Of a stretch of DNA of 64,000 nt, positions 1 through 64,000 are shown one piece after another; position 1 is the stretch's first letter, and every line of letters starts with the position of its first letter. The DNA lies in the NCBI RefSeq assembly GCF_030362795.1, contig NZ_JAUCBM010000011.1:1-64000 (forward strand). The letters run 5' to 3'. The DNA comes from Pseudochrobactrum kiredjianiae. Its GTDB lineage: Bacteria > Pseudomonadota > Alphaproteobacteria > Rhizobiales > Rhizobiaceae. Both the position numbers and the translations under genes were made by a program. The notes beneath the pieces were generated by a model. The model made no database searches. It was not told the origin of the DNA and worked only from the letters and a program-made list of their open reading frames with translations.

Positions 1-63
1 TGACCTGCCACTGAGAATTTCCTCCAGAATGGATTAGAGTCCGGCCCGATAAAGGACGGACGA

Positions 64-330
64 ATGAAGAAGCAGCGATTTACGGAAGAGCAGATTATTG
101 CGGTGCTGAAGGAGCAGGAGGCAGGCATGAAGGTGGCCGACCTGTGCCGCAAGTATGGGATTTCGGACGCAACATTTTATAACTGGAAAGCCAAATACGG
201 CGGTATGGAGGTGTCCGAGGCGAAGCGCCTGAAGGCACTCGAAGAAGAGAACGCCAAGCTTAAGAAGCTGTTGGCCGAGCAGATGCTCGATGCCGCCGCA
301 CTCCGCGAGCTTCTCGCAAAAAAATGGTAG
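64..330 (+). CDS. IS3-family transposase OrfA
   Basis: 88-residue DNA-binding subunit of the IS3-type transposase. The N-terminal half carries a helix-turn-helix ([16 protein letters not shown], then [20 protein letters not shown]) that recognises the element ends, followed by a leucine-zipper-like stretch ([16 protein letters not shown]) used for multimerisation. The start is preceded by AAGGA. Near its 3' end, seven A residues (318-324) form an A-AAA-AAA slippery site in the zero frame, placed so that a -1 shift leads into orfB and gives the OrfAB fusion transposase. Length is normal for the IS407 group. Confidence 0.93.
318..324 (+). promoter_or_regulatory. programmed -1 frameshift site (A7)
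   Basis: Seven consecutive A residues read as gcA-AAA-AAA-tgg in the orfA frame. Two tRNAs on AAA codons can slip back one base and continue in the orfB frame. The orfA stop follows immediately at 328-330. Position and type match the frameshift windows of IS3-family elements; efficiency is not known. Confidence 0.8.
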
Positions 331-1253
331 GGCCTGCCGCCAAGCGTGACGCCGTTGCACATCTGAAGGACATAATGGGTCTTTCGGAGCGGCGGGCCTG
401 CCAGATTGTTTCGGCTGATCGCAAGATGATCCGCTATCGGTCCTGCCGACCGCCGGAGGTCGAATTGCGAGCAAAGTTGCGCGATCTCGCCAACGAGCGA
501 CGGCGCTTCGGCTACCGACGGCTGTTCGTCCTGCTCAGGCGGGACGGAGAGCCATCCGGCGTCAACCGCATCTATCGGCTGTATCGCGAGGAAGGGCTTT
601 CGGTTCGCAAGCGGAAGGCTCGACGAAGGGCCGTCGGCACGCGTGCGCCGATCCTGGTCGAGGCGAAAGCAAATGCCCGTTGGTCTCTCGATTTCGTGCA
701 CGACCAGTTTGCATGCGGGAGACGGTTCCGGATCCTCAATATCGTTGATGATGTGACACGGGAATGCCTGGCAGCAATCCCGGACACCTCAATCTCCGGC
801 CGCCGTGTCGCCCGAGAACTGACGACGCTGATCGAACGACGCGGCAAGCCCGGAATGATTGTCTCCGATAACGGCACGGAACTCACCTCGAATGCCATCC
901 TGGCCTGGTCGAAGGATCACAAGGTTGAGTGGCACTATATCGCGCCAGGAAAGCCTATGCAGAACGGCTATGTTGAATCCTTCAACGGTCGGATGCGCGA
1001 CGAATTGCTCAACGAAAGCCTGTTCTTTGGCCTCGATCACGCCCGCAGCGCCATCGCCCAATGGGCCGACGATTACAACAATTTCCGGCCACACTCGTCG
1101 CTGGGATACCAAACCCCGGCAGACTATGCTGGATCCATCGCCGCAACCGGCTCCAACGCTGCGCAAGATGAAAGCTTGGCGTTTCCGCCGGTTGCTACCA
1201 ACACGCCAATTGGCGTAGTCAAAACCGCCGAGGCTCTAATCGCCGTTGGATGA
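324..1253 (+). CDS. IS3-family transposase OrfB (DDE integrase domain)
   Basis: 309-residue catalytic part of the transposase, in the -1 frame relative to orfA and overlapping it by 7 nt. It contains an HTH_21-like region ([18 protein letters not shown]) and the retroviral integrase core with the DDE triad: D in [10 protein letters not shown] in IVSDNGTE and E in YVESFNGR, with 35 residues between the second D and the E. No stop or frameshift interrupts it, so the element may still be active. It is probably made mainly as the OrfAB frameshift product; its own ATG lies inside the slippery run. Confidence 0.93.
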
Positions 1254-1271
1254 AAGTTCAGTGGCAGGTCA

Positions 1272-3220
1272 ACATAACCGCCGTAAATATTGCCACCGAC
1301 CTCCGTATTGCCAGTTAAATTGATACTGTTATCACTGGCCTCCATTTTGACGTTACCGACGTTGATTTTTAAGGCGTTCATGCCTTTTGGATTATCTATG
1401 GAGAAATCAAATCCGGCTTTACCGGCAATTAAATTCCCTTTAATGACATTTCCGCTTCCTGAAATATCAATACTATTATTATTACTATTAAATTTTGTGT
1501 TGTTTAAATATATACTTCCTTCGGCATCATCATTAATAGCTCCGAAGCGTTGTTTAAGTTGCGCTGAACCTGCATTCAAGTCACCAGAAATGCTGTTATT
1601 ATTTCCAAGTATTTCAATTTTGTTGCCATTACTGGTTAAGTCATTTGAGTCAAAATGCGCATTCGCATAAATCCCACCTGTTCCTTGCAGTATGCCAAAA
1701 TTTTGAGCAATTAATGCATTACCGGCATTAAGGCTGCCGCTGATATCAGCGCGATCACCAAGAATACGAATAGTATTCTCATTGCTGTACATCTTATTAT
1801 TTCTTGTATGTGGACTGAATGTTACTGCATTGCCTTTTTCATAAGCTTCAGCATTACCATGCTCATTAATGATAACAGATGATCCTGTATTCACATCCCC
1901 TTTGAATACGTTTCCAGAACCGGCTATGGTGGTCAGGTTGGAATTACTGGTCAGCTCATTATCATAGACATAGTGATCGATTTGGACCTTGCCGAAACCA
2001 TTTGCCCCTGGACGTATATCGCCATATTTTACAATGATGCTGGCCGTACCAGTATTGGTATCGCCAGTAAGATTATTACCAAAACTATTTATATTAATAA
2101 TATTACTATCAGCAGTTAAATTGTTGTTTTTCGCATTAGAGAGAGATCTTACATCAGCACCACTGTCGTCACCGCCTTGAAAATTATTAAGGTCCTGCAA
2201 AACACTTGCAGTTCCTGCATTCAGATTTCCAACTATTTTATTCTCGTTACCAAGAATGGACATCGCGTTTTTATTGCTGGTAAAATTATTATTCAAAACA
2301 TCTGAAGCCATCTTGCCGGTAGCACTTGCCGCTGTACCGGCCTGAACACTGGCAACATAGTGATAAACACTGGCTTCGCCTGCATTTATGTGACCATTTA
2401 TATTGTTTTTCTCGCCATTAATGACGATGGTATTTCCTTCACTGGTTAAATTGCTTTTCTTCAACTCAGTATAGGCCTGCACAAAATGTGAACTGCTTGC
2501 TCCGCCCTTAACGTCCCCCAAAATTTGTCGCACCGTTACAACGCCGGCATTTAAGCGACTGTTCTTCATGGTTGAGTTATTCAAATTAAACTGAATTTTA
2601 TTATTATTTGCCTGCAGGTCAAATTCACTCAACTGACTTTTTATGTCGCATTTTCCAAGACTTAAGCATTCCTTGGTTGCGATTTCTTCTGTAAAATGCG
2701 TCAGACCAACAAAGATGTCTCCGTCTACAGAGCCATTTGTAAGTGTTAAAGTATTGCCATTCGTTGCCGAGATTTTTTCTGTTGTGCCATACAAACCGGA
2801 GTAACCTATGACAACAAATCCCGGAATGTTTCCGTTACTGAAATCGATAACCGCATTAGCACCACTTAAAATTGGCTCACCATTGTCATCACGCGCAATG
2901 AAACCCTGCACTAAATTACCGCCAATTATATTTTGCAAATTTCCGGTAATACTATCACTGAGTGTTAGCAGACCAGCATTGCCATCATAGATTTGCTGCG
3001 CAACAGTGGTCCCGTTAAATGCAAACAACAAAAAACTACTGGCTAATAGTGCGTCTCTAAAAATGCGGATGGAATATATCTTATGCGTTAAATAACTGTT
3101 TTTAAGTTCTTTTTTCGCACCGCCATCAGCACACACTTTATCAGCACTTTTCCCTCTCATTAAGTCCACATTAATTAAGTCAATTTTGCTCTTTAATATG
3201 TTCTTACTGATATGGTTCAT
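1272..3220 (-). pseudogene. Autotransporter-type adhesin passenger, 3' part cut off by the IS element
   Basis: About 650 codons of a surface protein whose reading frame runs into the insertion sequence. The frame continues for 49 foreign codons to a stop at 1124-1126. ATG at 3220 is preferred (GGGAAG five bases upstream) over a GTG two codons earlier. The N-terminus resembles the extended signal peptide of autotransporters: a long polar segment, then a hydrophobic core ending near VAQQ at about residue 76. From about residue 203 there are nine degenerate units with the core N-x-I-x-G-x-x-N-x-I-x-G-x-(L/T)NAG-x-A, spaced roughly 45-50 residues, as expected for a right-handed beta-helix passenger. 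The beta-barrel domain is not in the window. The product probably cannot be anchored in the outer membrane. Base composition is AT-rich. Confidence 0.75.
1275..2615 (-). repeat. Nine degenerate in-frame repeats encoding N/G-rich beta-helix units
   Basis: The coding strand repeats a segment translating to variants of LTSNxNxIxIxGxxNxIxGDLNAGxA. Units can be followed by their last motif: RLNAG, HINAG, NLNAG, DTNTG, DVNTG, SLNAG, DLNAG, NLIAG and NIYGG. The ninth lies directly against the IS insertion point. Asparagine and glycine ladders of this kind build stacked beta-helix coils in adhesins. Confidence 0.7.
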
Positions 3221-3578
3221 TGTCACTTCCCATCAATTTCAATTAACGGGTACATAATAATATTTTAAATTACAAATTTGTAAAATTACTACAAATTCGC
3301 TAGAAATATGATTTTATCTAAAAATTATTTACTCTTGCGTTAAATTATAAAAGCGCATGGCTCCCATATCATAGCCAGGTGGTAGTTACGCGCATGAAGT
3401 ACGTTACAGAATGGAACCTTGGATAGCACCGTTCGACCAGCAAACCGCCACATCAGTGCGGGGTGTATCATAGAGAATAATGTTTATTGCCACTGCTGGA
3501 TATACAATAAACATCAAACAACGTCAGCGCGCTCAACAATAAAGACGCTGACGTTGTTTATATATTTTCATTTTAATT
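3221..3578. other. AT-rich intergenic region between the adhesin and the phosphate permease
   Basis: This 358-bp stretch carries the upstream region of the adhesin (very AT-rich, 3240-3340) and, near its right end, the terminator of the phosphate permease gene. A short open frame at 3419-3622 runs over both and has no ribosome site or recognisable product. No other gene is visible. Confidence 0.5.
3516..3559 (-). terminator. Rho-independent terminator of the PiT gene
   Basis: Arms AAACAACGTCAGCG (3516-3529) and CGCTGACGTTGTTT (3546-3559) form a perfect 14-bp stem with a 16-nt loop, 19 bp past the permease stop codon. In the minus direction the stem is followed by a moderately T-rich stretch. 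Confidence 0.75.
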
Positions 3579-5066
3579 TTAAATACTTCCTGCAACGCCG
3601 GAAATTGCGAAAAACAAGATAATCGACAAGATAGCAGCTGCAGGCACAGTAAATACCCAAGCGGCACCAATTGTCAGAACATGCGAGCGCCTGACCAGCT
3701 TGCGACGACGGCGCTCTTCTGGTGCTAAGCGTGGACTTGCTTCTGACTGATGTGCCAGTTTCAGCCGACGCTCTGTATCCCACTCGCGGAAAAAACCAAC
3801 ACCAAAGATAGCACCGACAGCGATATGTGTAGAACTCACCGGCAATCCAAGCCAGCTTGCCAGAATAACTGTAATGGCCGCCGACAATGCAACGCAATAT
3901 GCCCGCATCGGATTCAGCTTGGTAATTTGGCTCCCCACAACGCGGATGAGTTTTGGCCCGAACAGAAACAGTCCAAAAGAAATGCCTAATGCACCAATAC
4001 ACATAACCCAAAAAGGGATACTGACATCCTGAGCGATAGATCCCGACTTTGCGACCTGCACAATCGCTGCCAACGGGCCGACCGCATTCGCCACATCATT
4101 GGCACCATGTGCAAAGCTTAGCAGAGCTGCCGAAAGCACAAGCGGCGCACCGAATAGCACTTTCAAAGACTTATTACGGTTTTCCAGTCCTGCCGATTGA
4201 CGACGGATAACCGGTATCATGATTAGCCAAGTCGCCATGCCGAACGCCAGACCAATCAACAAGGCAAGATTCAACGAAATCTCAATCACATGGCTAAGAC
4301 CTTTAAGCGCCAGATAGGCAACGAAAGTGCCTGCCATGATCCCCACCAAAACCGGAACCCATGTGCGCGCAGCACTTAACTTGTCATTTTGATAAATAAT
4401 CCGAGCCTTGATAAACCACAAAAACGCCGCAGCAACCACACCACCCATAATCGGTGAAATAACCCAGCTTGCAGCAATCGCGACCATCATTTCCCAATTG
4501 ACCGCCATGAAACCCGCACCGGCAATGCCGGAACCCATAACGCCACCAATAACCGCATGCGTCGTCGATACCGGTGCGCCAATCCAGGTCGCCAAATTCA
4601 CCCATAATGCGGCTGCAACCAGAGCTGCCATCATTACCCACACAAAAGTAGCAGAATCCCCCATAGATTCAGGCGCGATAATACCGGTAGCCACGGTCGA
4701 AACGACATCCGCACCTGCAATAAAAGCGCCGGCACTTTCAAAGACTGCGGCAATGGCGATTGCGCCGCCCATAGTCAGAGCATTCGCACCAACAGCGGGG
4801 CCCATATTATTGGCCACATCATTGGCGCCAATATTCAGCGCCATATAGGCGCCAAATACAGCAACGATAATAATGATCAGCGTGTTATTCGCTTGACCAA
4901 AAGAGAGCGCCGCAATTAATCCTGCAAAAAGGATGAAGATAAAGCCGATACTCGGGCCAACCATTGGGCGCGCCATATAATTTGTCGCGCGTTCAAGGGT
5001 GGAGAACCGTCCAAGGTCACGATCCAAAGTCTCAAGATGATCTGATTGTAAGCCGTTCGAAGCCAT
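3579..5066 (-). CDS. pitA: Inorganic phosphate permease, PiT family
   Basis: 495-residue integral membrane protein that imports phosphate, in the family as a metal-phosphate complex driven by the proton gradient. Both copies of the PiT signature are present: GANDVANNMGPAVGANALT from residue 80, and HGANDVANAVGPLAAI at about residue 320. They mark the two inverted halves of about five membrane helices each. A polar, basic cytoplasmic segment (WDTERRLKLAHQSEASP onwards) precedes the last helix. The start has GGAA six bases upstream. No PhoU-like (DUF47) partner gene is adjacent, so it appears to be a single-gene unit ending at the hairpin at 3516-3559. Confidence 0.93.
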   Translation of the reverse strand: MASNGLQSDHLETLDRDLGRFSTLERATNYMARPMVGPSIGFIFILFAGLIAALSFGQANNTLIIIIVAVFGAYMALNIGANDVANNMGPAVGANALTMGGAIAIAAVFESAGAFIAGADVVSTVATGIIAPESMGDSATFVWVMMAALVAAALWVNLATWIGAPVSTTHAVIGGVMGSGIAGAGFMAVNWEMMVAIAASWVISPIMGGVVAAAFLWFIKARIIYQNDKLSAARTWVPVLVGIMAGTFVAYLALKGLSHVIEISLNLALLIGLAFGMATWLIMIPVIRRQSAGLENRNKSLKVLFGAPLVLSAALLSFAHGANDVANAVGPLAAIVQVAKSGSIAQDVSIPFWVMCIGALGISFGLFLFGPKLIRVVGSQITKLNPMRAYCVALSAAITVILASWLGLPVSSTHIAVGAIFGVGFFREWDTERRLKLAHQSEASPRLAPEERRRRKLVRRSHVLTIGAAWVFTVPAAAILSIILFFAISGVAGSI

Positions 5067-5198
5067 ATCTATTCCATAGGTTTTGAAATGGCTGAGTAAG
5101 CGGCTTTCATAAGGAATGCAACCGTGATTTACCGTTAAGACCGAGTTATCAAACAGTGCTTTTAATCAGATATCGGCCTAAAGAACACCATAGTCCAT

Positions 5199-6086
5199 TC
5201 AATCTGGTGTTTTCCTCTTATTATACAGCTGATCATTAATCCATACGGCGCTCTCCAGCATACCGCCGAACGGATAAAGATGGAAATGTACCGCACCTAA
5301 GTCATGATCTGAAAGCATGGCGTTTAAATCAGCCCAATAACGATCAGCAACAGACTTCCGCATCAGGTTTGCTAATGACAATCCATAGCGGCGTATGATG
5401 GCAGCAGAGGTCACGACGCCGAATTGTTTTGCATAACGCAGTAATTTTCCTGCATCTGCAGGGCCGGGCAACCCGATACGCACAGGTGCACCTATTCCCT
5501 CGTCGCGTAATTGTCTGATCCATCGGATGGTGGCCTGAGCATCAAAACCGAATTGCGTTGTAATCTCAACCGAACAACCGGCTTTTTGCAAAAATTCGAA
5601 TTTCCATTTCAGTGCGCGCCAAAGTGCTGGCTCGTCAATTTTAGGATGCCCTTCAGGATAGCCAGCAATGCCTACATTTCGTATAGAATATTTCTCTAAT
5701 ATATTGCTTTTAAGCAGGTCAATTGAATCATTATACGGCCCGGCAGCTTCTGACGGATCACCCCCAACCAGAATAAAGCGCTGCGGGGCAGCTTCCGCAA
5801 CCAAAGCAGAAAGAAGCAAATCCCGATCATGCTCTGAGCGCAACCGGCGGGATGAAATAATAGGAACAGGTTCAAAACCGCTGTCCCGAATGACCTTGGC
5901 GGCATTGATACGTTGCTCGTGACTTTCATTGCCCAGAAAAGCAATATTGATTTGCGTGCCCTTTGGGATCACATGCCGGGTAGCAACAATCTCAGCGATT
6001 GCTTTCCCCGTAATTTCCAAAGTGTAAGTTCGGTCACCGGATAATGTAACAGAGACCTGCCCGCGACTGGAATTAGAAATATCCAT
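5199..6086 (-). CDS. Methylenetetrahydrofolate reductase-like protein
   Basis: 295-residue cytoplasmic protein resembling MetF/MTHFR, the FAD enzyme that reduces 5,10-methylene-THF to 5-methyl-THF. Visible family features are the barrel strand and helix pattern, the region RFILVGGDPSEAAGPY (corresponding to the ALRGDxP region of MetF), IAGYPEGHPK, and KAGCSVEITTQFGFDAQ followed by the PVRIGLPGP segment. The start at 6086 is chosen because AAGGAG lies seven bases upstream; the frame extends 33 codons further without a ribosome site. Compared with classical MetF the N-terminal part is divergent, so it may be a paralogue tied to C1 or methyl-group catabolism. No methionine genes are adjacent. 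Confidence 0.8.
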   Translation of the reverse strand: MDISNSSRGQVSVTLSGDRTYTLEITGKAIAEIVATRHVIPKGTQINIAFLGNESHEQRINAAKVIRDSGFEPVPIISSRRLRSEHDRDLLLSALVAEAAPQRFILVGGDPSEAAGPYNDSIDLLKSNILEKYSIRNVGIAGYPEGHPKIDEPALWRALKWKFEFLQKAGCSVEITTQFGFDAQATIRWIRQLRDEGIGAPVRIGLPGPADAGKLLRYAKQFGVVTSAAIIRRYGLSLANLMRKSVADRYWADLNAMLSDHDLGAVHFHLYPFGGMLESAVWINDQLYNKRKTPD

Positions 6087-6676
6087 TTCCGGCTCCTTCA
6101 ATAAATATTCAGATTGCTTGCTGTTTACCTGATAAATACATTTATCGGCGAGCAATTTACGACAAATACTGTGGAAATTATGCACTCTATGCCATGCCGA
6201 TCTTCACATTCCTCTGTCGTGTTAGCAGGCAAATGTCTGCAATTCTGGCCTGAATCGACGCATGTATTCCCCTAATTTAAGAGTGTCTATCATATCAATT
6301 TTGAATGAAACTCATTGCCAAATAGAATTTTACATTTAATTTTGAATGCGTCATGCTTGAAAAAATAAATAATAAAACGGGAAGAATAGTGGGAGTTTAA
6401 TTCTCACACTGGAATAAAATGAGGAGATACAAAACTGTAAATCACGTATTTACAGAACGATTTACGATGAGAAAACGCCAGTAACAATAATAAGCCTTAA
6501 ATAACAATCTGCGATCAATGTTAAATTGATATTTCCTTAATAGCGAAAATAAAACAAATTTAATCGATGGTTTGTTTTGGTTGTAGTTTAGCTTGAAACA
6601 CAATTGCACGTTTGACATCAAATGAAAGACTGAACAAAAAAATACAAAAATTTCGGTTTATAAACGAGGGGAAAAT
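6087..6676. other. 590-bp AT-rich intergenic region upstream of the first peptide-transport operon
   Basis: No convincing gene is present. It separates two divergently transcribed units, so it must hold promoters for the MTHFR-like gene and for the binding protein at 6677. It contains a palindrome at 6435-6455 and a 10-bp palindrome GTTTATAAAC at 6656-6665 just ahead of the ribosome site of the binding-protein gene. I could not assign promoter boxes with confidence. Confidence 0.5.
6435..6455. promoter_or_regulatory. Inverted repeat, possible operator
   Basis: CTGTAAAT and ATTTACAG flank the 5-bp spacer CACGT, giving a perfect 8-bp inverted repeat. A further half-site ATTTACG follows at 6460-6466. 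It lies about 220 bp before the first peptide-binding-protein gene. The protein that would bind it is unknown. Confidence 0.4.
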
Positions 6677-8263
6677 ATGATTAATAAAACCAAATTATTA
6701 CTGGCAACAGGATTAGTGAATCTTGTTTTGCTATCTCCGGCACTTGCCGATCAGATGCTTCGTCTGGCGAGCACTGACGATCCCCGCACCATCGACGTCC
6801 AGATGACGACCAATGATTATACCATTCCTTTGAACGTCTATGACCGACTGGTTGAAGCTGAAACAATCGCTCCCGGTCAGTCTAAAATCCTCCCATCCCT
6901 CGCTGAAAGCTGGGATATTTCTGAAGATGGTAAGACCTATACTTTGCATTTACGCAAAGGCGTGCTGTTTCATAATGGCGAAGAGCTGACAGCCGACGAT
7001 GTCGTCTTTACCTATGACCGTATGCTCAATCCGGCGACCAAGGCACTCAACACCGACATTCTGGATTTTGTTGAAGGCGCAAAAGCCCGTCTGGACGGAA
7101 CAGCTCAATCCGTTTCAGGTCTGCAAGCTGTTGACCAATACACTGTTAAAATTGCTCTTACGCAGCCTTATGCTGCCTTCATCGCGCTGCTCGCCAGCCC
7201 GCAGGCCTCGATTTATAATCGTAAATTCACTGAGCCGCTCGGCAATAAATATGGCCTGTCTCCGGAAACTGTTAACGGAACCGGCCCGTTTATTTTGACC
7301 GAATACAGTCTGAATGACAGTCAGCGGATGGAAGCCAACGACAAATATTTCAAAGGTCGCTCCAAGCTGGACAGCGTTCTTATTCGTGTTGTGCCAGATG
7401 CCGAAACGATGCGGATGCTGTTTGAATCCGATGAACTTGACGTTTTTGACACGGATTCCGCCATCACACAGATCCCATATTTCACAAAAAGTGAAAAATG
7501 GAAGGATCAGATCCGTAAAGGCCCGGTTGCGGGGCTGAATTATTACAACATCAATCAGAAAATTAAGCCTTTTGATGATGTTCGGGTCAGAAAAGCCTTC
7601 CAGATGGGCATCAATCGTCAGGAAATTCTCGACAAGATGTTTTATGGCGAAGGACAGCTTGAAAACGGCATTCTGCCAAGTGGTGTAGCTTGCTACAAAC
7701 CAGCCACGCCAATTGAGTATAACCCGAAAAAAGCCAAAGAACTGCTGGTTGAAGCCGGTTATCCGAATGGCGTTGATATTGCCTTTTCGCAAGTCAGCAG
7801 CTGGTCATCAAAATGGGTTGATCTCAATCAGATCGTTCAGGCGCAGCTGAAAGAATCCGGCTTTAACACTGAAATCAAGGTTGTTGACGAGTCCGCCTAT
7901 TTCGACATGCGTAAAGGTGGCACGATCAACAATTACCCGCAGGTCTGGTCTGCCGATTTCAACGATCCCGACAACTTCTTCTACACATTCTTCAGCAAAT
8001 CGGGCACGTCAGTGCGTGGTTTCAATAATGAGGATCAGGAAGTTTTCGACGGCATCGAAAAAGCACGCAGCATGACCGATCCTGATGAGCGTTGTAAGCT
8101 TTATGAACAGCTTGCAGAGCGGATTGTTCAAACCGATGCAGCATGGGTACCGCTGTTTAGCCTCAACCATCTGTTTATTGTACAGCCACGCGTCAAGAAC
8201 TTCGTCGTTCCGTGGAACGGCTGGACAAGCATGAGCTATTACAAAATGGAAGTTGAAGAATAA
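6677..8263 (+). CDS. Peptide ABC importer A, periplasmic binding protein (family 5, DppA/OppA type)
   Basis: 528-residue solute-binding protein. Residues 1-24 form a Sec signal peptide (hydrophobic core, cleavage after PALA). The mature part follows the SBP_bac_5 pattern: LAESWDISEDGKTYTLHLRK, GVLFHNGEELTADDVVFTYD, the NGTGPF turn, and the KVRKAF-like VRVRKAFQMGINRQEIL. It delivers peptides to the membrane complex encoded downstream. GAGGGG precedes the ATG. First gene of a seven-kilobase operon; a strong hairpin after its stop codon suggests that it is expressed above the permease genes. The substrate cannot be read from sequence; the surrounding D-peptidase genes suggest unusual peptides. 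Confidence 0.9.
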   Translation: MINKTKLLLATGLVNLVLLSPALADQMLRLASTDDPRTIDVQMTTNDYTIPLNVYDRLVEAETIAPGQSKILPSLAESWDISEDGKTYTLHLRKGVLFHNGEELTADDVVFTYDRMLNPATKALNTDILDFVEGAKARLDGTAQSVSGLQAVDQYTVKIALTQPYAAFIALLASPQASIYNRKFTEPLGNKYGLSPETVNGTGPFILTEYSLNDSQRMEANDKYFKGRSKLDSVLIRVVPDAETMRMLFESDELDVFDTDSAITQIPYFTKSEKWKDQIRKGPVAGLNYYNINQKIKPFDDVRVRKAFQMGINRQEILDKMFYGEGQLENGILPSGVACYKPATPIEYNPKKAKELLVEAGYPNGVDIAFSQVSSWSSKWVDLNQIVQAQLKESGFNTEIKVVDESAYFDMRKGGTINNYPQVWSADFNDPDNFFYTFFSKSGTSVRGFNNEDQEVFDGIEKARSMTDPDERCKLYEQLAERIVQTDAAWVPLFSLNHLFIVQPRVKNFVVPWNGWTSMSYYKMEVEE

Positions 8264-8273
8264 CACAACTCTG

Positions 8274-8300
8274 TCCGGAGAGTGTGCGGCACTCTCCGGA
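8274..8300 (+). promoter_or_regulatory. Intercistronic hairpin after binding-protein gene A
   Basis: TCCGGAGAGTG (8274-8284) and CACTCTCCGGA (8290-8300) form a perfect 11-bp stem with loop TGCGG, 10 bp past the stop codon. No T-run follows, so a 3'-end stabiliser or partial terminator is more likely than a full stop. Such hairpins often raise binding-protein mRNA above that of the permeases. Confidence 0.7.
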
Positions 8301-8426
8301 TAATTTGTCGTAAATCTCCATAAAACATAGGTTTGGGACGAGACCGCCCCGCCAAATGATGTTTGCTGACTATAGCAATGTCGCTGGCCGCTTTGTTTCG
8401 CCTGAATAAATGAAAGCTTCCATACA

Positions 8427-9365
8427 ATGCTGACCTTTTTGATTAAGCGTATAGCAGTTTTTATTCCGGTTCTGATCGGGGTAACTGTATTGCTCTTCAT
8501 CATGATGAACGTCATTCCGGGCGATCCGGTTGCTCTTTTGATGAAAGAGCATGCCAGCGCTGAGGTCATTGAGCGCGTTCGTGCGCAGATGCATCTCGAT
8601 GACCCCTTGATTACCCGTTACTTCCGCTTTCTGTTCGCAGCAATGCAAGGCGACTTAGGTGTCTCCATCAAGCTCAACCGCGATGTGACACAGCTGATCC
8701 TGCAGGCATTTCCTAATACGCTTTATCTCGCAGCATGCGCTGCGGTTGTATCCTGGGCAATCGGAATTCCGGTCGGTATTCTCTCGGCCGTCAAACGCGA
8801 TTCAGCGGTTGATCACTTCTTCATGGGGTTTTCATTGCTCGGCGTTTCCATGCCGGTGTTCTGGTCAGCATTGTTGTTGCAATATATTTTCGCAATGCAA
8901 TTGAAGTGGCTGCCGGTTTCAGGGTTTTACGGCTTTAAATATGCCATCCTGCCAGCCATTGTTCTCGGCTGGAGCTCTGCAGGTGTTATTGCCCGCCTTG
9001 TGCGTTCGAGTTTGCTCGAAGTTATGCGGAACGATTACATCAGAACTGCGCGCGCAAAAGGCCTGCGTGAAATTCTGGTTATCCTCCGTCACGCGCTCAA
9101 AAATGCACTAATTCCTGTTGTGACGATCATGGCAATTCAGGTTGCCGGTCTCTTATCAGGCGCCGTTATCACCGAAGCAATTTTTGGTATTCCCGGTATT
9201 GGGCGTATCTCTGTGAACGCTATTCAAGCGCGTGACATGCCGCTGCTGCAAGGTTCCGTTTTATTCGCAACAGTGTTGGTGCTGATCGGCAATCTCATTG
9301 CGGATGTGCTTTATTCTGTCCTTGACCCTCGTATTCGCCATCAGATGAAGGGAGGTTCAAAATGA
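8427..9365 (+). CDS. Peptide ABC importer A, permease subunit 1 (DppB type)
   Basis: 312-residue inner-membrane protein with six predicted helices. The N-terminus (MLTFLIKRIAVFIPVLIG) and the early motif FIMMNVIPGDPV are typical of DppB/OppB. The EAA loop that contacts the ATPase is recognisable as DYIRTARAKGLREILVILRH, and the end LADVLYSVLDPRIR-like (IADVLYSVLDPRIRHQMK) is the family C-terminus. It pairs with the next permease to form the channel. Its last four bases overlap the next start (ATGA), indicating coupled translation. Confidence 0.92.
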   Translation: MLTFLIKRIAVFIPVLIGVTVLLFIMMNVIPGDPVALLMKEHASAEVIERVRAQMHLDDPLITRYFRFLFAAMQGDLGVSIKLNRDVTQLILQAFPNTLYLAACAAVVSWAIGIPVGILSAVKRDSAVDHFFMGFSLLGVSMPVFWSALLLQYIFAMQLKWLPVSGFYGFKYAILPAIVLGWSSAGVIARLVRSSLLEVMRNDYIRTARAKGLREILVILRHALKNALIPVVTIMAIQVAGLLSGAVITEAIFGIPGIGRISVNAIQARDMPLLQGSVLFATVLVLIGNLIADVLYSVLDPRIRHQMKGGSK

Positions 9366-10252
9366 CTGAACTTGCTCAGGCAAAAGACACTTATGTTGAA
9401 GAACAGCAAAGCGCGAGCTTTTTGAGTGATACCATTCGTGTCTTCAGAAGTAATACCATGGCGATGATAGGTTTGGTCATCGTTGGTATTCTGGTTTTCG
9501 CAGCAATATTTGCGCCATTTATCAGCCCGCATGATCCTTATCGTGTTGTGATGGACGAGCAGTTTCTCCCTCCCTCTCTTACACATTGGCTTGGTACAGA
9601 TAATTTTGGCCGGGATGTCCTAACGCGCATCCTTTACGGTGCGCGCATTTCACTCGTCGTTGGTATTGTGCCAAGTTTCATTTCGCTGGTTATCGGTACA
9701 ATTATGGGGATCATCAGCGGCTATTTCGGCGGCCGTATTGATTTCGCTATTATGCGCCTTGCCGACATGATGATCGCCTTCCCGTCACTTCTGCTGGCGA
9801 TGGTGGTGATGTACACATTAGGCGCCAATTTGTTCAATATTTTCATTGCTCTCAGTCTGGTTGGCTGGGCAGGTGTTGCGCGTGTTGTACGCTCTCAGAC
9901 ACTGGCACTGAAGGAAAAGGAATTTATTGAAGCAGCACGTGCCAATGGCTCCAAAAACGGAACGATTATGTTCCGGCACCTGTTTCCCAATGTTGTGCCG
10001 ACGCTGATTGTTCTGTTTTCCCTGAGCATTCCGGAAGCAATTATGTGGGAATCCAGCCTCAGTTTCCTTGGTGTTGGGGTTCAGCCGCCTGAAGCAAGCT
10101 GGGGGCTGCTGGTTGCCAAGGGCAAAGAATATCTGTTCGCCGCACCGCTCGTTGCCATTATGCCCGGGGTCGCGATCCTGATTACCGTGCTGGCATTCAA
10201 CTTTATTGGTGACGGAGTGCGTGACGCTCTTGATCCTTATATGAAAGATTAA
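9362..10252 (+). CDS. Peptide ABC importer A, permease subunit 2 (DppC type)
   Basis: 296-residue inner-membrane permease of the DppC/OppC type. After a soluble N-terminal tail comes FRSNTMAMIGLVIVGILVF (helix 1), then APFISPHDPY and the hallmark HWLGTDNFGRDVLTRILYGARISL. The EAA loop is EFIEAARANGSKNGTIMFRH, followed by LSFLGVGVQPPEASWG and GDGVRDALDP at the end. It forms the heterodimeric channel with the preceding subunit. Start overlaps the previous gene by four bases. Confidence 0.92.
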   Translation: MTELAQAKDTYVEEQQSASFLSDTIRVFRSNTMAMIGLVIVGILVFAAIFAPFISPHDPYRVVMDEQFLPPSLTHWLGTDNFGRDVLTRILYGARISLVVGIVPSFISLVIGTIMGIISGYFGGRIDFAIMRLADMMIAFPSLLLAMVVMYTLGANLFNIFIALSLVGWAGVARVVRSQTLALKEKEFIEAARANGSKNGTIMFRHLFPNVVPTLIVLFSLSIPEAIMWESSLSFLGVGVQPPEASWGLLVAKGKEYLFAAPLVAIMPGVAILITVLAFNFIGDGVRDALDPYMKD

Positions 10253-10262
10253 GGGGGCTGAT

Positions 10263-11258
10263 ATGACCCATCAAAAGCCTCTGTTGGAAGTGCGCAATAT
10301 GCGTACAGAGTTCAACTCACACCGCGGCGCAGTCCGTATTCTCGACAATGTGTCCTTTAGTGTCGACCCCGGCCGTATAGTCGGCCTTGTCGGAGAATCC
10401 GGTTCCGGAAAAAGCATGTCAGCTCTATCCCTGATGGGCTTGACACCGCCGTCCGCAACGGTAACTGCCGATAGTATCATGCTTGACGGCGTTGAATTGA
10501 CCGCCCTGACCAAAGATCAGTTACGTCAGAAACGCGGTCGGGATATGTCGATGGTGTTTCAGGAACCCATGACTTCGCTCAACCCTGTAAAGACAATGGT
10601 TCAACAGGTCGGGGAACCGCTTCAAATCCACCGTCATCTCTCCAAGCGGGATATACGCGACAAAGTCTGGAAAATGTTCGAAACAGTGGGTATTCCGGAG
10701 GCGAAAGCACGCCTTGATGCCTATCCGCACGAACTATCCGGTGGCTTACGTCAACGTGCCATGATTGCTATGGGTTTGATATGCGAGCCCAAATTACTCA
10801 TCGCCGATGAGCCGACAACAGCTTTGGACGTGACAACACAGGCGCAGATATTGCGCCTGCTGATGGAACTGCGTGATCGCGTCGGCACAGCAATTATCAT
10901 CATTACCCACGACCTCGGCATCATTGCCGAAATGTGTGACGAAGTGAATGTGATGTATGCCGGTCAGATCGTTGAACAGGCAAATGTCTACGATCTGTTT
11001 GACCATGCATCACACCCGTACACGCGCGGCCTGTTGGCATCGATCCCAAAGGCAAACGAAAAGCCGGATGGCAAGCGCCTCAAAAGCATCAACGGTGTTG
11101 TACCTAACTTGTTTAGATTGCCTGCAGGATGCCGTTTCAATCCGCGTTGTGGCGATGTCATGCCGGTTTGCAGTGTGAAATCACCGGATTTGGTGCAACT
11201 GGAAAACGACCATAAAGCACGCTGCTGGCTGCATGACGAGACTGGAGCCACCCTATGA
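10263..11258 (+). CDS. Peptide ABC importer A, ATPase subunit 1 (DppD type)
   Basis: 331-residue cytoplasmic ATPase energising the importer. Walker A is GESGSGKS, the Q-loop MVFQEPMTSLNPV, the signature LSGGLRQRAMIAMGL, Walker B LLIADEPTTALD and the switch histidine IITHDLG. The C-terminal oligopeptide-transport extension carries the cysteine-bearing motif GCRFNPRCGDVMPVC, which in this family binds an iron-sulfur cluster. GGGGG lies upstream of the start. Its end overlaps the partner ATPase by four bases. Confidence 0.92.
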   Translation: MTHQKPLLEVRNMRTEFNSHRGAVRILDNVSFSVDPGRIVGLVGESGSGKSMSALSLMGLTPPSATVTADSIMLDGVELTALTKDQLRQKRGRDMSMVFQEPMTSLNPVKTMVQQVGEPLQIHRHLSKRDIRDKVWKMFETVGIPEAKARLDAYPHELSGGLRQRAMIAMGLICEPKLLIADEPTTALDVTTQAQILRLLMELRDRVGTAIIIITHDLGIIAEMCDEVNVMYAGQIVEQANVYDLFDHASHPYTRGLLASIPKANEKPDGKRLKSINGVVPNLFRLPAGCRFNPRCGDVMPVCSVKSPDLVQLENDHKARCWLHDETGATL

Positions 11259-12253
11259 GCAAAGTTCTCATCTCTACAGAAAATTTGAGCAAGCATTTTC
11301 GTTTTGGTAAAAGCCTGTTCTCCTTCAACGAAAAAGTGGTTCGAGCGGTCGATGATGTATCGCTCGAGATTTATGAGCGTGAGACTTTTGCTCTGGTCGG
11401 TGAGTCCGGTTGCGGAAAGTCAACGCTTGGACGCATTATGCTACGATTGCTGGAGCGTAGCAGCGGATCAGTGAAATTTAAAGGGCAGGATATTTACGCG
11501 CTTGATGAAGCAAAAATGCGCGCATTGCGTAAAGATATCCAGATCATCTTTCAGGACCCTTACGCATCACTCAATCCGCGTATGCGTGTGAAAGATATCT
11601 TAGCTGAGCCATTACGCGCACATAATTTCGGCACCACCCAGCAAATTGAAGCCCGCTGCAAAGAACTTCTGGATATGGTGGGGTTGCGACCGCATCTCAT
11701 CAATCATTACCCCCATCAGTTCAGTGGTGGTCAGCGTCAGCGTATTGGTATTGCGCGCGCATTGGCAAATAACCCGGAATTTATCGTCTGCGATGAAGCT
11801 GTCTCTGCGCTGGATGTTTCCATTCAGGCGCAGGTTCTGAACCTGCTCAAAGACTTGCAAGAACAACTTCAACTCACTTATTTGTTCATTACGCACGACC
11901 TCAGCGTCGTGCGGCAATTTGCAGACCGGGTTGGTGTCATGTTTCTCGGGCGATTGGTGGAAGTCGGCACCACTGAAGAAATTTTTACCAATCCTCTGCA
12001 TCCCTATACGCAATTCCTGATCTCAGCAGTTCCGCGTGCTGATCCGCATCAGCGCAATCGTGTTCGCCCTCTCTTAAAAGGCGATATACCTAGCCCGATG
12101 AATCTGCCAAACGGATGCCGCTTCCATACACGTTGTCCCTATGTGCAGGATATATGTCGTAGCACGGAACCTGCTCTCAACAGTCATGGCGGGCATCGTG
12201 CGGCCTGTCATTTCCCGGGTCTGCAAATCAGCGAGACACAAATGGCCGTTTAA
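11255..12253 (+). CDS. Peptide ABC importer A, ATPase subunit 2 (DppF type)
   Basis: 332-residue partner ATPase. It shows [12 protein letters not shown] (Walker A), [16 protein letters not shown] (Q-loop), [15 protein letters not shown] (signature), [14 protein letters not shown] (Walker B) and FITHDLSVV (switch). Walker B has A where most relatives have P (DEAVSALD rather than DEPVSALD), as also seen in active members. The C-terminal extension has [15 protein letters not shown]. Four-base overlap with the preceding ATPase gene indicates a heterodimer made in equal amounts. Confidence 0.92.
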
Positions 12254-12363
12254 TCTAATTCAGACAATGACTTCTCTGCTTTCCTTAAATGATGAAACTA
12301 TGTGCTGTGTAAGTCGCTCAGGTGACAATAAAATTCGCTGAGCATTACAACGGATGGATAAAA

Positions 12364-13809
12364 ATGAACCGAATAGCTGATGATATTCTTGTCGAGCGAC
12401 TGATCACTTTTCTGCGCGAACAAAGTGCGCCGCTGCAAATCCCCGGCATCGGGCTTTCCATTGTCCGGCAGGGGAAAATTCTCTACACCGGCGGCATAGG
12501 GGTCTTAGAAACCGGAACAGACAGGCCCGTGACAGCAGACAGCTTGTTCGCTATTGCATCCTGTTCAAAAGCTTTTACCACCACTTTATGCGCTATTCTG
12601 GCGGAACAAGGGAAACTGGATTGGGATCGCCCAATTCATGAAATCTGGCCGAACTTTGCATTCGGCTCAGCGGATATTTCCAAACAAGTGACACTCCGTG
12701 ACCTGTGCTCTAACCGCACCGGTATCGGTCAGGCAACTGCGCTCGAATACGGCTCTGTCCTATCCTTTGATGAGGTCGTCAATGGCGCCGGTGACGTTCC
12801 TTCAATCGCGCCATTCCGTGATCGTTATTCATACTGCAATTTGCATTTCACCGTCGCGGCAGAAGTCTGCAACCGCTCAAATAATATGAATTTTGCAGAA
12901 GCTATAGCTAAATATATTTTTGCTCCGTTGCAAATGAAAACAGCATCGGCAGACCGACCGGAACTGGAAAGCGATCCGCGATTTGCGCTTCCTCATGTTC
13001 GTAGCGGTGACACGATGCGCAGGATTGGACTTGATAATCTCTCCAACCTCATTGGCGCAGGTTCAATGTCGCAAAGCCCGAATGATGCAGCACAATGGTT
13101 GTTATTCAATCTGGGCGCATTGCCGAACAGTGAAAACGTTCTGCCTGCCAACAAACTTGCAGAGTTGAAGCGCATTCACGCCCGCACAACTGCCGACAAT
13201 AATTTTCTCGGTTATGGCCTCGGCTGGCGGATTGGAAATGGCAATGACATAAGAATTATTGACCATACAGGCGCGATCAGCGGCGTTCTTTCCATCACCA
13301 GATTAGTGCCGGACGCTGAGTTCGGAATTTTCATCTCCATCAATGCCAGCGGAACAGAAGTTGAAGATTTCCGCAATGCAGCAGTCAATCTCGCAGTTGA
13401 ACTTGCACATGGTGACGCAGATGATGCGCAAAAACTATGCGATCAGGCGGCTGAAACATTACAAGAAAAACAGTCTCACTATCGCAAGTGCATTTGGCAT
13501 GGATTAAAGACGGCTCCGGTCAACTCCGTCATTGCTGGTACCTATGATGGTGGCCCAATGGGCACGTTGCACGTTAAAGCAGGTGACGGTCAGCTCGTGA
13601 CTTCATTGGATTTATTACCCGACTATCAATATTGCCTTATGCAGGCCGATAGTTCCGGTGCGTTTCCATTACGCTCTCTGGAAGCACCGGAACGATGGTG
13701 GGGTATAGAGGATAAAATTCCTATGCTTGTTCTGTCTGCAGACAGTGAAACACTGGAATGGAAAAATATGTGGTTTGGTGATTGTACATTTCACCGCCAC
13801 AGCCGTTAA
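12364..13809 (+). CDS. Serine hydrolase, beta-lactamase/penicillin-binding-protein fold (peptidase S12 type)
   Basis: 481-residue enzyme of the S12/class C beta-lactamase superfamily. All three catalytic motifs are visible: S66-C-S-K69 (SxxK), Y157-C-N159 (YxN) and H301-T-G303 (HTG, replacing KTG). A C-terminal domain of about 120 residues follows the catalytic domain. There is no signal peptide, so it should act in the cytoplasm on imported substrates. The family includes D,D-carboxypeptidases, esterases and the D-aminopeptidase of Ochrobactrum anthropi, which also has HxG; a D-aminopeptidase role fits the neighbours but is inference. ATG at 12364 (GGATGG upstream) is preferred over a GTG 14 codons earlier. 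It lies 110 bp after importer A and is probably in the same operon. Confidence 0.82.
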   Translation: MNRIADDILVERLITFLREQSAPLQIPGIGLSIVRQGKILYTGGIGVLETGTDRPVTADSLFAIASCSKAFTTTLCAILAEQGKLDWDRPIHEIWPNFAFGSADISKQVTLRDLCSNRTGIGQATALEYGSVLSFDEVVNGAGDVPSIAPFRDRYSYCNLHFTVAAEVCNRSNNMNFAEAIAKYIFAPLQMKTASADRPELESDPRFALPHVRSGDTMRRIGLDNLSNLIGAGSMSQSPNDAAQWLLFNLGALPNSENVLPANKLAELKRIHARTTADNNFLGYGLGWRIGNGNDIRIIDHTGAISGVLSITRLVPDAEFGIFISINASGTEVEDFRNAAVNLAVELAHGDADDAQKLCDQAAETLQEKQSHYRKCIWHGLKTAPVNSVIAGTYDGGPMGTLHVKAGDGQLVTSLDLLPDYQYCLMQADSSGAFPLRSLEAPERWWGIEDKIPMLVLSADSETLEWKNMWFGDCTFHRHSR

Positions 13810-13949
13810 ACGACAAAGTCAGGCGCCAACCGTTAGTGTTGAGAGTTGATATCAGCTACGTCTGAACGGCGGAACGATAGCTCTGTCTGGCCTCATCCAT
13901 CGTTCAGATCGTGACATTCAATATTATGCATTTTATTGAAACCATTTCA

Positions 13950-14594
13950 TTATGGTTCAATAATTTTGTTCTTCACCGCTTCTTTGACTGCCTCAGCTCT
14001 TGAATGTACATTTAGTTTTTTGAATATACTTTTGATGTAATCATTCACGGTATGATCGGAGAGTTGCAAAGCCGTGGCAATATCAGCGGTCTTTTTACCA
14101 TCAACCAGATGAACCAGTACATTAATCTCACGCGGGGATAGTTTTTTGGCATTAATGCCCGGAGACGCTGTCTGCTTTCTGCTTTCAATTCTCTGCACGA
14201 GCCGCAACTTGGCATTAACCTGCGAGAGGAAAACGCCCATATCAACCGGCTTCACCAGATAGTCGTCAACACCCGCCCGATAGGCCTCAAGAATACGATC
14301 CCGATCTGCAAGAGCCGACAAGAAAAGAAACGGAATTGTACTCAGCTCCGCTCCGCCTGTTCGCACCTGATGCAACAGAGCAAGTCCGTCCATCTCCGGC
14401 ATCAGAATATCAGAAACAATCAAATCAGGGGTTTGTTTTTTAAGTTGCACCAAGGCAGAAGCGCCGTCATTTGCTTCAATAACATCATGACCCGATCGCT
14501 TTAATTCACGAACCAGCTCCTCACGGATATATTTTTCATCCTCAACGCACATAACCAATGCACGGCCATCGGTTCTTTTTACACGATCACTCAT
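13950..14594 (-). CDS. Response regulator with receiver and LuxR-type DNA-binding domain
   Basis: 214-residue transcription factor. The receiver domain (about 12-130) has the acidic pair E18-D19, the phosphorylated D62 in SDILMPEMDG and the conserved K115 in YLVKP. The C-terminal LuxR/GerE helix-turn-helix runs from LSPREINVLVHLVDGK to FKKLNVHSRAEAV. Its start overlaps the kinase stop (ATGA) with AGGAG upstream, so the two are translationally coupled. Targets are unknown; the position between peptide-uptake genes suggests control of those operons, but no binding site can be assigned. Confidence 0.9.
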   Translation of the reverse strand: MSDRVKRTDGRALVMCVEDEKYIREELVRELKRSGHDVIEANDGASALVQLKKQTPDLIVSDILMPEMDGLALLHQVRTGGAELSTIPFLFLSALADRDRILEAYRAGVDDYLVKPVDMGVFLSQVNAKLRLVQRIESRKQTASPGINAKKLSPREINVLVHLVDGKKTADIATALQLSDHTVNDYIKSIFKKLNVHSRAEAVKEAVKNKIIEP

Positions 14595-15970
14595 TCACTA
14601 TTCTCCTGCCGCGTCAGTCTTAACTCAAACTCTGTGGAACCCATAGCAGAGTTCAACAAGATGAGCTGCCCCCCATGCATTTCAGCAATTTGTCGTGAAA
14701 AACTCAACCCAAGACCGCTACCGGACAAATGCGCGACATTACTGGCACGATAAAAACGACTGAAAATCATATCCGCCTCACCTGCCGGAATACCTGCGCC
14801 AAAATCTTTTATCCGACATGAAAAAGCGTCACCGTCACGCATGACCGTTACATGGATCGGCTTGTCGTCAGGCGAGTATTTATCAGCATTGGCAAGGAGA
14901 TTGATGATAATTTGCTCAAGCAGCGTTTTGTCACCACGATAACAAAATGCTTTTACCTGCGGGTCAAAGTCAACAATACGGCCGGCATAAATTTCTTTAT
15001 GATAGGCAATGGTCTGACCAACCATCTCCACCAAATCAAACTCTGAGATATTCAGTTTCACACCTTCATGGGCAACAATATCGCCACTGATGGTACTCTC
15101 AATAACGCGGGTCAACCGACCGAGAGTTTCACGAATTCTACCCGCAGCTTCAATAACATTGGCATTATTGATATCTTGCGGATGCCGTATAAAACGCTGA
15201 GCGATCAGATCAATAATCGCCACCGGCGTTTTAAATTGATGCGACACGGTCGTGAGAAAGCCTTTGTAGATTTCATTGGCCTTTTTTTCATTTTTCAACG
15301 CCACACTTAGTGCTTTAGTGCGCTGTTCAACAATTGCTTCAAGTTCTTCCTGATAGCGCCGCAACTCCTGATTGGCGCGATTAGCAGACTTAATATTCAC
15401 AATTAGCAGCAGAAACAAAAGACCGCCCACTGTCATCAAACCAAGAACAGCTGCTGTAACCAGATAAATAATTTGCAGTTGCCTATCGCGGTTCGCACCG
15501 CCAGCGTTCCTTTCATAGAGCATTGAAAGGTTGGCTATCCGGCCAAAATCGCTAAAAATTGGCTGAATTTCGCGATAAAGTGACAAAACATCATGCATGG
15601 CAAAATTATCGCCGGTACCATAATGCGTTTCAACGCGCTCTACTGTCTCGATGATATTTTTTAGCTGTGTTTCAGCACCAATAGTTTTAAAATATTCAAG
15701 CTGGGGGCCTTCACTCAAAAGATCAACACGGCTTTTCAATATGTCCAGACGAAGTAAAATCATGTCTTTGTCAGCACTATCCAGCAGCAGCGTATCACTA
15801 AAACGACGCGTCTCCCGATCAGCCTGATTGATTGCCCATAGCATATTTTCGCCGACATAATTTGCCAGACTACGCTCCACCCTCAACAATTGGTAGAAGG
15901 CGTAACCCAGCATCAGGCTAAATCCCAGCATCGCTATAATAGCCAGAGTGTAAGCACGATTGATTTTCAT
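14591..15970 (-). CDS. Membrane sensor histidine kinase
   Basis: 459-residue kinase. Helices at about residues 9-29 and 167-192 enclose a mostly helical periplasmic sensor of about 135 residues without a recognised family. A coiled coil (about 195-235) leads to the dimerisation domain with phospho-acceptor H244 in VSHQFKTPVAI; most kinases have HELRTP here. The ATPase domain shows the N box (NLLANADKYSPD), G1 (DFGAGIPAGEA), F box (FSRFYRA) and G2 (GSGLGLSFSRQIAEMHGG). It should phosphorylate the regulator encoded directly downstream. The signal sensed is unknown. Confidence 0.9.
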   Translation of the reverse strand: MKINRAYTLAIIAMLGFSLMLGYAFYQLLRVERSLANYVGENMLWAINQADRETRRFSDTLLLDSADKDMILLRLDILKSRVDLLSEGPQLEYFKTIGAETQLKNIIETVERVETHYGTGDNFAMHDVLSLYREIQPIFSDFGRIANLSMLYERNAGGANRDRQLQIIYLVTAAVLGLMTVGGLLFLLLIVNIKSANRANQELRRYQEELEAIVEQRTKALSVALKNEKKANEIYKGFLTTVSHQFKTPVAIIDLIAQRFIRHPQDINNANVIEAAGRIRETLGRLTRVIESTISGDIVAHEGVKLNISEFDLVEMVGQTIAYHKEIYAGRIVDFDPQVKAFCYRGDKTLLEQIIINLLANADKYSPDDKPIHVTVMRDGDAFSCRIKDFGAGIPAGEADMIFSRFYRASNVAHLSGSGLGLSFSRQIAEMHGGQLILLNSAMGSTEFELRLTRQENSE

Positions 15971-16053
15971 TTAACCTGCGGATGTATAAGCGGCCGAAAA
16001 TGGCCAAAAGCAAAATTGTAATATGACTATAATGAAAAAAATCTCGAAATACA

Positions 16054-16092
16054 GTATTCGGTGGAAGCTTGTTCATTACGACCACCGAATAC
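16054..16092 (-). terminator. Probable terminator of the M55 D-aminopeptidase gene
   Basis: GTATTCGGTGG (16054-16064) and CCACCGAATAC (16082-16092) are perfect 11-bp complementary arms with a 17-nt loop, 79 bp past the M55 stop. In the minus direction a seven-T run follows about 11 bases after the stem. The hairpin also sits upstream of the histidine kinase gene, so a regulatory role there is possible. Confidence 0.55.
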
Positions 16093-16170
16093 AAAAACTA
16101 AGCCCAAGTGTGAGGCCTTAAAATAAACCTGTAATTTACAATTTAAATCTCACGCTTTTCCGGTGAAAAT

Positions 16171-16995
16171 TTAGAATGTCAGGCGTGAATTGTAACCGAC
16201 CACAAATTGGATGAAGCGTGACAAATCAACAATGTCGTCAGCATAATAACGGATTGTATAACCATCGGTGCGTTCCACACATTTAAGGTAAGATAAGTAT
16301 TCTGCGGGCAAACGATTGCGGAATACAATCTCCAGTACCGGACTTTCAAGCTTAAACGGCTTGGCGTTTCCGATATTAGCGAAAGCTGATTTCACACCTT
16401 CACGTAATTTCTTATGAGCAACAGCTGGAGTGAGAGTCAGTGCAGATTGTGTGCTGTAGGTCTTTTTTACTTCAACTTGAACAATATCGCCAATCTTTTC
16501 ATTGATTTCGGCCAGAGCCACATCGTCGCCTGAAGCTAAGATAACCGGTACATCATAATGTCCGGCAATAGCAGCATTAATGCCTGCCTCCGGCATGATA
16601 ACACCATTAATCCTAACCTCAGCAAAAGCTGTGCCGCCAATCGTATGAGAGAGCACCCCACCCATATGACTTGCACCGGCATGATAACCAAGCAGCATCG
16701 CGCCCGTATAAGTGCCAATTTCAACCCCTTGCATCATCATCAACGGGCGTGGCCAGCTACGCACAATCTGTACATATTCCGGCAGACGATCAATCAGAAT
16801 GCTCTCTCCATTGCCGTGAGAGTCACTGAGAATAATCTCATCCACACCTTCTTCACGGGCAGCTTCGCAAGCATGTACAACAGTATCAGTCATCCATCTT
16901 CTGGCATTTTCATATTCAAAGCCTTCCGGCCCCAGATGATCACGACTAACAACACCAACAATGCCTTCAATATCAGCAGAAATATACAGACGCAT
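16171..16995 (-). CDS. dppA: D-aminopeptidase, DppA family (peptidase M55)
   Basis: 274-residue cytoplasmic zinc peptidase. The start MRLYISADIEG is the family N-terminus, with D8 and E10 as metal ligands; H60 (LSDSHGNG), the histidine in LLGYHAG (residue 105) and E136 (MPEAGIN) complete the expected site, and LSHTIGG holds the catalytic histidine region. Known members (Bacillus subtilis DppA) cleave D-Ala-D-Ala and D-Ala-Gly-Gly. ATG at 16995 is chosen because AAAGGGG lies just upstream; the frame extends 23 codons further without a site. It is transcribed away from the M81 gene across a shared palindrome. The name follows B. subtilis usage and must not be confused with the E. coli binding protein DppA. 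Confidence 0.9.
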   Translation of the reverse strand: MRLYISADIEGIVGVVSRDHLGPEGFEYENARRWMTDTVVHACEAAREEGVDEIILSDSHGNGESILIDRLPEYVQIVRSWPRPLMMMQGVEIGTYTGAMLLGYHAGASHMGGVLSHTIGGTAFAEVRINGVIMPEAGINAAIAGHYDVPVILASGDDVALAEINEKIGDIVQVEVKKTYSTQSALTLTPAVAHKKLREGVKSAFANIGNAKPFKLESPVLEIVFRNRLPAEYLSYLKCVERTDGYTIRYYADDIVDLSRFIQFVVGYNSRLTF

Positions 16996-17050
16996 TTGTT
17001 TCCCCTTTGCCGCGCTCCCGACGCGGAATTGTGTTTGACTTTCGAATGGT

Positions 17051-17081
17051 AAACATATTTTCATTATTAGAAAATATGTTT
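17051..17081. promoter_or_regulatory. 31-bp inverted repeat between the divergent M55 and M81 genes, probable operator
   Basis: AAACATATTTTC (17051-17062) and GAAAATATGTTT (17070-17081) are perfect 12-bp arms around the spacer ATTATTA. It lies 55 bp before the M55 start and 20 bp before the M81 start, right where a single regulator could switch both promoters. Being AT-rich it is unlikely to act as a terminator. Candidate binders encoded nearby are the XRE-cupin protein and the LuxR-type response regulator. Confidence 0.65.
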
Positions 17082-17101
17082 CTTAATATGGGGAATAACA
17101 A

Positions 17102-18559
17102 ATGAAGCTGTTCATCGCAGGACTGGACACCGAGACGAATACATTTTCTCCGATGCAAACCGGACATGAAGCCTTCAGTGAGAACCAGATTGCATATGGA
17201 GATGCGACCAGTAAACCTTTGAATTGCTGTTCTTCTCAGCTGTTTGTCTGGCGCAAAGCAGCAGAAGCCAAAGGCTGGGACATTGTTGAAAGCCTGTGCG
17301 CCGTGGCTGAACCCGGCGGCAAAACCACCCGTGCTGTTTATGAAAGTTTTAGAGCAACAATCCTGAATGATCTTAAAGCTGCGATGCCTGTTAACGGGGT
17401 TATGCTCGCATTGCATGGTGCTTGTGTTGCGGATGGCTACGATGATGTTGAAGGCGACCTGATTGAGCATGTGCGCCAGATTGTTGGCCCCGACATTGCC
17501 ATTGCAGTTGAACTCGATCTGCATTGTCACCTCACTGATCGTATGGTCGACAACGCCACCATAATTGCGACGTACAAAGAATACCCACATACGGATATTG
17601 AGGAAGTTGCGGCTCAGCTTTTTGCTGTGATGGTGAAGACTCTGGCTGGCGAAGTGCAACCGGTTATGGCGCTGTATGATTGCAGAATGATCAGCACCTT
17701 TCGGGTCCATCAGGCACCATTACGCGGGATTGTGGACAGAATGAAAGCCATGGAAGGCCATAATGGTATCTTGTCGCTCTCTTTCGGACACGGTTTTCCG
17801 TGGGGTGATGTTGAAGATGTCGGCGCAAAAATGCTGGTGGTTACAGATAATGACAAGGCGCAGGCAGCCAGAATTGCTCAGGAGTTTGGCGAAGAAATCT
17901 TCAATGCCCGTGATACCCTTCTAGGCGACTACCTGACCATTGATGAAGCACTTGACCATGCAGTTGCTGCAACTCAGGGCCCGATTATTCTGGCTGATGT
18001 CTCCGACAATGCCGGTGGCGGTGCACCGGGGGATTCCACCTTTATTCTGCGACGCATTATCGAGCGCGGTATTGAAGATGTTGCCAGCTGTCTTTACTGG
18101 GATCCGATTGCAGTCCGTATGTGCAAAGAAGCCGGAGAAGGTGCGACGCTTCCCTTACGTATTGGCGGTAAAATTGGTGAGGCATCAGGCGACCCGCTCG
18201 ATCTAGTTGTGACTGTACGGCGTATCAGCGCTGGCATTACCCAGCGCTTTGGCATCGTGCCGCTCTCTATCGGCGATGCCGTATGGGTTAGTGCAGGCAG
18301 CGTGGATATTGTTTTGAATAGCGCACGCACACAGACTTTTCATCCGGAATGCATGAGTGCGCTGGGACTTGACCCAACCAAGAAAAAAATTGTTATTGTG
18401 AAATCAAGCAATCACTTTCGTGCCGGTTTTGAGCCGATTGCCCGTGAGATTCACTATGTTGAGGCACCCGGTGCTCTGCAACCGCACTTCGATAAAGTGC
18501 CTTTCACCAAATTGAAAAAAACTTACTGGCCACGGGTGGATAACCCTTTCCCCATTTAA
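17102..18559 (+). CDS. M81 family metallopeptidase (MlrC/microcystinase C type)
   Basis: 485-residue protein with the MlrC N-terminal domain (opening FIAGLDTETNTFSP, then MLALHGACVADGYDDVEGDL) and the MlrC C-terminal domain (ILADVSDNAGGGAPGDSTF). D139, H141 and H163 (ELDLHCH and EYPHTD) have the same spacing as the zinc ligands D167, H169 and H191 of Sphingomonas MlrC, which opens tetrapeptide products of microcystin degradation at the D-Glu/Adda region. No signal peptide, so cytoplasmic. Wider family members occur in many non-degrading bacteria beside peptide ABC importers; the true substrate here is unknown but an unusual or D-residue peptide is plausible. GGGGAA precedes the ATG. Confidence 0.88.
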   Translation: MKLFIAGLDTETNTFSPMQTGHEAFSENQIAYGDATSKPLNCCSSQLFVWRKAAEAKGWDIVESLCAVAEPGGKTTRAVYESFRATILNDLKAAMPVNGVMLALHGACVADGYDDVEGDLIEHVRQIVGPDIAIAVELDLHCHLTDRMVDNATIIATYKEYPHTDIEEVAAQLFAVMVKTLAGEVQPVMALYDCRMISTFRVHQAPLRGIVDRMKAMEGHNGILSLSFGHGFPWGDVEDVGAKMLVVTDNDKAQAARIAQEFGEEIFNARDTLLGDYLTIDEALDHAVAATQGPIILADVSDNAGGGAPGDSTFILRRIIERGIEDVASCLYWDPIAVRMCKEAGEGATLPLRIGGKIGEASGDPLDLVVTVRRISAGITQRFGIVPLSIGDAVWVSAGSVDIVLNSARTQTFHPECMSALGLDPTKKKIVIVKSSNHFRAGFEPIAREIHYVEAPGALQPHFDKVPFTKLKKTYWPRVDNPFPI

Positions 18560-18597
18560 AAAAAACGCCCTTCCGGCTGTTCAAAACACCGGAAGGG
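18560..18597 (-). terminator. Rho-independent terminator of the D-amino acid lyase gene
   Basis: CCCTTCCGG (18568-18576) and CCGGAAGGG (18589-18597) form a 9-bp stem with a 12-nt loop. In the minus direction it is followed by CGTTTTTTTT, and it begins 8 bp past the stop at 18606. The opposing M81 gene ends inside the T-run side, so the same hairpin may limit read-through from both genes. Confidence 0.85.
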
Positions 18598-18605
18598 AAC
18601 CACTC

Positions 18606-19868
18606 TTAAAAATAGGTCTTCAATGCATCCGTAATGTTGTAATCCTCATCCACCAGAGAGAGGATATCCCATTTATCAAATGTTGTGCATGGGTGTGAAA
18701 TTCCCATACCGATCATATCTCCGACCGACAGCTCAAGATCTTCGGGAAAACGCATAAAACCGTGCTGATCATTCATATCAATGATCTCACACGCCTCAGG
18801 CAAATCCCGTGGCTTGCCACCCTGTTTGGACACCAGATGCGGTATCGGAAAACCAGCATCCGTACCACAATCGCGCCGTCCTGCCGAAACCAGTGCCAAG
18901 CCTTTTTCCGGAATTGACTGCACATAAGCCCAGACTTCCAAAGCTCGGCGCAAACCATCAGTTTCACCCGTATGGGCAGCCAGTCGCTGATGTTGTGCAT
19001 GATACAAGGCTGAGTCATGCGTGACATAACAACCGCTGCGCGTAACCACGCGTGCGCTGCATCCTGCCAGTCTTTCCAGAACAATATCATAATAAGAAGA
19101 GCCGCCAGCGGTCACGAGCGGATTTTCACAGCCGAACAGACCTTCATCCTTACAGGCTTGATAAAGCACTGCAATATCATCCATAAAGGCCGCAACAACC
19201 TGTTCTTTATGTTCTGCCGGTGCTTTAATCAGCCCTTCAAAAGCCTCTACGCCAACCAGAGACAGCTCTGGCGCAGCACTGATTTTTCTGGCCAGTTCCA
19301 AAGCGGCCTGATTGGTGCGGCAGCCCGTGCGCCCGCCTTCAAATCCACGTTCCACCAAGACTTGCAACGGCGTACCCACCTGATGACGACGCATAGCAGC
19401 CGATGCTGCCACAATGCCTGCTTCACTGTCAATCAGCATCATAAATTCAATCTTGCCAGCTTTGACAATGCCTGCAATCGCATCCAGTTCAGCACGACCA
19501 ACTGCTTGATTAGCAAGAATAATACGGGTCGCACCAAAGGCAACGCAAACCTGCAATTGCTGGATTGTAGCGACGGTCAGAGCCCATGCCCCATCAGCAA
19601 GCTGCTGAGCCATAATCTGCGGACACATCGTGGTTTTAACATGCGGAGCAATCAAGGCGCCGCGCTCTGCCACGAATTTCTGCATCCAGCGGGAATTGTG
19701 CTGAAGTGCTTGCGCACGTATGACAGCAACAGGCAAAGGCACATCTCCTGCCAGCACGTTCCAGCCCTGCTTGCCAATTTCACCCAATCCGAGTTTTACA
19801 CCGGATGGGATAGCTTTCGACGTATCATCCACTACAATCGCTTTTAGTGGCTCAAGATTGAAGGTCAT
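18606..19868 (-). CDS. PLP-dependent D-amino acid lyase (D-serine dehydratase / D-threonine aldolase type)
   Basis: 420-residue fold-type III enzyme with an alanine-racemase-like barrel. K78 in APHVKTTMCP is the expected PLP lysine. The C-terminal D-serine-dehydratase-like domain ends with SHPCTTFDKW, whose H392 and C394 match the zinc-binding His-x-Cys of eukaryotic-type D-serine dehydratases. Such enzymes convert D-serine to pyruvate and ammonia, or cleave D-threonine and other D-3-hydroxy amino acids. It would consume D-amino acids released by the neighbouring peptidases. Divergent from the XRE-cupin regulator. Dehydratase versus aldolase activity cannot be decided by eye. Confidence 0.85.
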   Translation of the reverse strand: MTFNLEPLKAIVVDDTSKAIPSGVKLGLGEIGKQGWNVLAGDVPLPVAVIRAQALQHNSRWMQKFVAERGALIAPHVKTTMCPQIMAQQLADGAWALTVATIQQLQVCVAFGATRIILANQAVGRAELDAIAGIVKAGKIEFMMLIDSEAGIVAASAAMRRHQVGTPLQVLVERGFEGGRTGCRTNQAALELARKISAAPELSLVGVEAFEGLIKAPAEHKEQVVAAFMDDIAVLYQACKDEGLFGCENPLVTAGGSSYYDIVLERLAGCSARVVTRSGCYVTHDSALYHAQHQRLAAHTGETDGLRRALEVWAYVQSIPEKGLALVSAGRRDCGTDAGFPIPHLVSKQGGKPRDLPEACEIIDMNDQHGFMRFPEDLELSVGDMIGMGISHPCTTFDKWDILSLVDEDYNITDALKTYF

Positions 19869-19918
19869 GGATGCTCTTTCTCATTCGCATTCGTTATAAA
19901 TATCAGATGACAAGATCG

Positions 19919-19966
19919 GAAAAAATTTTCTTATCATATCTATCAATTTTCATTATCGTCAATGAA
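19919..19966. promoter_or_regulatory. Palindromic elements in the divergent lyase/XRE promoter region
   Basis: GAAAA-AA-TTTTC (19919-19930) and TTCATT-atcgtc-AATGAA (19949-19966) lie in the 148-bp gap between the D-amino acid lyase and its divergent XRE-cupin regulator. Either could be an autoregulatory site. Both are short and AT-rich, so chance is not excluded. Confidence 0.35.
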
Positions 19967-20016
19967 ATTAAAACGAAGTATTCAGGCATAACTGAAACGC
20001 AAGGTGTAAAAATAAA

Positions 20017-20640
20017 ATGAGCGATCAAAAAGCCGTTCTTGGTGATTATCTCAAAGATATTCGTCTTCGCAATCATTGGACATTATCACAGGTAAGCACC
20101 ATGACCGGTCTTGCGGTCTCGACCTTATCGAAGGTTGAAAACAATCAAATGTCCCTGACCTATGATCGTCTGGTACAACTCGCTCAAGGCTTGAAAATTG
20201 ATATCGTTGAGCTTTTTGGCACATCTTCAGAGAATGATACGCCCAACCTGCTTGGTCGACGCACGTTCACCCTTGTAGGGCATGGCCGCTCAATTAAAAC
20301 TCAGAATTATGATTATCTCTATCTCTGCACCGAGATTTCCAAAAAATCGATGGTACCGATCTTTGCTGTTGCACATGCGCGCACGCTGGAGGAATTCGGC
20401 CCGCTTATTCGCCACACCGGTGAAGAATATTTCTATGTCCTTGAAGGCGAACTGGAGCTGCATACAGAGCATTATGCGCCCTTACGTCTCAAAAAAGGCG
20501 ATTCCGCTTATTTTGATGCCACAACCGGCCACGCATATCTCAGTCTGAGTGAAGAGCCGGCACACATCCTGTGTGTCTGCTCCACGTCAGAAAGCGAACT
20601 GGCTGCCTCCATACACAAAGAGACAAATATTCGCGACTGA
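20017..20640 (+). CDS. XRE-family regulator with C-terminal cupin sensor domain
   Basis: 207-residue transcription factor. Residues about 8-65 are a Cro/CI-type helix-turn-helix (LGDYLKDIRLRNHWTLSQVS, then LAVSTLSKVENNQMSLTYDRL). Residues about 110-190 form a cupin_2 barrel (RHTGEEYFYVLEGELELHTE, then LKKGDSAYFDATTGHAY) expected to bind a small ligand. Relatives such as PuuR and SutR control amine, amino acid and sulfur use. It is divergent from the D-amino acid lyase and directly upstream of importer B, so it is the best candidate for local control. Confidence 0.9.
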   Translation: MSDQKAVLGDYLKDIRLRNHWTLSQVSTMTGLAVSTLSKVENNQMSLTYDRLVQLAQGLKIDIVELFGTSSENDTPNLLGRRTFTLVGHGRSIKTQNYDYLYLCTEISKKSMVPIFAVAHARTLEEFGPLIRHTGEEYFYVLEGELELHTEHYAPLRLKKGDSAYFDATTGHAYLSLSEEPAHILCVCSTSESELAASIHKETNIRD

Positions 20641-20774
20641 TCTCCTTTTGCATAAAATTAGCGTACGATAAGAAAAATAGTTGCGCTTCGTAAAATCGTT
20701 ACCTACTCTGGAGCTGCGGTAAAATTGCCAAAAAGGCACTGTTCGTCACCGCCGAACTTCGGAGGGGATTAAAA

Positions 20775-22316
20775 ATGATAATTTCAAAGTGGAAATCCGT
20801 CTGTCTTGCTTTTTTATTAACTTCAACCGCTCTTTCAGGAGCACTCGCCGCGCAGGATGTGCTTATTCTTGCGCGGGCGGAAGATCCGCCAACGGCCGAT
20901 CCGGGTATTGAGATCAGCAATAGCGGCTACACACTGACCTATGCTACCTATGAGAGACTTGTAGCCTATAAAGGCGAGACAACTGAGGTTGGGCCCCAGC
21001 TCGCAGAGAGTTGGACATCGGATGATGCAGGTCTTGTCTGGACTTTCAAAATCGCCAGCGGTCATAAATTTGACGATGGATCGCCCGTAGACGCTGCAGC
21101 AATTAAATTCAGCTTTGACCGTTTGATGAAGCTGAAAGCCGGTCCGTCCGATGCGTTTCCAGTTCTAAAAGAGGTTGAGGTTGTTGACCCTCAGACTGTT
21201 AAATTCATTCTGAATGCCCAGTTTGCACCTTTTATTTCCACACTCGCCGTTTCCGGTGCTGCCATTATTAATCCTAAAGTAATGGAGCATGAAAAAGACG
21301 GCGACATGGCTAAAGGCTGGCTTGCCGAACATTCCGCTGGCAGCGGTGCCTACCGTATCGCCAGTTGGGAGCGCAACCAAAGCATCGTGCTTGAACGCAA
21401 TGAGCACTATAATGGCGCTGAACCTGCGTTAAAACAGGTCGTCATGCAGATTGTCGGCGATGTTTCAGGGCGCCGCCTGAAGCTGGTCAGCGGTGATGCA
21501 GATATTATTGAGCAAATTCCGCTCGATCAGGCTGAGGCACTGGCAAAAGATCCATCGGTTGTGGTTGAGAGCAACCCCAGCATGTATGTTAATTACATCT
21601 ATATGAACAATAAGCAGGCACCGCTTGATAATGTAAAAGTTCGTCAGGCCATATCCTATGCTATTGATTATCAGGGCATTATTGACGGCATTATGCTTGG
21701 TCAGGCCAAGCAGATGCGCGGCCCTGTGCCAAGCGGTATGTGGGGGCATGATCCTGACGGTTTCCAATACACTTACGATGTTGAAAAAGCGAAAGCTTTG
21801 CTCGCAGAATCCGGCGAGAAGAATATCAGCCTCACCTATACGTTTTCGCAGGCTGATCCCGCATGGGAGCCGTTTGGCCTTGCACTGCAAGCCTATCTCG
21901 CAGAAATCGGCATTAAACTTGAGCTGAAATCCGTAGCGGATACGACCAAACGCGAACTTGCAGCCACCGGAAAATACGACATGTCTCCCGGGGCATGGAC
22001 ACCGGATTTTGCTGATCCCTATATGTTTATGAATTACTGGTTTGATCCGGATCGCATGGGCGGGCCCGGCAACCGTTCATTCTACAACAATCCGGAAGTT
22101 GGCAAACTGGTCAAAGAAGCTGCCAGTATTGTAGATGAAGATAAGCGCAAAGCGCTTTATATCGAAGCACAGAAAATCTCTACGCAGGATGCGCCATATC
22201 TCTATATTATGGAAAAGAACGACATCTTTGCCCGACGTGCAGTGGTGAAGGGTTACGTCTATAACCCGATGCTCATTCAGGTCTATAATTTCGCAACAAT
22301 GTCGAAATCAGAATAG
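20775..22316 (+). CDS. Peptide ABC importer B, periplasmic binding protein (family 5)
   Basis: 513-residue solute-binding protein with a signal peptide of about 25 residues (SGALA, then AQDVL). The mature part shows the SBP_bac_5 landmarks LAESWTSDDAGLVWTFKIA, KFDDGSPVDAAAIKFSFDR, the SGAYRI turn and NVKVRQAISYAIDYQGII. The tail contains PYLYIMEKNDIFARR, as in many dipeptide/glutathione-type binders. GGAGGGG precedes the start. It leads a five-gene operon; two hairpins lie between it and the permease genes. Confidence 0.9.
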   Translation: MIISKWKSVCLAFLLTSTALSGALAAQDVLILARAEDPPTADPGIEISNSGYTLTYATYERLVAYKGETTEVGPQLAESWTSDDAGLVWTFKIASGHKFDDGSPVDAAAIKFSFDRLMKLKAGPSDAFPVLKEVEVVDPQTVKFILNAQFAPFISTLAVSGAAIINPKVMEHEKDGDMAKGWLAEHSAGSGAYRIASWERNQSIVLERNEHYNGAEPALKQVVMQIVGDVSGRRLKLVSGDADIIEQIPLDQAEALAKDPSVVVESNPSMYVNYIYMNNKQAPLDNVKVRQAISYAIDYQGIIDGIMLGQAKQMRGPVPSGMWGHDPDGFQYTYDVEKAKALLAESGEKNISLTYTFSQADPAWEPFGLALQAYLAEIGIKLELKSVADTTKRELAATGKYDMSPGAWTPDFADPYMFMNYWFDPDRMGGPGNRSFYNNPEVGKLVKEAASIVDEDKRKALYIEAQKISTQDAPYLYIMEKNDIFARRAVVKGYVYNPMLIQVYNFATMSKSE

Positions 22317-22330
22317 CGGAACTCTGCACA

Positions 22331-22361
22331 TCACGGCGGGTAAAATCATGAACCGCCGTGA
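22331..22361 (+). promoter_or_regulatory. First intercistronic hairpin after binding-protein gene B
   Basis: TCACGGCGG (22331-22339) and CCGCCGTGA (22353-22361) form a perfect 9-bp stem with a 13-nt loop, 14 bp past the stop codon. No T-run follows. The placement matches the hairpin after binding-protein gene A. Confidence 0.65.
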
Positions 22362-22381
22362 TAACTCAACCTCAGGCATCA

Positions 22382-22423
22382 ACCGGCAGACTATGCACCT
22401 GAACTGGTGTTCTGTCTGCCGGT
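22382..22423 (+). promoter_or_regulatory. Second intercistronic hairpin after binding-protein gene B
   Basis: ACCGGCAGA (22382-22390) pairs with TCTGCCGGT (22415-22423); inside, CACC (22396-22399) pairs with GGTG (22406-22409), leaving a symmetric 5-nt by 5-nt internal loop and a 6-nt apical loop. A tandem hairpin pair is likely to protect the upstream mRNA end and dampen permease expression. Confidence 0.6.
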
Positions 22424-22507
22424 CTCATCCCTTCCTATCTGCGGCAGCATCAGAATTGACAGCGCCAAGACTGTCAAATTACGTTCTGTTCAAAAGGGTT
22501 TCCACTG

Positions 22508-23521
22508 ATGGCAATCACCCGAATTATTATTCCGCGTCTTATCTTGTTGTTTTTTGTGGTTTTCGGCGTCGCCGTTATCACATTTACGATTTCGCATCTT
22601 ATTCCGGGTGATCCGGCGCGTATGATTGCAGGGGATCGCGCCAGCGCCGAAACGCTTGAAAATATCAGGCGTAATCTTGGTCTTGACCGGCCTGTCGTCG
22701 AGCAATTTACCATCTATATCGGCAATCTTCTGCAAGGCGATCTCGGAACGTCCCTACGCACTAATCGTCCTGTTGCCGCTGACATACGCACATTTTTACC
22801 CGCAACACTTGAGCTTGGCACAGTCGCTTTGCTGATTTCTATTCTCATCGGCGTGCCGCTCGGTGTATTATCAGCGGTCTATAAAGACGGACCTATTGAT
22901 CAGGTGGCACGAACTGTATCGGTGTGCGGTATCTCTATGCCAGTATTTTGGTTCGGGCTGGTTCTCATTTATCTCTTTTATGCCAAGTTTCAGATCTTAC
23001 CCGGCAGCGGGCGTCTCGCAATGGGCATTGTTGCACCAGAACGCATAACCGGATTTCTGCTGATTGACTCACTGCTTCAGGGGCGTTTTGATGCTTTCCG
23101 CAGTGCTCTTTATCACATTATTCTACCCGGTTTTGTGCTGGCATTCGCCAATATGGGCGTGATTACCCGCCAAATCCGTGCCTCAATGCTGGATGTCTTG
23201 CAAGAGGATTATATCCGTACCGCAAAGGCAAGCGGGCTGCGCAGACGCATCATTATTTTCAACTATGCCCTGAGAAATGCTTTGATCCCGTCCATCACTT
23301 TGCTCGGGCTGGCGCTGGGTGACCTGCTTTATGGTGCGGTACTGACCGAAACGATTTTTGCATGGCCAGGCATGGGCACCTATGTCGTGACCTCGATTCA
23401 AACGCTCGATTTCCCAGCCATTATGGGTTTCACCATCGTTGCTTCCATCGGTTATGTGCTGATCAATCTGATGGTTGATCTGGCTTATATGCTCGCCGAT
23501 CCGCAGATCAGGGAGGTTTGA
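22508..23521 (+). CDS. Peptide ABC importer B, permease subunit 1 (DppB type)
   Basis: 337-residue membrane protein. ISHLIPGDPARMIAGDRAS near the N-terminus, the EAA loop DYIRTAKASGLRRRIIIFNY and the end VDLAYMLADPQIREV identify a DppB-type permease. It is slightly longer than importer A subunit 1 because of an insert before the EAA loop (GSGRLAMGIVAPERITGF). The next start lies two bases past its stop. Confidence 0.91.
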   Translation: MAITRIIIPRLILLFFVVFGVAVITFTISHLIPGDPARMIAGDRASAETLENIRRNLGLDRPVVEQFTIYIGNLLQGDLGTSLRTNRPVAADIRTFLPATLELGTVALLISILIGVPLGVLSAVYKDGPIDQVARTVSVCGISMPVFWFGLVLIYLFYAKFQILPGSGRLAMGIVAPERITGFLLIDSLLQGRFDAFRSALYHIILPGFVLAFANMGVITRQIRASMLDVLQEDYIRTAKASGLRRRIIIFNYALRNALIPSITLLGLALGDLLYGAVLTETIFAWPGMGTYVVTSIQTLDFPAIMGFTIVASIGYVLINLMVDLAYMLADPQIREV

Positions 23522-23523
23522 GT

Positions 23524-24429
23524 ATGTCGGTAACACTGCCAACAGAACAAGCTACAGCCGCCGCATTACCAAAAACCAAAACCATATATGACCGGCTGCA
23601 TTTTCTCTGGTATCTCAGCCGTCGTAGTCCCCTCACCTTGCTTGGTGCTGGTATCATTACGCTTGTGCTGATTATGATTATATTTGCACCATGGATTGCC
23701 CCTTATAATCCGGACAAGATATCCCTGACTGCACGATTAGCGCCACCAAGTGCTGCCCACTGGTTCGGAACGGATGAGGTCGGACGCGATCTGTTTTCCC
23801 GTGTTGTTTATGGTGCGCGCGCTTCTTGCGGCGCAGCATTTATGATTGTGCTGATTTCTATGAGCATCGGCGTAATGATCGGGTGTCTGTCCGGTGTACT
23901 TGGCGGACGGATCGATACCGGCATTATGCGCCTGATGGATGTGGTGATGGCATTGCCGGCACTGGTACTGGCCATGGCATTGGCTGCGGCTCTGGGGCCA
24001 AGCCTTTTCAACTCAATGCTTGCAGTAGCGATCGTTCGCATTCCTGCTTATGTGCGCCTTGCGCGCGGGCAAACACTGTCCTTACGCGAGCAGGTTTATG
24101 TGAAAGCTTCACGCACTTATGGCGCCTCCCCTTTCTATATTCTCCGCTGGCATATTCTGCCGAATGCTATGTCACCGATTATCGTACAAGCCACACTTGA
24201 TCTGGGTGGGGTTGTTCTCATTGCAGCCGCATTAAGTTTCATTGGTCTTGGCGCACAACCGCCAACAGCCGAATGGGGCGCTTTGGTGAGCAGCGGTCGC
24301 AGTTTTATGCTCGATCAATGGTGGTATGCAACATTTCCTGGTCTGGCAATTCTAATCACCGCTATGGGCTGCAACCTGCTGGGTGACGGTATCCGTGATA
24401 TGCTTGATCCGCGCCTGAGGACCAGATGA
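23524..24429 (+). CDS. Peptide ABC importer B, permease subunit 2 (DppC type)
   Basis: 301-residue membrane permease. APWIAPYNPDKISL, then HWFGTDEVGRDLFSRVVYGA, the EAA loop VYVKASRTYGASPFYILRWH and GDGIRDMLDPRLR at the end place it in the DppC type. ATG at 23524 (GGAGG seven bases upstream) is preferred over an in-frame TTG two codons earlier. Overlaps the ATPase start by four bases. Confidence 0.91.
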   Translation: MSVTLPTEQATAAALPKTKTIYDRLHFLWYLSRRSPLTLLGAGIITLVLIMIIFAPWIAPYNPDKISLTARLAPPSAAHWFGTDEVGRDLFSRVVYGARASCGAAFMIVLISMSIGVMIGCLSGVLGGRIDTGIMRLMDVVMALPALVLAMALAAALGPSLFNSMLAVAIVRIPAYVRLARGQTLSLREQVYVKASRTYGASPFYILRWHILPNAMSPIIVQATLDLGGVVLIAAALSFIGLGAQPPTAEWGALVSSGRSFMLDQWWYATFPGLAILITAMGCNLLGDGIRDMLDPRLRTR

Positions 24430-25451
24430 TGACAGCAACATTGACGAAATCAACTGAGCCTGTATTGGCCATTCATGGTCTATCGCTGGAATTTCCAACA
24501 TATAGTGGTGCAGTTAAAGCCCTCGATAATATCTCTATTGATGTCAGGCAGGCCGAAATTATTGGCATTGTCGGAGAATCCGGCTGCGGCAAGTCTGTCA
24601 CGACAATGGCAGCAACACGATTACTGCCGGAAGGACGCTACAAGATCACCAGTGGCTCCGTGCGGCTGTTTGGTCGTGATACATTGGCGATGGAAGAAAA
24701 AGAATTACAGGATGTCCGCGGTAAACTGGTTTCAACTATTTTTCAGGAGCCTATGAATGCGCTTAATCCCACCATCCGCATCGGTAAGCAGCTGATCGAT
24801 ATTATCCAGCGCCATGAAAAAGTCAGCACAACAGAAGCCACACGCGTTGCGCGGGATATTCTGGCTGACATGCTCATCGGCGAACCGGAACGGGTAATGA
24901 AAGCCTATCCGTTTGAATTGTCAGGCGGTATGCGTCAGCGTGTGCTGATTGCGATGGCTTTTTCCTGCAATCCTAGTCTGATTATCGCAGATGAACCGAC
25001 AACCGCACTTGATGTGACGGTACAAGCCGTGATCTTGCGCCTTATCCAGAACCGTGCGCGGCGTACCGGCACTTCGGTCGTCTTTATTTCACATAATATT
25101 GCCGTGGTTTCACAACTCTGCGACCGGCTTTACGTGATGTATGCAGGCAGAATTGTCGAGAAGGGTATAACACGCCAGGTTCTTGAATCACCGCAACATC
25201 CTTATACGCAAGCACTGTTGCGCTGTCTGCCGGAGCGGGTAAATCCCAAACAGGAACTGGAGGCCATTCCGGGTACTGTGCCTAATTTATTACATCCGCC
25301 AGCGGGTTGTTTTTTCGAGCCGCGCTGCAAAGAAGCGACTGAGCAATGCAAAGTTCAATCCCCCGCCTTGGCTGGTGTTGAAACACAGCAGGTTGCATGC
25401 TGGCAACGCGAAGTTTTTACATCAGCATGTCATAAAGGGGAACTGCAATGA
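24426..25451 (+). CDS. Peptide ABC importer B, ATPase subunit 1 (DppD type)
   Basis: 341-residue ATPase with Walker [10 protein letters not shown]-loop TIFQEPMNALNPTIRI, signature LSGGMRQRVLIAMAF, Walker B LIIADEPTTALD and switch FISHNIAVV (N where most relatives have D). The C-terminal extension GCFFEPRCKEATEQC is the iron-sulfur-type cysteine segment of oligopeptide importers. Two adjacent ATG codons make the exact first residue uncertain by one. Confidence 0.91.
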   Translation: MMTATLTKSTEPVLAIHGLSLEFPTYSGAVKALDNISIDVRQAEIIGIVGESGCGKSVTTMAATRLLPEGRYKITSGSVRLFGRDTLAMEEKELQDVRGKLVSTIFQEPMNALNPTIRIGKQLIDIIQRHEKVSTTEATRVARDILADMLIGEPERVMKAYPFELSGGMRQRVLIAMAFSCNPSLIIADEPTTALDVTVQAVILRLIQNRARRTGTSVVFISHNIAVVSQLCDRLYVMYAGRIVEKGITRQVLESPQHPYTQALLRCLPERVNPKQELEAIPGTVPNLLHPPAGCFFEPRCKEATEQCKVQSPALAGVETQQVACWQREVFTSACHKGELQ

Positions 25452-26443
25452 CACAAACTCTTCCCGTTCTTGATATTGCCAATCTTTCCGTTCGGTTTGC
25501 TGTCTCCCGCAACTGGCTTGGCCGTCCAACCTCATTTGTACATGCTGTTAATGGTGTTGATTTACAGGTACGAGCCGGAAAAAGCGTAGGGATTGTGGGG
25601 GAATCCGGCTGCGGAAAAAGCACGCTCGCGCAAGCTATCATCGGACTTGTCGATTATAACAATGGTAGTGTTGCGATTGACGGACAGGATTTTCACAGTG
25701 CCCAAGGAAAAGCGAAACGCGATATCCGGCAAAAAATGCAAATTGTATTTCAGGACCCGCAATCCTCCCTCGACAGGCGTTTGCCTGTTTGGCGGCTGAT
25801 CAGTGAGCCGCTGCATATCCGCGGCGGCTACAGCAAGGCCCAATTGCGGGCGAAAGCTGCAGAACTGGCAACAGCTGTAGGCTTGCGACCGGAGCATCTT
25901 GATCGTCTGCCGCATGAGTTCTCAGGCGGGCAGCGCCAGCGCATTGCCATTGCCCGTGCGATCAGCACCGACCCCGATTTGCTGGTTTTGGATGAGCCGA
26001 CTTCAGCACTCGATGTGTCTGTACAAGCACAGATCATCAATTTGCTGCTGAAATTGCAGCGCGATCTCGGCCTGTCTTATTTGCTGATATCCCATGATGT
26101 AGCACTTGTGCGCCACTTCTGTGATGATGTTGCTGTAATGTATCTGGGACAAATCGTTGAGGCAGGCCCCGCAAGCGATGTATTGAACTCTCCGAAACAC
26201 CCTTACACTCAAACGCTGCTCGCTGCAGCGCCAAGTTTGGAAAATCCATTACCGGAGCTCTCTGAGGTTAAGATTGGCGAACTGCCTAACAACCGTATCC
26301 TGCCTGCCGGTTGTTATTATCGTGAACGTTGCGGCAAAGCCGTTTCGGCTTGTGCAATACCACAAACTTTACATGAGATATCCCCTCGCAAAACCGATAA
26401 TAATCTGTCCACTCAAGTGCGTTGCCATCTGGCATCCGTTTGA
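25448..26443 (+). CDS. Peptide ABC importer B, ATPase subunit 2 (DppF type)
   Basis: 331-residue partner ATPase: [12 protein letters not shown] (Walker A), IVFQDPQSSLDRRLPV (Q-loop), [15 protein letters not shown] (signature), LLVLDEPTSALDVS (Walker B), LISHDVALV (switch). The C-terminal cysteine segment reads GCYYRERCGKAVSAC. Translationally coupled to the previous ATPase by ATGA overlap. Last gene of operon B; a structured hairpin region follows at 26499-26546. Confidence 0.91.
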   Translation: MTQTLPVLDIANLSVRFAVSRNWLGRPTSFVHAVNGVDLQVRAGKSVGIVGESGCGKSTLAQAIIGLVDYNNGSVAIDGQDFHSAQGKAKRDIRQKMQIVFQDPQSSLDRRLPVWRLISEPLHIRGGYSKAQLRAKAAELATAVGLRPEHLDRLPHEFSGGQRQRIAIARAISTDPDLLVLDEPTSALDVSVQAQIINLLLKLQRDLGLSYLLISHDVALVRHFCDDVAVMYLGQIVEAGPASDVLNSPKHPYTQTLLAAAPSLENPLPELSEVKIGELPNNRILPAGCYYRERCGKAVSACAIPQTLHEISPRKTDNNLSTQVRCHLASV

Positions 26444-26498
26444 TTGCCCATGGTCTGGAATGCACGTTATTAATTCAGTTCCCGACAGACTGAGAATT

Positions 26499-26546
26499 GG
26501 CCTTTCAGCCGCTCGCCTCCACAGAAGGCGCTAAATGCTGAAGGCC
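26499..26546 (+). terminator. Stem-loop downstream of operon B
   Basis: GGCCTTTCAGC (26499-26509) pairs with GCTGAAGGCC (26537-26546) with one bulged T, and CGCCT/AGGCG pair inside. It lies 56 bp after the last gene of importer B. No T-run follows, so it may act as a weak terminator or an mRNA 3' end. Confidence 0.5.
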
Positions 26547-27297
26547 ACAGGCTCTGCATATGAAAAAGGGGCATAGAATAAAAAGCAGGTTCAATATAAT
26601 TAAAAATACAAAAATACATCAAAAAATAAAATGATGAAGTACTGTATTTTTATTCAAAATAAAAAAATTAAAATTATAATTTTAATCAACGTACATCAAA
26701 ATAATTATAGTTACTTCACTCTTCAAATTCCGCAATAGTGTTATCAATTGCTGTGATGTTTAATTCGAGTTCAGCAATCTGGCGTAATAAATTTTTATTT
26801 GGAAGCGTTTCGAAATTGGCAGCCTCTATAAGAAGCGTTTTTTGTTCAGCACGGATTATATTAGAGAGATTAATCAGTCGTACTCTGAGTTTTTTCTGAT
26901 CTTCTTTATTCAAGATTTATGCCCTTTCCATATTTAATTTATAAATAAGATTTAAATTTTTTAACGTCAAACAAAAAGCTTGACCGCTTCAGCGCGTTCT
27001 CTTCACCTTATAGATTATGACAAGAGAATGAAAGGGTTAGCTACATCAAAAATATAGAGAAAAAGACACTAAAAATCCAACTGTTTCTGATACAAAACTG
27101 AATTACAATACTTCAAATTTCGTAAAATGTATTTGCATACCACTCAAAGATGAATCTGCCTCAACAAAAAATCATTCGCTCAGACAGCAGCCTTAGACTG
27201 ACAGATCTTCAATTTGTAAGTAAAAATAAATATTTAATAAGAAATTCTGATTGATTAAATCACCTTACTCTTAAGGAAATCAACAATATAAAAATAA
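26547..27297. other. AT-rich intergenic region with one small ORF
   Basis: Strongly AT-rich, especially 26575-26710 and 27050-27290. Apart from the 65-codon ORF at 26716-26913 no gene is supported. It separates two peptide-transport operons that are transcribed toward each other. No tRNA-like fold or attachment-site repeat was seen. Confidence 0.5.
26716..26913 (-). CDS. Small coiled-coil protein of unknown function
   Basis: 65 residues starting with TTG (AAAGGG nine bases upstream). The sequence is highly charged and helical, with heptad-like hydrophobics (LRVRLINLSNIIRAEQKTLL, then LLRQIAELELNITAIDNTIA), suggesting a short coiled coil that could dimerise. It has no signal peptide or membrane helix and no recognised family. 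Gene reality is supported by protein-like composition in an otherwise AT-rich stretch, not by homology. It could be a regulatory or toxin-antitoxin-like small protein, but no partner gene is adjacent. Confidence 0.5.
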   Translation of the reverse strand: MNKEDQKKLRVRLINLSNIIRAEQKTLLIEAANFETLPNKNLLRQIAELELNITAIDNTIAEFEE

Positions 27298-27320
27298 ATG
27301 GCCCGGAAGACCCGGGCCAT
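27298..27320 (-). terminator. Rho-independent terminator of the importer C binding-protein gene
   Basis: ATGGCCCGG (27298-27306) and CCGGGCCAT (27312-27320) form a perfect 9-bp GC-rich stem with a 5-nt loop, 8 bp past the stop codon. The minus-strand continuation TTTATTTTTATATTG is T-rich. Confidence 0.88.
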
Positions 27321-27328
27321 TCGCAGTT

Positions 27329-28906
27329 TTATTGAACCGGCTTGATATTCATCGCCAATGTATCTTCATCAGCACGCGGCGTCAGTTCTACCTTGTCCTT
27401 CTTCACAGCCCATGCGCTGAGCTGGATGGCAAGCGGCAGATCAGGACGGTCTTTTGCAACAAGATCATTTGCTTTTTCAAGCAATGTGCGACGCTCATCT
27501 GCATCCATGGCGGCGGCGGCATCTTCAATCAGCTTGTCCATTTCCGGATTAGCATAGCCACGTACGTTAAATGCACCCAGCGATTTAGCCGGTTCATTGG
27601 AATGCATCAAAGATGAAAGCATATAATTTGCTTCACCGGTCAGCGTACCCCAGCTCGCCATATAGAGCGAATATTCACCACGTGTTTTCGCAGGGTTGAA
27701 CACAGCAGCAGGAACACCATTTACATCTGCGGTAATCCCGATTGCTGCCAGCATCTGCGCCAGTGTCGGCCCCAGCTCATTTGGCATACGGTCGTTCGAA
27801 TAGCTCAATGTGATTTTGAAACCATCTGGATAGCCAGCCTCAGTAAGCAGCTCTTTAGCGCGATTAATATTGAACTCAGGTGCTTTCAGGTTCTTGTCAT
27901 AGCCAAAAATATTGGAGGTCACCAATTGGGTTGGCACAGCGGCCATGCCTTCAAGCGCAAATTCAACAATGGTTTCACGATCAATTGCCAAATCGAATGC
28001 TTCTCGCACGCGCGGATCAAGCAGCGGATTTTTGTCCAGCTTACTGCCATCTTTAGCAAAAACCATCGGGCTTTTTTTGCGGAAATCGAACTCCAGATAG
28101 CTGATATAGATGCTCTCATTTTTAACGACAGTCAGAGAGGAATCCTGCTCCAACACAGGCACATCCGAGGCCGGAACCTTGGAAATCACGTCGACCTGTC
28201 CGGCTTTCAACTGTGCAACACGCGCGGCATCATTTGGAATTTCCTTACGGATAACGCGATCCCAAGGCTGTGCGCCACCCCAATAATCGTCGAAACGCTC
28301 TAACACGAGATCCTGTGTCGGTGCCCATGATACGAATTTATAAGGACCGGTACCAATAGTTGCCTTACCGCTATTAAAACCTTCAGCCGCGGTTTCCTGT
28401 GTTGAATAATTAGCCGCCGCTTTATGCGATGTAATGAACAGACGAATAAAATCATTCGGCAATGTCGGCGCTGCGGAGTTTGTCGTTACGCGCACTGTCA
28501 GCGGATCGACAACTTCTACCGATTTCACACGGCGCACAAAAATCGTTGCCGGATTTGGCCCTGTTACATGCGGAATACGCTCGATAGAGAATTTTACATC
28601 TTCGGCAGTAAAATCAGAACCATCATGGAATTTTACGCCTTCGCGCAGTTTGAATTCCCATGTCGTATCATTGAGCGCCTGCCAGCTCACGGCCAGAGAT
28701 GGCTCAAGTTCAAGATTATTGCCGGAACGGATTAGCGTATCGAAAATGTGTTTTGTTGCTTCAGCATTCGCAGCTGTTGCTGTGAAATGCGGGTCCATTG
28801 AGGCAGGGCCGGCTTTAATTGCCATAACCAGATCAGCAGCGAAAAGCTGTCCGGCGCTGAAAAGCAAAGTCGTGCCAAGCATGAGTGCGCGCAGCGTATG
28901 TTTCAT
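27329..28906 (-). CDS. Peptide ABC importer C, periplasmic binding protein (family 5)
   Basis: 525-residue solute-binding protein with a signal peptide of about 23 residues (LFSAGQLFA, then ADLVMA). Landmarks are LAVSWQALNDTTWEFKLREG, KFHDGSDFTAEDVKFSIERI, the TIGTGPYKF turn and LLDPRVREAFDLAIDRETIV. Unusually for this operon type it is encoded apart from its permeases: it is downstream of the MarR gene on the minus strand, while permeases and ATPase are divergent on the plus strand. Pairing with importer C is inferred from the shared control region and the absence of another binding protein. Confidence 0.88.
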   Translation of the reverse strand: MKHTLRALMLGTTLLFSAGQLFAADLVMAIKAGPASMDPHFTATAANAEATKHIFDTLIRSGNNLELEPSLAVSWQALNDTTWEFKLREGVKFHDGSDFTAEDVKFSIERIPHVTGPNPATIFVRRVKSVEVVDPLTVRVTTNSAAPTLPNDFIRLFITSHKAAANYSTQETAAEGFNSGKATIGTGPYKFVSWAPTQDLVLERFDDYWGGAQPWDRVIRKEIPNDAARVAQLKAGQVDVISKVPASDVPVLEQDSSLTVVKNESIYISYLEFDFRKKSPMVFAKDGSKLDKNPLLDPRVREAFDLAIDRETIVEFALEGMAAVPTQLVTSNIFGYDKNLKAPEFNINRAKELLTEAGYPDGFKITLSYSNDRMPNELGPTLAQMLAAIGITADVNGVPAAVFNPAKTRGEYSLYMASWGTLTGEANYMLSSLMHSNEPAKSLGAFNVRGYANPEMDKLIEDAAAAMDADERRTLLEKANDLVAKDRPDLPLAIQLSAWAVKKDKVELTPRADEDTLAMNIKPVQ

Positions 28907-28944
28907 TTTATAATTCCAGTTCCCTTTATTGATATTATTCAGAA

Positions 28945-29514
28945 TTATTCGTCACACTCAGGCATGTCAGAGGTGATCGTTTCCGGCCATTCGCGTGATG
29001 CAATGACAAGCTTGGTCAGAATTTCCGAGAGCATCATGCGCTCCGCAGGGCTGAGCGTTTCCAGCATAAGCCGCTCACGCTCAATCATCGGCGTCATTTT
29101 GGTTTCAACGATTGCATGCCCCGCATCCGTCAGACACAGCACAACGCGACGCAGGTCATCACTGTCGCCTTCCCGCTGAACAAGCTTAAGTCGAGTCAGT
29201 TTTTTGGTTGCACGGCTTAGTGTATTTTTCGGAAAGCCTGAACCGGCAACCACCTCAGACAAGGTTGTGCGGTCACGCAGAAACAGCGAATACAGCACAA
29301 CAAATTCCGGTCGCAGCAGATCATGATCCGCACCAATCAATCCGTAGATCGGATTATTATAATGCAGCGCCAGATAGTTGATCCGAAAGGATAACCAGCA
29401 CGGATTTTCCCATAATTTTGTATGCAGAATATCGCTTTCGCTTAGACGGCTGTCCGCAGCCTCACTGCGCCCCGCACGCCCCTCCAACAGAGCGATTGCT
29501 ACACGATCCTCCAT
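28945..29514 (-). CDS. MarR-family transcriptional regulator
   Basis: 189-residue winged-helix regulator. The recognition region is TTLSEVVAGSGFPKNTLSRA followed by the wing VQREGDSDDLRRVVLCLTD, with C-terminal dimerisation helices. An N-terminal extension of about 40 residues precedes the MarR core. It is upstream of and probably cotranscribed with the importer C binding-protein gene (38-bp gap), and divergent from the creatininase-permease operon. Two similar palindromes in the divergent region are likely its operators. The effector is unknown but could be the imported peptide or its product. Confidence 0.88.
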   Translation of the reverse strand: MEDRVAIALLEGRAGRSEAADSRLSESDILHTKLWENPCWLSFRINYLALHYNNPIYGLIGADHDLLRPEFVVLYSLFLRDRTTLSEVVAGSGFPKNTLSRATKKLTRLKLVQREGDSDDLRRVVLCLTDAGHAIVETKMTPMIERERLMLETLSPAERMMLSEILTKLVIASREWPETITSDMPECDE

Positions 29515-29544
29515 CGCCCCTCCAAGTGCACTTTCAGCAATTAA

Positions 29545-29558
29545 GTTCCATTTAGAAC
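29545..29558. promoter_or_regulatory. MarR operator candidate 1
   Basis: GTTCCATTTAGAAC is an imperfect palindrome (arms GTTC/GAAC with inner mismatches) 31 bp upstream of the MarR start. It closely resembles the perfect palindrome at 29598-29611; the two centres are 53 bp apart, about five helical turns. Confidence 0.6.
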
Positions 29559-29597
29559 AAAATATCGCTTGTTTCTAGGATGTCAAACGTAATTATT

Positions 29598-29611
29598 GTT
29601 CCAATTGGAAC
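29598..29611. promoter_or_regulatory. MarR operator candidate 2
   Basis: GTTCCAATTGGAAC is a perfect 14-bp palindrome in the 182-bp gap between the MarR gene and the divergent creatininase gene. Size and symmetry suit a MarR dimer. Together with the site at 29545 it could control both divergent transcripts. Confidence 0.65.
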
Positions 29612-29696
29612 TTGTATACGAATTAATTTCATGAATAATAGTTTTAGAAACCCATGAGCAAAGACTCGGGATCATCAGATAATGAGAGGACTCCCA

Positions 29697-30404
29697 ATGC
29701 ATATTAACGCTATGAACTGGCGACAGGTTGAAGAACGTGTCAAACAGGACGACCGCTGCATTCTGCCGATCGGAAGCGTTGAACAACATGCCCGTATCAG
29801 CCTTGGTACAGATATGATTCTGGCGGAGAAGGTATCAATGGATGCGGCAGAGCCTCTCGGCGTGCCGGTCTTTCCTGTATTACCTTATGGACTGGCGTCG
29901 AGCTTTGCGGATTTTCCGGGCACTGTATCACTAAGCCTGCGCACCTATATCGGCGTTATTGAAGATATTCTCGACAGCATTTACCATTCGGGCTTCCGCC
30001 GTATTCTGATCGTCAACGGCCATGGCGGCAATGCGCCTGCCGGTACTGTTGTGTCTGAGTGGCTGAACCGCAACCGCGATGCCAGTGTCAAAATGCACGA
30101 CTGGTGGCGCGCACCACAAACCATGGGCAAAGTACTGGAAATCGACAGCTGCGCTTCCCATGCCTCATGGATGGAAAATTTCCCCTGGACACGTCTTGCT
30201 GGTGTTCAGCAACCGGAACATGCGGTAGAGCGCATTGATTTCGGCGCTATGGCACGCGTTGACGCCGGTCGCAAACGTGCGCTGCTGGAAAGCTGCGAAG
30301 GCAATTATCACGGTCTTTTTGAACGCCCTGATGCCGATATGCATACGATCTGGGATGTGGCTGTGCGCGAGACCCGCTTTGAACTCGAAAACGGCTGGCA
30401 CTGA
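29697..30404 (+). CDS. Creatininase-family amidohydrolase
   Basis: 235-residue metal-dependent hydrolase. Family motifs are LPIGSVEQHARISLGTDMIL (metal-binding E, H and D) and the very conserved VNGHGGN, plus the ASHASWMEN segment where the later glutamate ligand lies. The usual GPHLPL after EQH is replaced by ARISLG, so the substrate pocket may differ from creatininase. Other family members are MftE (a mycofactocin peptidase) and formamide or cyclic-amide hydrolases. ATG at 29697 is preferred because AGGA lies six bases upstream; an ATG five codons earlier has no such site. First gene of the importer C operon, so it probably hydrolyses the imported compound in the cytoplasm. Confidence 0.85.
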   Translation: MHINAMNWRQVEERVKQDDRCILPIGSVEQHARISLGTDMILAEKVSMDAAEPLGVPVFPVLPYGLASSFADFPGTVSLSLRTYIGVIEDILDSIYHSGFRRILIVNGHGGNAPAGTVVSEWLNRNRDASVKMHDWWRAPQTMGKVLEIDSCASHASWMENFPWTRLAGVQQPEHAVERIDFGAMARVDAGRKRALLESCEGNYHGLFERPDADMHTIWDVAVRETRFELENGWH

Positions 30405-30417
30405 TAATCACAAATTT

Positions 30418-30441
30418 CCGGACAGGAGAAATCCCGTCCGG
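30418..30441 (+). promoter_or_regulatory. Small hairpin after the creatininase gene
   Basis: CCGGACAGG and CCCGTCCGG (30418-30426 and 30433-30441) pair with one mismatch and a 6-nt loop, 14 bp past the stop codon. Likely an mRNA 3'-end structure. Confidence 0.45.
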
Positions 30442-30455
30442 CATTAGAAATAGTT

Positions 30456-30494
30456 AAGCGGATACGGCGGGAGGAAACTGTCCGTTATCCGCTT
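30456..30494 (+). promoter_or_regulatory. Hairpin upstream of importer C permeases, attenuator-like
   Basis: AAGCGGATA (30456-30464) and TATCCGCTT (30486-30494) form a perfect 9-bp stem extended by CGG/CCG with one bulge. TT follows directly (30495-30496), then G residues of the next ribosome site. It sits 18 bp before the permease start and could reduce read-through from the creatininase gene. Confidence 0.55.
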
Positions 30495-30511
30495 TTGGGG
30501 GAGCATAGCTG

Positions 30512-31486
30512 ATGATTGCATTTATTGTCAGACGCTTATGGCAGGCAGCATTGGTCATGCTTGTTATGTCGCTACTGGTGTTTATGGGGGTTTTTGTGAT
30601 CGGCAATCCTGTCGATGTGCTGATCTCACCCGATGCGACACAAGAAATCCGTGACAGAGTTATTGCCCAATACGGCCTCGACCTGCCGGTATGGCAGCAA
30701 TATCTGCAATTCATGACCAATCTGCTGCATGGCGATCTGGGACGTTCATTCGTCTATAATATGCCGGTATCAGAGCTGATTGCATCCCGTCTGCCTGCGA
30801 CTGCCGAACTGGCGCTGACTGCAGTATTCATGGCAAGTCTTATCGGTATTCCGTTAGGGATTTATGCCGGTTACAAATCAGATAGCTGGGCATCCAAAAT
30901 TATTATGGCGCTGTCTATTCTCGGCTTTTCCGTACCGACATTCTGGATCGGGCTGATGCTGATTATGGTTTTTGCCGTGCAACTCGGCATTATGCCGGCG
31001 GGTGGCCGGGGCGCAACCGTTTCGATTTTCGGCGTTCCTTTAAGCTTCCTCACGCTGGATGGCCTGCATCATCTGGCATTACCGGCCATCAATCTGTCTC
31101 TGTTTAAACTCTCGTTGATGATACGGCTTGCAGCGTCAGGCACGCGTGAAATTATGCTGACCGACACGATTAAATTTGCCCGTGCTGCCGGTATTAACGA
31201 GCGCACAATCCTGCGCCGTCATGTGCTGCGGTTGATTTCCATTCCGCTTGTCACCGTGTTTGGGCTTGAGCTTGGTTCTACAGTCGCTTTCGCCGTTGTT
31301 ACCGAGACTATTTATTCGTGGCCGGGGCTCGGAAAGCTGATTATTGACAGTATTACATCCCTCGACCGACCGGTGATGGTGGCCTATCTCATGCTGGTTT
31401 CCCTGCTGTTCATCACGATTAATCTGATTGTGGATCTGTCCTACGCCGTGCTTGATCCGCGCATGCGTCAGGGAGGTGGCAAATAA
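30512..31486 (+). CDS. Peptide ABC importer C, permease subunit 1 (DppB type)
   Basis: 324-residue membrane permease. MIAFIVRRLWQAALVMLVMS is the first helix; GNPVDVLISPDAT replaces the usual PGDPV motif; the EAA-loop region is IKFARAAGINERTILRRHVL, and the protein ends LSYAVLDPRMRQGGGK. GGGGGAG precedes the ATG. The stop TAATG overlaps the next start by one base. Confidence 0.9.
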   Translation: MIAFIVRRLWQAALVMLVMSLLVFMGVFVIGNPVDVLISPDATQEIRDRVIAQYGLDLPVWQQYLQFMTNLLHGDLGRSFVYNMPVSELIASRLPATAELALTAVFMASLIGIPLGIYAGYKSDSWASKIIMALSILGFSVPTFWIGLMLIMVFAVQLGIMPAGGRGATVSIFGVPLSFLTLDGLHHLALPAINLSLFKLSLMIRLAASGTREIMLTDTIKFARAAGINERTILRRHVLRLISIPLVTVFGLELGSTVAFAVVTETIYSWPGLGKLIIDSITSLDRPVMVAYLMLVSLLFITINLIVDLSYAVLDPRMRQGGGK

Positions 31487-32367
31487 TGGCACTACTCAAC
31501 AACAGATCTCTACAATTCTGGTCAGAGTTTAAGCGCCATCCGGTGCCTGTCATCGCTGCACTGGTTGTTCTTACAATCATCCTGCTGGCAGTTTTCGCTC
31601 CGCTGATTGCCCCGCAAGATCCCTATGACCTTTCAAGCCTTGTGTTACGTGACGGACGACGCGCACCCGGCTATGTTGGGCAAGGCGGTTACACTCATCT
31701 TCTGGGAACTGATGGTCAGGGCCGCGACCTCTTCTCTGCCATCCTCTACGGCTTGCGTATTTCTCTGGAAATGGGTCTGCTGGCCGGTGCAATCGCTTTT
31801 ACCATCGGTGCACTTGTTGGCTCTACAGCGGCTTATGTTGGCGGACGGCTGGAAGCCTTTGTGATGCGTGTCATCGATCTGCAATTATCCTTTCCGGCCA
31901 TTCTGCTGGCCTTTGTGGTCGCAGCTTTACTCGGTCAGGGCAAAAGCCAGCTGATTATCGCTCTGGTTTTTTCTCAATATGCGTATTTTGTCCGCACAGC
32001 ACATGGCGCGGCGGCAGCAGAGCGCAATAAGGACTATGTAGAAGCTGCATTGTCTGTTCCTATGAGCGGCTGGTTCATTGTTACCCGCCATATTTTGCCT
32101 AATGCTCTGCCACCGCTTATCGTCGTTGCAACCGTGCAAGTTGCCTCTGCGATCTCCCTTGAGGCAACATTGTCTTTTCTCGGTGTTGGTCTGCCGCCGA
32201 CAGAACCATCGCTTGGCATGCTCATTTCAAACGGCTTCCAATATTTGCTGTCAGGCCGCTACTGGATTTCGATCTATCCGGGCATTGCGCTGATCATACT
32301 CATTATGGCGATTAATCTTGTTGGCGATCAAATCCGCGACCAGCTCAATCCGAGGCTGAACAAATGA
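31486..32367 (+). CDS. Peptide ABC importer C, permease subunit 2 (DppC type)
   Basis: 293-residue membrane permease with APLIAPQDPYDLSSL, LLGTDGQGRDLFSAILYGLR, an EAA loop DYVEAALSVPMSGWFIVTRH and GDQIRDQLNPRLNK at the end. Compared with importers A and B it has an insert of about ten residues (RRAPGYVGQGGYTH) before the LGTD motif, seen in a subset of the family. GGAGG lies upstream of the start. Overlaps the fused ATPase gene by four bases. Confidence 0.9.
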   Translation: MALLNNRSLQFWSEFKRHPVPVIAALVVLTIILLAVFAPLIAPQDPYDLSSLVLRDGRRAPGYVGQGGYTHLLGTDGQGRDLFSAILYGLRISLEMGLLAGAIAFTIGALVGSTAAYVGGRLEAFVMRVIDLQLSFPAILLAFVVAALLGQGKSQLIIALVFSQYAYFVRTAHGAAAAERNKDYVEAALSVPMSGWFIVTRHILPNALPPLIVVATVQVASAISLEATLSFLGVGLPPTEPSLGMLISNGFQYLLSGRYWISIYPGIALIILIMAINLVGDQIRDQLNPRLNK

Positions 32368-34043
32368 CAGCGCATCTTCTTGAAGTTAACGATCTGCACA
32401 CGTATTTTGAAACCCGCACAGGCACAGTAAAATCTGTAGACGGCGTATCCTTTCATCTCGATCGCGGTGAAATTCTCGGCTTGGTCGGAGAGTCCGGCTC
32501 GGGAAAATCCATCACCGGATTTTCACTGATCGGGCTGATCGATAAGCCGGGGAGGATCACGCAAGGCTCGATCAAGCTGGAAGGGCGTGAGCTTGTCGGT
32601 CTGAATGAAACAGAGCTTCGCAAATTGCGCGGACGTGAAATCTCGATGGTCTTTCAGGACCCGATGATGACGCTTAATCCGGTGCTGACAGTTCTCGATC
32701 AAATGACGATGGCATTACGCGCCCATGCAACATTGTCGGACAGCGATGCACGGACACGCTGTGTGGAAGCTTTGCGTCAGGTACGTATTGTTGACCCCGA
32801 GCACAAAGTTGATTTTTATCCGCATCAGTTTTCCGGTGGTATGCGTCAGCGTGTGGCGATTGCCATTGCACTGCTGCACAAGCCGAAAGTTGTTATTGCT
32901 GATGAGCCGACAACTGCACTCGACGTATCAGTACAGGCGGAAATCCTGACCGAAGTGAAGGCACTTGTTGCCGAACTTGGCATTTCGATGATCTGGATCA
33001 GCCATGATCTGGCGACTGTTGCCTCGATTTCAAAACGCATTGCGGTGATGAAATCCGGTAAAATCGTGGAAACCGGTCTGGCTTCAGAAGTGCTGAAAGC
33101 GCCCAGCCATCCTTATACGCAAGGTCTGCTGGATGCCCTGCCCTCACGATCCAAGCCGGGGCAGATGCTCGGAACATCCGCGCAGGAAGAGGCTGTGCAG
33201 ATCACGACCACAGCGTCTGCGAGCAAAGCTGTCCCCGATTTTGTGACAGTAAACAATGCCGTCAAACGGTTTGAGTGGAAAAGCGATGTCTGGAGCAGGT
33301 TCGGCCAGAAAATCGGCCTTCTTAAACCGAGAAAACCGGTTATTGCTGTGAACCATGTGAACCTGACGATCGCCAGAGGTGAAGCTCTTGGACTGGTCGG
33401 GGAATCCGGCTCTGGTAAATCGACCCTCGGGCGTATGGTCTGCGGCATATATCAGCCAACAGAAGGGAAAATCCGTTTATCCGGCCAACCTGTGATGTCT
33501 GACAGCGTACATGGGAGTAAACTGACGACCAAAATCCAAATGATTTTTCAGGATCCATTCGCGTCACTTGACCCGCGCCGCACGATTGGTCAGTCGATTG
33601 CCGAGGGGCCGATTGCCCATGGGCTGACCAGCAAAAGCGAAGCCCGTGCCTATGTGGCACAATGGTTGAAAGCCGTAAGCCTTGATCCGGCCTTTGCAGA
33701 CCGTTATCCGCATCAGTTTTCTGGTGGTCAGCGCCAGCGTATTGCCATTGCCCGCGCTTTGGCAATGCAGCCGGAGGTGATTGTCTGCGATGAACCGGTG
33801 GCGTCGCTTGATGTGTCCATTCAGGCGCAAATTCTCAATCTGCTTCTGCGACTGCGTAAAGAACTAAACCTGACATTGCTGTTCATCAGCCATGATCTGT
33901 CCGTGGTTCGCCATCTCTGTGACCGTATCATTGTGATGCATCACGGCAAGATTGTTGAAGAAGGACTGGCCGAAACGATCTTTGAAGCCCCGCAGCAGCC
34001 CTATACAAAAATGCTGTTGAACGCCATTCCAAAGCTTGCATGA
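32364..34043 (+). CDS. Peptide ABC importer C, fused double ATPase (DppD-DppF type)
   Basis: 559-residue protein carrying two complete ATPase domains, as in GsiA and YejF. Domain 1: GESGSGKS at about residue 40, MVFQDPMMTLNPVLTV, FSGGMRQRVAIAIAL, VVIADEPTTALD. Domain 2: [12 protein letters not shown] at about 350, [45 protein letters not shown]. The oligopeptide C-terminal cysteine extension is missing after both halves, replaced by an Ala/Thr-rich linker (about 265-295). The operon therefore needs no separate DppF gene. A palindromic repeat follows the stop codon. Confidence 0.92.
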   Translation: MTAHLLEVNDLHTYFETRTGTVKSVDGVSFHLDRGEILGLVGESGSGKSITGFSLIGLIDKPGRITQGSIKLEGRELVGLNETELRKLRGREISMVFQDPMMTLNPVLTVLDQMTMALRAHATLSDSDARTRCVEALRQVRIVDPEHKVDFYPHQFSGGMRQRVAIAIALLHKPKVVIADEPTTALDVSVQAEILTEVKALVAELGISMIWISHDLATVASISKRIAVMKSGKIVETGLASEVLKAPSHPYTQGLLDALPSRSKPGQMLGTSAQEEAVQITTTASASKAVPDFVTVNNAVKRFEWKSDVWSRFGQKIGLLKPRKPVIAVNHVNLTIARGEALGLVGESGSGKSTLGRMVCGIYQPTEGKIRLSGQPVMSDSVHGSKLTTKIQMIFQDPFASLDPRRTIGQSIAEGPIAHGLTSKSEARAYVAQWLKAVSLDPAFADRYPHQFSGGQRQRIAIARALAMQPEVIVCDEPVASLDVSIQAQILNLLLRLRKELNLTLLFISHDLSVVRHLCDRIIVMHHGKIVEEGLAETIFEAPQQPYTKMLLNAIPKLA

Positions 34044-34048
34044 GAGGT

Positions 34049-34155
34049 AGAGCGCATCCCGAAAAGTTTGAAGCGCTTTTCGGGATGGGCTATCTTCTTG
34101 TTTTTACGCATGTCTTTGCCCCAAACCCGGTGTCCACTTTTGGGAGACATGCTCT
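34049..34155. repeat. RIME-like palindromic intergenic repeat, copy 1
   Basis: About 107 bp bounded by AGAGCGCAT on the left and ATGCTCT on the right. It contains a strong internal stem (CATCCCGAAAAG and CTTTTCGGGATG) and the segments ACGCATGTCTTT and CACTTTTGGGAGACATGC. This layout is that of the dispersed palindromic repeats common between genes in rhizobia and brucellae. It lies between converging genes and could act as a bidirectional transcription stop; its right end overlaps the HMG-CoA lyase stop codon by two bases. Confidence 0.75.
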
Positions 34156-35059
34156 AATTTCGTTTTCTTGTTGCGATAATCGCTTGGGCAACGCGAGACG
34201 CAGGCTGACGATCAAGCCTACTACTGATCCAGACCGCGCAGTCCACGAGCTTATCCAATTCAATACCGGTCTCAATACCCATACGATCAAACAACCAGAC
34301 AACATCTTCCGTAGCGACATTGCCAGAAGCCCCCGCAGCATAGGGACAGCCGCCTAATCCGGAAACCGAGCTATCAAACACACGAAGACCCATGGTATGT
34401 GCAGCCACAATATTCGCCACAGCCATTCCATAAGTGTCATGAAAATGTCCGGCCAGCGCAGGAACTGGAACTTCGCTCGCAACTGCTTCAATCAGTCTGC
34501 GCACATTGTCCGGCACGCCGACACCGATCGTATCGCCAAGACTGATTTCATAACACCCCATATCATATAAATCTTTGGCGACATGCGCGACAGTTTGAGG
34601 GGCAATATCGCCCTCATAAGGACAACCCAATACGCATGAAACATAACCGCGTATCTTAACTCCGGTTTTGCGCGCTGCCTCGATGACTGGTGCAAAGCGT
34701 TCCAGAGATTGTGCAATTCCGGCATTAATATTCTTATGGCTAAAGGTTTCAGACGCAGCTGCAAAAATTGCGACCTCTTTTGCGCCTGCCTCTGCCGCAG
34801 CTTCAAACCCTTGTAAATTAGGTGTAAGCACTGAATAACAAACGCCATCATGCTTTTTCAAACCACGCATCACGGCTGAATGATCTGCCATTTGCGGCAC
34901 CCATTTGGGTGACACAAAAGCGGTAGCCTCAATATTTTGTATACCGCAGCCAATCAAACGCTCAATGAGTTCAAGTTTGATAGCTGTCGGGATAATCTGC
35001 TTCTCATTCTGCAAACCGTCCCGCGGCCCAACCTCAACAATCCTGACTCTATCCCGCAT
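34154..35059 (-). CDS. mvaB: Hydroxymethylglutaryl-CoA lyase
   Basis: 301-residue cytoplasmic lyase that splits HMG-CoA into acetoacetate and acetyl-CoA, the last step of leucine degradation. Family landmarks are VEVGPRDGLQNEKQ at the N-terminus, FVSPKWVPQMAD, the metal-binding GHFHDTYG and the signature SGLGGCPYAAGASGNVATED with the catalytic loop cysteine. Length is typical. Last gene of the leucine cluster, 19 bp after the acyl-CoA synthetase. Corresponds to LiuE/YngG. Confidence 0.95.
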   Translation of the reverse strand: MRDRVRIVEVGPRDGLQNEKQIIPTAIKLELIERLIGCGIQNIEATAFVSPKWVPQMADHSAVMRGLKKHDGVCYSVLTPNLQGFEAAAEAGAKEVAIFAAASETFSHKNINAGIAQSLERFAPVIEAARKTGVKIRGYVSCVLGCPYEGDIAPQTVAHVAKDLYDMGCYEISLGDTIGVGVPDNVRRLIEAVASEVPVPALAGHFHDTYGMAVANIVAAHTMGLRVFDSSVSGLGGCPYAAGASGNVATEDVVWLFDRMGIETGIELDKLVDCAVWISSRLDRQPASRVAQAIIATRKRN

Positions 35060-35078
35060 CTTGATGACACCTTATTTT

Positions 35079-36770
35079 TTAAGCCGTATGCTGTTCCTCA
35101 AGGCCAAGCTCCTGCATCATAAGCCTGCGAATGATAAATTTTTGAATTTTTCCGGTTACAGTCATCGGAAAACTATCAACAAATTTCACATAATGCGGAA
35201 TCTTATAATGGGCGATCTGCCCCTCACAAAAGGCCTGAAGATCATCAGGCGTTAAAGCCGCGCCATCATGGAGAATAATCCAGGCACATACGACTTCACC
35301 GTATTTTTTATCAGGCACACCCACAATCTGAACATCCTTGATTACAGGATGGCGAAACAGAAACTCCTCTACCTCACGGGGATAAATATTCTCCCCGCCG
35401 CGGATAATAACATCCTTAATACGCCCGACAATATTGCAGTAACCCTCACCATCAATGACCGCAAGATCACCAGTATGCATCCAGCCATCACGGTCTATAA
35501 CCGCTGCGGTCTGCTCGGGATCGTCCCAATATCCGTACATCACGAGATAGCCCCGCGTGCATAATTCTCCAGATACACCACGCGGTACAATCTTGCCTTC
35601 ACCATCAATAATTTTAACTTCACAATGTGGCTGCACCCGTCCGACAGTTGTAACACGGCACTCAACCGTATCGTCAATGCTGCTCTGAAAGGATACGGGC
35701 GATGTTTCCGTCATACCATAGGCAATCGTGACCTGCTTCATATGCAGGTTTTCAATGACACGCTTCATCACTTCGACAGGACACGGACTACCTGCCATAA
35801 TACCGGTGCGTAGACTTGAGACATCATATGTTGCAAATTCGGGGTGGTTCAGCACACTGATGAACATCGTGGGAACACCGTAAAGTGCGCTACAGTGCTC
35901 ATTCTGCACGGTTTGCAACACAGCCTCCGGCTCAAAGGAAGCCGCAGGATAGATCATTGTCGCGCCATGTGTCAGACATGCGAGGTTTCCCATCACCATG
36001 CCAAAACAATGATACAAAGGAACGGGAATACAAAGCCGCTCTCCGGCAGTAAGACCGATTGCATCGCCCACAAACTGTGCATTGTTGAGTATATTGCGAT
36101 GTGTGAGGGTCGCACCTTTTGGAGAGCCGGTTGTGCCGGATGTAAATTGAATATTGGCATGATCTGTGGCGTTAAGACCAGCACCGATCACTTGCAGAGC
36201 TTCGAGCTCCGTAGCTTGCGGCGGTATAAACAAATCCGCGAAATTGATCATCCCTGACGTTTTTTCTTCGCCTAAACGAATAACCTTTTTCAGAAAGGGA
36301 AAGTGTTCTGAATGCAGATTAAGCGGGTCCGCATTTGGAATTTCCGGCACCAGTGTGGTGATCATTGTAAGGTAGTCGCTGCTTTTGAAACAAGGCGACA
36401 GAATAATCGCTTTGCAACCAGCTTTACCAATCGCAAAATCCAGCTCTGCTAAGCGATAAGCAGGGTTAATATTGACGAGGATCAAGCCCGCTTTAGCGGC
36501 AGCAAATTGCGTCAGAACCCATTCCGCATTGTTATGTGAAATGATCGCAATCCGATCTCCGCACCTCAGACCAAGGCGTAAAAAGCCACATGCCAGTGCG
36601 TCGGTTTTTTGCCGCAGCTCGGCATAAGTCAGGCGTATATTTTGATGCACAGAAATAAGAGCATCAATTGCAGCATACCGCAAACAGGCGTCGTCGAAAA
36701 ACCGGCCAATTGTGGTTTCTATCAGCGGTCTGCCCGTCGTTCCTTTTACAATGCTCAGTTTTTCGCCCAC
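35079..36770 (-). CDS. AMP-forming acyl-CoA synthetase of the leucine/isovalerate cluster
   Basis: 563-residue ANL-superfamily ligase. The P-loop is [16 protein letters not shown], the A5 motif YGMTETSP, the hinge and A8 region [20 protein letters not shown], and the catalytic lysine lies in TVTGKIQKF. It resembles ACSF2/YngI-type synthetases; gene order parallels the Bacillus subtilis yng cluster. It probably activates isovalerate or another branched or medium-chain acid with CoA, feeding the pathway; acetoacetate activation is an alternative. Start is GTG with AGAAGGAG five bases upstream. Confidence 0.9.
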
Positions 36771-36803
36771 TTCCGCTCCTTCTGTTTTTAGAGCGCAGCA
36801 TCT

Positions 36804-38816
36804 TTATCGTTCTGTACTTTCTTTTATCGACGCACTTGTTTCATCAGCCTCAAAATCCACCAGCTCAATGCCTTCACTCACCTGATCTCCCACGGCACAG
36901 CGGTAAGCCCGCACATATCCGGCGGCTGGCGCAAAGAGCTTAAGTTCCATCTTCATCGCTTCAACAATCAGTACCGGTGTGCCTTTTTCAATGTGCTGCC
37001 CCTCATCAACAAGCAAGGCAGTGACAGTTCCCGGCATTGGTGCAAGCAGCCCCTCATTTGGTGCTGCGCTTTCAACCAGAACATCAAGCGGATCAAGCCA
37101 TTCCAGCTTCCAGCTTTGATGCTGCGTAAAAATATGAAATGTATTATTTATATTAGCAAAATTAAATGTTTTTCGCCATCCGTCGATCATAGCAATGATG
37201 CGGTTATTTTGATCCAAGGTAGCCTGTGCGATAACGTCAAGCTCACCGGTCTGTAACCGAAACCCGCTATCGCGATAAGTAACAATAACAGTTTCAGAAA
37301 TACCGTTACAACGGAAGCTCAAATTACATTTGGCTTCAGTATTCAACCGAAAGCCATCTTTTAATCCGAACAATGGTGAGGTGCAAGTTTGCCCTGCTTC
37401 GCTCATAAGCCGCGCCAAGGCCGTGAATAAAAACACTTCGGCAGGCGGTGATTGCTTGTCAGCCAACAGAAACGCGCTTTCTCGCTCTATCAGGCTTGTA
37501 TCAAGCTGCGCCTGCACAAAAGAAGGGCAACGGACAAGACGTGAGAGGAAATCAATATTATTGGCTATGCCCGCAATTTGAACATCCGCTAGCGCCCGCT
37601 GCATACGTGCCAGCGCTTTATCGCGTGTTTCATCCCAGACAATCAGTTTAGCAATCATCGGATCATAGAACCGGCTGATACTGTCGCCCTCCTCAAAGCC
37701 CCTGTCGATACGCACATGAGCGCTTTCTTCCGGCAAAGAGAAATGCACCAGTCGGCCAGCCGACGGCATAAAATCGTGAGAAGGATCTTCCGCGTAAATC
37801 CGTGCCTCAATCGCATGACCGCGCAAGGATAATGCCTCTTGGCCGAGCGGCAATGTTTCTCCTGCCGCTACACGCAATTGCCATTCCACAAGATCAAGCC
37901 CCGTTATCATCTCCGTCACCGGATGTTCCACCTGAAGACGGGTATTCATCTCCATGAAATAGAACTGACCATCGGGCGCCACGATAAACTCAACGGTACC
38001 CGCTCCGGTGTACTGTATCGCCCGCGCGGCATTGACAGCAGCCTCCCCCATGAGGCGGCGCTGCTCGGGGGCAAGATGGGGCGCAGGCGCTTCCTCGACA
38101 ACTTTCTGATGTCTGCGTTGTACCGAACAATCGCGCTCAAACAGCGAGATATAATTACCGTGCGTATCACCGAATATCTGAATTTCTATATGCCGAGCGG
38201 GCGTGATATAGCGTTCAATCAGGATATGATCATCACCAAATCCAGCTTGGGCTTCCCGCTGGCAGGCGGATAGATTTTCAGCAAAATTCTCGCGTCGCTC
38301 AACCAGACGCATACCCTTGCCACCACCACCGGCAGATGCCTTTATCAAAACCGGATACCCAATTGCATCTGCTTCGCTGCGTAATCGTTCAACACTCTGC
38401 TCATCGCCATGATAGCCGGGGGTCAGGGGAACGCCTGCACCTCCCATTTGCTTTTTTGCTTCTGATTTTGCTCCCATAATGCGCATGGCTGAGGCAGAGG
38501 GGCCGATGAATACCAATTCGGCACGCGCACAGGCCACACAAAAAGCTTCATTTTCCGAGAGAAATCCGTAACCCGGATGGATAGCTTGCGCTCCGGTCGA
38601 TAATGCAGCTGTGATAATTTTCCCGCCATCAAGATAAGATTCCTTGGCAGTTGCAGCACCGATATAAACAGCTTCATCGGCAAGGCGGACATGGCGTGTC
38701 TGAGCGTCTTCATCCGAGAATACGGCAACAGTTCTGATGCCCATAAGGCGGGCAGTTTTGATAATACGGCACGCAATCTCGCCGCGATTTGCGATTAGAA
38801 TCTTGTCAAACATCAT
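36804..38816 (-). CDS. liuD: Methylcrotonyl-CoA carboxylase, biotin-containing alpha subunit
   Basis: 670-residue subunit with biotin carboxylase (IANRGEIACRIIKTAR, then HPGYGFLSEN and KASAGGGGKGMRLV) and a C-terminal biotinyl domain (APMPGTV, with biotin lysine K622 in EAMKM). It carboxylates biotin with ATP and bicarbonate. The start is at MMFDKILIANRG, right after the hydratase stop codon; 31 upstream in-frame codons overlap the preceding gene and are not native. Assignment to methylcrotonyl- rather than acetyl- or propionyl-CoA rests on the neighbouring isovaleryl-CoA genes. Confidence 0.92.
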   Translation of the reverse strand: MMFDKILIANRGEIACRIIKTARLMGIRTVAVFSDEDAQTRHVRLADEAVYIGAATAKESYLDGGKIITAALSTGAQAIHPGYGFLSENEAFCVACARAELVFIGPSASAMRIMGAKSEAKKQMGGAGVPLTPGYHGDEQSVERLRSEADAIGYPVLIKASAGGGGKGMRLVERRENFAENLSACQREAQAGFGDDHILIERYITPARHIEIQIFGDTHGNYISLFERDCSVQRRHQKVVEEAPAPHLAPEQRRLMGEAAVNAARAIQYTGAGTVEFIVAPDGQFYFMEMNTRLQVEHPVTEMITGLDLVEWQLRVAAGETLPLGQEALSLRGHAIEARIYAEDPSHDFMPSAGRLVHFSLPEESAHVRIDRGFEEGDSISRFYDPMIAKLIVWDETRDKALARMQRALADVQIAGIANNIDFLSRLVRCPSFVQAQLDTSLIERESAFLLADKQSPPAEVFLFTALARLMSEAGQTCTSPLFGLKDGFRLNTEAKCNLSFRCNGISETVIVTYRDSGFRLQTGELDVIAQATLDQNNRIIAMIDGWRKTFNFANINNTFHIFTQHQSWKLEWLDPLDVLVESAAPNEGLLAPMPGTVTALLVDEGQHIEKGTPVLIVEAMKMELKLFAPAAGYVRAYRCAVGDQVSEGIELVDFEADETSASIKESTER

Positions 38817-38817
38817 C

Positions 38818-39609
38818 TCATTGCGCCTCGTGCATCCAGTCAGGGGATCGTTTATCGAGAAAGGCACGAAGCCCTTCACGCGCTTCTGCATCCATACGCA
38901 ACGAGGCAATACGCTGTGCCGTTTCCTGCATCAGTGCATCACTCATGGCTTTTTCGGCAACGTCACGTATCAGCATTTTTGCAGCGGCTTGCGCGCGCGG
39001 CCCGCCGCTCATCAGACTACGAACCAGCTCATCAATACTGGTATCAAGCGCAGATGATTGTACCACTTCATGAACAAGGCCAATGTGCTGTGCGGTTGCG
39101 GCGCTTATCGTCTCTGCTGAAAGAAAATACCGTGAAGCCTGACGCGAGCCGATTGCCCGTATCACATAGGGGCTGATAACAGCCGGAATAATGCCGAATT
39201 TCACTTCAGATGTGGCAAATCTTGCATCCGTGGACGCGATGCAGATATCGCATGCTGCAACCAGCCCCATACCACCGCCAAACGCTGCACCATGCACCCG
39301 CGCCACTGTTGGCTTAGGCATTTCCGCTAAGATACGAAACATTTGTGCCAATTTATGCGCATCGGCAAGATTATCGTCAAAACCAGCCTCACCTGCGGCC
39401 TTCATCCAATCAAGATCAGCACCTGCCGAAAAGCTTTTACCGCGCCCGGCTAAAATCACGATCCGCGCGCTGTCATCAGCACTCAAACACGTGAAAGCAT
39501 CTGTCAGCTCTGCAATCATCACAGCATTAAAAGCATTATGCTGCTGCGGGCGGTTCATCCAGAGTGTAACGACAGAACCCGCACGGGTGATTTCGAGAAA
39601 TTCATACAT
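38818..39609 (-). CDS. liuC: Methylglutaconyl-CoA hydratase (enoyl-CoA hydratase family)
   Basis: 263-residue crotonase-fold enzyme expected to hydrate 3-methylglutaconyl-CoA to HMG-CoA. It has the oxyanion-hole segments GKSFSAGADLDWMK and RVHGAAFGGGMGL, then FATSEVKFGIIPAVISPYV with the catalytic glutamate region. MYEFLEITRAG is taken as the start (39609), 7 bp past the carboxylase beta-subunit stop; a longer frame would overlap that gene. ADLDWMK is typical of the LiuC subgroup. Confidence 0.92.
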   Translation of the reverse strand: MYEFLEITRAGSVVTLWMNRPQQHNAFNAVMIAELTDAFTCLSADDSARIVILAGRGKSFSAGADLDWMKAAGEAGFDDNLADAHKLAQMFRILAEMPKPTVARVHGAAFGGGMGLVAACDICIASTDARFATSEVKFGIIPAVISPYVIRAIGSRQASRYFLSAETISAATAQHIGLVHEVVQSSALDTSIDELVRSLMSGGPRAQAAAKMLIRDVAEKAMSDALMQETAQRIASLRMDAEAREGLRAFLDKRSPDWMHEAQ

Positions 39610-39616
39610 GACTGGC

Positions 39617-41221
39617 TCACATTCTGAAAATACCAAACTTGGTTTCTTTGACCGGCGCATTCATTGCTGCCGCTAAAGAAAGCCCGAGAACACGTCGGCT
39701 CTGTGCAGGATCAATAATACCGTCATCCCACATGCGGGCAGTCGCATAATAAGGATTACCCTGCGTTTCATATTGCGCACGGATTGCCGCCTGAAACACA
39801 TCCTCCTCCTGTTGGCTCCAGCTTTCACCACGCGCCTCCAAAGCATCACGTTGCACGCGGGCAAGCACACTGGCTGCCTGCTCGCCGCCCATCACCGAAA
39901 TGCGGCTATTGGGCCACGACCACAGAAAACGCGGCGAATAGGCTCTTCCGCACATACCGTAATTACCGGCACCGAAAGAACCGCCGATCAGCATAGTAAT
40001 TTTAGGAACCTGAGCCGTTGCGACAGCCGTGACCATCTTGGCACCATCTTTGGCAATTCCGCTGTTTTCATATTTCCGGCCAACCATGAAGCCGGTAATA
40101 TTTTGCAAAAAAACCAACGGAATATGCCGCTGTGCGCATAGCTCGATAAAATGCGCGCCTTTCAGGGCGGATTCTCCAAACAAAATGCCGTTATTTGCGA
40201 CCAGACCAACAGTTGTTCCGTAAATCTGCGCAAAACCCGTCACAAGCGTTGTGCCGTAACGGGCTTTAAATTCGTCAAACCGTGAGCCATCAACCAATCG
40301 TGCAATAATCTCGCGGACATCATAAGGGTGACGCAAGTTAGCCGAAACAATCCCGTATAAATCTTGCGCATCATAAAGCGGCGTTTCACTCTCTTTGAAA
40401 AGATCGGGCTTATTACTGAGATTGAGATTTGCGACCACACGTCTGGCAATGCCAAGAGCATGCGCGTCATTTTCGGCCAAATGATCGGCAACACCGGAAA
40501 GTCGGGTATGCACATCCGCACCGCCAAGATCTTCCGCTGTTACCACCTCTCCAGTCGCCGCTTTTACCAAAGGCGGCCCACCAAGAAATATTGTGCCCTG
40601 ATTACGCACGATGATTGTTTCATCCGACATTGCAGGCACATAAGCACCACCAGCCGTACATGACCCCATGACAACGGCTATTTGCGGAATAGCTTTGGCT
40701 GACATATTCGCCTGATTGTAAAAAATTCGGCCAAAATGATCCCGATCGGCAAAAACCTCATCCTGTTTTGGCAAATATGCGCCACCGGAATCTACCAGAT
40801 AAATACATGGCAGATGGTTTTGTTCGGCGATTTCCTGCGCACGCAGATGTTTTTTCACTGTCAGCGGATAATAGGTGCCGCCTTTAACTGTCGCATCATT
40901 GGCAATGATGACACATTGCACACCTGAGACCATGCCGATGCCAGCGATAATGCCTGCACTCGGTGCGTCATCGTCATAAAGACCATTGGCCGCCAATTGC
41001 CCGATTTCCAGAAAAGCGGCGCCGGGGTCAAGCAGTTGGTCTATGCGCTCCCGCGCCAGTAACTTGCCCCTTGCTTTGTGCCGTGCCGCCGCCGCAACGC
41101 CGCCGCCAGTGCAGATAATCGCGCTGCGCGCGCGTAGCTCCTCAACTTGTGCCTGCATAGCATCACGATTGCTGATGAAGTCTTCACTGCGCATATTGAT
41201 GTTGGTTTTAAGGATACTCAT
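39617..41221 (-). CDS. liuB: Methylcrotonyl-CoA carboxylase, carboxyltransferase beta subunit
   Basis: 534-residue carboxyltransferase that moves the carboxyl group from biotin to 3-methylcrotonyl-CoA. Landmarks are the N-terminal region [53 protein letters not shown], and the C-terminal [15 protein letters not shown] with [20 protein letters not shown]. The SGGAYLPKQ segment is characteristic of the MCC subgroup. Of two adjacent ATG codons, the second (41221) has GGAG at proper spacing. Confidence 0.94.
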
Positions 41222-41233
41222 CATGAACTCCGG

Positions 41234-42406
41234 CTATCTGGTTTCGGTCATGAGTTCCCGCCCGATCAGCATACGGCGGATTTCTGATGTGCCTGCGCCT
41301 ATTTCATACAGCTTAGCATCGCGCCAAAGCCTTCCGGCGGCACAGTCACTGGTATAGCCGTAACCGCCCAGAGCCTGTATCGTTTCCCCCGCCATCCAGG
41401 TTGCTTTTTCGGCCGCATAAAGAATGGCACTTGCCGCATCTTTACGCAGACTGCGTGCATGATCCTTACGATCACAAACCGCACCAACAGCATAAATATA
41501 CGCGCGTGTTGCCTGCCAGCCCGCATACATATCGGCCAGCTTACCTTGCATCAGCTGAAAATCACCAATTGGCTGCCCAAATTGTTTGCGCTCATGCATA
41601 TAAGGCAGCGTCAGGTCCATGCAGGCTGCCATGATACCAAGCGGCCCGCCACTTAAGACCGCTCGCTCATAATCAAGGCCAGACATCAGAACCTGAACGC
41701 CTTGACCAACACCACCAAGAACATTCTCTTCTGCGATTTCACACTGATCGAAATAGAGCGGAAATGTATTGGAACCACGCATCCCGAGCTTGTCCAGATG
41801 CGCTCCGTGACTGAAACCGCTGACACCTTTTTCAACGAGAAAAGCGGTGATGCCCTTTTGTCCGGCTTGCGGGTCGGTTTTCGCATAAACCACGAGAATA
41901 TCTGCATCACCACCATTGGTGATCCACATTTTCGAACCATTCAGAATGTAATGATCGCCACGCTTCTGCGCTTGCAGTTTCATTGACACGACATCGGACC
42001 CTGCATCCGGCTCCGACATAGCCAAAGCACCGATATAATCTCCTGATATTAATTTCGGCAGATATTTGGCCTTCTGCGCCGCAGTGCCATGACGGCGGAT
42101 TTGATTGACACAGAGGTTTGAATGAGCGCTGTAAGAAAGTCCGACAGAGGCAGAGGCACGGGAGATTTCCTCCATTGCCACGATATGCGCAAGATAGCCC
42201 ATACACGCACCGCCGTAGTCCTCCGGGACGGTGATGCCGAGCAGCCCCATTGCTCCGAGTTTTTTCCACAAATTAGCGGGGAACATATTGTTCCGGTCGA
42301 TCAATGCCGCATGAGGGGCAATTTCTGTCTGCGCAAATGCACGCACGCTATCGCGTAGTTGCGTAATCTCATCGTCAAAATGAAAATCGAGGCTCGGAAT
42401 TATCAA
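41234..42406 (-). CDS. liuA: Isovaleryl-CoA dehydrogenase
   Basis: 390-residue acyl-CoA dehydrogenase, FAD-dependent, converting isovaleryl-CoA to 3-methylcrotonyl-CoA. It shows [37 protein letters not shown] and the C-terminal [11 protein letters not shown]. The catalytic base is E247 in [14 protein letters not shown], the position typical of isovaleryl-CoA dehydrogenases rather than the C-terminal glutamate of most relatives. The start is TTG at 42406 with GGGAGGG six bases upstream; this gives the normal family length, while an upstream frame would overlap the divergent AraC promoter region. First gene of the six-gene cluster. Confidence 0.94.
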
Positions 42407-42461
42407 GAACGGCCCTCCCAAGCTGCAGTTGTGTATTCCACCTTTTGTGAGATGAGTGTGA

Positions 42462-42501
42462 TGCAAAAGCCGGTGCCTGTCTTGCCAGAGAGGTTGCAAA
42501 A
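42462..42501. promoter_or_regulatory. Direct repeats in the divergent leucine-cluster/AraC region
   Basis: TGCAAAAGCCGG (42462-42473) and TGCAAAATCGG (42495-42505) are direct repeats 33 bp apart, about three helical turns, between the isovaleryl-CoA dehydrogenase and AraC starts. Direct repeats in phase are the usual binding pattern of AraC-type proteins. Confidence 0.45.
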
Positions 42502-42527
42502 TCGGCCATAAAGGCACAGAATAAATT

Positions 42528-43610
42528 ATGACATCTGTTTCTTCGGTTCCTTGCTCCACCGGAAACACACTTCCGGCCGTGGCTCCGGTTGCGCCCTCCT
42601 TTGCGCCTCAAGTCGTACCAATGGACTTTGTACGCTGCATTTTGCTGGCTTATGCCAAATATGGCATGGATCCGGCACGAGCATTGTCAAAGGCGCAAAT
42701 CCGGCCAGATTCCGTTCAAAAAACAGATGCCCGTGTAACCACCGAACAATTTGAAGATTTTAACTGGGAGGCCATGCAAGAGCTTGATGATGAGGCTCTG
42801 GGTTGGTTTTCACGCAAATTACCGTGGGGAACTTATGGCATGCTATGCCGTGCATCGCTTGGTGCACCCACACTTGGCATAGCCCTGCATCGCTGGACAC
42901 GGCATCACCGCCTGCTTACCGACGATATTTTTCTGACCCTGAATGTCACAGATGAAACTGCTTCGATAGAAATCACTGAAACGCGTGATCTAGGAGATTT
43001 TCGAGCATTCTGCCTTCTCACGCTGCTGCGCTATATTCTTGGTTTTGCCTGCTGGGCAATTGATGAAAAAATCCCTTTGGTTTCAGCCGAGTTTCCCTGC
43101 GCTCCTCCAGCCTACTCTGATGTTTACAGTAAGCTATTTTCACCAAATCTGCATTTTTCAGCGTCACATGCACGGATTCACTTCAGCAAACATTATCTGG
43201 AGCAGCCACTGCAACGCGACGAGGCCGCGATCAACCTTATGTTGAAGCGCGCATTACCCCTCACCGTTCTGCCCTATAAAAATGAACACAGGCTAACCAG
43301 TCAGGTGAGGCGTTTATTACGCATGGCAAAAACAGAACTGCCATCTGCAGAAGATGTGGCAGCTTTGTTTAATCTCTCCATACGCACCTTGCACCGCCGC
43401 CTTACAGTTGAGGGAGCATCCTTACGACAGCTTAAAAAACAAGTTCAGATGGAACAGGCAAAAGAAGCCCTTACGCGGACAACACAACCGATCAAAAGAG
43501 TGGCTTTTATTGCAGGCTTCAGAAGCGAGAAAAGTTTTTCCCGAGCATTTCACAATGCGACCAATGAAACACCGAGCATGTTCAGAAAGCGGCTACAAGC
43601 AGCTAAATAA
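42528..43610 (+). CDS. AraC-family transcriptional regulator, probable activator of the leucine cluster
   Basis: 360-residue regulator. The N-terminal about 230 residues resemble the arabinose-binding-like (AraC_binding_2/Arabinose_bd) ligand domain of OruR-type regulators ([40 protein letters not shown]). The C-terminal double helix-turn-helix includes [20 protein letters not shown] and [20 protein letters not shown]. Divergent orientation to liuA suggests it responds to leucine, isovalerate or an acyl-CoA. Followed by a strong terminator. Confidence 0.88.
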
Positions 43611-43646
43611 ATACAATCGGGATCGGCATAGGATATAGCAGCAACT

Positions 43647-43680
43647 GACTGCCTTCTAATTTAGAAGGCAGTCTTTCATT
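43647..43680 (+). terminator. Rho-independent terminator of the AraC gene
   Basis: GACTGCCTTCTA (43647-43658) and TAGAAGGCAGTC (43662-43673) form a perfect 12-bp stem with a 3-nt loop, then TTTCATTT. It lies between converging genes, 37 bp past the AraC stop and 12 bp from the RocB-like stop, so it may work in both directions. Confidence 0.88.
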
Positions 43681-43684
43681 TATA

Positions 43685-45376
43685 CTACTTACCGGATGAA
43701 AGAACGTGCATTGCGATTTCATCAAGGAATTTTGGCAAAGTATCAAAGGCATAAGGCGCATAAACACGTTCCAGCCGCTGATGATATTCGCGCCCCCAAG
43801 GACCGATATTGACGACCGGATAAGTCAGCGCATCAGCCGGCACCTGATCAATAAACTGCACTGCCGGTGTGTTCTCAGAAACGACCTGACTATCAGCAGC
43901 ATCCGGTTTGTAGCCGAAGAAGCTCATATCCGAGATACCGGCAAAAGTATCGCGATATTTGATGGTCGTAGAAAACCTCTGCTCAATCGTCTGGCGTGCA
44001 GCATCCAGCGCCGTACTGAAATCACGCTCCAGCGCAGTTTCATTGCCCATATGCACATGCGGATAAACGAGACTGCCAAAGCCGATAATCACTGTCGGGC
44101 CGGTAATGCGTGCTTCAACAACCATCCGGTCAACGAGTTCGCGGGTCAAAAGCAGCGGATTGTCATGGACTGACAGTTTCTGCTCCAGTTCCTCAATGCG
44201 CTTGAGAGCCGCATCACCACCGATACGGATCACCTCTGCACGCAACTCGGCAACTGTCATCACACGGCCTTCATGATCGCTTGCCGATTGCTCTGTTCCC
44301 AACAGCTTAGCGTAGGCCTGTGCATGACCGTTAAAATGACCGATTGCACGGTTCAGTGCATCACCGACGATAGTTTGGAAATGCTGGAATAAAGCTTCCG
44401 GCGAGCGGGAATGTGCCAGCCAGTTAAACGCAATCCAGGTGCGCTCAGGTGTTGTTACCTCATATCCACCACGGAAATCGCGTGCTTCCAGACAGATCGG
44501 CGGTGGTGAAACTTCATTGCCCTCAGTGTCACTCAAGTCCGCATTGGCTTCCACCGCACGCATAATTTCCGAGGCGATCAGATGCGCGCTGATCCCTTCA
44601 AACGGATAGCCCGCATGGGATGGCTTGCCGACAACAAAGGCAAACGGCAATTGTTTACCGATTGTCCCGCGATAAATTGCACGGCCTTCTGAACCGTTAC
44701 CCTGATCGCTTGTGGCATCAAGGTTGACGCCTGCGGCAATATCCAAATTCCAGCGCTGCATAAGAGCAGGTAAAGCGTCACGCAGGCTGCGCATACCGCG
44801 CGAGCCACGTTCCTCATCAGGTGTTACAAATAGCAGCAGATTGCCTTCGCGATCCTGTTTAGAGGAGAAATGTTCCAGCACCGCAATGCCCGCTGCAACA
44901 CCACTTTTCATATCCAGCATGCCGCGTCCCGGAATAAAATCACCGGTTTGGAAATCGCTCAGCGCCTTCGCTTCATTTGGCGCAAGCGGTCTGCTGGTCA
45001 GATCGGCCAGCAAGGCTTCCAGTAAGGCATCCGGCTCAAATGCCAGATGTTTGAGATCGCGGTAATTACCGGTTTCAACAACGTCATAATGACCGGCAAA
45101 AGCCAGTGCTTTACGGCCGTGGCCGCGCACCACTGCAACGACATTTTGCGTCATCGGAGAGCCGTGGCTGTCGATCACTGCAATATCATCAGGATTGGCC
45201 TGAAAATAAGGAATTTTACGCAGCAGCTCGACCAATTTCGGTGCGAATTCAGCCTCACCTGCAGTTCCGGTTTCGCTCGGCCATCGCACCATTTGGTAAG
45301 ACAGTTCTCGAACGCGCTCTGCAGGCTGCCATGCATTGAGTTCAGTTGTGTTGAATGCTGTCACGATTTTTCTCAA
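43685..45376 (-). CDS. M20-family peptidase, RocB-like
   Basis: 563-residue M20/M25/M40 metallopeptidase, matching the length of Bacillus RocB (arginine utilisation). Metal-binding landmarks are AFAGHYDVVETG (H, D), GRGMLDMKSGVAAG (D) and FVTPDEERGSRGM (EE), with the dimerisation domain between (GKPSHAGYPFEGISAH). No signal peptide, so cytoplasmic. Start is TTG with GGGG about ten bases upstream. It lies 112 bp downstream of a polar amino-acid importer and probably hydrolyses the imported N-acyl amino acid or peptide; RocB's reaction itself is not established. Confidence 0.85.
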   Translation of the reverse strand: MRKIVTAFNTTELNAWQPAERVRELSYQMVRWPSETGTAGEAEFAPKLVELLRKIPYFQANPDDIAVIDSHGSPMTQNVVAVVRGHGRKALAFAGHYDVVETGNYRDLKHLAFEPDALLEALLADLTSRPLAPNEAKALSDFQTGDFIPGRGMLDMKSGVAAGIAVLEHFSSKQDREGNLLLFVTPDEERGSRGMRSLRDALPALMQRWNLDIAAGVNLDATSDQGNGSEGRAIYRGTIGKQLPFAFVVGKPSHAGYPFEGISAHLIASEIMRAVEANADLSDTEGNEVSPPPICLEARDFRGGYEVTTPERTWIAFNWLAHSRSPEALFQHFQTIVGDALNRAIGHFNGHAQAYAKLLGTEQSASDHEGRVMTVAELRAEVIRIGGDAALKRIEELEQKLSVHDNPLLLTRELVDRMVVEARITGPTVIIGFGSLVYPHVHMGNETALERDFSTALDAARQTIEQRFSTTIKYRDTFAGISDMSFFGYKPDAADSQVVSENTPAVQFIDQVPADALTYPVVNIGPWGREYHQRLERVYAPYAFDTLPKFLDEIAMHVLSSGK

Positions 45377-45488
45377 CTTATAATTTCCCCGTTCCCGTTC
45401 TTCATCAAAAACAGGTTGGTCAGGAGATGCGTTAAGGGGGCAGTCACAACAGCTTCAATCGAAACTATTGTGACCGGTCTGATTTCAC

Positions 45489-46253
45489 TTACTGATTAAG
45501 ATGTTTTCTCAGGAATGTTCTGGTGCGCTCATTCTGCGGATTGGTGAAAATATCCTCAGGTTTGCCCTGTTCGACAACAACACCTTTATCCATAAACAGA
45601 ACCTTGTCGGCGACTTCACTGGCAAAACGCATTTCATGGGTCACAATCAGCATTGTCATATGCTCTTGTGCCAGTTGTTTCATCACCAAGTTCACTTCCT
45701 CCACCAATTCGGGATCTAGTGCGGAAGTGGCCTCGTCAAACAGCATCACTTTAGGCTGCATCGCCAAGGCACGGGCAATAGCCACGCGCTGTTTCTGCCC
45801 GCCGGACAGGCGCGACGGATACATTTCTGCTTTGTCCGCCAGTCCGACTTTCTCAAGCAATGAGACTGCCAGTTCCTGTGCCTCACGCTTGGATTTGCCC
45901 TTCAGCTTAATCGGTCCGAGCGTGATATTATCCATCACGTTAAGATGCGGAAACAGATTGAAATGCTGAAACACCATACCCATTTGCTGGCGTACAAAAT
46001 TGATATGGTTTTCAAAAGCGCGGCCACTCAGCGGTTGATTGACCTGTACACCGTCCAGCAGAATTTCACCGGAATTTACGGTTTCAAGATGATTGATGGA
46101 ACGCAGTAGCGTGCTTTTCCCGGAACCGCTGGGACCGATAATCGCGATGATCTGGCCACGCTCAACCGAGAGATCAATACCTTTGAGAACTTCCAGTGCG
46201 CCATAGGCCTTATGGACATTGCGCACTTCAACCATTGGTTTGCTATCGCTCAT
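45489..46253 (-). CDS. Polar amino acid ABC importer 1, ATPase
   Basis: 254-residue GlnQ/HisP-type ATPase: [18 protein letters not shown] (Walker A), [18 protein letters not shown] (Q-loop), [15 protein letters not shown] (signature), [14 protein letters not shown] (Walker B, A instead of P) and VTHEMRFA (switch). Start at MSDSKP (46253) overlaps the permease stop as ATGA; a longer frame has no ribosome site of its own. Energises the two permeases encoded upstream. Confidence 0.93.
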
Positions 46254-46906
46254 CGATAGGCCTCCACTTTCTTTTCCATCCAATGCAGGCCGGCTTCGAG
46301 GATGAGATTAAGGATGTAGAACATCACAGCTGCGGTGATGTAGAATTCAAACGGGCTGTAGGTTTCGCTGATCGCCTGCTGGGATGCATGCACGAGTTCC
46401 GTAATACCCAGAACAGAAACAATCGCCGTATCTTTGAGCAGTGCAATCAGATTATTACCCGCTTGCGGAAGAGCATTACGCACGGCTTGCGGCACGATCA
46501 CATAGCGCAATGTCTGCACATTGCTGAAGCCGATGGAGCGCGCACCTTCTGTCTGACCAACATCGACAGTCAGAATAGAGGTACGGAAAATATCGGCATT
46601 ATAAACAGCAAAGTGCAGTCCGAGACCAATAATACCTGTCCATAATGCGGGGATATTGATGCCGACTTGCGACAGCCCGTAATAGAGCAAAAACAACTGT
46701 AACAGCAGAGGCGTGCCCATGAACAGCCACATGAAGAAACGCAGCGGATAGCGAACCACCGCAGGCGCATAAAGCACCAGCAGAGCAAAAAGAATGCCGC
46801 CGATAAAGCTGACAATCCCTGCCGATACAGCAATGATCAGTGTCCAGTAAAATCCGGTCAGCAACAATTCCGTATAGGGCGGGACGATGGAGAAATCGAG
46901 TTCCAT
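46250..46906 (-). CDS. Polar amino acid ABC importer 1, permease 2
   Basis: 218-residue HisM/GlnP-type permease. The motif [20 protein letters not shown] and the EAA loop [20 protein letters not shown] (followed by [20 protein letters not shown]) identify the family. AAAGGG precedes the ATG. Forms the channel with the permease encoded 11 bp upstream. Confidence 0.93.
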
Positions 46907-46917
46907 GAAATCACCCT

Positions 46918-47565
46918 TTATTTAAGCGCAAAGCGGGCTTCAGCGTAATCGACAAAGCGCGAGATGACATAAATCAGCACCATGTAGATTGCGGCAGCAA
47001 CACCGAAAATTTCAAACGGACGATAGGTCGAGCCAATAAAGCGCTGTGCAGTATAGGTCAGCTCAACCACGGAAATAGCAGAAACAAGGGCAGAACCTTT
47101 GACCAGCATAATCGTGTTCACACCGATAGAACGGATCATCAACCGTCCGGCCTGTGGCAGCACAATATAGAACATCGCCTGTCCGCGGCTGAAACCGATG
47201 GACCGTGCAGCCTCGGCCTGCCCGCCATCAACAGTCAGAATTGCACCGCGCATGGCTTCAGCCATATAGGCGGCAATATTAAGCCCGAGGCCGATCGCAC
47301 CGGCAACAAACGGGTCGAAATTCAACCCGATCTGTGGTCCGCCAAAATACAAGACGAATAATTGCAGCAGGCATGGTGTGCCGCGAAACACACTGACATA
47401 GGCAATGCCGAGATAACGCACCGGCCAGAAACGGGACAGTTTGGCAGCGGTTACAATCGCACCGACTGTAATGCCAATGACAAAAGCCCATGCTGAAATA
47501 TGAATAGTGACAATAGCGGCATTCACGAAAAACGGGAACACTTCCGCCATTAACGAGAAATCCAT
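46918..47565 (-). CDS. Polar amino acid ABC importer 1, permease 1
   Basis: 215-residue HisQ/GlnP-type permease: SVFRGTPCLLQLFVLYFG, then the EAA loop EAARSIGFSRGQAMFYIVLP and RSIGVNTIMLVKGSALVSAI. Five membrane helices are expected. Heterodimer partner of the following permease. Confidence 0.93.
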   Translation of the reverse strand: MDFSLMAEVFPFFVNAAIVTIHISAWAFVIGITVGAIVTAAKLSRFWPVRYLGIAYVSVFRGTPCLLQLFVLYFGGPQIGLNFDPFVAGAIGLGLNIAAYMAEAMRGAILTVDGGQAEAARSIGFSRGQAMFYIVLPQAGRLMIRSIGVNTIMLVKGSALVSAISVVELTYTAQRFIGSTYRPFEIFGVAAAIYMVLIYVISRFVDYAEARFALK

Positions 47566-47681
47566 CGATCCCCCAATCTCTTTAATCGCGCATCATAAAA
47601 ATGGTACGGCACAACGACACTTATGAAAATCTGTTTCAAAACCGGCCATACACATATGAAAAGTCAATATTTTCAAAACAA

Positions 47682-47711
47682 AAGCCGGAGTTCAAAACTG
47701 GTCTCCGGCTT
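47682..47711 (-). terminator. Terminator-like hairpin after the importer 1 binding-protein gene
   Basis: AAGCCGGAG (47682-47690) and CTCCGGCTT (47703-47711) form a 9-bp stem with a 12-nt loop, 12 bp past the stop codon. In the minus direction TTGTTTTGAAAATATT follows. It separates the binding protein from its permeases, so partial termination would give excess binding protein. Confidence 0.75.
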
Positions 47712-47722
47712 GAATTGTGCGA

Positions 47723-48499
47723 TTAACGAATGTCGCGACCAACCCATTTCGTCGAGATTTTCTCGTAGGTGCCATCGGCTTTCATATCATCAAGTGCTTT
47801 ATTAAGTGCAGCCTTGAGTTCAGGATTGTTTTTGCGGATCGCAATACCAACATTGTCCGAACCCTGAAGTTCCGGCGTATCGAGCTGGCGAACCTTTTCA
47901 TTGCCATTTTTGATCGCGATCAGCACAGGAATATCATCGGTCGCAATACCATCGACACGACCTGCGCGCAGTTCAAGCAGCAATTCAGGAATGCCTTTAT
48001 AGGTACGAATGGTCCAGCCGCCTTTTTCGCGTGCCCATTTATCGCTGGTTTCACCAAGAATGATACCGAGCGTTTTTGTCTGCAATTCTTCCAGTGTCTT
48101 GATTGGCGAAGATTCAGCCACAAACACGCCGCGTCCGCCACGATAATAAGGGCCGGCAAAATCAACGGCTTTTTCGCGCTCCGGCGTAATGCTCATGCTG
48201 CCGATCACAGTGTCAAATTTGCCTGCGCGAAGACCTGCAATAATACCGTCAAAAGCAGTGGTAATGATAACCGGCTTTACGCCAAGACGTTTGGCAAGTT
48301 CATTGCTGATATCGACGTCGAAGCCGACAACTTCATTTTTCTCATCAACAAAGCTGAACGGCGCGAATACACCACTCATAGCGACACGTAGTTCACCGCT
48401 TTTCTTGATAGCATCCAGATCATCAGCCTGTGCGGCTGGTGTCAAAGCCAGAAATGCACCGATACCGGCAGCGATAACAGAAGATAAAAACGTTTTCAT
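47723..48499 (-). CDS. Polar amino acid ABC importer 1, periplasmic binding protein
   Basis: 258-residue family 3 solute-binding protein with a signal peptide of about 25 residues (LTPAAQA, then DDLDA). The signature FSFVDEKNEVVGFDVDISNE is the SBP_bac_3 motif, followed by KFDTVIGSMSITPEREKAVD. Substrate is probably a polar amino acid such as glutamate, arginine or an opine; not decidable by eye. Divergent from the Lrp regulator. Confidence 0.92.
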   Translation of the reverse strand: MKTFLSSVIAAGIGAFLALTPAAQADDLDAIKKSGELRVAMSGVFAPFSFVDEKNEVVGFDVDISNELAKRLGVKPVIITTAFDGIIAGLRAGKFDTVIGSMSITPEREKAVDFAGPYYRGGRGVFVAESSPIKTLEELQTKTLGIILGETSDKWAREKGGWTIRTYKGIPELLLELRAGRVDGIATDDIPVLIAIKNGNEKVRQLDTPELQGSDNVGIAIRKNNPELKAALNKALDDMKADGTYEKISTKWVGRDIR

Positions 48500-48753
48500 A
48501 AATTCCCCATTTTTAATAAATCGGCAAAGTTGCGATAAACAGGCTTGCCTTAACCTGATAAATTTTGCTGACAGCCCGATATCATATCCGAATATTCCCT
48601 TGACCGTTTATAAGTCAGAAGCTTATCCGGTTTTCTTGTTAACACCACGCTATCGAACCATACGATCAGCGAAAACGTCAATTATGTATAGAATAACGCA
48701 TTATTTTGCGGTTATAGTCAGCAAATTGTTTAAATAGTCAATTAGCAGGTATT

Positions 48754-49170
48754 ATGGACGATCTGGATCAACGCCTTATCTCTGAATTGCGTATCAATGC
48801 CCGTGCGTCCATTCCGACCCTCGCCAGTATTCTCGGTGTCGCGCGCGGAACAGTGCAAAGCCGGATGGAGCGATTGATCGCCTCCGGTATGATTGCCGGT
48901 TTCACCGTTCGCCTTAAAGATCATGGCCCCACCGATATGATCAAAGGGATTATGATGGTCGAGCTGACTGGACGAAACATTAAAAATGCAATTGCGAGCT
49001 TGCGTAAAAACCCTGGTTTTGCTGCACTGAATATCACCAACGGCAGCTGGGACCTCATCGCTGAAATCGAAGTTCCCAACATGAACGAGTTTCATCGTCT
49101 GGTGACCACGGTGCGTGCAATGGAAGGGATAGCCAAAACCGAAACCCATTTGTTTTTGGGACCCGCATAA
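48754..49170 (+). CDS. Lrp/AsnC-family transcriptional regulator
   Basis: 138-residue regulator. The N-terminal helix-turn-helix reads LDQRLISELRINARASIPTL with ARGTVQSRMERLIASGMIAG, and the C-terminal RAM ligand domain ends GIAKTETHLFLG. Divergent from the amino-acid importer, which it likely controls in response to an amino acid. The 254-bp divergent gap includes an imperfect inverted repeat around 48691-48712 (TAACGC and GCGGTTA). Confidence 0.92.
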   Translation: MDDLDQRLISELRINARASIPTLASILGVARGTVQSRMERLIASGMIAGFTVRLKDHGPTDMIKGIMMVELTGRNIKNAIASLRKNPGFAALNITNGSWDLIAEIEVPNMNEFHRLVTTVRAMEGIAKTETHLFLGPA

Positions 49171-49205
49171 ATCCGTTGATACGAGTAACCGCCCAGTCAA
49201 TAAAT

Positions 49206-49814
49206 TCATTGACGACCTCGCATACGGATCATCCATTGGCACAGGGGATCATTACTGTGCTGGTTCAGGATGCTTTCAAACACGGTGTCATTTTCATCCT
49301 GCCCGAGTTTGAAACGACCGGAAACAGAGCGGATTTGTGCGCGGAAGCCCATGACACCGCTGCGTAATTTTTCATAACGCGCACCGAGAGCCGACAGGTT
49401 CCACGGTTCTTGCTGATTGCGCTCCATATGCGCAACAACACGCTCTAGAGCCTCATCAGTCAGAGCATCATCAAAATACACGTCCGCAACAATCCGCACT
49501 GTCGCAAAATTCCATGTCGGCGCCCAATCGCTTTTACCGGCATAGGCTGGTGACACATAATCATTCGGCCCGTGAAAGTTGAAAACCGCGCGCGGTTGCT
49601 CTTTCAACACCGCATAATGCGGGTTCCTTAATGGGAAATGCCCGAGCAAGCTAACCGGCAGGCCGTCAGCATCTATATCCAGCAACATCGGCATTTCACT
49701 GACAGAGATATCAGCGCTGTCTGTAACACCAGCACTGATAATGGACGCCATTGGGTAATCCGTAATCAGATCGCGGATATCGGCATAAGTCCATTTTGAA
49801 AAAAGATCGGCCAT
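49206..49814 (-). CDS. FMN-binding PaiB-like protein
   Basis: 202-residue protein of the PaiB/FMN-binding split-barrel family. Motifs are LLGHFPLRNPHY, FHGPNDYVSPAYAG, WAPTWNFATVRI and the tail SVSGRFKLGQDEND, all typical. Bacillus PaiB was described as a negative regulator of sporulation and protease genes; most proteobacterial members are of unknown role and may be flavin-binding enzymes. Gene stands 19 bp after the esterase gene, likely cotranscribed. Confidence 0.85.
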   Translation of the reverse strand: MADLFSKWTYADIRDLITDYPMASIISAGVTDSADISVSEMPMLLDIDADGLPVSLLGHFPLRNPHYAVLKEQPRAVFNFHGPNDYVSPAYAGKSDWAPTWNFATVRIVADVYFDDALTDEALERVVAHMERNQQEPWNLSALGARYEKLRSGVMGFRAQIRSVSGRFKLGQDENDTVFESILNQHSNDPLCQWMIRMRGRQ

Positions 49815-49833
49815 AAGTCGGTTACTCTGTTTT

Positions 49834-50796
49834 TTATACTTTATTGAAGAGGTGTTTCAACCAGCCTGAGGCATCACTCAGCGCCTGATCTGCAAGGCAG
49901 GAAATGGACACGGCTTCCAGAAAACTATGGGTCGCGCCGGTATAGACCACACTGGTGGTATCAACACCCGCAGCCTTCAATTTATCGGCCAGTGCGTAGT
50001 TTTCATCTGCCAGCACATCACAAGGCGCAATACATAAAAATGCAGGCGGCAGACCGGCCAGATCAGCATGGATTGGTCGCGCAAGCGGTGCTGTTTCTAT
50101 CGGCTGGCTGCCGAGATAGTCCTGCCAGAAACCGACCATTTCCTGAGATGTGAGCATATAATTCACCCCGTCAAACCGGTCATAAGAAGACCGATGTTCG
50201 GTATCATAAGCACCATAGCTCAGGATCATCGCATCTAAAGGCGTGCCGCGATCACGCATAGCTATGCTTGTAGCTAAAGACATATTTGCACCGACGGAAT
50301 CCCCGCCGATGGCAAGGCGATCAACATTCAGGCCATATTGCTCGCCATGGGTTTTAAGCCAGTCGATAGTGGCAGAAATCTCGTTCAGCGCTGTCGGATA
50401 ACGGTTTTCCGGTGACAGGCTGTAATCGATACCAACGACGTCCAGACCACTGCGTGCTGCATATTCGCGCATCAGACGGTCATGGGTATCCATGCTGAAA
50501 ATAACCCAGCCGCCACCATGAATATAAAGCAGCGTCCCCTTTGCCCGCTCTGCACAATTTTTATGAATACGGATTCGCACACCGATTGTGTCCAGTCTCA
50601 GATCCTGCGTGCTGTGCATCACAGGGCCACCCTGAACCCAAGGTTCGCGCACTTTTTCGGCAGTAAGACGGCGCTGCGCAATACTGGCAGGATCGTCACC
50701 GGCAAAACGCATGTAGTCCTGCGAGGTAATGCGAATGAACTCCCGAATATCCGGATCAATATCCGTGCCGTCACCCGATTGATTATTGGCCAGCAT
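49834..50796 (-). CDS. Alpha/beta hydrolase, hormone-sensitive-lipase family
   Basis: 320-residue esterase. HGGGW provides the oxyanion hole; the nucleophile elbow is GDSVGAN (usually GDSAGGN); the acid lies in CDVLADEN and the histidine in GATHSFLE near the C-terminus. No signal peptide. Substrates of this family are short-chain esters and N-acyl compounds. Divergent from the AraC regulator; TCCCAT and ATGGGA (50804-50809, 50826-50831) flank its ribosome site and may be an operator. Confidence 0.88.
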   Translation of the reverse strand: MLANNQSGDGTDIDPDIREFIRITSQDYMRFAGDDPASIAQRRLTAEKVREPWVQGGPVMHSTQDLRLDTIGVRIRIHKNCAERAKGTLLYIHGGGWVIFSMDTHDRLMREYAARSGLDVVGIDYSLSPENRYPTALNEISATIDWLKTHGEQYGLNVDRLAIGGDSVGANMSLATSIAMRDRGTPLDAMILSYGAYDTEHRSSYDRFDGVNYMLTSQEMVGFWQDYLGSQPIETAPLARPIHADLAGLPPAFLCIAPCDVLADENYALADKLKAAGVDTTSVVYTGATHSFLEAVSISCLADQALSDASGWLKHLFNKV

Positions 50797-50961
50797 ACCA
50801 ATTTCCCATTCATTATAAAATCATTATGGGATAATCATCGGCAATCGATTGTTTTGCTTCTATCGAAAAAGGGCCAAAAAATATGTATCTCGGGCAAAGC
50901 GCTCGTTTTTAGGCCGGATTTGTGCTTATTTGGCACTCTGTCTGGCGGATATGTGTCACAA

Positions 50962-51726
50962 ATGAAGCATTCGAGCGATTTAAAAAATAATGGTTGTCCG
51001 GTCATCGGCCTGTCTGATGAATATAGCGCCGGTTTTACCGATGCATGGCACAGCCATGAGCGCGCGCAACTGCTTTATGCCATTACCGGTGTGATGTCTG
51101 TTTCCACCACTGCCGCGCAATATACGGTGCCGCCGCAACGGGCATTACTGATACCGGCGGGAATGGGACATGAGGTCTCGTGCCGTGACAGTGTTGCTCT
51201 GCGCACACTTTACTTTGAGAACAGCGCGGAATTGCCGGACGGTTGTATCCTGATGGAAATATCAGAGTTTCTACGTGCGTTAATTGTCGAAGTCGTATCC
51301 TTTGACCGCAGCAAACCTGCGGGTGAGCGCGATATGAAGATTGCGGAACTACTGATCTCAGAGCTTAAAGCCATGCCTGCCGCGCCCTACAGTGTTTCAA
51401 TGCCGTCTGATCCGCGTTTATTGCGGGTCTGTAAGGCTATTAGCGAAGAACCGTCCGATCCGCGCGATCTGGATGCATGGGCGTCTTATGCGGCAATGGG
51501 ACGGCGAACTTTCACACGCATGTTTCGTGAGCAAACCGGCATGAGCCTGACCACATGGAAGCAGCAAATCCGGCTGATGGAAGCACTGTCCTTGCTGGAT
51601 AGCGGACATAGTGTAACTGATATTGCCTTTCGGCTCGGCTATGAAAGCGTCAGTGCGTTTATCGCAATGTTTCGCAAGTTTTTCGGCACATCCCCGACCC
51701 GTTATAGCCGGAAAGATAAACAATGA
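50962..51726 (+). CDS. AraC-family transcriptional regulator with cupin sensor
   Basis: 254-residue regulator. The N-terminal cupin-like domain contains AWHSHERAQLLYAITGVMSV and VPPQRALLIPAGMGHEV; the C-terminal AraC domain has YAAMGRRTFTRMFREQTGMS and SVTDIAFRLGYESVSAFIAM. The long open frame reaches far upstream over the divergent esterase gene, so the start is set at ATG 50962 (GTG at 50953 is an alternative with GGCGG nearby). Probable regulator of the divergent esterase-PaiB pair. Confidence 0.87.
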   Translation: MKHSSDLKNNGCPVIGLSDEYSAGFTDAWHSHERAQLLYAITGVMSVSTTAAQYTVPPQRALLIPAGMGHEVSCRDSVALRTLYFENSAELPDGCILMEISEFLRALIVEVVSFDRSKPAGERDMKIAELLISELKAMPAAPYSVSMPSDPRLLRVCKAISEEPSDPRDLDAWASYAAMGRRTFTRMFREQTGMSLTTWKQQIRLMEALSLLDSGHSVTDIAFRLGYESVSAFIAMFRKFFGTSPTRYSRKDKQ

Positions 51727-51777
51727 TGTGTAGCAATTCTGCTTTACACTCAATGCTAAGAGCATGAAATTACAGAT

Positions 51778-51804
51778 AAAAGGTGGCGAACCACCTTCTA
51801 TCTT
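51778..51804 (-). terminator. Rho-independent terminator of the M20 amidohydrolase gene
   Basis: AAGGTGG (51780-51786) and CCACCTT (51791-51797) form the core stem around CGAA, which is a stable TTCG tetraloop in the minus transcript; AGAT/ATCT extend it. The minus-strand continuation is TTTTATCTGTAATTTC. Also usable for the converging AraC gene. Confidence 0.8.
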
Positions 51805-51825
51805 TCACGTATTATCGCGGTCGTT

Positions 51826-53019
51826 TTAGCTATTGCCACCGGCAGCCAGATAGCGTTCGGCCAGACGCGCCCACAACGCTGCGCCAACAGGCAGGTTCGC
51901 ATCATTGAAGTTGTATTTCGGATTGTGCAACACGGCTGAATCCACGCCATTACCAAGGCGCAGGAAGCTGCCTGGCTTATGCTGCAGGAAATAAGCGAAG
52001 TCTTCACTGCCCGGAATAAGCGGACAGGTTGAAACCTTGTCATCACCGATCAGCTCGCGCACAACTTCTGTCGCGAAAGTGGTTTCCGCATCAGAATTGA
52101 CTACGACCGGATAGCCCAGCTCATATTTGATCTCAGCAGTCGCACCATAGGCCGCCACGTGCTGCTCCGTGAGTTCGCAAACACGCTTTTGCAACAGATC
52201 GCGCACGACAGGCGAGAAAGAGCGGATGCTCACGGCCAGATCAACATCATCCGGAATAACATTGGATGCTTCGCCGCCATGGATAGCACCGACAGTGATA
52301 ACCGCGGTTTCTGTCGGATCAATATTACGGGCAACAACAGTCTGCAAAGCCATCACCAGACTGCAGGCAACCATCACCGGATCAACGGTCAAATGCGGAC
52401 GGGAGGCATGACCGCCTTTACCAATAACTTTAATATAGGCTGTGTCAGCCGCTGCCATGATCGGGCCTGAGCGGGTGAGAACTGTGCCTTCCGGTGCACC
52501 CGGATGATTGTGCAAGCCAAAAATCGCATCGCACGGGAAACGCTCGAACAGACCATCGGCGATCATCGCCTGCGCCCCGCTGATTTCACCGGCTTCTTCA
52601 GCTGGCTGGAAGACCAGTGTTACAGTGCCGTTGAAGTTTTTGGTACGCGCCAGATATTCCGCAGCACCCAGCAGCATGGTTGTGTGACCATCATGGCCGC
52701 AGGCATGCATTTTACCGGCCACCGTGCTTGCATAAGGCAGGCCGGTTTTTTCTAAGATCGGCAGGGCATCCATATCCGCACGGATCGCAACGCTGCGCCC
52801 GCCGGTGCCAACGGTCAGGCAAGCGACAACGCCATGACCACCAACATTGCGCGTGACGTCATAGCCCCAACTTTCCAGTTTATCTGCAACAAAAGCAGCG
52901 GTTTTTTCTTCTTCAAAAGAAAGCTCCGGATTAGCATGGAGATGATGGCGAATTTCTTCCAGCGCTTCACGGCGTGGTTCAAGATCGGCGAGACGGGCGA
53001 AATTATCGGACTGTGTCAT
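51826..53019 (-). CDS. M20-family amidohydrolase (aminoacylase/hippurate hydrolase type)
   Basis: 397-residue M20D enzyme. Landmarks are RHHLHANPELSFEE, AIRADMDALPI, MHACGHDGHTTMLLG, VFQPAEEAGEISGAQ and SEDFAYFLQHKPG. These bind two metal ions and hydrolyse N-acyl amino acids or related amides in the cytoplasm. It follows the second polar amino-acid importer on the same strand, beyond a terminator, so it may be partly independent. The natural acyl amino acid is unknown. Confidence 0.9.
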   Translation of the reverse strand: MTQSDNFARLADLEPRREALEEIRHHLHANPELSFEEEKTAAFVADKLESWGYDVTRNVGGHGVVACLTVGTGGRSVAIRADMDALPILEKTGLPYASTVAGKMHACGHDGHTTMLLGAAEYLARTKNFNGTVTLVFQPAEEAGEISGAQAMIADGLFERFPCDAIFGLHNHPGAPEGTVLTRSGPIMAAADTAYIKVIGKGGHASRPHLTVDPVMVACSLVMALQTVVARNIDPTETAVITVGAIHGGEASNVIPDDVDLAVSIRSFSPVVRDLLQKRVCELTEQHVAAYGATAEIKYELGYPVVVNSDAETTFATEVVRELIGDDKVSTCPLIPGSEDFAYFLQHKPGSFLRLGNGVDSAVLHNPKYNFNDANLPVGAALWARLAERYLAAGGNS

Positions 53020-53116
53020 GGTCTGCTCCCGTTATAAGAACGGGATCTCCTGTAATGGTTATCGGCAGGCATGCTGCATTGCGGTCAGAGACTCAAACTA
53101 CTGCACTATATGCAAA

Positions 53117-53142
53117 ACACGCCGGTTTTGTCTCCGGCGTGT
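53117..53142 (-). terminator. Rho-independent terminator of importer 2 operon
   Basis: ACACGCCGG (53117-53125) and CCGGCGTGT (53134-53142) form a perfect 9-bp stem with an 8-nt loop, 9 bp past the ATPase stop. TTTTGCATAT follows on the minus strand. It separates the importer from the downstream amidohydrolase. Confidence 0.8.
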
Positions 53143-53151
53143 TGTAAATTA

Positions 53152-53937
53152 TCAAATAAAGCGGCTGAGGAAACTGCGGGTGCGCGGATGCTGAGGATTT
53201 TCGATCACCTCTTGCGGTGTTCCCTCTTCAACCACTTTGCCGCCATCCATAAAGACCACACGGTCAGCCGCTTCACGGGCAAAGCCAATCTCGTGCGTGA
53301 CCACGATCATCGTCTGCCCCTGATCGGCAAGGCTGCGCATCGTGGTCAGCACTTCACCCACCAGTTCCGGATCGAGTGCCGAGGTCGGTTCATCAAACAG
53401 GATCAGTTTCGGCTTCACAGCCAGTGCACGGGCAATCGCCACACGCTGCTGCTGACCACCGGAAAGCTGGCGCGGATAAGCATTGATCTTATGCGACATA
53501 CCGACTTTAGCCAGCAGTTCCTTTGCCGTTGCAATAGCCTCACTTTTGCTATGACCATGAACGCCGACCGGCGCTTCAATCACATTCTGCAAAACCGTCA
53601 TATGCGGATAGAGATTGAACTGCTGAAACACCATGCCAATCTGGCTACGCTGTTTGGCGATAGCGCGGTCTGACAATGGCAGTAGCCGATCATTTTTATA
53701 CCGATAACCGATTTGCTGTTCATCGACAAAGATCGACCCTTTGTCGATGGTTTCAAGCCGGTTGATACAGCGCAGGAAGGTCGATTTACCCGAGCCGGAA
53801 GGCCCGAGAATAACCACAACCTCACCGGAACGTACTTCCAGATCAATGCCGCGCAGCACTTCAATACCATGAAAAGCTTTATGCACATTATTGGCACGAA
53901 CCAGAGGTTTTTGCATATTGGTTGTCTTATCCATCAT
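53152..53937 (-). CDS. Polar amino acid ABC importer 2, ATPase
   Basis: 261-residue GlnQ/HisP-type ATPase: [65 protein letters not shown] and VTHEIGFAREAADRV. Start overlaps the permease stop (ATGA). An insertion around IGYRYKNDRLLPLSDR is common in histidine/lysine-type members. Confidence 0.93.
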   Translation of the reverse strand: MMDKTTNMQKPLVRANNVHKAFHGIEVLRGIDLEVRSGEVVVILGPSGSGKSTFLRCINRLETIDKGSIFVDEQQIGYRYKNDRLLPLSDRAIAKQRSQIGMVFQQFNLYPHMTVLQNVIEAPVGVHGHSKSEAIATAKELLAKVGMSHKINAYPRQLSGGQQQRVAIARALAVKPKLILFDEPTSALDPELVGEVLTTMRSLADQGQTMIVVTHEIGFAREAADRVVFMDGGKVVEEGTPQEVIENPQHPRTRSFLSRFI

Positions 53938-54854
53938 GCATTCTCCTGTGCCGGTACGGCAGGGGCTTCATCCTTGGTAGCATCACCGCGCTCACCACGA
54001 TTATAGTGGCGTTCAATCGCACTTTGCCCGATATTCAGCACTGTTGTGATCAGCAAATACCAGATAACTGCAACCATCAGCATCGGAATAACTTCGAATG
54101 TGCGGTTATAGATCGACTGGACGGAATAGAGCAGATCAGCCATCGCGATCACACTGACAAGCGATGTCGCTTTGATCATGCTGATCAACTGGTTACCTGT
54201 TGGCGGCACTATCGACCGCATTGCCTGCGGAATAATCACACGACGCAAAGCGCGTGCCCGTGTCATACCAAAGGCTGCAGCGGTTTCGCCCTGTCCTTTA
54301 TCGACAGACAACAGACCGCCACGAATAATCTCCGCCATATAGGCGGCTTCGTTCAAAGCCAGACCAACAATCGCCGCCGTCAGCGGTGTAATAATGTCAT
54401 TGGTGTTCCAGCTGATTAGTGTCGGACCAAAAGGAATGGCCAGAGAGATTTTCGGGAACAATGTCGAAAGATTGTACCAGAAGATCAGCTGCACCAGCAA
54501 AGGGGTGCCACGGAAGAACCAGATGAACAGGTTAGAAAGCGAGCTTGCGAGCCTGTCCTGCGACATACGGGCAATCGCCAGAATAAGACCGAGCGCGACA
54601 CCAATAATCATCGCAATAACAGTCAGGCCGAGCGTAATTGTCAGCCCTTCCATCACTGTCGGATCAAAGAAGTAAGCCGCGACAACCGGCCAGCCGAAAT
54701 TCGGATTATTGGCGACAATAATACCGAAATCGAGTGCGACGCCGAGAATGACGACCCACAGGATCACCCGTCGCAGCGGAAAAGGCGGGCGCGCTCTAGC
54801 AACGTCGAAACGCTCGACGTCACCCGCAGCTGCACTGGGAACAGACGCGCTCAT
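53934..54854 (-). CDS. Polar amino acid ABC importer 2, permease
   Basis: 306-residue permease with a long N-terminal tail and six or more helices, as in single-permease importers of the glutamate/ectoine type. FIWFFRGTPLLVQLIFWYNL and the EAA loop TAAAFGMTRARALRRVIIPQ are clear. Only one permease gene is present, so the channel is probably a homodimer. Four-base overlaps couple it to the binding protein upstream and the ATPase downstream. Confidence 0.92.
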   Translation of the reverse strand: MSASVPSAAAGDVERFDVARARPPFPLRRVILWVVILGVALDFGIIVANNPNFGWPVVAAYFFDPTVMEGLTITLGLTVIAMIIGVALGLILAIARMSQDRLASSLSNLFIWFFRGTPLLVQLIFWYNLSTLFPKISLAIPFGPTLISWNTNDIITPLTAAIVGLALNEAAYMAEIIRGGLLSVDKGQGETAAAFGMTRARALRRVIIPQAMRSIVPPTGNQLISMIKATSLVSVIAMADLLYSVQSIYNRTFEVIPMLMVAVIWYLLITTVLNIGQSAIERHYNRGERGDATKDEAPAVPAQENA

Positions 54855-55735
54855 TGCGCGGTCTTTCCGGCCAGATTAATGCCTGCTTTATCAATCATAT
54901 TTTTTTCAAGACCCCACTTCTTCATGATGGTGGCATAGGTACCATTATCGATCAGAAGCTGAATACCATCGCGGAAGACTTCACTCAGCGGAGAATCTTT
55001 CGGCAAAACGGCACCCTGATACAGGTCGTCAAAACCGTTTTTCTGTCCGGTTGCCGCAAGTTCCAGCTGGCCATTGGACTGCTGAACAAAATAGGTCAGC
55101 GGTGCCTGCGAAGAGAAGAACGCATCAGCACGGTTGGAACGTACAGCCAGAATAGAGCTAGGCTGATCATTATAGGACTGCACTTCGATCGGCTTACCGT
55201 CGGCAGTGCATTTCTCGTTCTGCTCTTTGATTACTTTTTCAGCGGAGCCACCGGCCATCACTGCAACGCGTTTGCCACAAGCTGTATCCAGCGAAGTGAT
55301 GCCTTCCGGATTGCCGTTTTTAACCGCGAAAACCACATATTCGCGAACCCAGTCAACAAAATCATTGGCACCTTGGCGCGACGGAAAATCACCGTTGGGG
55401 CCAAAGCCGAGCTGGTAACGTCCGGCGGAAATACCGCTGAGAACAGATGGAAGACCACTGACTGTGGAATGGGTGATCTTAATTCCCATCAGCTGTCCCA
55501 GTGCATCGGTCATATCAGCCGCTGCACCGTTGACTTCCTTACCATTGATAATCTGGTATGGCGGGAAAGAACCCGAATTCGCATCATTAATAACACCGGC
55601 TTTGATGACGTCTTCCGGCAGACGAGCGCGCAGCGCCTCATTCAATGTCTGTTCCGGAATCTTCACAGTTTCAGCCAAAGCCTGTTGCGCAAAAACGCTG
55701 CCAAACACAGCAGCAGCCAGCATGGTCTTCTTCAT
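54851..55735 (-). CDS. Polar amino acid ABC importer 2, periplasmic binding protein
   Basis: 294-residue family 3 binding protein with a signal peptide of about 21 residues (FAQQALA, then ETVK). SGSFPPYQIINGKEVNGAAA and RYQLGFGPNGDFPSRQGAND correspond to the ligand-binding landmarks of the family. ATG at 55735 has GGGAG at seven bases; an ATG two codons upstream is too close to that site. First gene of importer 2; a palindromic repeat separates it from the upstream gene. Confidence 0.9.
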   Translation of the reverse strand: MKKTMLAAAVFGSVFAQQALAETVKIPEQTLNEALRARLPEDVIKAGVINDANSGSFPPYQIINGKEVNGAAADMTDALGQLMGIKITHSTVSGLPSVLSGISAGRYQLGFGPNGDFPSRQGANDFVDWVREYVVFAVKNGNPEGITSLDTACGKRVAVMAGGSAEKVIKEQNEKCTADGKPIEVQSYNDQPSSILAVRSNRADAFFSSQAPLTYFVQQSNGQLELAATGQKNGFDDLYQGAVLPKDSPLSEVFRDGIQLLIDNGTYATIMKKWGLEKNMIDKAGINLAGKTAQ

Positions 55736-55755
55736 TCTCATTCTCCCAATAGTTC

Positions 55756-55856
55756 AGAGCACTTCCAGTTTGTCTTCAATGATAGGAAATGCTCTATCTG
55801 TTTGTTTTGGCGCGTATCTTATCCGAAAACCGCTTACACTTTTCGGGATACGCTCT
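55756..55856. repeat. RIME-like palindromic intergenic repeat, copy 2
   Basis: About 101 bp running from AGAGCACTTCCAG to ACACTTTTCGGGATACGCTCT-type ends (AGAGC left, GCTCT right). It shares with copy 1 the internal GCTCTATCT/CTATCTTCTTGTTTT-like segment, the CGCAT/CGCGTAT block and CACTTTT. It contains the complementary segments TATCCGAAAA and TTTTCGGGATA. It sits between the binding-protein-like gene at 55868 and importer 2 in a presumed operon and may modulate read-through. Confidence 0.75.
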
Positions 55857-55867
55857 GGTAAGCGTTT

Positions 55868-56830
55868 TCACGCCTTGTTCGCATAAAACGGAAACAGGTC
55901 TTCAACGCTCAGCTTGCGTTGCAAGATGCCTTGCAGGTGCAGTTCTTCTGCAAAATCATTGATCATCGCCTCATTGGCCGCAATACCACTGACATTCCAG
56001 TCTTCCGGCAGATCCTGCGCACATTTCAGCAATTCATCGATCATCCATGGTGTGGTTTCAGCATATTTGCGGCGCTTGGCCGTCCACATACGCTGGCTCT
56101 CATCCAGCAGATCGCTCAGTTCCTGTGCAACCCACGGATGTTCTGCCAGAATTTCCGGCTTGATACCCATCAGATGCATGCCCGGCACATATCCGACATC
56201 ATTGAAATAATTCAGCTCTGCACTGCGAAAATCAGGCAGAACCTGTCGAAAACCTGCATTCTTGCCAAAATAACCATCCGGCATAAAAGGCGTGAACACG
56301 GCATCCAACACACCTTCACGCAAGGCCTCCATCATTGGCTGCTCACCCGGCATGGCTTCAATCCGGCCTTCACGGCCAAAACCATCCAGACGATCGGTGA
56401 TCGGATGCGCGGCGGTCAAACGTCCTGCATACCAATAGGCATCTTCAACACCAACACCATGACGGCGCAGCGCAGCTCTTGTCCATGTATTACCGGAATC
56501 ACGCCAGCCGGTTACACCGATTTTCTTGCCAGCCAGTTGCTCAAAACTGGTGATACCACTGTCGTTACTGGTAATGACACAGCGATGACGAAAGCCGCGC
56601 ATGATGAAATTCGGAATTCCGACAATGCTGGTATCGCCTTCATCACGCAATGAAACATAGCGGCTGAACGACATTTCCGAAGCTTCATGCGCTTCATCCT
56701 CACCCGGATCGGAAACCAGTGTGCCGACACGATCAACAATCACATCAAGCTTTTCCGAACGAATATCGCCAAGTGCCAGCGGTGTCAGATAATCCCAGTC
56801 ACGTACAGCGATACGCAGTTTAACCGTCAT
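55868..56830 (-). CDS. Cytoplasmic binding-protein-fold protein, 4,5-dihydroxyphthalate decarboxylase-like
   Basis: 320-residue protein with a type II periplasmic-binding-protein fold but no signal peptide. The start MTVKLRIAVRDWDYLTPLAL (GAGGGA six bases upstream) and the segments EMSFSRYVSLRDEGDTSIVG, FRHRCVITSNDSGI, GKKIGVTGWRDSGNTWTRA and VPGMHLMGIKPEILAEHPWV recall the NMT1/THI5-like and 4,5-dihydroxyphthalate decarboxylase group. It could be an enzyme acting on an aromatic or imported acid, or a cytoplasmic ligand sensor. It precedes importer 2 and is divergent from a MocR regulator. The exact reaction is unknown. Confidence 0.75.
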   Translation of the reverse strand: MTVKLRIAVRDWDYLTPLALGDIRSEKLDVIVDRVGTLVSDPGEDEAHEASEMSFSRYVSLRDEGDTSIVGIPNFIMRGFRHRCVITSNDSGITSFEQLAGKKIGVTGWRDSGNTWTRAALRRHGVGVEDAYWYAGRLTAAHPITDRLDGFGREGRIEAMPGEQPMMEALREGVLDAVFTPFMPDGYFGKNAGFRQVLPDFRSAELNYFNDVGYVPGMHLMGIKPEILAEHPWVAQELSDLLDESQRMWTAKRRKYAETTPWMIDELLKCAQDLPEDWNVSGIAANEAMINDFAEELHLQGILQRKLSVEDLFPFYANKA

Positions 56831-56869
56831 AAACAGTCCCTCAAAATTTCCTCTGTACAAATGAGGTTA

Positions 56870-56915
56870 AATGTTCAAATTAAACTGATCAAATGTTATT
56901 ATGTTACTGAACATT
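56870..56915. promoter_or_regulatory. Possible MocR operator in divergent region
   Basis: AATGTTCA (56870-56877) and TGAACATT (56908-56915) are complementary 8-bp half-sites with centres 38 bp apart; a related AAATGTTA lies between them (56891-56898). The region is the 102-bp gap between the decarboxylase-like gene and the divergent MocR gene. MocR-type regulators often bind spaced repeats. Confidence 0.45.
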
Positions 56916-56932
56916 AAATCGGATAATGAGCT

Positions 56933-58264
56933 ATGGTGCCTGATTTTTCCAGCGCGTGGTTTGCCAACCACCTCGAAGACCGCACAATGCGTGGTATTGC
57001 CCGCGATATGGCCGGCCTTATCAGACGCGGCACATTGCCTGTCGGCACCAAATTACCGCCAATCCGTGATCTGGCCTATGTGCTGGGGATCAGCCCTGCC
57101 ACGATCTCTGAAGCGCTGAGCGAATTACGCAAACTCAAAATTATTAATGGCAAAGGACGAAACGGCACTTGGGTCAGCGGCGATCATTTTGCGGCTAAAC
57201 CTGCACGTTTGATGAGCTTCGGCAATTACGGTGACGATGTACTGGATCTCTCGATGGCGATTCCGGATACGGCATTACTGCCATCTCTGGAACTGGCACT
57301 CCGCCATGGCGCACAGGCGGAAGGCCTCAATAGCTATCAGCGCGTTCGCATATTACCGGAACTTGAAGAGGCTGTACGCCGCGACTGGCCTTATGAACCT
57401 GAAGCTTTTCTCGCGACCAATGGCGGCTATAATGCCACTTACACGCTGATCCACGCCCTCTTAACGCCTGGCGCATCAATTGCGATTGAAGATCCGACAG
57501 CCATGCGTCTCCTTGATATTATTGAGGATTTTGGCGCGAAGATCATCCCTGTACACTGTGACGATCAGGGGCCTCTGCCCTCTTCCCTTGCGGCAGCCCT
57601 TGAAAAGAAACCGGCAGCCTTTTTGTTCCAGCCGCGCGTGCATTCCGTGACCAGCCATTGCATGAGCAAAGAACGCCTGATGGCGCTGGGCGATGTGCTT
57701 GAAGGCCACGACACATTGATTATCGAAGATGACGGCGTTGCCGATATCGCCGCATCCCCTCGCCAGACACTCGGCGCACGTTTCCCTGACCGCGTGGTGC
57801 ATATTCTTTCTTATTCCAAGACATTGGGGCCGGATTTACGTCTGGCTGTGCTTTCCGGCTCTGCCAGCCTTGTGGAGCAAATTCAGTCTTATCGAAGTTT
57901 CAGTTCGGGCTGGACAAGTCGCATCCTGCAATCTGCGGTGGCATGGCTGCTCAAAGATGACGCAACACAAAGCAGTCTGGAACAGGCGCGGCAGATTTAC
58001 CAGCAACGCGCACGCAATTTTCAGCAGGCACTGGCCGCTCATGGCAAAAAAATACCGGATAACCACGGCCTATGCTGTTTTATGCCGGTGGAATCCGAGC
58101 AATTCGCGCTGATCACATTGGCAGCACGCAATATTGCTGTCGCACCGGGTTCCAAATTCTCAGTCCGGCCACTGCCTGCCGTGCGCATTGCAACCAGCAC
58201 GTTACAGGATCATCAGGTAGAAAATGTTGCTCATGCAGCATTTCTTGCAAGCTACCCAAGATAG
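56933..58264 (+). CDS. MocR-family regulator (GntR helix-turn-helix fused to aminotransferase domain)
   Basis: 443-residue protein. Residues about 15-85 are a GntR winged helix (GTKLPPIRDLAYVLGISPAT, then ISEALSELRKLKIINGKGRN). The rest is a fold-type I aminotransferase domain: IEDDGVADIA and SYSKTLGPDLR with PLP lysine K296. Family members sense amino-containing ligands through PLP and control nearby catabolic or PLP-synthesis genes. Divergent orientation makes it the likely regulator of the decarboxylase-like gene and importer 2. Confidence 0.9.
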   Translation: MVPDFSSAWFANHLEDRTMRGIARDMAGLIRRGTLPVGTKLPPIRDLAYVLGISPATISEALSELRKLKIINGKGRNGTWVSGDHFAAKPARLMSFGNYGDDVLDLSMAIPDTALLPSLELALRHGAQAEGLNSYQRVRILPELEEAVRRDWPYEPEAFLATNGGYNATYTLIHALLTPGASIAIEDPTAMRLLDIIEDFGAKIIPVHCDDQGPLPSSLAAALEKKPAAFLFQPRVHSVTSHCMSKERLMALGDVLEGHDTLIIEDDGVADIAASPRQTLGARFPDRVVHILSYSKTLGPDLRLAVLSGSASLVEQIQSYRSFSSGWTSRILQSAVAWLLKDDATQSSLEQARQIYQQRARNFQQALAAHGKKIPDNHGLCCFMPVESEQFALITLAARNIAVAPGSKFSVRPLPAVRIATSTLQDHQVENVAHAAFLASYPR

Positions 58265-58298
58265 CAAGCCTTCACCATGTCAGAAAATGCGATGCGCC

Positions 58299-59078
58299 TT
58301 AATCATCCTCCCCCGGATCGAAAAAGGTTCGCGCCGCATCGACTAGTAAGGGCGCGATTTCTTTGCGCACCCGCTCTACAGACCAATCCGCCATAGAAAC
58401 TGAACAGTGAATGGCTGCACGCGCCTTACCGTTTGATGCTTTAATCGGCGCGGCTATACCGATTTCATTGAGCAATATTTCCTGAAACGACAAAGCAAAT
58501 CCGTCCTGTCGTGCCTGTTCAACCAGCTCAGCAATTTCACCACGATCTGTCGTTGTACGCGGCGTATATTCTGCCACAGGCCAGTTCTGTACAGCGTTTT
58601 GCCGTGCTTCCACATCCCAAGTTGAGAGAATTGCACGCCCGCCCGATGTATTCAATGCAGGATGCGTACGGCCAACCAATGTGCCCTCAAAATTCGTCCG
58701 CTGCACCGGTAAACGCACGGAATAAATAATTGATGTATCGCAAATTTCCGCAAGGTTGAAGGACTGCCCGATTTGTTGCTGAAGCGCAAAAAGACGCGGC
58801 ATTACCTGCGATGTCAATGGCTCAGCAATGTAATGGGCATAGGCCATATGGAGCCATTGATTAGACAAGCGGTAACGCCTGCTACGGCTATCACGATTAA
58901 GCATCCCTTCCGAATATAGGGTCGCTAAAATTCGCTGAATACTGCTTTTTTCAATCCCCGTTTTGCGCACAAGATCAGAGATTCCCAAAACAGCATTCTC
59001 CTCATCGAAAGCTTTCAACAGAGTGACGGCTTTCACTAAAGAACTGATAATTAAAGGGTTTCTTTCGCTTTCGCTCAA
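58299..59078 (-). CDS. IclR-family transcriptional regulator
   Basis: 259-residue regulator with an N-terminal winged helix (LVKAVTLLKAFDEENAVLGI, then RKTGIEKSSIQRILATLYSE) and the C-terminal IclR effector domain (GGRAILSTWDVEARQ, GFALSFQEILLNEIGIAAPI). The start is TTG with GGAG seven bases upstream. Divergent from peptide importer D, which it probably controls. Confidence 0.88.
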   Translation of the reverse strand: MSESERNPLIISSLVKAVTLLKAFDEENAVLGISDLVRKTGIEKSSIQRILATLYSEGMLNRDSRSRRYRLSNQWLHMAYAHYIAEPLTSQVMPRLFALQQQIGQSFNLAEICDTSIIYSVRLPVQRTNFEGTLVGRTHPALNTSGGRAILSTWDVEARQNAVQNWPVAEYTPRTTTDRGEIAELVEQARQDGFALSFQEILLNEIGIAAPIKASNGKARAAIHCSVSMADWSVERVRKEIAPLLVDAARTFFDPGEDD

Positions 59079-59468
59079 TGTGGCACTCCAATGACAAAAA
59101 ACTCTTGACGCAGAAGAGAAAACTATGCTTCGTTATTAACATGCGATCACAAGTATTGCAATACGATACAAATGGGGAAATCAATGAAAATACAAAAAAT
59201 CTTCGCTGAGCGTTTTGGCATCAAAAATATGCTGGCCGCAGACATTTATTAATTCAGCATTGGCATGACTGGCTGAATATTATTGCTGCTGAAATACCGT
59301 ATTGCGCATAGCATTATCCGCTCAGACAGCAACAATTGACGGACAGGGCGAACGCTTTAATCGGGCTAATACGAACCGATAAAGCACGGACAAAACGCCC
59401 AATCATGCTTTGTCCTGCCGGCACCAGCCATAATTTCATATCCTGAAACGATTTCGACGGAGCAAAAC
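59079..59468. other. 390-bp region upstream of importer D, no full gene
   Basis: In importers A and B a binding-protein gene of about 1.5 kb stands at the equivalent place. Here there is only a 22-codon open frame (59184-59252) with a good ribosome site, then non-coding sequence full of stops. Promoters for the IclR gene and importer D must lie here. Confidence 0.5.
59184..59252 (+). pseudogene. 22-codon open frame, possible remnant of a binding-protein gene or leader peptide
   Basis: ATG with GGGGAAA upstream, reading MKIQKIFAERFGIKNMLAAD and two more codons, then TAA. A basic N-terminus leading into a short hydrophobic part (NMLAA) resembles the beginning of a signal peptide cut short. It lies where a binding-protein gene would be expected. 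A regulatory leader peptide is the alternative. Confidence 0.35.
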
Positions 59469-60386
59469 TTGCTTGGTTTCATCCTCAAGCGGCTCAGCCT
59501 CGCCTTTCTGGTCGCGCTGACTGTATCTTTCATCAGCTTCTGTTTGCTTTATCTCAGCGGCGATCCGGCAACTGCTATCGCTGGCGAAGGCGCGAGTGCG
59601 CAGGACATTCAGACAATCCGTGAATTTTATGGCTTTGATCGGCCTATGATGATTCAATATGCGGACTGGCTTTGGAGTGCCGCCCATTTCAATTTTGGCC
59701 AGAGCTATTATTTCAAACTTCCGGTCGCTGATCTCATTTCAAGCCGTCTGGGCGTAACAATGCGCCTTGGCCTGACAGCCATTGTTTTTGCACTACTTGT
59801 CGCCGTGCCGCTTGGTGTACTTGCTGCCAAACGCCCGAACTCGCTGACAGACAAGCTGGCTCTGTTTGTCTCTGTCGCCGGACAGGCAATGCCAAGCTTC
59901 TGGTTTGCTCTTGTCTTGATCTCTGTTTTCTCCATTGATCTCGGCTGGTTGCCTGCTTCAGGTTCCAAGACTTGGCAGCACTTCATCCTGCCAACTATTG
60001 TCCTCGGCTATTATGCCATGCCCGCAATTATGCGGCTGACACGCGCCGGTATGCTTGAGGTTTTGTCGTCAGATTATATCCGCACCGCTCGCGCCAAAGG
60101 CTCGTCCGAATGGCGGGTGCTGTTCACTCATGCCCTGCGCAATGCCATCATCCCGGTTGTGTCGCTATCCGCTGTGCAGATGGGCTTCATGCTCGGTGGT
60201 TCCATTGTTGTTGAATCCGTCTTCGCTATGCCGGGTGCAGGACTGCTCGCATGGGAGTCGATCACACGTAATGACCTGCCAACAGTTCAGGCACTGATCC
60301 TGCTGTTTTCCATGTTTTATATCGTCTTTACGCTGCTCGCCGACATCATGAATGCCTGGCTTGATCCACGTATGAGGACCTCATGA
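59469..60386 (+). CDS. Peptide ABC importer D, permease subunit 1 (DppB type)
   Basis: 305-residue membrane permease. LYLSGDPATAIAGEGASAQD replaces the usual PGDP motif, the EAA loop is DYIRTARAKGSSEWRVLFTH, and the end is LADIMNAWLDPRMRTS. The start is TTG with GGAG six bases upstream and no better ATG. First gene of a plus-strand operon; overlaps the next start by four bases. Confidence 0.88.
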   Translation: MLGFILKRLSLAFLVALTVSFISFCLLYLSGDPATAIAGEGASAQDIQTIREFYGFDRPMMIQYADWLWSAAHFNFGQSYYFKLPVADLISSRLGVTMRLGLTAIVFALLVAVPLGVLAAKRPNSLTDKLALFVSVAGQAMPSFWFALVLISVFSIDLGWLPASGSKTWQHFILPTIVLGYYAMPAIMRLTRAGMLEVLSSDYIRTARAKGSSEWRVLFTHALRNAIIPVVSLSAVQMGFMLGGSIVVESVFAMPGAGLLAWESITRNDLPTVQALILLFSMFYIVFTLLADIMNAWLDPRMRTS

Positions 60387-61282
60387 CCACTTTTTCTTCC
60401 GTTCCGACCGCAGAGCAAATTCTGGAACCATCACCGTCCGCCATTTTACGCCGACGTATTTTCGGACATAGCGGCTTCATGATCGGCAGCCTTGTGCTGG
60501 CAAGTATGGCACTGATCGCAATCTTCGCGCCACTGATCACCAAATATGATCCCTACACGCAAGACCTGCTGAACCGGATGGTTGCACCTGAATTTTTAGG
60601 CGGAAAATCCGATCATTTTTTCGGAACAGACCAGCTCGGTCGCGACTATCTCGCCCGCTTGCTTCACGGTGCGCGCGTATCACTATTTATCGGCCTCTCT
60701 GCTGCTCTGATCTCCGGTATAATCGGCACGGCTATGGGCGTTGCAGCCGGTTACTTCGGCGGGCGCGTTGATGCCGTGGTGACATTTTTGATCAATGTGC
60801 GCCTCGCTATGCCGGTTGTTCTGGTCGCACTGGCCGTTGTTGCATTGTTCGGTGGTTCGTTAACCGTCGTGGCAACCATTCTCGGCCTGCTGCTATGGGA
60901 TCGCTATGCGGTGGTGATGCGCGCTTCAACTTTGCAGATCGCACGGCGTGAATATGTTGCAGCCTCCTATGCCATCGGAACATCGGCACCGAGAATCCTG
61001 TTTTCTGAAATTCTGCCTAATCTGATGAACAATCTAATCGTTGTTGCCACGCTGGAAATGGCACATGCCATTTTGCTGGAGGCAGCCCTGTCCTTTCTCG
61101 GACTTGGTGTACAGCCGCCGACAGCCAGCTGGGGTCTGATGATTTCTGAGGGCAAAGACATGATGTTGTTTGAACCCTGGCTTGTGATGATCCCCGGTGT
61201 CGCGCTGTTTGTACTGGTGCTGGCAATCAATCTCATGGGAGACGGCCTGCGCGATATTACTGCGCCGGGCGGTCGGAATTGA
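60383..61282 (+). CDS. Peptide ABC importer D, permease subunit 2 (DppC type)
   Basis: 299-residue membrane permease: APLITKYDPYTQDLLNRM, FFGTDQLGRDYLARLLHGAR, an EAA loop EYVAASYAIGTSAPRILFSE and LSFLGLGVQPPTASWGLMIS. Ends GDGLRDITAPGGRN, with the usual LDP replaced by TAP. Coupled to the preceding permease by ATGA overlap. Confidence 0.9.
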   Translation: MTTFSSVPTAEQILEPSPSAILRRRIFGHSGFMIGSLVLASMALIAIFAPLITKYDPYTQDLLNRMVAPEFLGGKSDHFFGTDQLGRDYLARLLHGARVSLFIGLSAALISGIIGTAMGVAAGYFGGRVDAVVTFLINVRLAMPVVLVALAVVALFGGSLTVVATILGLLLWDRYAVVMRASTLQIARREYVAASYAIGTSAPRILFSEILPNLMNNLIVVATLEMAHAILLEAALSFLGLGVQPPTASWGLMISEGKDMMLFEPWLVMIPGVALFVLVLAINLMGDGLRDITAPGGRN

Positions 61283-61292
61283 GGGTAAATAC

Positions 61293-62291
61293 ATGACTGA
61301 TGCTATTCTCAAAGTTCAAAATCTGACATTGGACATCCCGACAGCGGCAGGCACACTACATGCAGTGCGCAATATCAATCTTGAGGTCAAAGCGGGCGAG
61401 ACGCTTTGTATCGTCGGTGAAAGCGGCTCCGGAAAATCGCTCACATCTCTTGCGGTTATGGGACTGTTATCTCCGGGCATCCAGCGCAACGCAAATGAGA
61501 TGAGCTTTGACGGTATTGACCTGCAAAAAGCGTCAGCGAGAGAAATGCGCGCGCTGCGCGGTAATCGTATGGCGATGATTTTTCAGGAACCGATGACGAG
61601 CCTGAACCCTGCCTATACAATTGGCAGTCAGCTGGCCGAAGCACTGCGTCTGCACAAATCCGTCAGTAAAACTGAAGCGCTCAAGCGTGCCGCAAAGCTT
61701 CTGCGTATGGTCGGGATTGCCGCTGCAGAAAGCCGCCTCAATCAGTATCCGCATCAGCTTTCCGGCGGCTTGCGCCAGCGTATCATGATTGCAATGGCGC
61801 TGATGTGCGAGCCGGAACTATTGATCGCTGATGAGCCGACAACAGCTCTGGACGTAACTATTCAGGCTCAAATCCTGCGCTTGCTGAAAGACCTGCAGAC
61901 TAAAATGGGCATGGCAATGATCCTGATCACTCATGATCTTGGTGTGGTCGCACGCATTGCTGATAAAGTTGCCGTTATGTACGCCGGTGAGCTGGTTGAG
62001 GCCGGTTCTGTGAGCGAAATTTTCCGTAATCCCGCACATCCTTACACACGCGGGTTGCTGGAGTGTATTCCGATACCGGGGCGGATTAAGCGCGGCGAGC
62101 GGCTCGGCACCATACCGGGCATTGTTCCCAACCTCGTCGGTCGTCATACCGGATGTATTTTCCGTGATCGTTGCCCTGAAGCTATCGAGGCTTGTACTGG
62201 AACTATCCCGCAACGCGATCTTTCCGCGCATCATTCTTTACAATGCATCCATGAAAACGGCATGCGTCAGCCTGCGGAGGCTTTTTTATGA
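61293..62291 (+). CDS. Peptide ABC importer D, ATPase subunit 1 (DppD type)
   Basis: 332-residue ATPase: GESGSGKSLTSLAVMGLL, MIFQEPMTSLNPAYTI, LSGGLRQRIMIAMAL, LLIADEPTTALDVT and LITHDLGVV. The C-terminal cysteine segment is GCIFRDRCPEAIEAC. ATG at 61293 (GAGGG eight bases upstream) is taken as start, 10 bp past the permease stop; a longer frame overlaps the permease. Confidence 0.92.
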   Translation: MTDAILKVQNLTLDIPTAAGTLHAVRNINLEVKAGETLCIVGESGSGKSLTSLAVMGLLSPGIQRNANEMSFDGIDLQKASAREMRALRGNRMAMIFQEPMTSLNPAYTIGSQLAEALRLHKSVSKTEALKRAAKLLRMVGIAAAESRLNQYPHQLSGGLRQRIMIAMALMCEPELLIADEPTTALDVTIQAQILRLLKDLQTKMGMAMILITHDLGVVARIADKVAVMYAGELVEAGSVSEIFRNPAHPYTRGLLECIPIPGRIKRGERLGTIPGIVPNLVGRHTGCIFRDRCPEAIEACTGTIPQRDLSAHHSLQCIHENGMRQPAEAFL

Positions 62292-63262
62292 GCCAGCCAG
62301 TTTTACAGCTTCACAATGTCTCCAAAATCTATCAGGTACGGCAGGGATTTTTCTCCGGCAAAAAACCGCTGGCAGCGGTCAGCGATGTTTCCCTGTCGGT
62401 CGAGCGCGGTTCGGTTCTTGGCCTTGTCGGTGAATCCGGTTGCGGAAAATCCACACTGGCAAAAATCCTTCTCGGATTGGAAAAGCCGAGCAGCGGTCGC
62501 GTTGAGATTAACGGCGAAGATATAACGCAGCAAAACCGTTTTGCTTTGTCACGTCGCATCCAGCCAATTTTTCAGGATCCCTACTCCTCACTCAACCCGC
62601 GCAAAACTATCCGGCAGATTATTATGGCACCGCTTGTGGTGCATAGTGTCGGGGATCAGGCATCGCGTGAAAAACAGGTGAAGGAGATTATGGATGTGGT
62701 CGGGCTGCCTTCGCGTATGCTCAATGCCTATCCGAACCAGATGTCCGGTGGCCAGCGCCAGCGCGTCGCCATTGCCCGTGCTCTGATTATGAAACCGGAA
62801 ATCGTTATCTGCGATGAACCGACATCCGCACTCGATGTTTCCGTGCAGAGCCAAATCCTCAATCTGCTAGGCGATCTGCAGCGTGAACTCGGCCTGACCT
62901 ATCTGTTCATCAGCCACAATCTCGCGGTTGTTGAATATCTCGCGACACGGGTCGCGGTCATGTATCTCGGGCGCATTGTTGAAGAGCGCGAAACTGAAGA
63001 CATTTTCCGCAATGCCCGTCACCCTTATTCACGGGCGTTGCTGGATTCCGTTCTGACACCGGAACCGGAACTCGGTGTGCCGGATACACAACTCGGCACC
63101 GAATATCCCAATCCGATCAATCCGCCTGCAGGTTGCGCCTTTCATCCGCGCTGCCCTGACCGCTTTACCCTCTGCGATCAAACCCGTCCTGTTTTGCGTG
63201 AAAACGACAGCGGTTGTGTCGCCTGCCACCTTTATACCAATGCCACTGCACTGCCTGCCTGA
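62288..63262 (+). CDS. Peptide ABC importer D, ATPase subunit 2 (DppF type)
   Basis: 324-residue partner ATPase: [57 protein letters not shown] and FISHNLAVV. The C-terminal extension has GCAFHPRCPDRFTLC. Coupled to the preceding ATPase by ATGA overlap; 18 bp before the gamma-glutamyltransferase start. Confidence 0.92.
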   Translation: MSQPVLQLHNVSKIYQVRQGFFSGKKPLAAVSDVSLSVERGSVLGLVGESGCGKSTLAKILLGLEKPSSGRVEINGEDITQQNRFALSRRIQPIFQDPYSSLNPRKTIRQIIMAPLVVHSVGDQASREKQVKEIMDVVGLPSRMLNAYPNQMSGGQRQRVAIARALIMKPEIVICDEPTSALDVSVQSQILNLLGDLQRELGLTYLFISHNLAVVEYLATRVAVMYLGRIVEERETEDIFRNARHPYSRALLDSVLTPEPELGVPDTQLGTEYPNPINPPAGCAFHPRCPDRFTLCDQTRPVLRENDSGCVACHLYTNATALPA

Positions 63263-63280
63263 ACTGATTAAGGAACTGAA

Positions 63281-64000
63281 ATGCAAACCAGTCTTTCCCG
63301 TACGCAAATCACCCGCAAGAATGTCATCCGTACCAAAGGCGGTGTCGTGGCGGCACAAAACAGCCGTGCAGCACAAATCGGCGCGGCAGTGCTCGCGGCC
63401 GGTGGTAATGCAATGGACGCCGCAACGGCTGTCTCTTTCGCCATTGGTGTGCTTGAGCCGTGGATGTCGGGGCCAGCCGGTGGTGGTGCCATGATGGTTT
63501 GGGATACCGCCTCAAGTAAAGCTCATGCCGTGACCTATGCCATGCGCGCACCGGTGGAACTGAACCCTGCCGATTATCCGCTTTCCGGTGCCGGTAAAAA
63601 CTCTGATCTTTTCCCGTGGGAAGCTGTGGTTGATGACCGCAACATCATGGGTGCAACCGCCGTCGCAGTACCGGGCGTGGTAGACGGCATCGGTCAGGCA
63701 CATGCACGCTGGGGCACTATGCCTTGGGCAGAACTGCTGGCTCCGGCGATTAAACTCGCAAAAGAAGGCCTGCCGGTTGACTGGTATGCAGCTCTTGTTA
63801 TTGCAGGGGCAACCCGCGAACTGGCTAAAGATCCGGATGCGGCAGCACTGTTTTTGGAAGACGGCCAGTGGCCGATGATCAATGGCTGGACAAGCCTGTC
63901 TGACAAGCGCGTTGATATGTCCGGTTATGCACCTTCCCTGACAGAACTGGCGGAACAGGGTTATCGCACATTCTATGAAGGCGATCTGGCGCAGGCATTG
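63281..64000 (+). CDS. Gamma-glutamyltransferase family protein, 5' part (runs off the window)
   Basis: 240 codons open to the window end with no stop. The N-terminal landmarks of the family are present: KGGVVAAQNSRAAQIGAAVL, AGGNAMDAATAVSFAIGVLE and PAGGGAMMVWD, then AVPGVVDGIGQAHARWG and LLAPAIKLAKEGLPV. No signal peptide, so it resembles cytoplasmic YwrD-type enzymes rather than the periplasmic one. The autocatalytic threonine and active domain lie beyond the window. With importer D upstream, it would open gamma-glutamyl bonds of imported peptides such as glutathione-like or poly-gamma-glutamyl compounds. AAGGA precedes the ATG. Confidence 0.88.
   Translation, partial: MQTSLSRTQITRKNVIRTKGGVVAAQNSRAAQIGAAVLAAGGNAMDAATAVSFAIGVLEPWMSGPAGGGAMMVWDTASSKAHAVTYAMRAPVELNPADYPLSGAGKNSDLFPWEAVVDDRNIMGATAVAVPGVVDGIGQAHARWGTMPWAELLAPAIKLAKEGLPVDWYAALVIAGATRELAKDPDAAALFLEDGQWPMINGWTSLSDKRVDMSGYAPSLTELAEQGYRTFYEGDLAQAL

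What the first reader, a model, noticed from the sequence alone, without database searches (positions are those of the whole stretch)
6677..26443. Candidate uptake-and-breakdown island for D-residue or otherwise unusual peptides
Seen: two complete Dpp-type importers flank an S12 serine hydrolase (SxxK, YxN, HTG), an M55 DppA-type peptidase with its D8/E10/H60 metal site, an M81 MlrC-type peptidase with zinc-ligand spacing equal to MlrC, and a D-serine dehydratase/D-threonine aldolase-type enzyme. Known: M55 DppA cleaves D-Ala peptides, some S12 enzymes are D-aminopeptidases, and MlrC acts on a peptide containing D-residues. Inferred: the block imports such peptides (for example peptidoglycan stem peptides or cyclic peptide fragments) and degrades them down to keto acids and ammonia. 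I know of no description of this exact gene combination as one system.
Basis: partly seen in the sequence, partly recalled or inferred. Interest (0 to 1): 0.72.

Follow-up and report, generated by a model that had tools for sequence, protein, structure and literature searches.

The report
D-dipeptide importer with substitute peptidases
Half of the proposed gene island is a conserved, jointly controlled set of genes that looks built to take up short peptides made of mirror-image (D) amino acids and break them down with unusual enzymes; the other half belongs to separate units that happen to lie beside it.

Summary
The genes are as described, but the 20-kb "island" splits. Window 16171-26443 (Pseudochrobactrum) is a real module: M55 peptidase, M81 peptidase, fold-III D-serine-dehydratase-like enzyme, XRE-cupin regulator and a five-gene importer. 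That importer is not Dpp-type: its five subunits are closest to E. coli DdpABCDF (D-Ala-D-Ala transporter). The core (M55, M81, regulator, ddpABCDF) is whole in 14 of 14 loci examined (found through M55) in Pseudochrobactrum, Ensifer/Sinorhizobium and Phyllobacterium. Nine of nine Ddp importers sampled elsewhere sit beside the dipeptidase gene ddpX; this genome has no match to the DdpX family, and M55+M81 stand in its place. A shared palindrome (TAGGAAA-N3-6-TTTCCTA) lies in three module gaps in 14 of 14 loci; a strict form fits three places in the 4.46-Mb genome, two of them here. Importer A plus S12 has no palindrome in its promoter gaps, stands without the module in a sister genome, and is absent where the module occurs in another; the histidine kinase is separate too. 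Best reading: a ddp-type D-dipeptide uptake and catabolic module with M55/M81 instead of DdpX, feeding D-amino-acid-removing enzymes. The substrate is inferred. New variant of a known kind; M81's role is the open question.

The parts
16171..16995 (-). M55 (DppA-type) metallopeptidase; listed ORF runs to 17064 but the start is 16995
   Evidence: PF04951 281.8 bits; active-site residues as in 1hi9; relatives start at this Met
17102..18559 (+). M81 (MlrC-type) metallopeptidase
   Evidence: PF07364+PF07171; zinc ligands of 7ylq conserved, MlrC general base E70 not
18606..19868 (-). D-serine-dehydratase-like fold-III PLP/metal enzyme (H-P-C motif)
   Evidence: PF14031+PF01168; best solved relative 3gwq 290 bits; 61% identical gene in the Phyllobacterium cluster
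20017..20640 (+). XRE-type regulator with cupin domain
   Evidence: PF01381+PF07883; 72-96% identical orthologues in the relatives
20775..22316 (+). DdpA-type substrate-binding protein
   Evidence: 46% to E. coli DdpA against 29% to DppA; shares the W-[ST]-P-D-F-A-D-P motif with DdpA
22508..23521 (+). DdpB-type permease
   Evidence: 60% to DdpB against 41% to DppB
23518..24429 (+). DdpC-type permease
   Evidence: NF007376 D,D-dipeptide permease 489.6 bits, cut-off 434
24426..25451 (+). DdpD-type ATPase
   Evidence: 56% to DdpD against 42% to DppD
25448..26443 (+). DdpF-type ATPase
   Evidence: 55% to DdpF against 46% to DppF
17068..17085 (.). operator-like palindrome in the M55/M81 divergent gap
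   Evidence: 12/14 match; a match of 11/14 or better in this gap in 14 of 14 loci
19916..19933 (.). operator-like palindrome between the D-serine-dehydratase-like gene and the regulator
   Evidence: 12/14 match; a match of 11/14 or better upstream of the regulator in 14 of 14 loci
20688..20705 (.). weaker operator-like palindrome between the regulator and ddpA
   Evidence: 11/14 here and in P. asaccharolyticum, 13-14/14 in the Ensifer and Phyllobacterium loci

Best explanation
A ddp-type uptake and catabolic module for dipeptides that contain D-amino acids. The DdpA-type protein catches the dipeptide in the periplasm and DdpBCDF pumps it into the cytoplasm. There the M55 D-aminopeptidase, with M81 as partner on peptides that M55 cannot open, cuts it in place of the usual dipeptidase DdpX. 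The released D-amino acids are removed by the D-serine-dehydratase-like enzyme (to keto acid and ammonia), or in Ensifer by a D-amino-acid-dehydrogenase-like flavoprotein. The XRE-cupin protein controls the promoters through one palindromic operator. Shown by sequence: family membership, orthology, co-inheritance, no DdpX-family match, shared palindrome. Inferred: substrate stereochemistry, each enzyme's activity, the division of labour between M55 and M81, and that the XRE-cupin protein is what binds the palindrome.
For: The five importer-B subunits are each closest to E. coli DdpA/B/C/D/F, 46-60% identity, among the Ddp, Dpp and Gsi proteins compared; in a tree all Ddp loci group apart from Dpp/Gsi/importer A with support 100. 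M81, XRE-cupin and ddpABCDF accompany M55 in 14 of 14 loci, which were found through M55. Among plasmid records the 11 with M55 at 60% or more are the same 11 with M81 and with SBP_B at 60% or more. Nine of nine other sampled Ddp loci carry DdpX. PF01427, which E. coli DdpX matches at 265.9 bits, has no match in 10 of 10 genomes, this one and three Ensifer among them. Palindrome: 11/14 or better in the three gaps of 14 of 14 loci; 36 of 37 distinct matches of 12/14 or better lie in module gaps (29 in the three gaps, 7 between ddpF and creatininase), 1 such match in 17 control loci; 2 of 3 strict matches in the whole genome. Each of the 14 loci has a D-amino-acid-type enzyme: D-serine-dehydratase-like in 3, a DadA-like flavoprotein 23-24 nt after the M55 stop codon in 11. 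Nitratireductor carries a non-homologous D-serine ammonia-lyase (TIGR02035 over cut-off) directly before its ddpA. B. subtilis DppA is D-stereospecific (PMC2651629, passages).
Against: No activity or transport data. NCBIfam equivalog cut-offs are missed for M55 (188.7 of 430), M81 (352.5 of 999), the D-serine-dehydratase-like gene's one model BhcC (90.6 of 690) and the Ensifer flavoprotein (153.6 of 383). SBP_B is only 46% identical to DdpA, and its lack of the DppA carboxylate anchor R383 is not diagnostic: importer A's binding protein, GsiB and the third binding protein lack it too. M81 is not needed for D-Ala-D-Ala if M55 acts on it, so M81 (and creatininase in 11 of 14 loci) suggests a more complex substrate. 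An Agrobacterium ddp cluster pairs with M81 and diaminopimelate genes instead. The tree does not say whether DdpX was lost or never present. The strict palindrome does not find the module sites of G005, whose spacers differ, and the consensus was chosen after looking at the gaps. The Ensifer loci are close relatives, so the 14 loci amount to about three independent lineages.
Confidence: 0.6

Rival explanations
1. The module takes up peptidoglycan stem fragments (diaminopimelate- or D-isoGlu-containing peptides) rather than plain D,D-dipeptides. M81 opens an X-D-Glu-type bond, as MlrC opens Adda-Glu, and M55 trims the D-Ala end.
For: Agrobacterium CFBP6626: ddp genes in one run with lysA and dapF (both over curated cut-offs) and an M81 gene. 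MlrC hydrolyses Adda-Glu (PMC9505733, passages). Rhizobiales lack AmpG and use YejBEF-YepA for muropeptides (PMC9790009, start of abstract in the listing; a term search of its text for Ddp/Dpp/D-Ala-D-Ala found nothing).
Against: The Agrobacterium M81 is only about 30% identical to this one. tblastn with the Agrobacterium lysA and dapF proteins finds nothing in the window or in the 13 other module stretches. Ddp importers elsewhere go with the dipeptidase DdpX. The MlrC general base E70 and substrate residues W59, F67 and F96 are not conserved here.
Confidence: 0.21
2. The importer has drifted to another ligand (opine-like, N-blocked or cyclic peptide, or L-peptide) and M55/M81 act as general metallo-amidohydrolases.
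For: Creatininase-family gene beside 11 of 14 loci (DppA-like binding protein next to it wherever the stretch reaches that far), with a palindrome match of 12/14 or better between ddpF and creatininase in 7 Ensifer loci. SBP_B misses the equivalog cut-offs, and its pocket residues do not single out D-ligands.
Against: A D-amino-acid-type enzyme in each of 14 loci; five-subunit orthology with Ddp.
Confidence: 0.13
3. One reading: the whole 6677-26443 stretch (importer A, S12, kinase, M55, M81, lyase, importer B) is one D-peptide system.
For: Physical adjacency in this genome only.
Against: Of 7 genus genomes, SBP_A and S12 are in G000, G001, G002 and the module's M55 in G000 and G005. In G001 the A-S12 run stands without any module gene. 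Kinase elsewhere in G001 and G005. No palindrome in the gaps before A or S12: the one 11/14 match, at 6714, lies inside the SBP_A coding sequence.
Confidence: 0.06

Closest known systems
E. coli DdpXABCDF (D-Ala-D-Ala dipeptidase and transporter; operon described in PMC8743547, passages)
   Same: Same five transporter genes in the same order, 46-60% identical
   Different: No DdpX-family match in the genome; M55+M81 and a D-amino-acid-type enzyme instead; XRE-cupin regulator and palindrome instead of the RpiR-type regulator seen in 8 of 9 sampled loci or NtrC/RpoN control
Bacillus subtilis dpp operon with DppA D-aminopeptidase (M55)
   Same: M55 enzyme beside a peptide ABC importer (operon structure recalled; enzyme in PMC2651629, passages, and 1hi9)
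   Different: Importer there is not Ddp (recalled); no M81 (recalled); M55 here scores below the DppA equivalog cut-off
Microcystin mlr clusters (MlrC, M81) and the Blastomonas fulva T2 7.9-kb cluster (PMC9505733, passages and outline)
   Same: M81 zinc site; the B. fulva cluster has an M55 gene (named mlrC there), an MlrB-like serine peptidase and four ABC genes whose permease hits include D,D-dipeptide permeases of Ensifer
   Different: No MlrA noticed here; M81 lacks MlrC E70; in the passages read, the B. fulva cluster has no M81 and no regulator or operator link
Azospirillum and Agrobacterium vitis M55 loci with Gsi-type importers
   Different: Gsi-type importer with P1 and/or isoaspartyl peptidase genes; M55 only 34-37% identical

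Membership tests
Ddp transporter (DdpABCDF) | Five subunits each closest to the Ddp counterpart, order A-B-C-D-F | tested here: met
   (compared with E. coli Ddp, Dpp and Gsi)
Ddp transporter (DdpABCDF) | DdpC curated model NF007376 over cut-off | tested here: met
   489.6 of 434 bits
DdpXABCDF system | DdpX (M15/VanX-type) dipeptidase with the transporter | tested here: not met
   PF01427 in 0 of 10 genomes including G000; E. coli DdpX matches that model; DdpX in 9 of 9 comparison loci
DdpXABCDF system | Transports D-Ala-D-Ala | not testable with these tools
   needs binding or uptake assay
Peptidase M55 | PF04951 over cut-off and the active-site residues of 1hi9 | tested here: met
   281.8 of 25 bits; residues
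DppA equivalog | NF058634 over cut-off | tested here: not met
   188.7 of 430
Peptidase M81 | PF07364 and PF07171 over cut-off; E-D-H-H zinc site | tested here: met
MlrC microcystinase | NF041767 over cut-off; general base E70 | tested here: not met
   352.5 of 999; E70 aligns with Cys42
Fold-III D-serine dehydratase | PF14031 with H-x-C motif rather than the aldolase H-x-D | tested here: met
   HPC at 392-394; 3gwq has HPC and 4v15 D-threonine aldolase HVD in the alignment; meaning of the motif recalled
Fold-III D-serine dehydratase | D-serine deaminating activity | not testable with these tools
   no assay
S12 D-aminopeptidase | NF009622 over cut-off | tested here: not met
   48.8 of 443

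The most novel reading that the evidence does not exclude
M55 and M81 are a standing enzyme pair for D-residue or iso-linked peptides: adjacent M81 and M55 also occur without any ddp gene nearby in two genomes (one genus) of another family of the same class, 53-57% identical to the Phyllobacterium proteins (G238, G334). The physiological role of the large M81 family would then be scavenging of D-residue or iso-peptides from cell walls. Microcystin-degrading MlrC would be a recruit from that pathway, and Ddp importers would draw on interchangeable peptidases (DdpX, M55+M81, M81+diaminopimelate enzymes).
Probability: 0.3. Interest if true: 0.68.

Novelty: new variant of a known kind. Interest (0 to 1): 0.46.

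Why it matters
It separates a real regulon from accidental neighbours. It also gives the M81 family, known by function mainly from microcystin breakdown, a concrete physiological setting: apparently co-regulated with a D,D-dipeptide-type importer and an M55 peptidase. And it points to a way of using D-dipeptides without the VanX/DdpX-type dipeptidase. Substrate, enzymes and regulator are all directly testable in culturable soil bacteria.

Tried and rejected
Rejected: one 20-kb system. Rejected: importer B as Dpp-type. Rejected: M81 as a microcystinase equivalent (cut-off and E70). Rejected as first choice: D-threonine aldolase reading (HPC motif). The third strict whole-genome match of the palindrome (C12:46024) lies inside predicted open frames and was not counted as an operator. 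The window creatininase gene 29682-30404 is not the orthologue of the Ensifer/Phyllobacterium one (34-37% over part of the length), so it was left out. I first took the loss of the DppA R383 loop as a DdpA signature; the same alignment shows it is lost in SBP_A, GsiB and the third binding protein too, so it is not used, and confidence was lowered from 0.62 to 0.6 (the two live rivals raised by 0.01 each) for that. My first gene-caller on high-GC loci missed real genes (one search showed no M81 in L035/L037); it was replaced by tblastn, which found it. Root polarity of the Ddp tree is not resolved. No structure prediction was run. Paper searches made: (one search failed on a term). In those listings I saw no description of ddp with M55 and M81; subscription journals are largely not held.

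Dropped or partial counts: of the 11 plasmid records with a 60%-or-better M55, 6 neighbourhoods were fetched (H1, H2, H4, H7, H10, H11); of the 12 listed records with a Ddp-like binding protein at 46-51%, 4 were fetched (H132, H133, H139, H140). Of the four class genomes with a 47-50% M55, two have M81 next to it and two (G116, G398) have none in the 18- and 15-kb stretches held. In G002 (61% complete) S12 and SBP_A are on different contigs and no importer gene was recognised in the 9.5-kb contig with S12, so their linkage rests on the window and G001. The Ddp survey scored at most 3 candidates per genome, so misses are possible. L010 and L048 are the same contig and were counted once.
Full report
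What is there. The host is taken to be Pseudochrobactrum: the nearest named M55 relative is in P. asaccharolyticum (94%; the rest are Ensifer/Sinorhizobium at 84-85%), and a genus-mate of the window's genome, G005, holds a contig of the same length with the same 94% match. The M55 gene starts at 16995, not 17064, leaving a 106-bp divergent gap with M81.

Importer B is a Ddp transporter. Against E. coli K-12 Ddp, Dpp and Gsi proteins (fetched), SBP_B, B_B, B_C, B_D and B_F are 46, 60, 60, 56 and 55% identical to DdpA, B, C, D and F, against 29-46% for the Dpp counterparts. Importer A is closest to Dpp or Gsi at 31-47% (for its C subunit, DdpC scores between GsiD and DppC). B_C passes the curated D,D-dipeptide permease model. 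In a tree of DdpA+B+C the module loci form a clade with support 100, and all Ddp loci together are split from Dpp, Gsi and importer A with support 100; the position of the root within Ddp is weak. DppA grips dipeptides with R383 (carboxylate) and D436 (amine) (PMC12136057, passages). SBP_B and DdpA keep the Asp within a shared W-[ST]-P-D-F-A-D-P motif and lack the Arg-bearing loop; but SBP_A also has the Asp, and SBP_A, GsiB and the third binding protein also lack the Arg, so this does not prove the ligand.

The conserved module. M81, XRE-cupin and ddpABCDF accompany M55 in the window, in P. asaccharolyticum, in eleven Ensifer/Sinorhizobium loci and in Phyllobacterium T1293: 14 of 14 loci examined, which were found by their M55. 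Identities to the window are 65-98%. In plasmids, the 11 records with a 60%-or-better M55 are the same 11 with such an M81 and such an SBP_B. The D-serine-dehydratase-like gene is in 3 of 14 loci (window, P. asaccharolyticum, Phyllobacterium). The other 11, all Ensifer/Sinorhizobium, instead have a flavoprotein (PF01266) 23-24 nt after the M55 stop codon, whose best curated family is D-amino-acid dehydrogenase, below its cut-off. A creatininase-family gene lies beside 11 of 14 loci.

DdpX is missing. In the nine genomes with a DdpA at E 1e-80 or better drawn from order, phylum and class samples (397, 398 and 385 genomes, partly overlapping), the ddp genes sit with DdpX in 9 of 9, as in E. coli, P. 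syringae and Pantoea. The two exceptions among the fetched non-module loci are Agrobacterium CFBP6626 (ddp + lysA + dapF + M81) and Nitratireductor OM-1 (ddp + DsdA-type D-serine ammonia-lyase). The DdpX family PF01427 has no match in 10 of 10 genomes tested, including this one and three Ensifer; E. coli and P. syringae DdpX do match the model. Neither DdpX protein gives a tblastn match in the window or in the 13 other module stretches.

One palindrome. The gaps M55|M81, upstream of XRE, and XRE>ddpA share a palindrome TAGGAAA-N3-6-TTTCCTA. In the window, the only two 12/14 matches in 64 kb (0.55 expected in order-1 simulations) lie in the first two gaps, and the third gap has an 11/14 match. 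In 14 of 14 loci each gap has a match of 11/14 or better. Of 37 distinct matches of 12/14 or better in these loci, 29 lie in the three gaps and 7 between ddpF and creatininase; one lies in coding sequence. Seventeen control loci have one such match in all. A stricter pattern with one mismatch occurs at three places in the window's whole genome, two of them here; the reversed control pattern occurs six times. The strict pattern misses the G005 module sites (longer spacers) and finds one other place each in G005, G001 and G004. The consensus was read from the same gaps, mainly the Ensifer ones, so this is strong but not blind evidence; lineages are about three.

What is not part of it. S12 and SBP_A occur in the same three of seven genus genomes (G000, G001, G002). 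G001 has SBP_A-B-C-D-F-S12 at 87-99% with no other window gene recognised in the 19.9-kb stretch; in the fragmentary G002 the two are on different contigs. G005 has the module without them. The kinase is at unrelated places in G001 and G005. Importer A and S12 have no palindrome match of 11/14 or better in the gaps before them.

M55 with M81. Two genomes of one genus in another family carry adjacent M81 and M55 (56-57% and 53-54% to the Phyllobacterium proteins) with no ddp gene found in the stretch held; two other genomes with a similar M55 show no M81. M81 keeps the MlrC zinc ligands, N41, H133 and D332, but not E70 (general base), W59, F67 or F96 (roles from PMC9982164, passages). It is therefore probably an active hydrolase of other specificity.

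How it most likely works. Dipeptides with D-residues are bound by SBP_B, imported by DdpBCDF, cut by M55 with M81, and the D-amino acids are deaminated. The regulator would sense a product or substrate through its cupin domain (inferred). Import and cutting of D-peptides is inferred from homology (Ddp; B. subtilis DppA is D-stereospecific, PMC2651629, passages) and from the D-amino-acid-type enzyme in each of the 14 loci. No step has been tested biochemically in these organisms in anything I read.

Prior description. The listings of searches show no paper on ddp with M55 and M81. The nearest is the Blastomonas fulva cluster (PMC9505733, passages), where an M55 gene, four peptide-ABC genes and an MlrB-like gene are discussed as microcystin genes.

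Noticed in passing
L078 6589-15970 (Agrobacterium tumefaciens CFBP6626 plasmid): ddpA-B-C-DF in one run with diaminopimelate decarboxylase, diaminopimelate epimerase and an M81 gene, with IS6-family genes on both sides: another ddp variant without DdpX in the stretch.
   Followed up: partly
L076 7588-14383 (Nitratireductor OM-1 plasmid): ddpABCDF preceded by a DsdA-type D-serine ammonia-lyase, non-homologous to the window's enzyme but with the same expected reaction; no DdpX found in the 19-kb stretch.
   Followed up: partly
L035 9534-11808 and L037 8481-10755: M81 and M55 as adjacent genes without any peptide importer found nearby, in two genomes of one genus in another family of the class.
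   Followed up: partly
G000:C1:577156-577941: A second, 31% identical M55; each of the seven genus genomes searched has one such copy. No M81 or ddp gene was found around the copies examined in G000 and G004.
   Followed up: no
27329-34043: A third peptide importer with a binding-protein gene, a winged-helix regulator and a creatininase-family gene, next to the module but without a palindrome match of 11/14 or better.
   Followed up: partly
34154-42568: HMG-CoA lyase, acyl-CoA ligase, biotin carboxylase, carboxyltransferase and acyl-CoA dehydrogenase genes with an AraC-type regulator at 42528: looks like a leucine/isovalerate-type degradation cluster (reading recalled).
   Followed up: no
PMC9505733, gene B5J99_03490: A published 'mlrC' that by its table is an M55 (DppA-type) peptidase, not an M81 MlrC; the best hits of the permeases named mlrD3 and mlrD4 include Ddp permeases.
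   Followed up: partly
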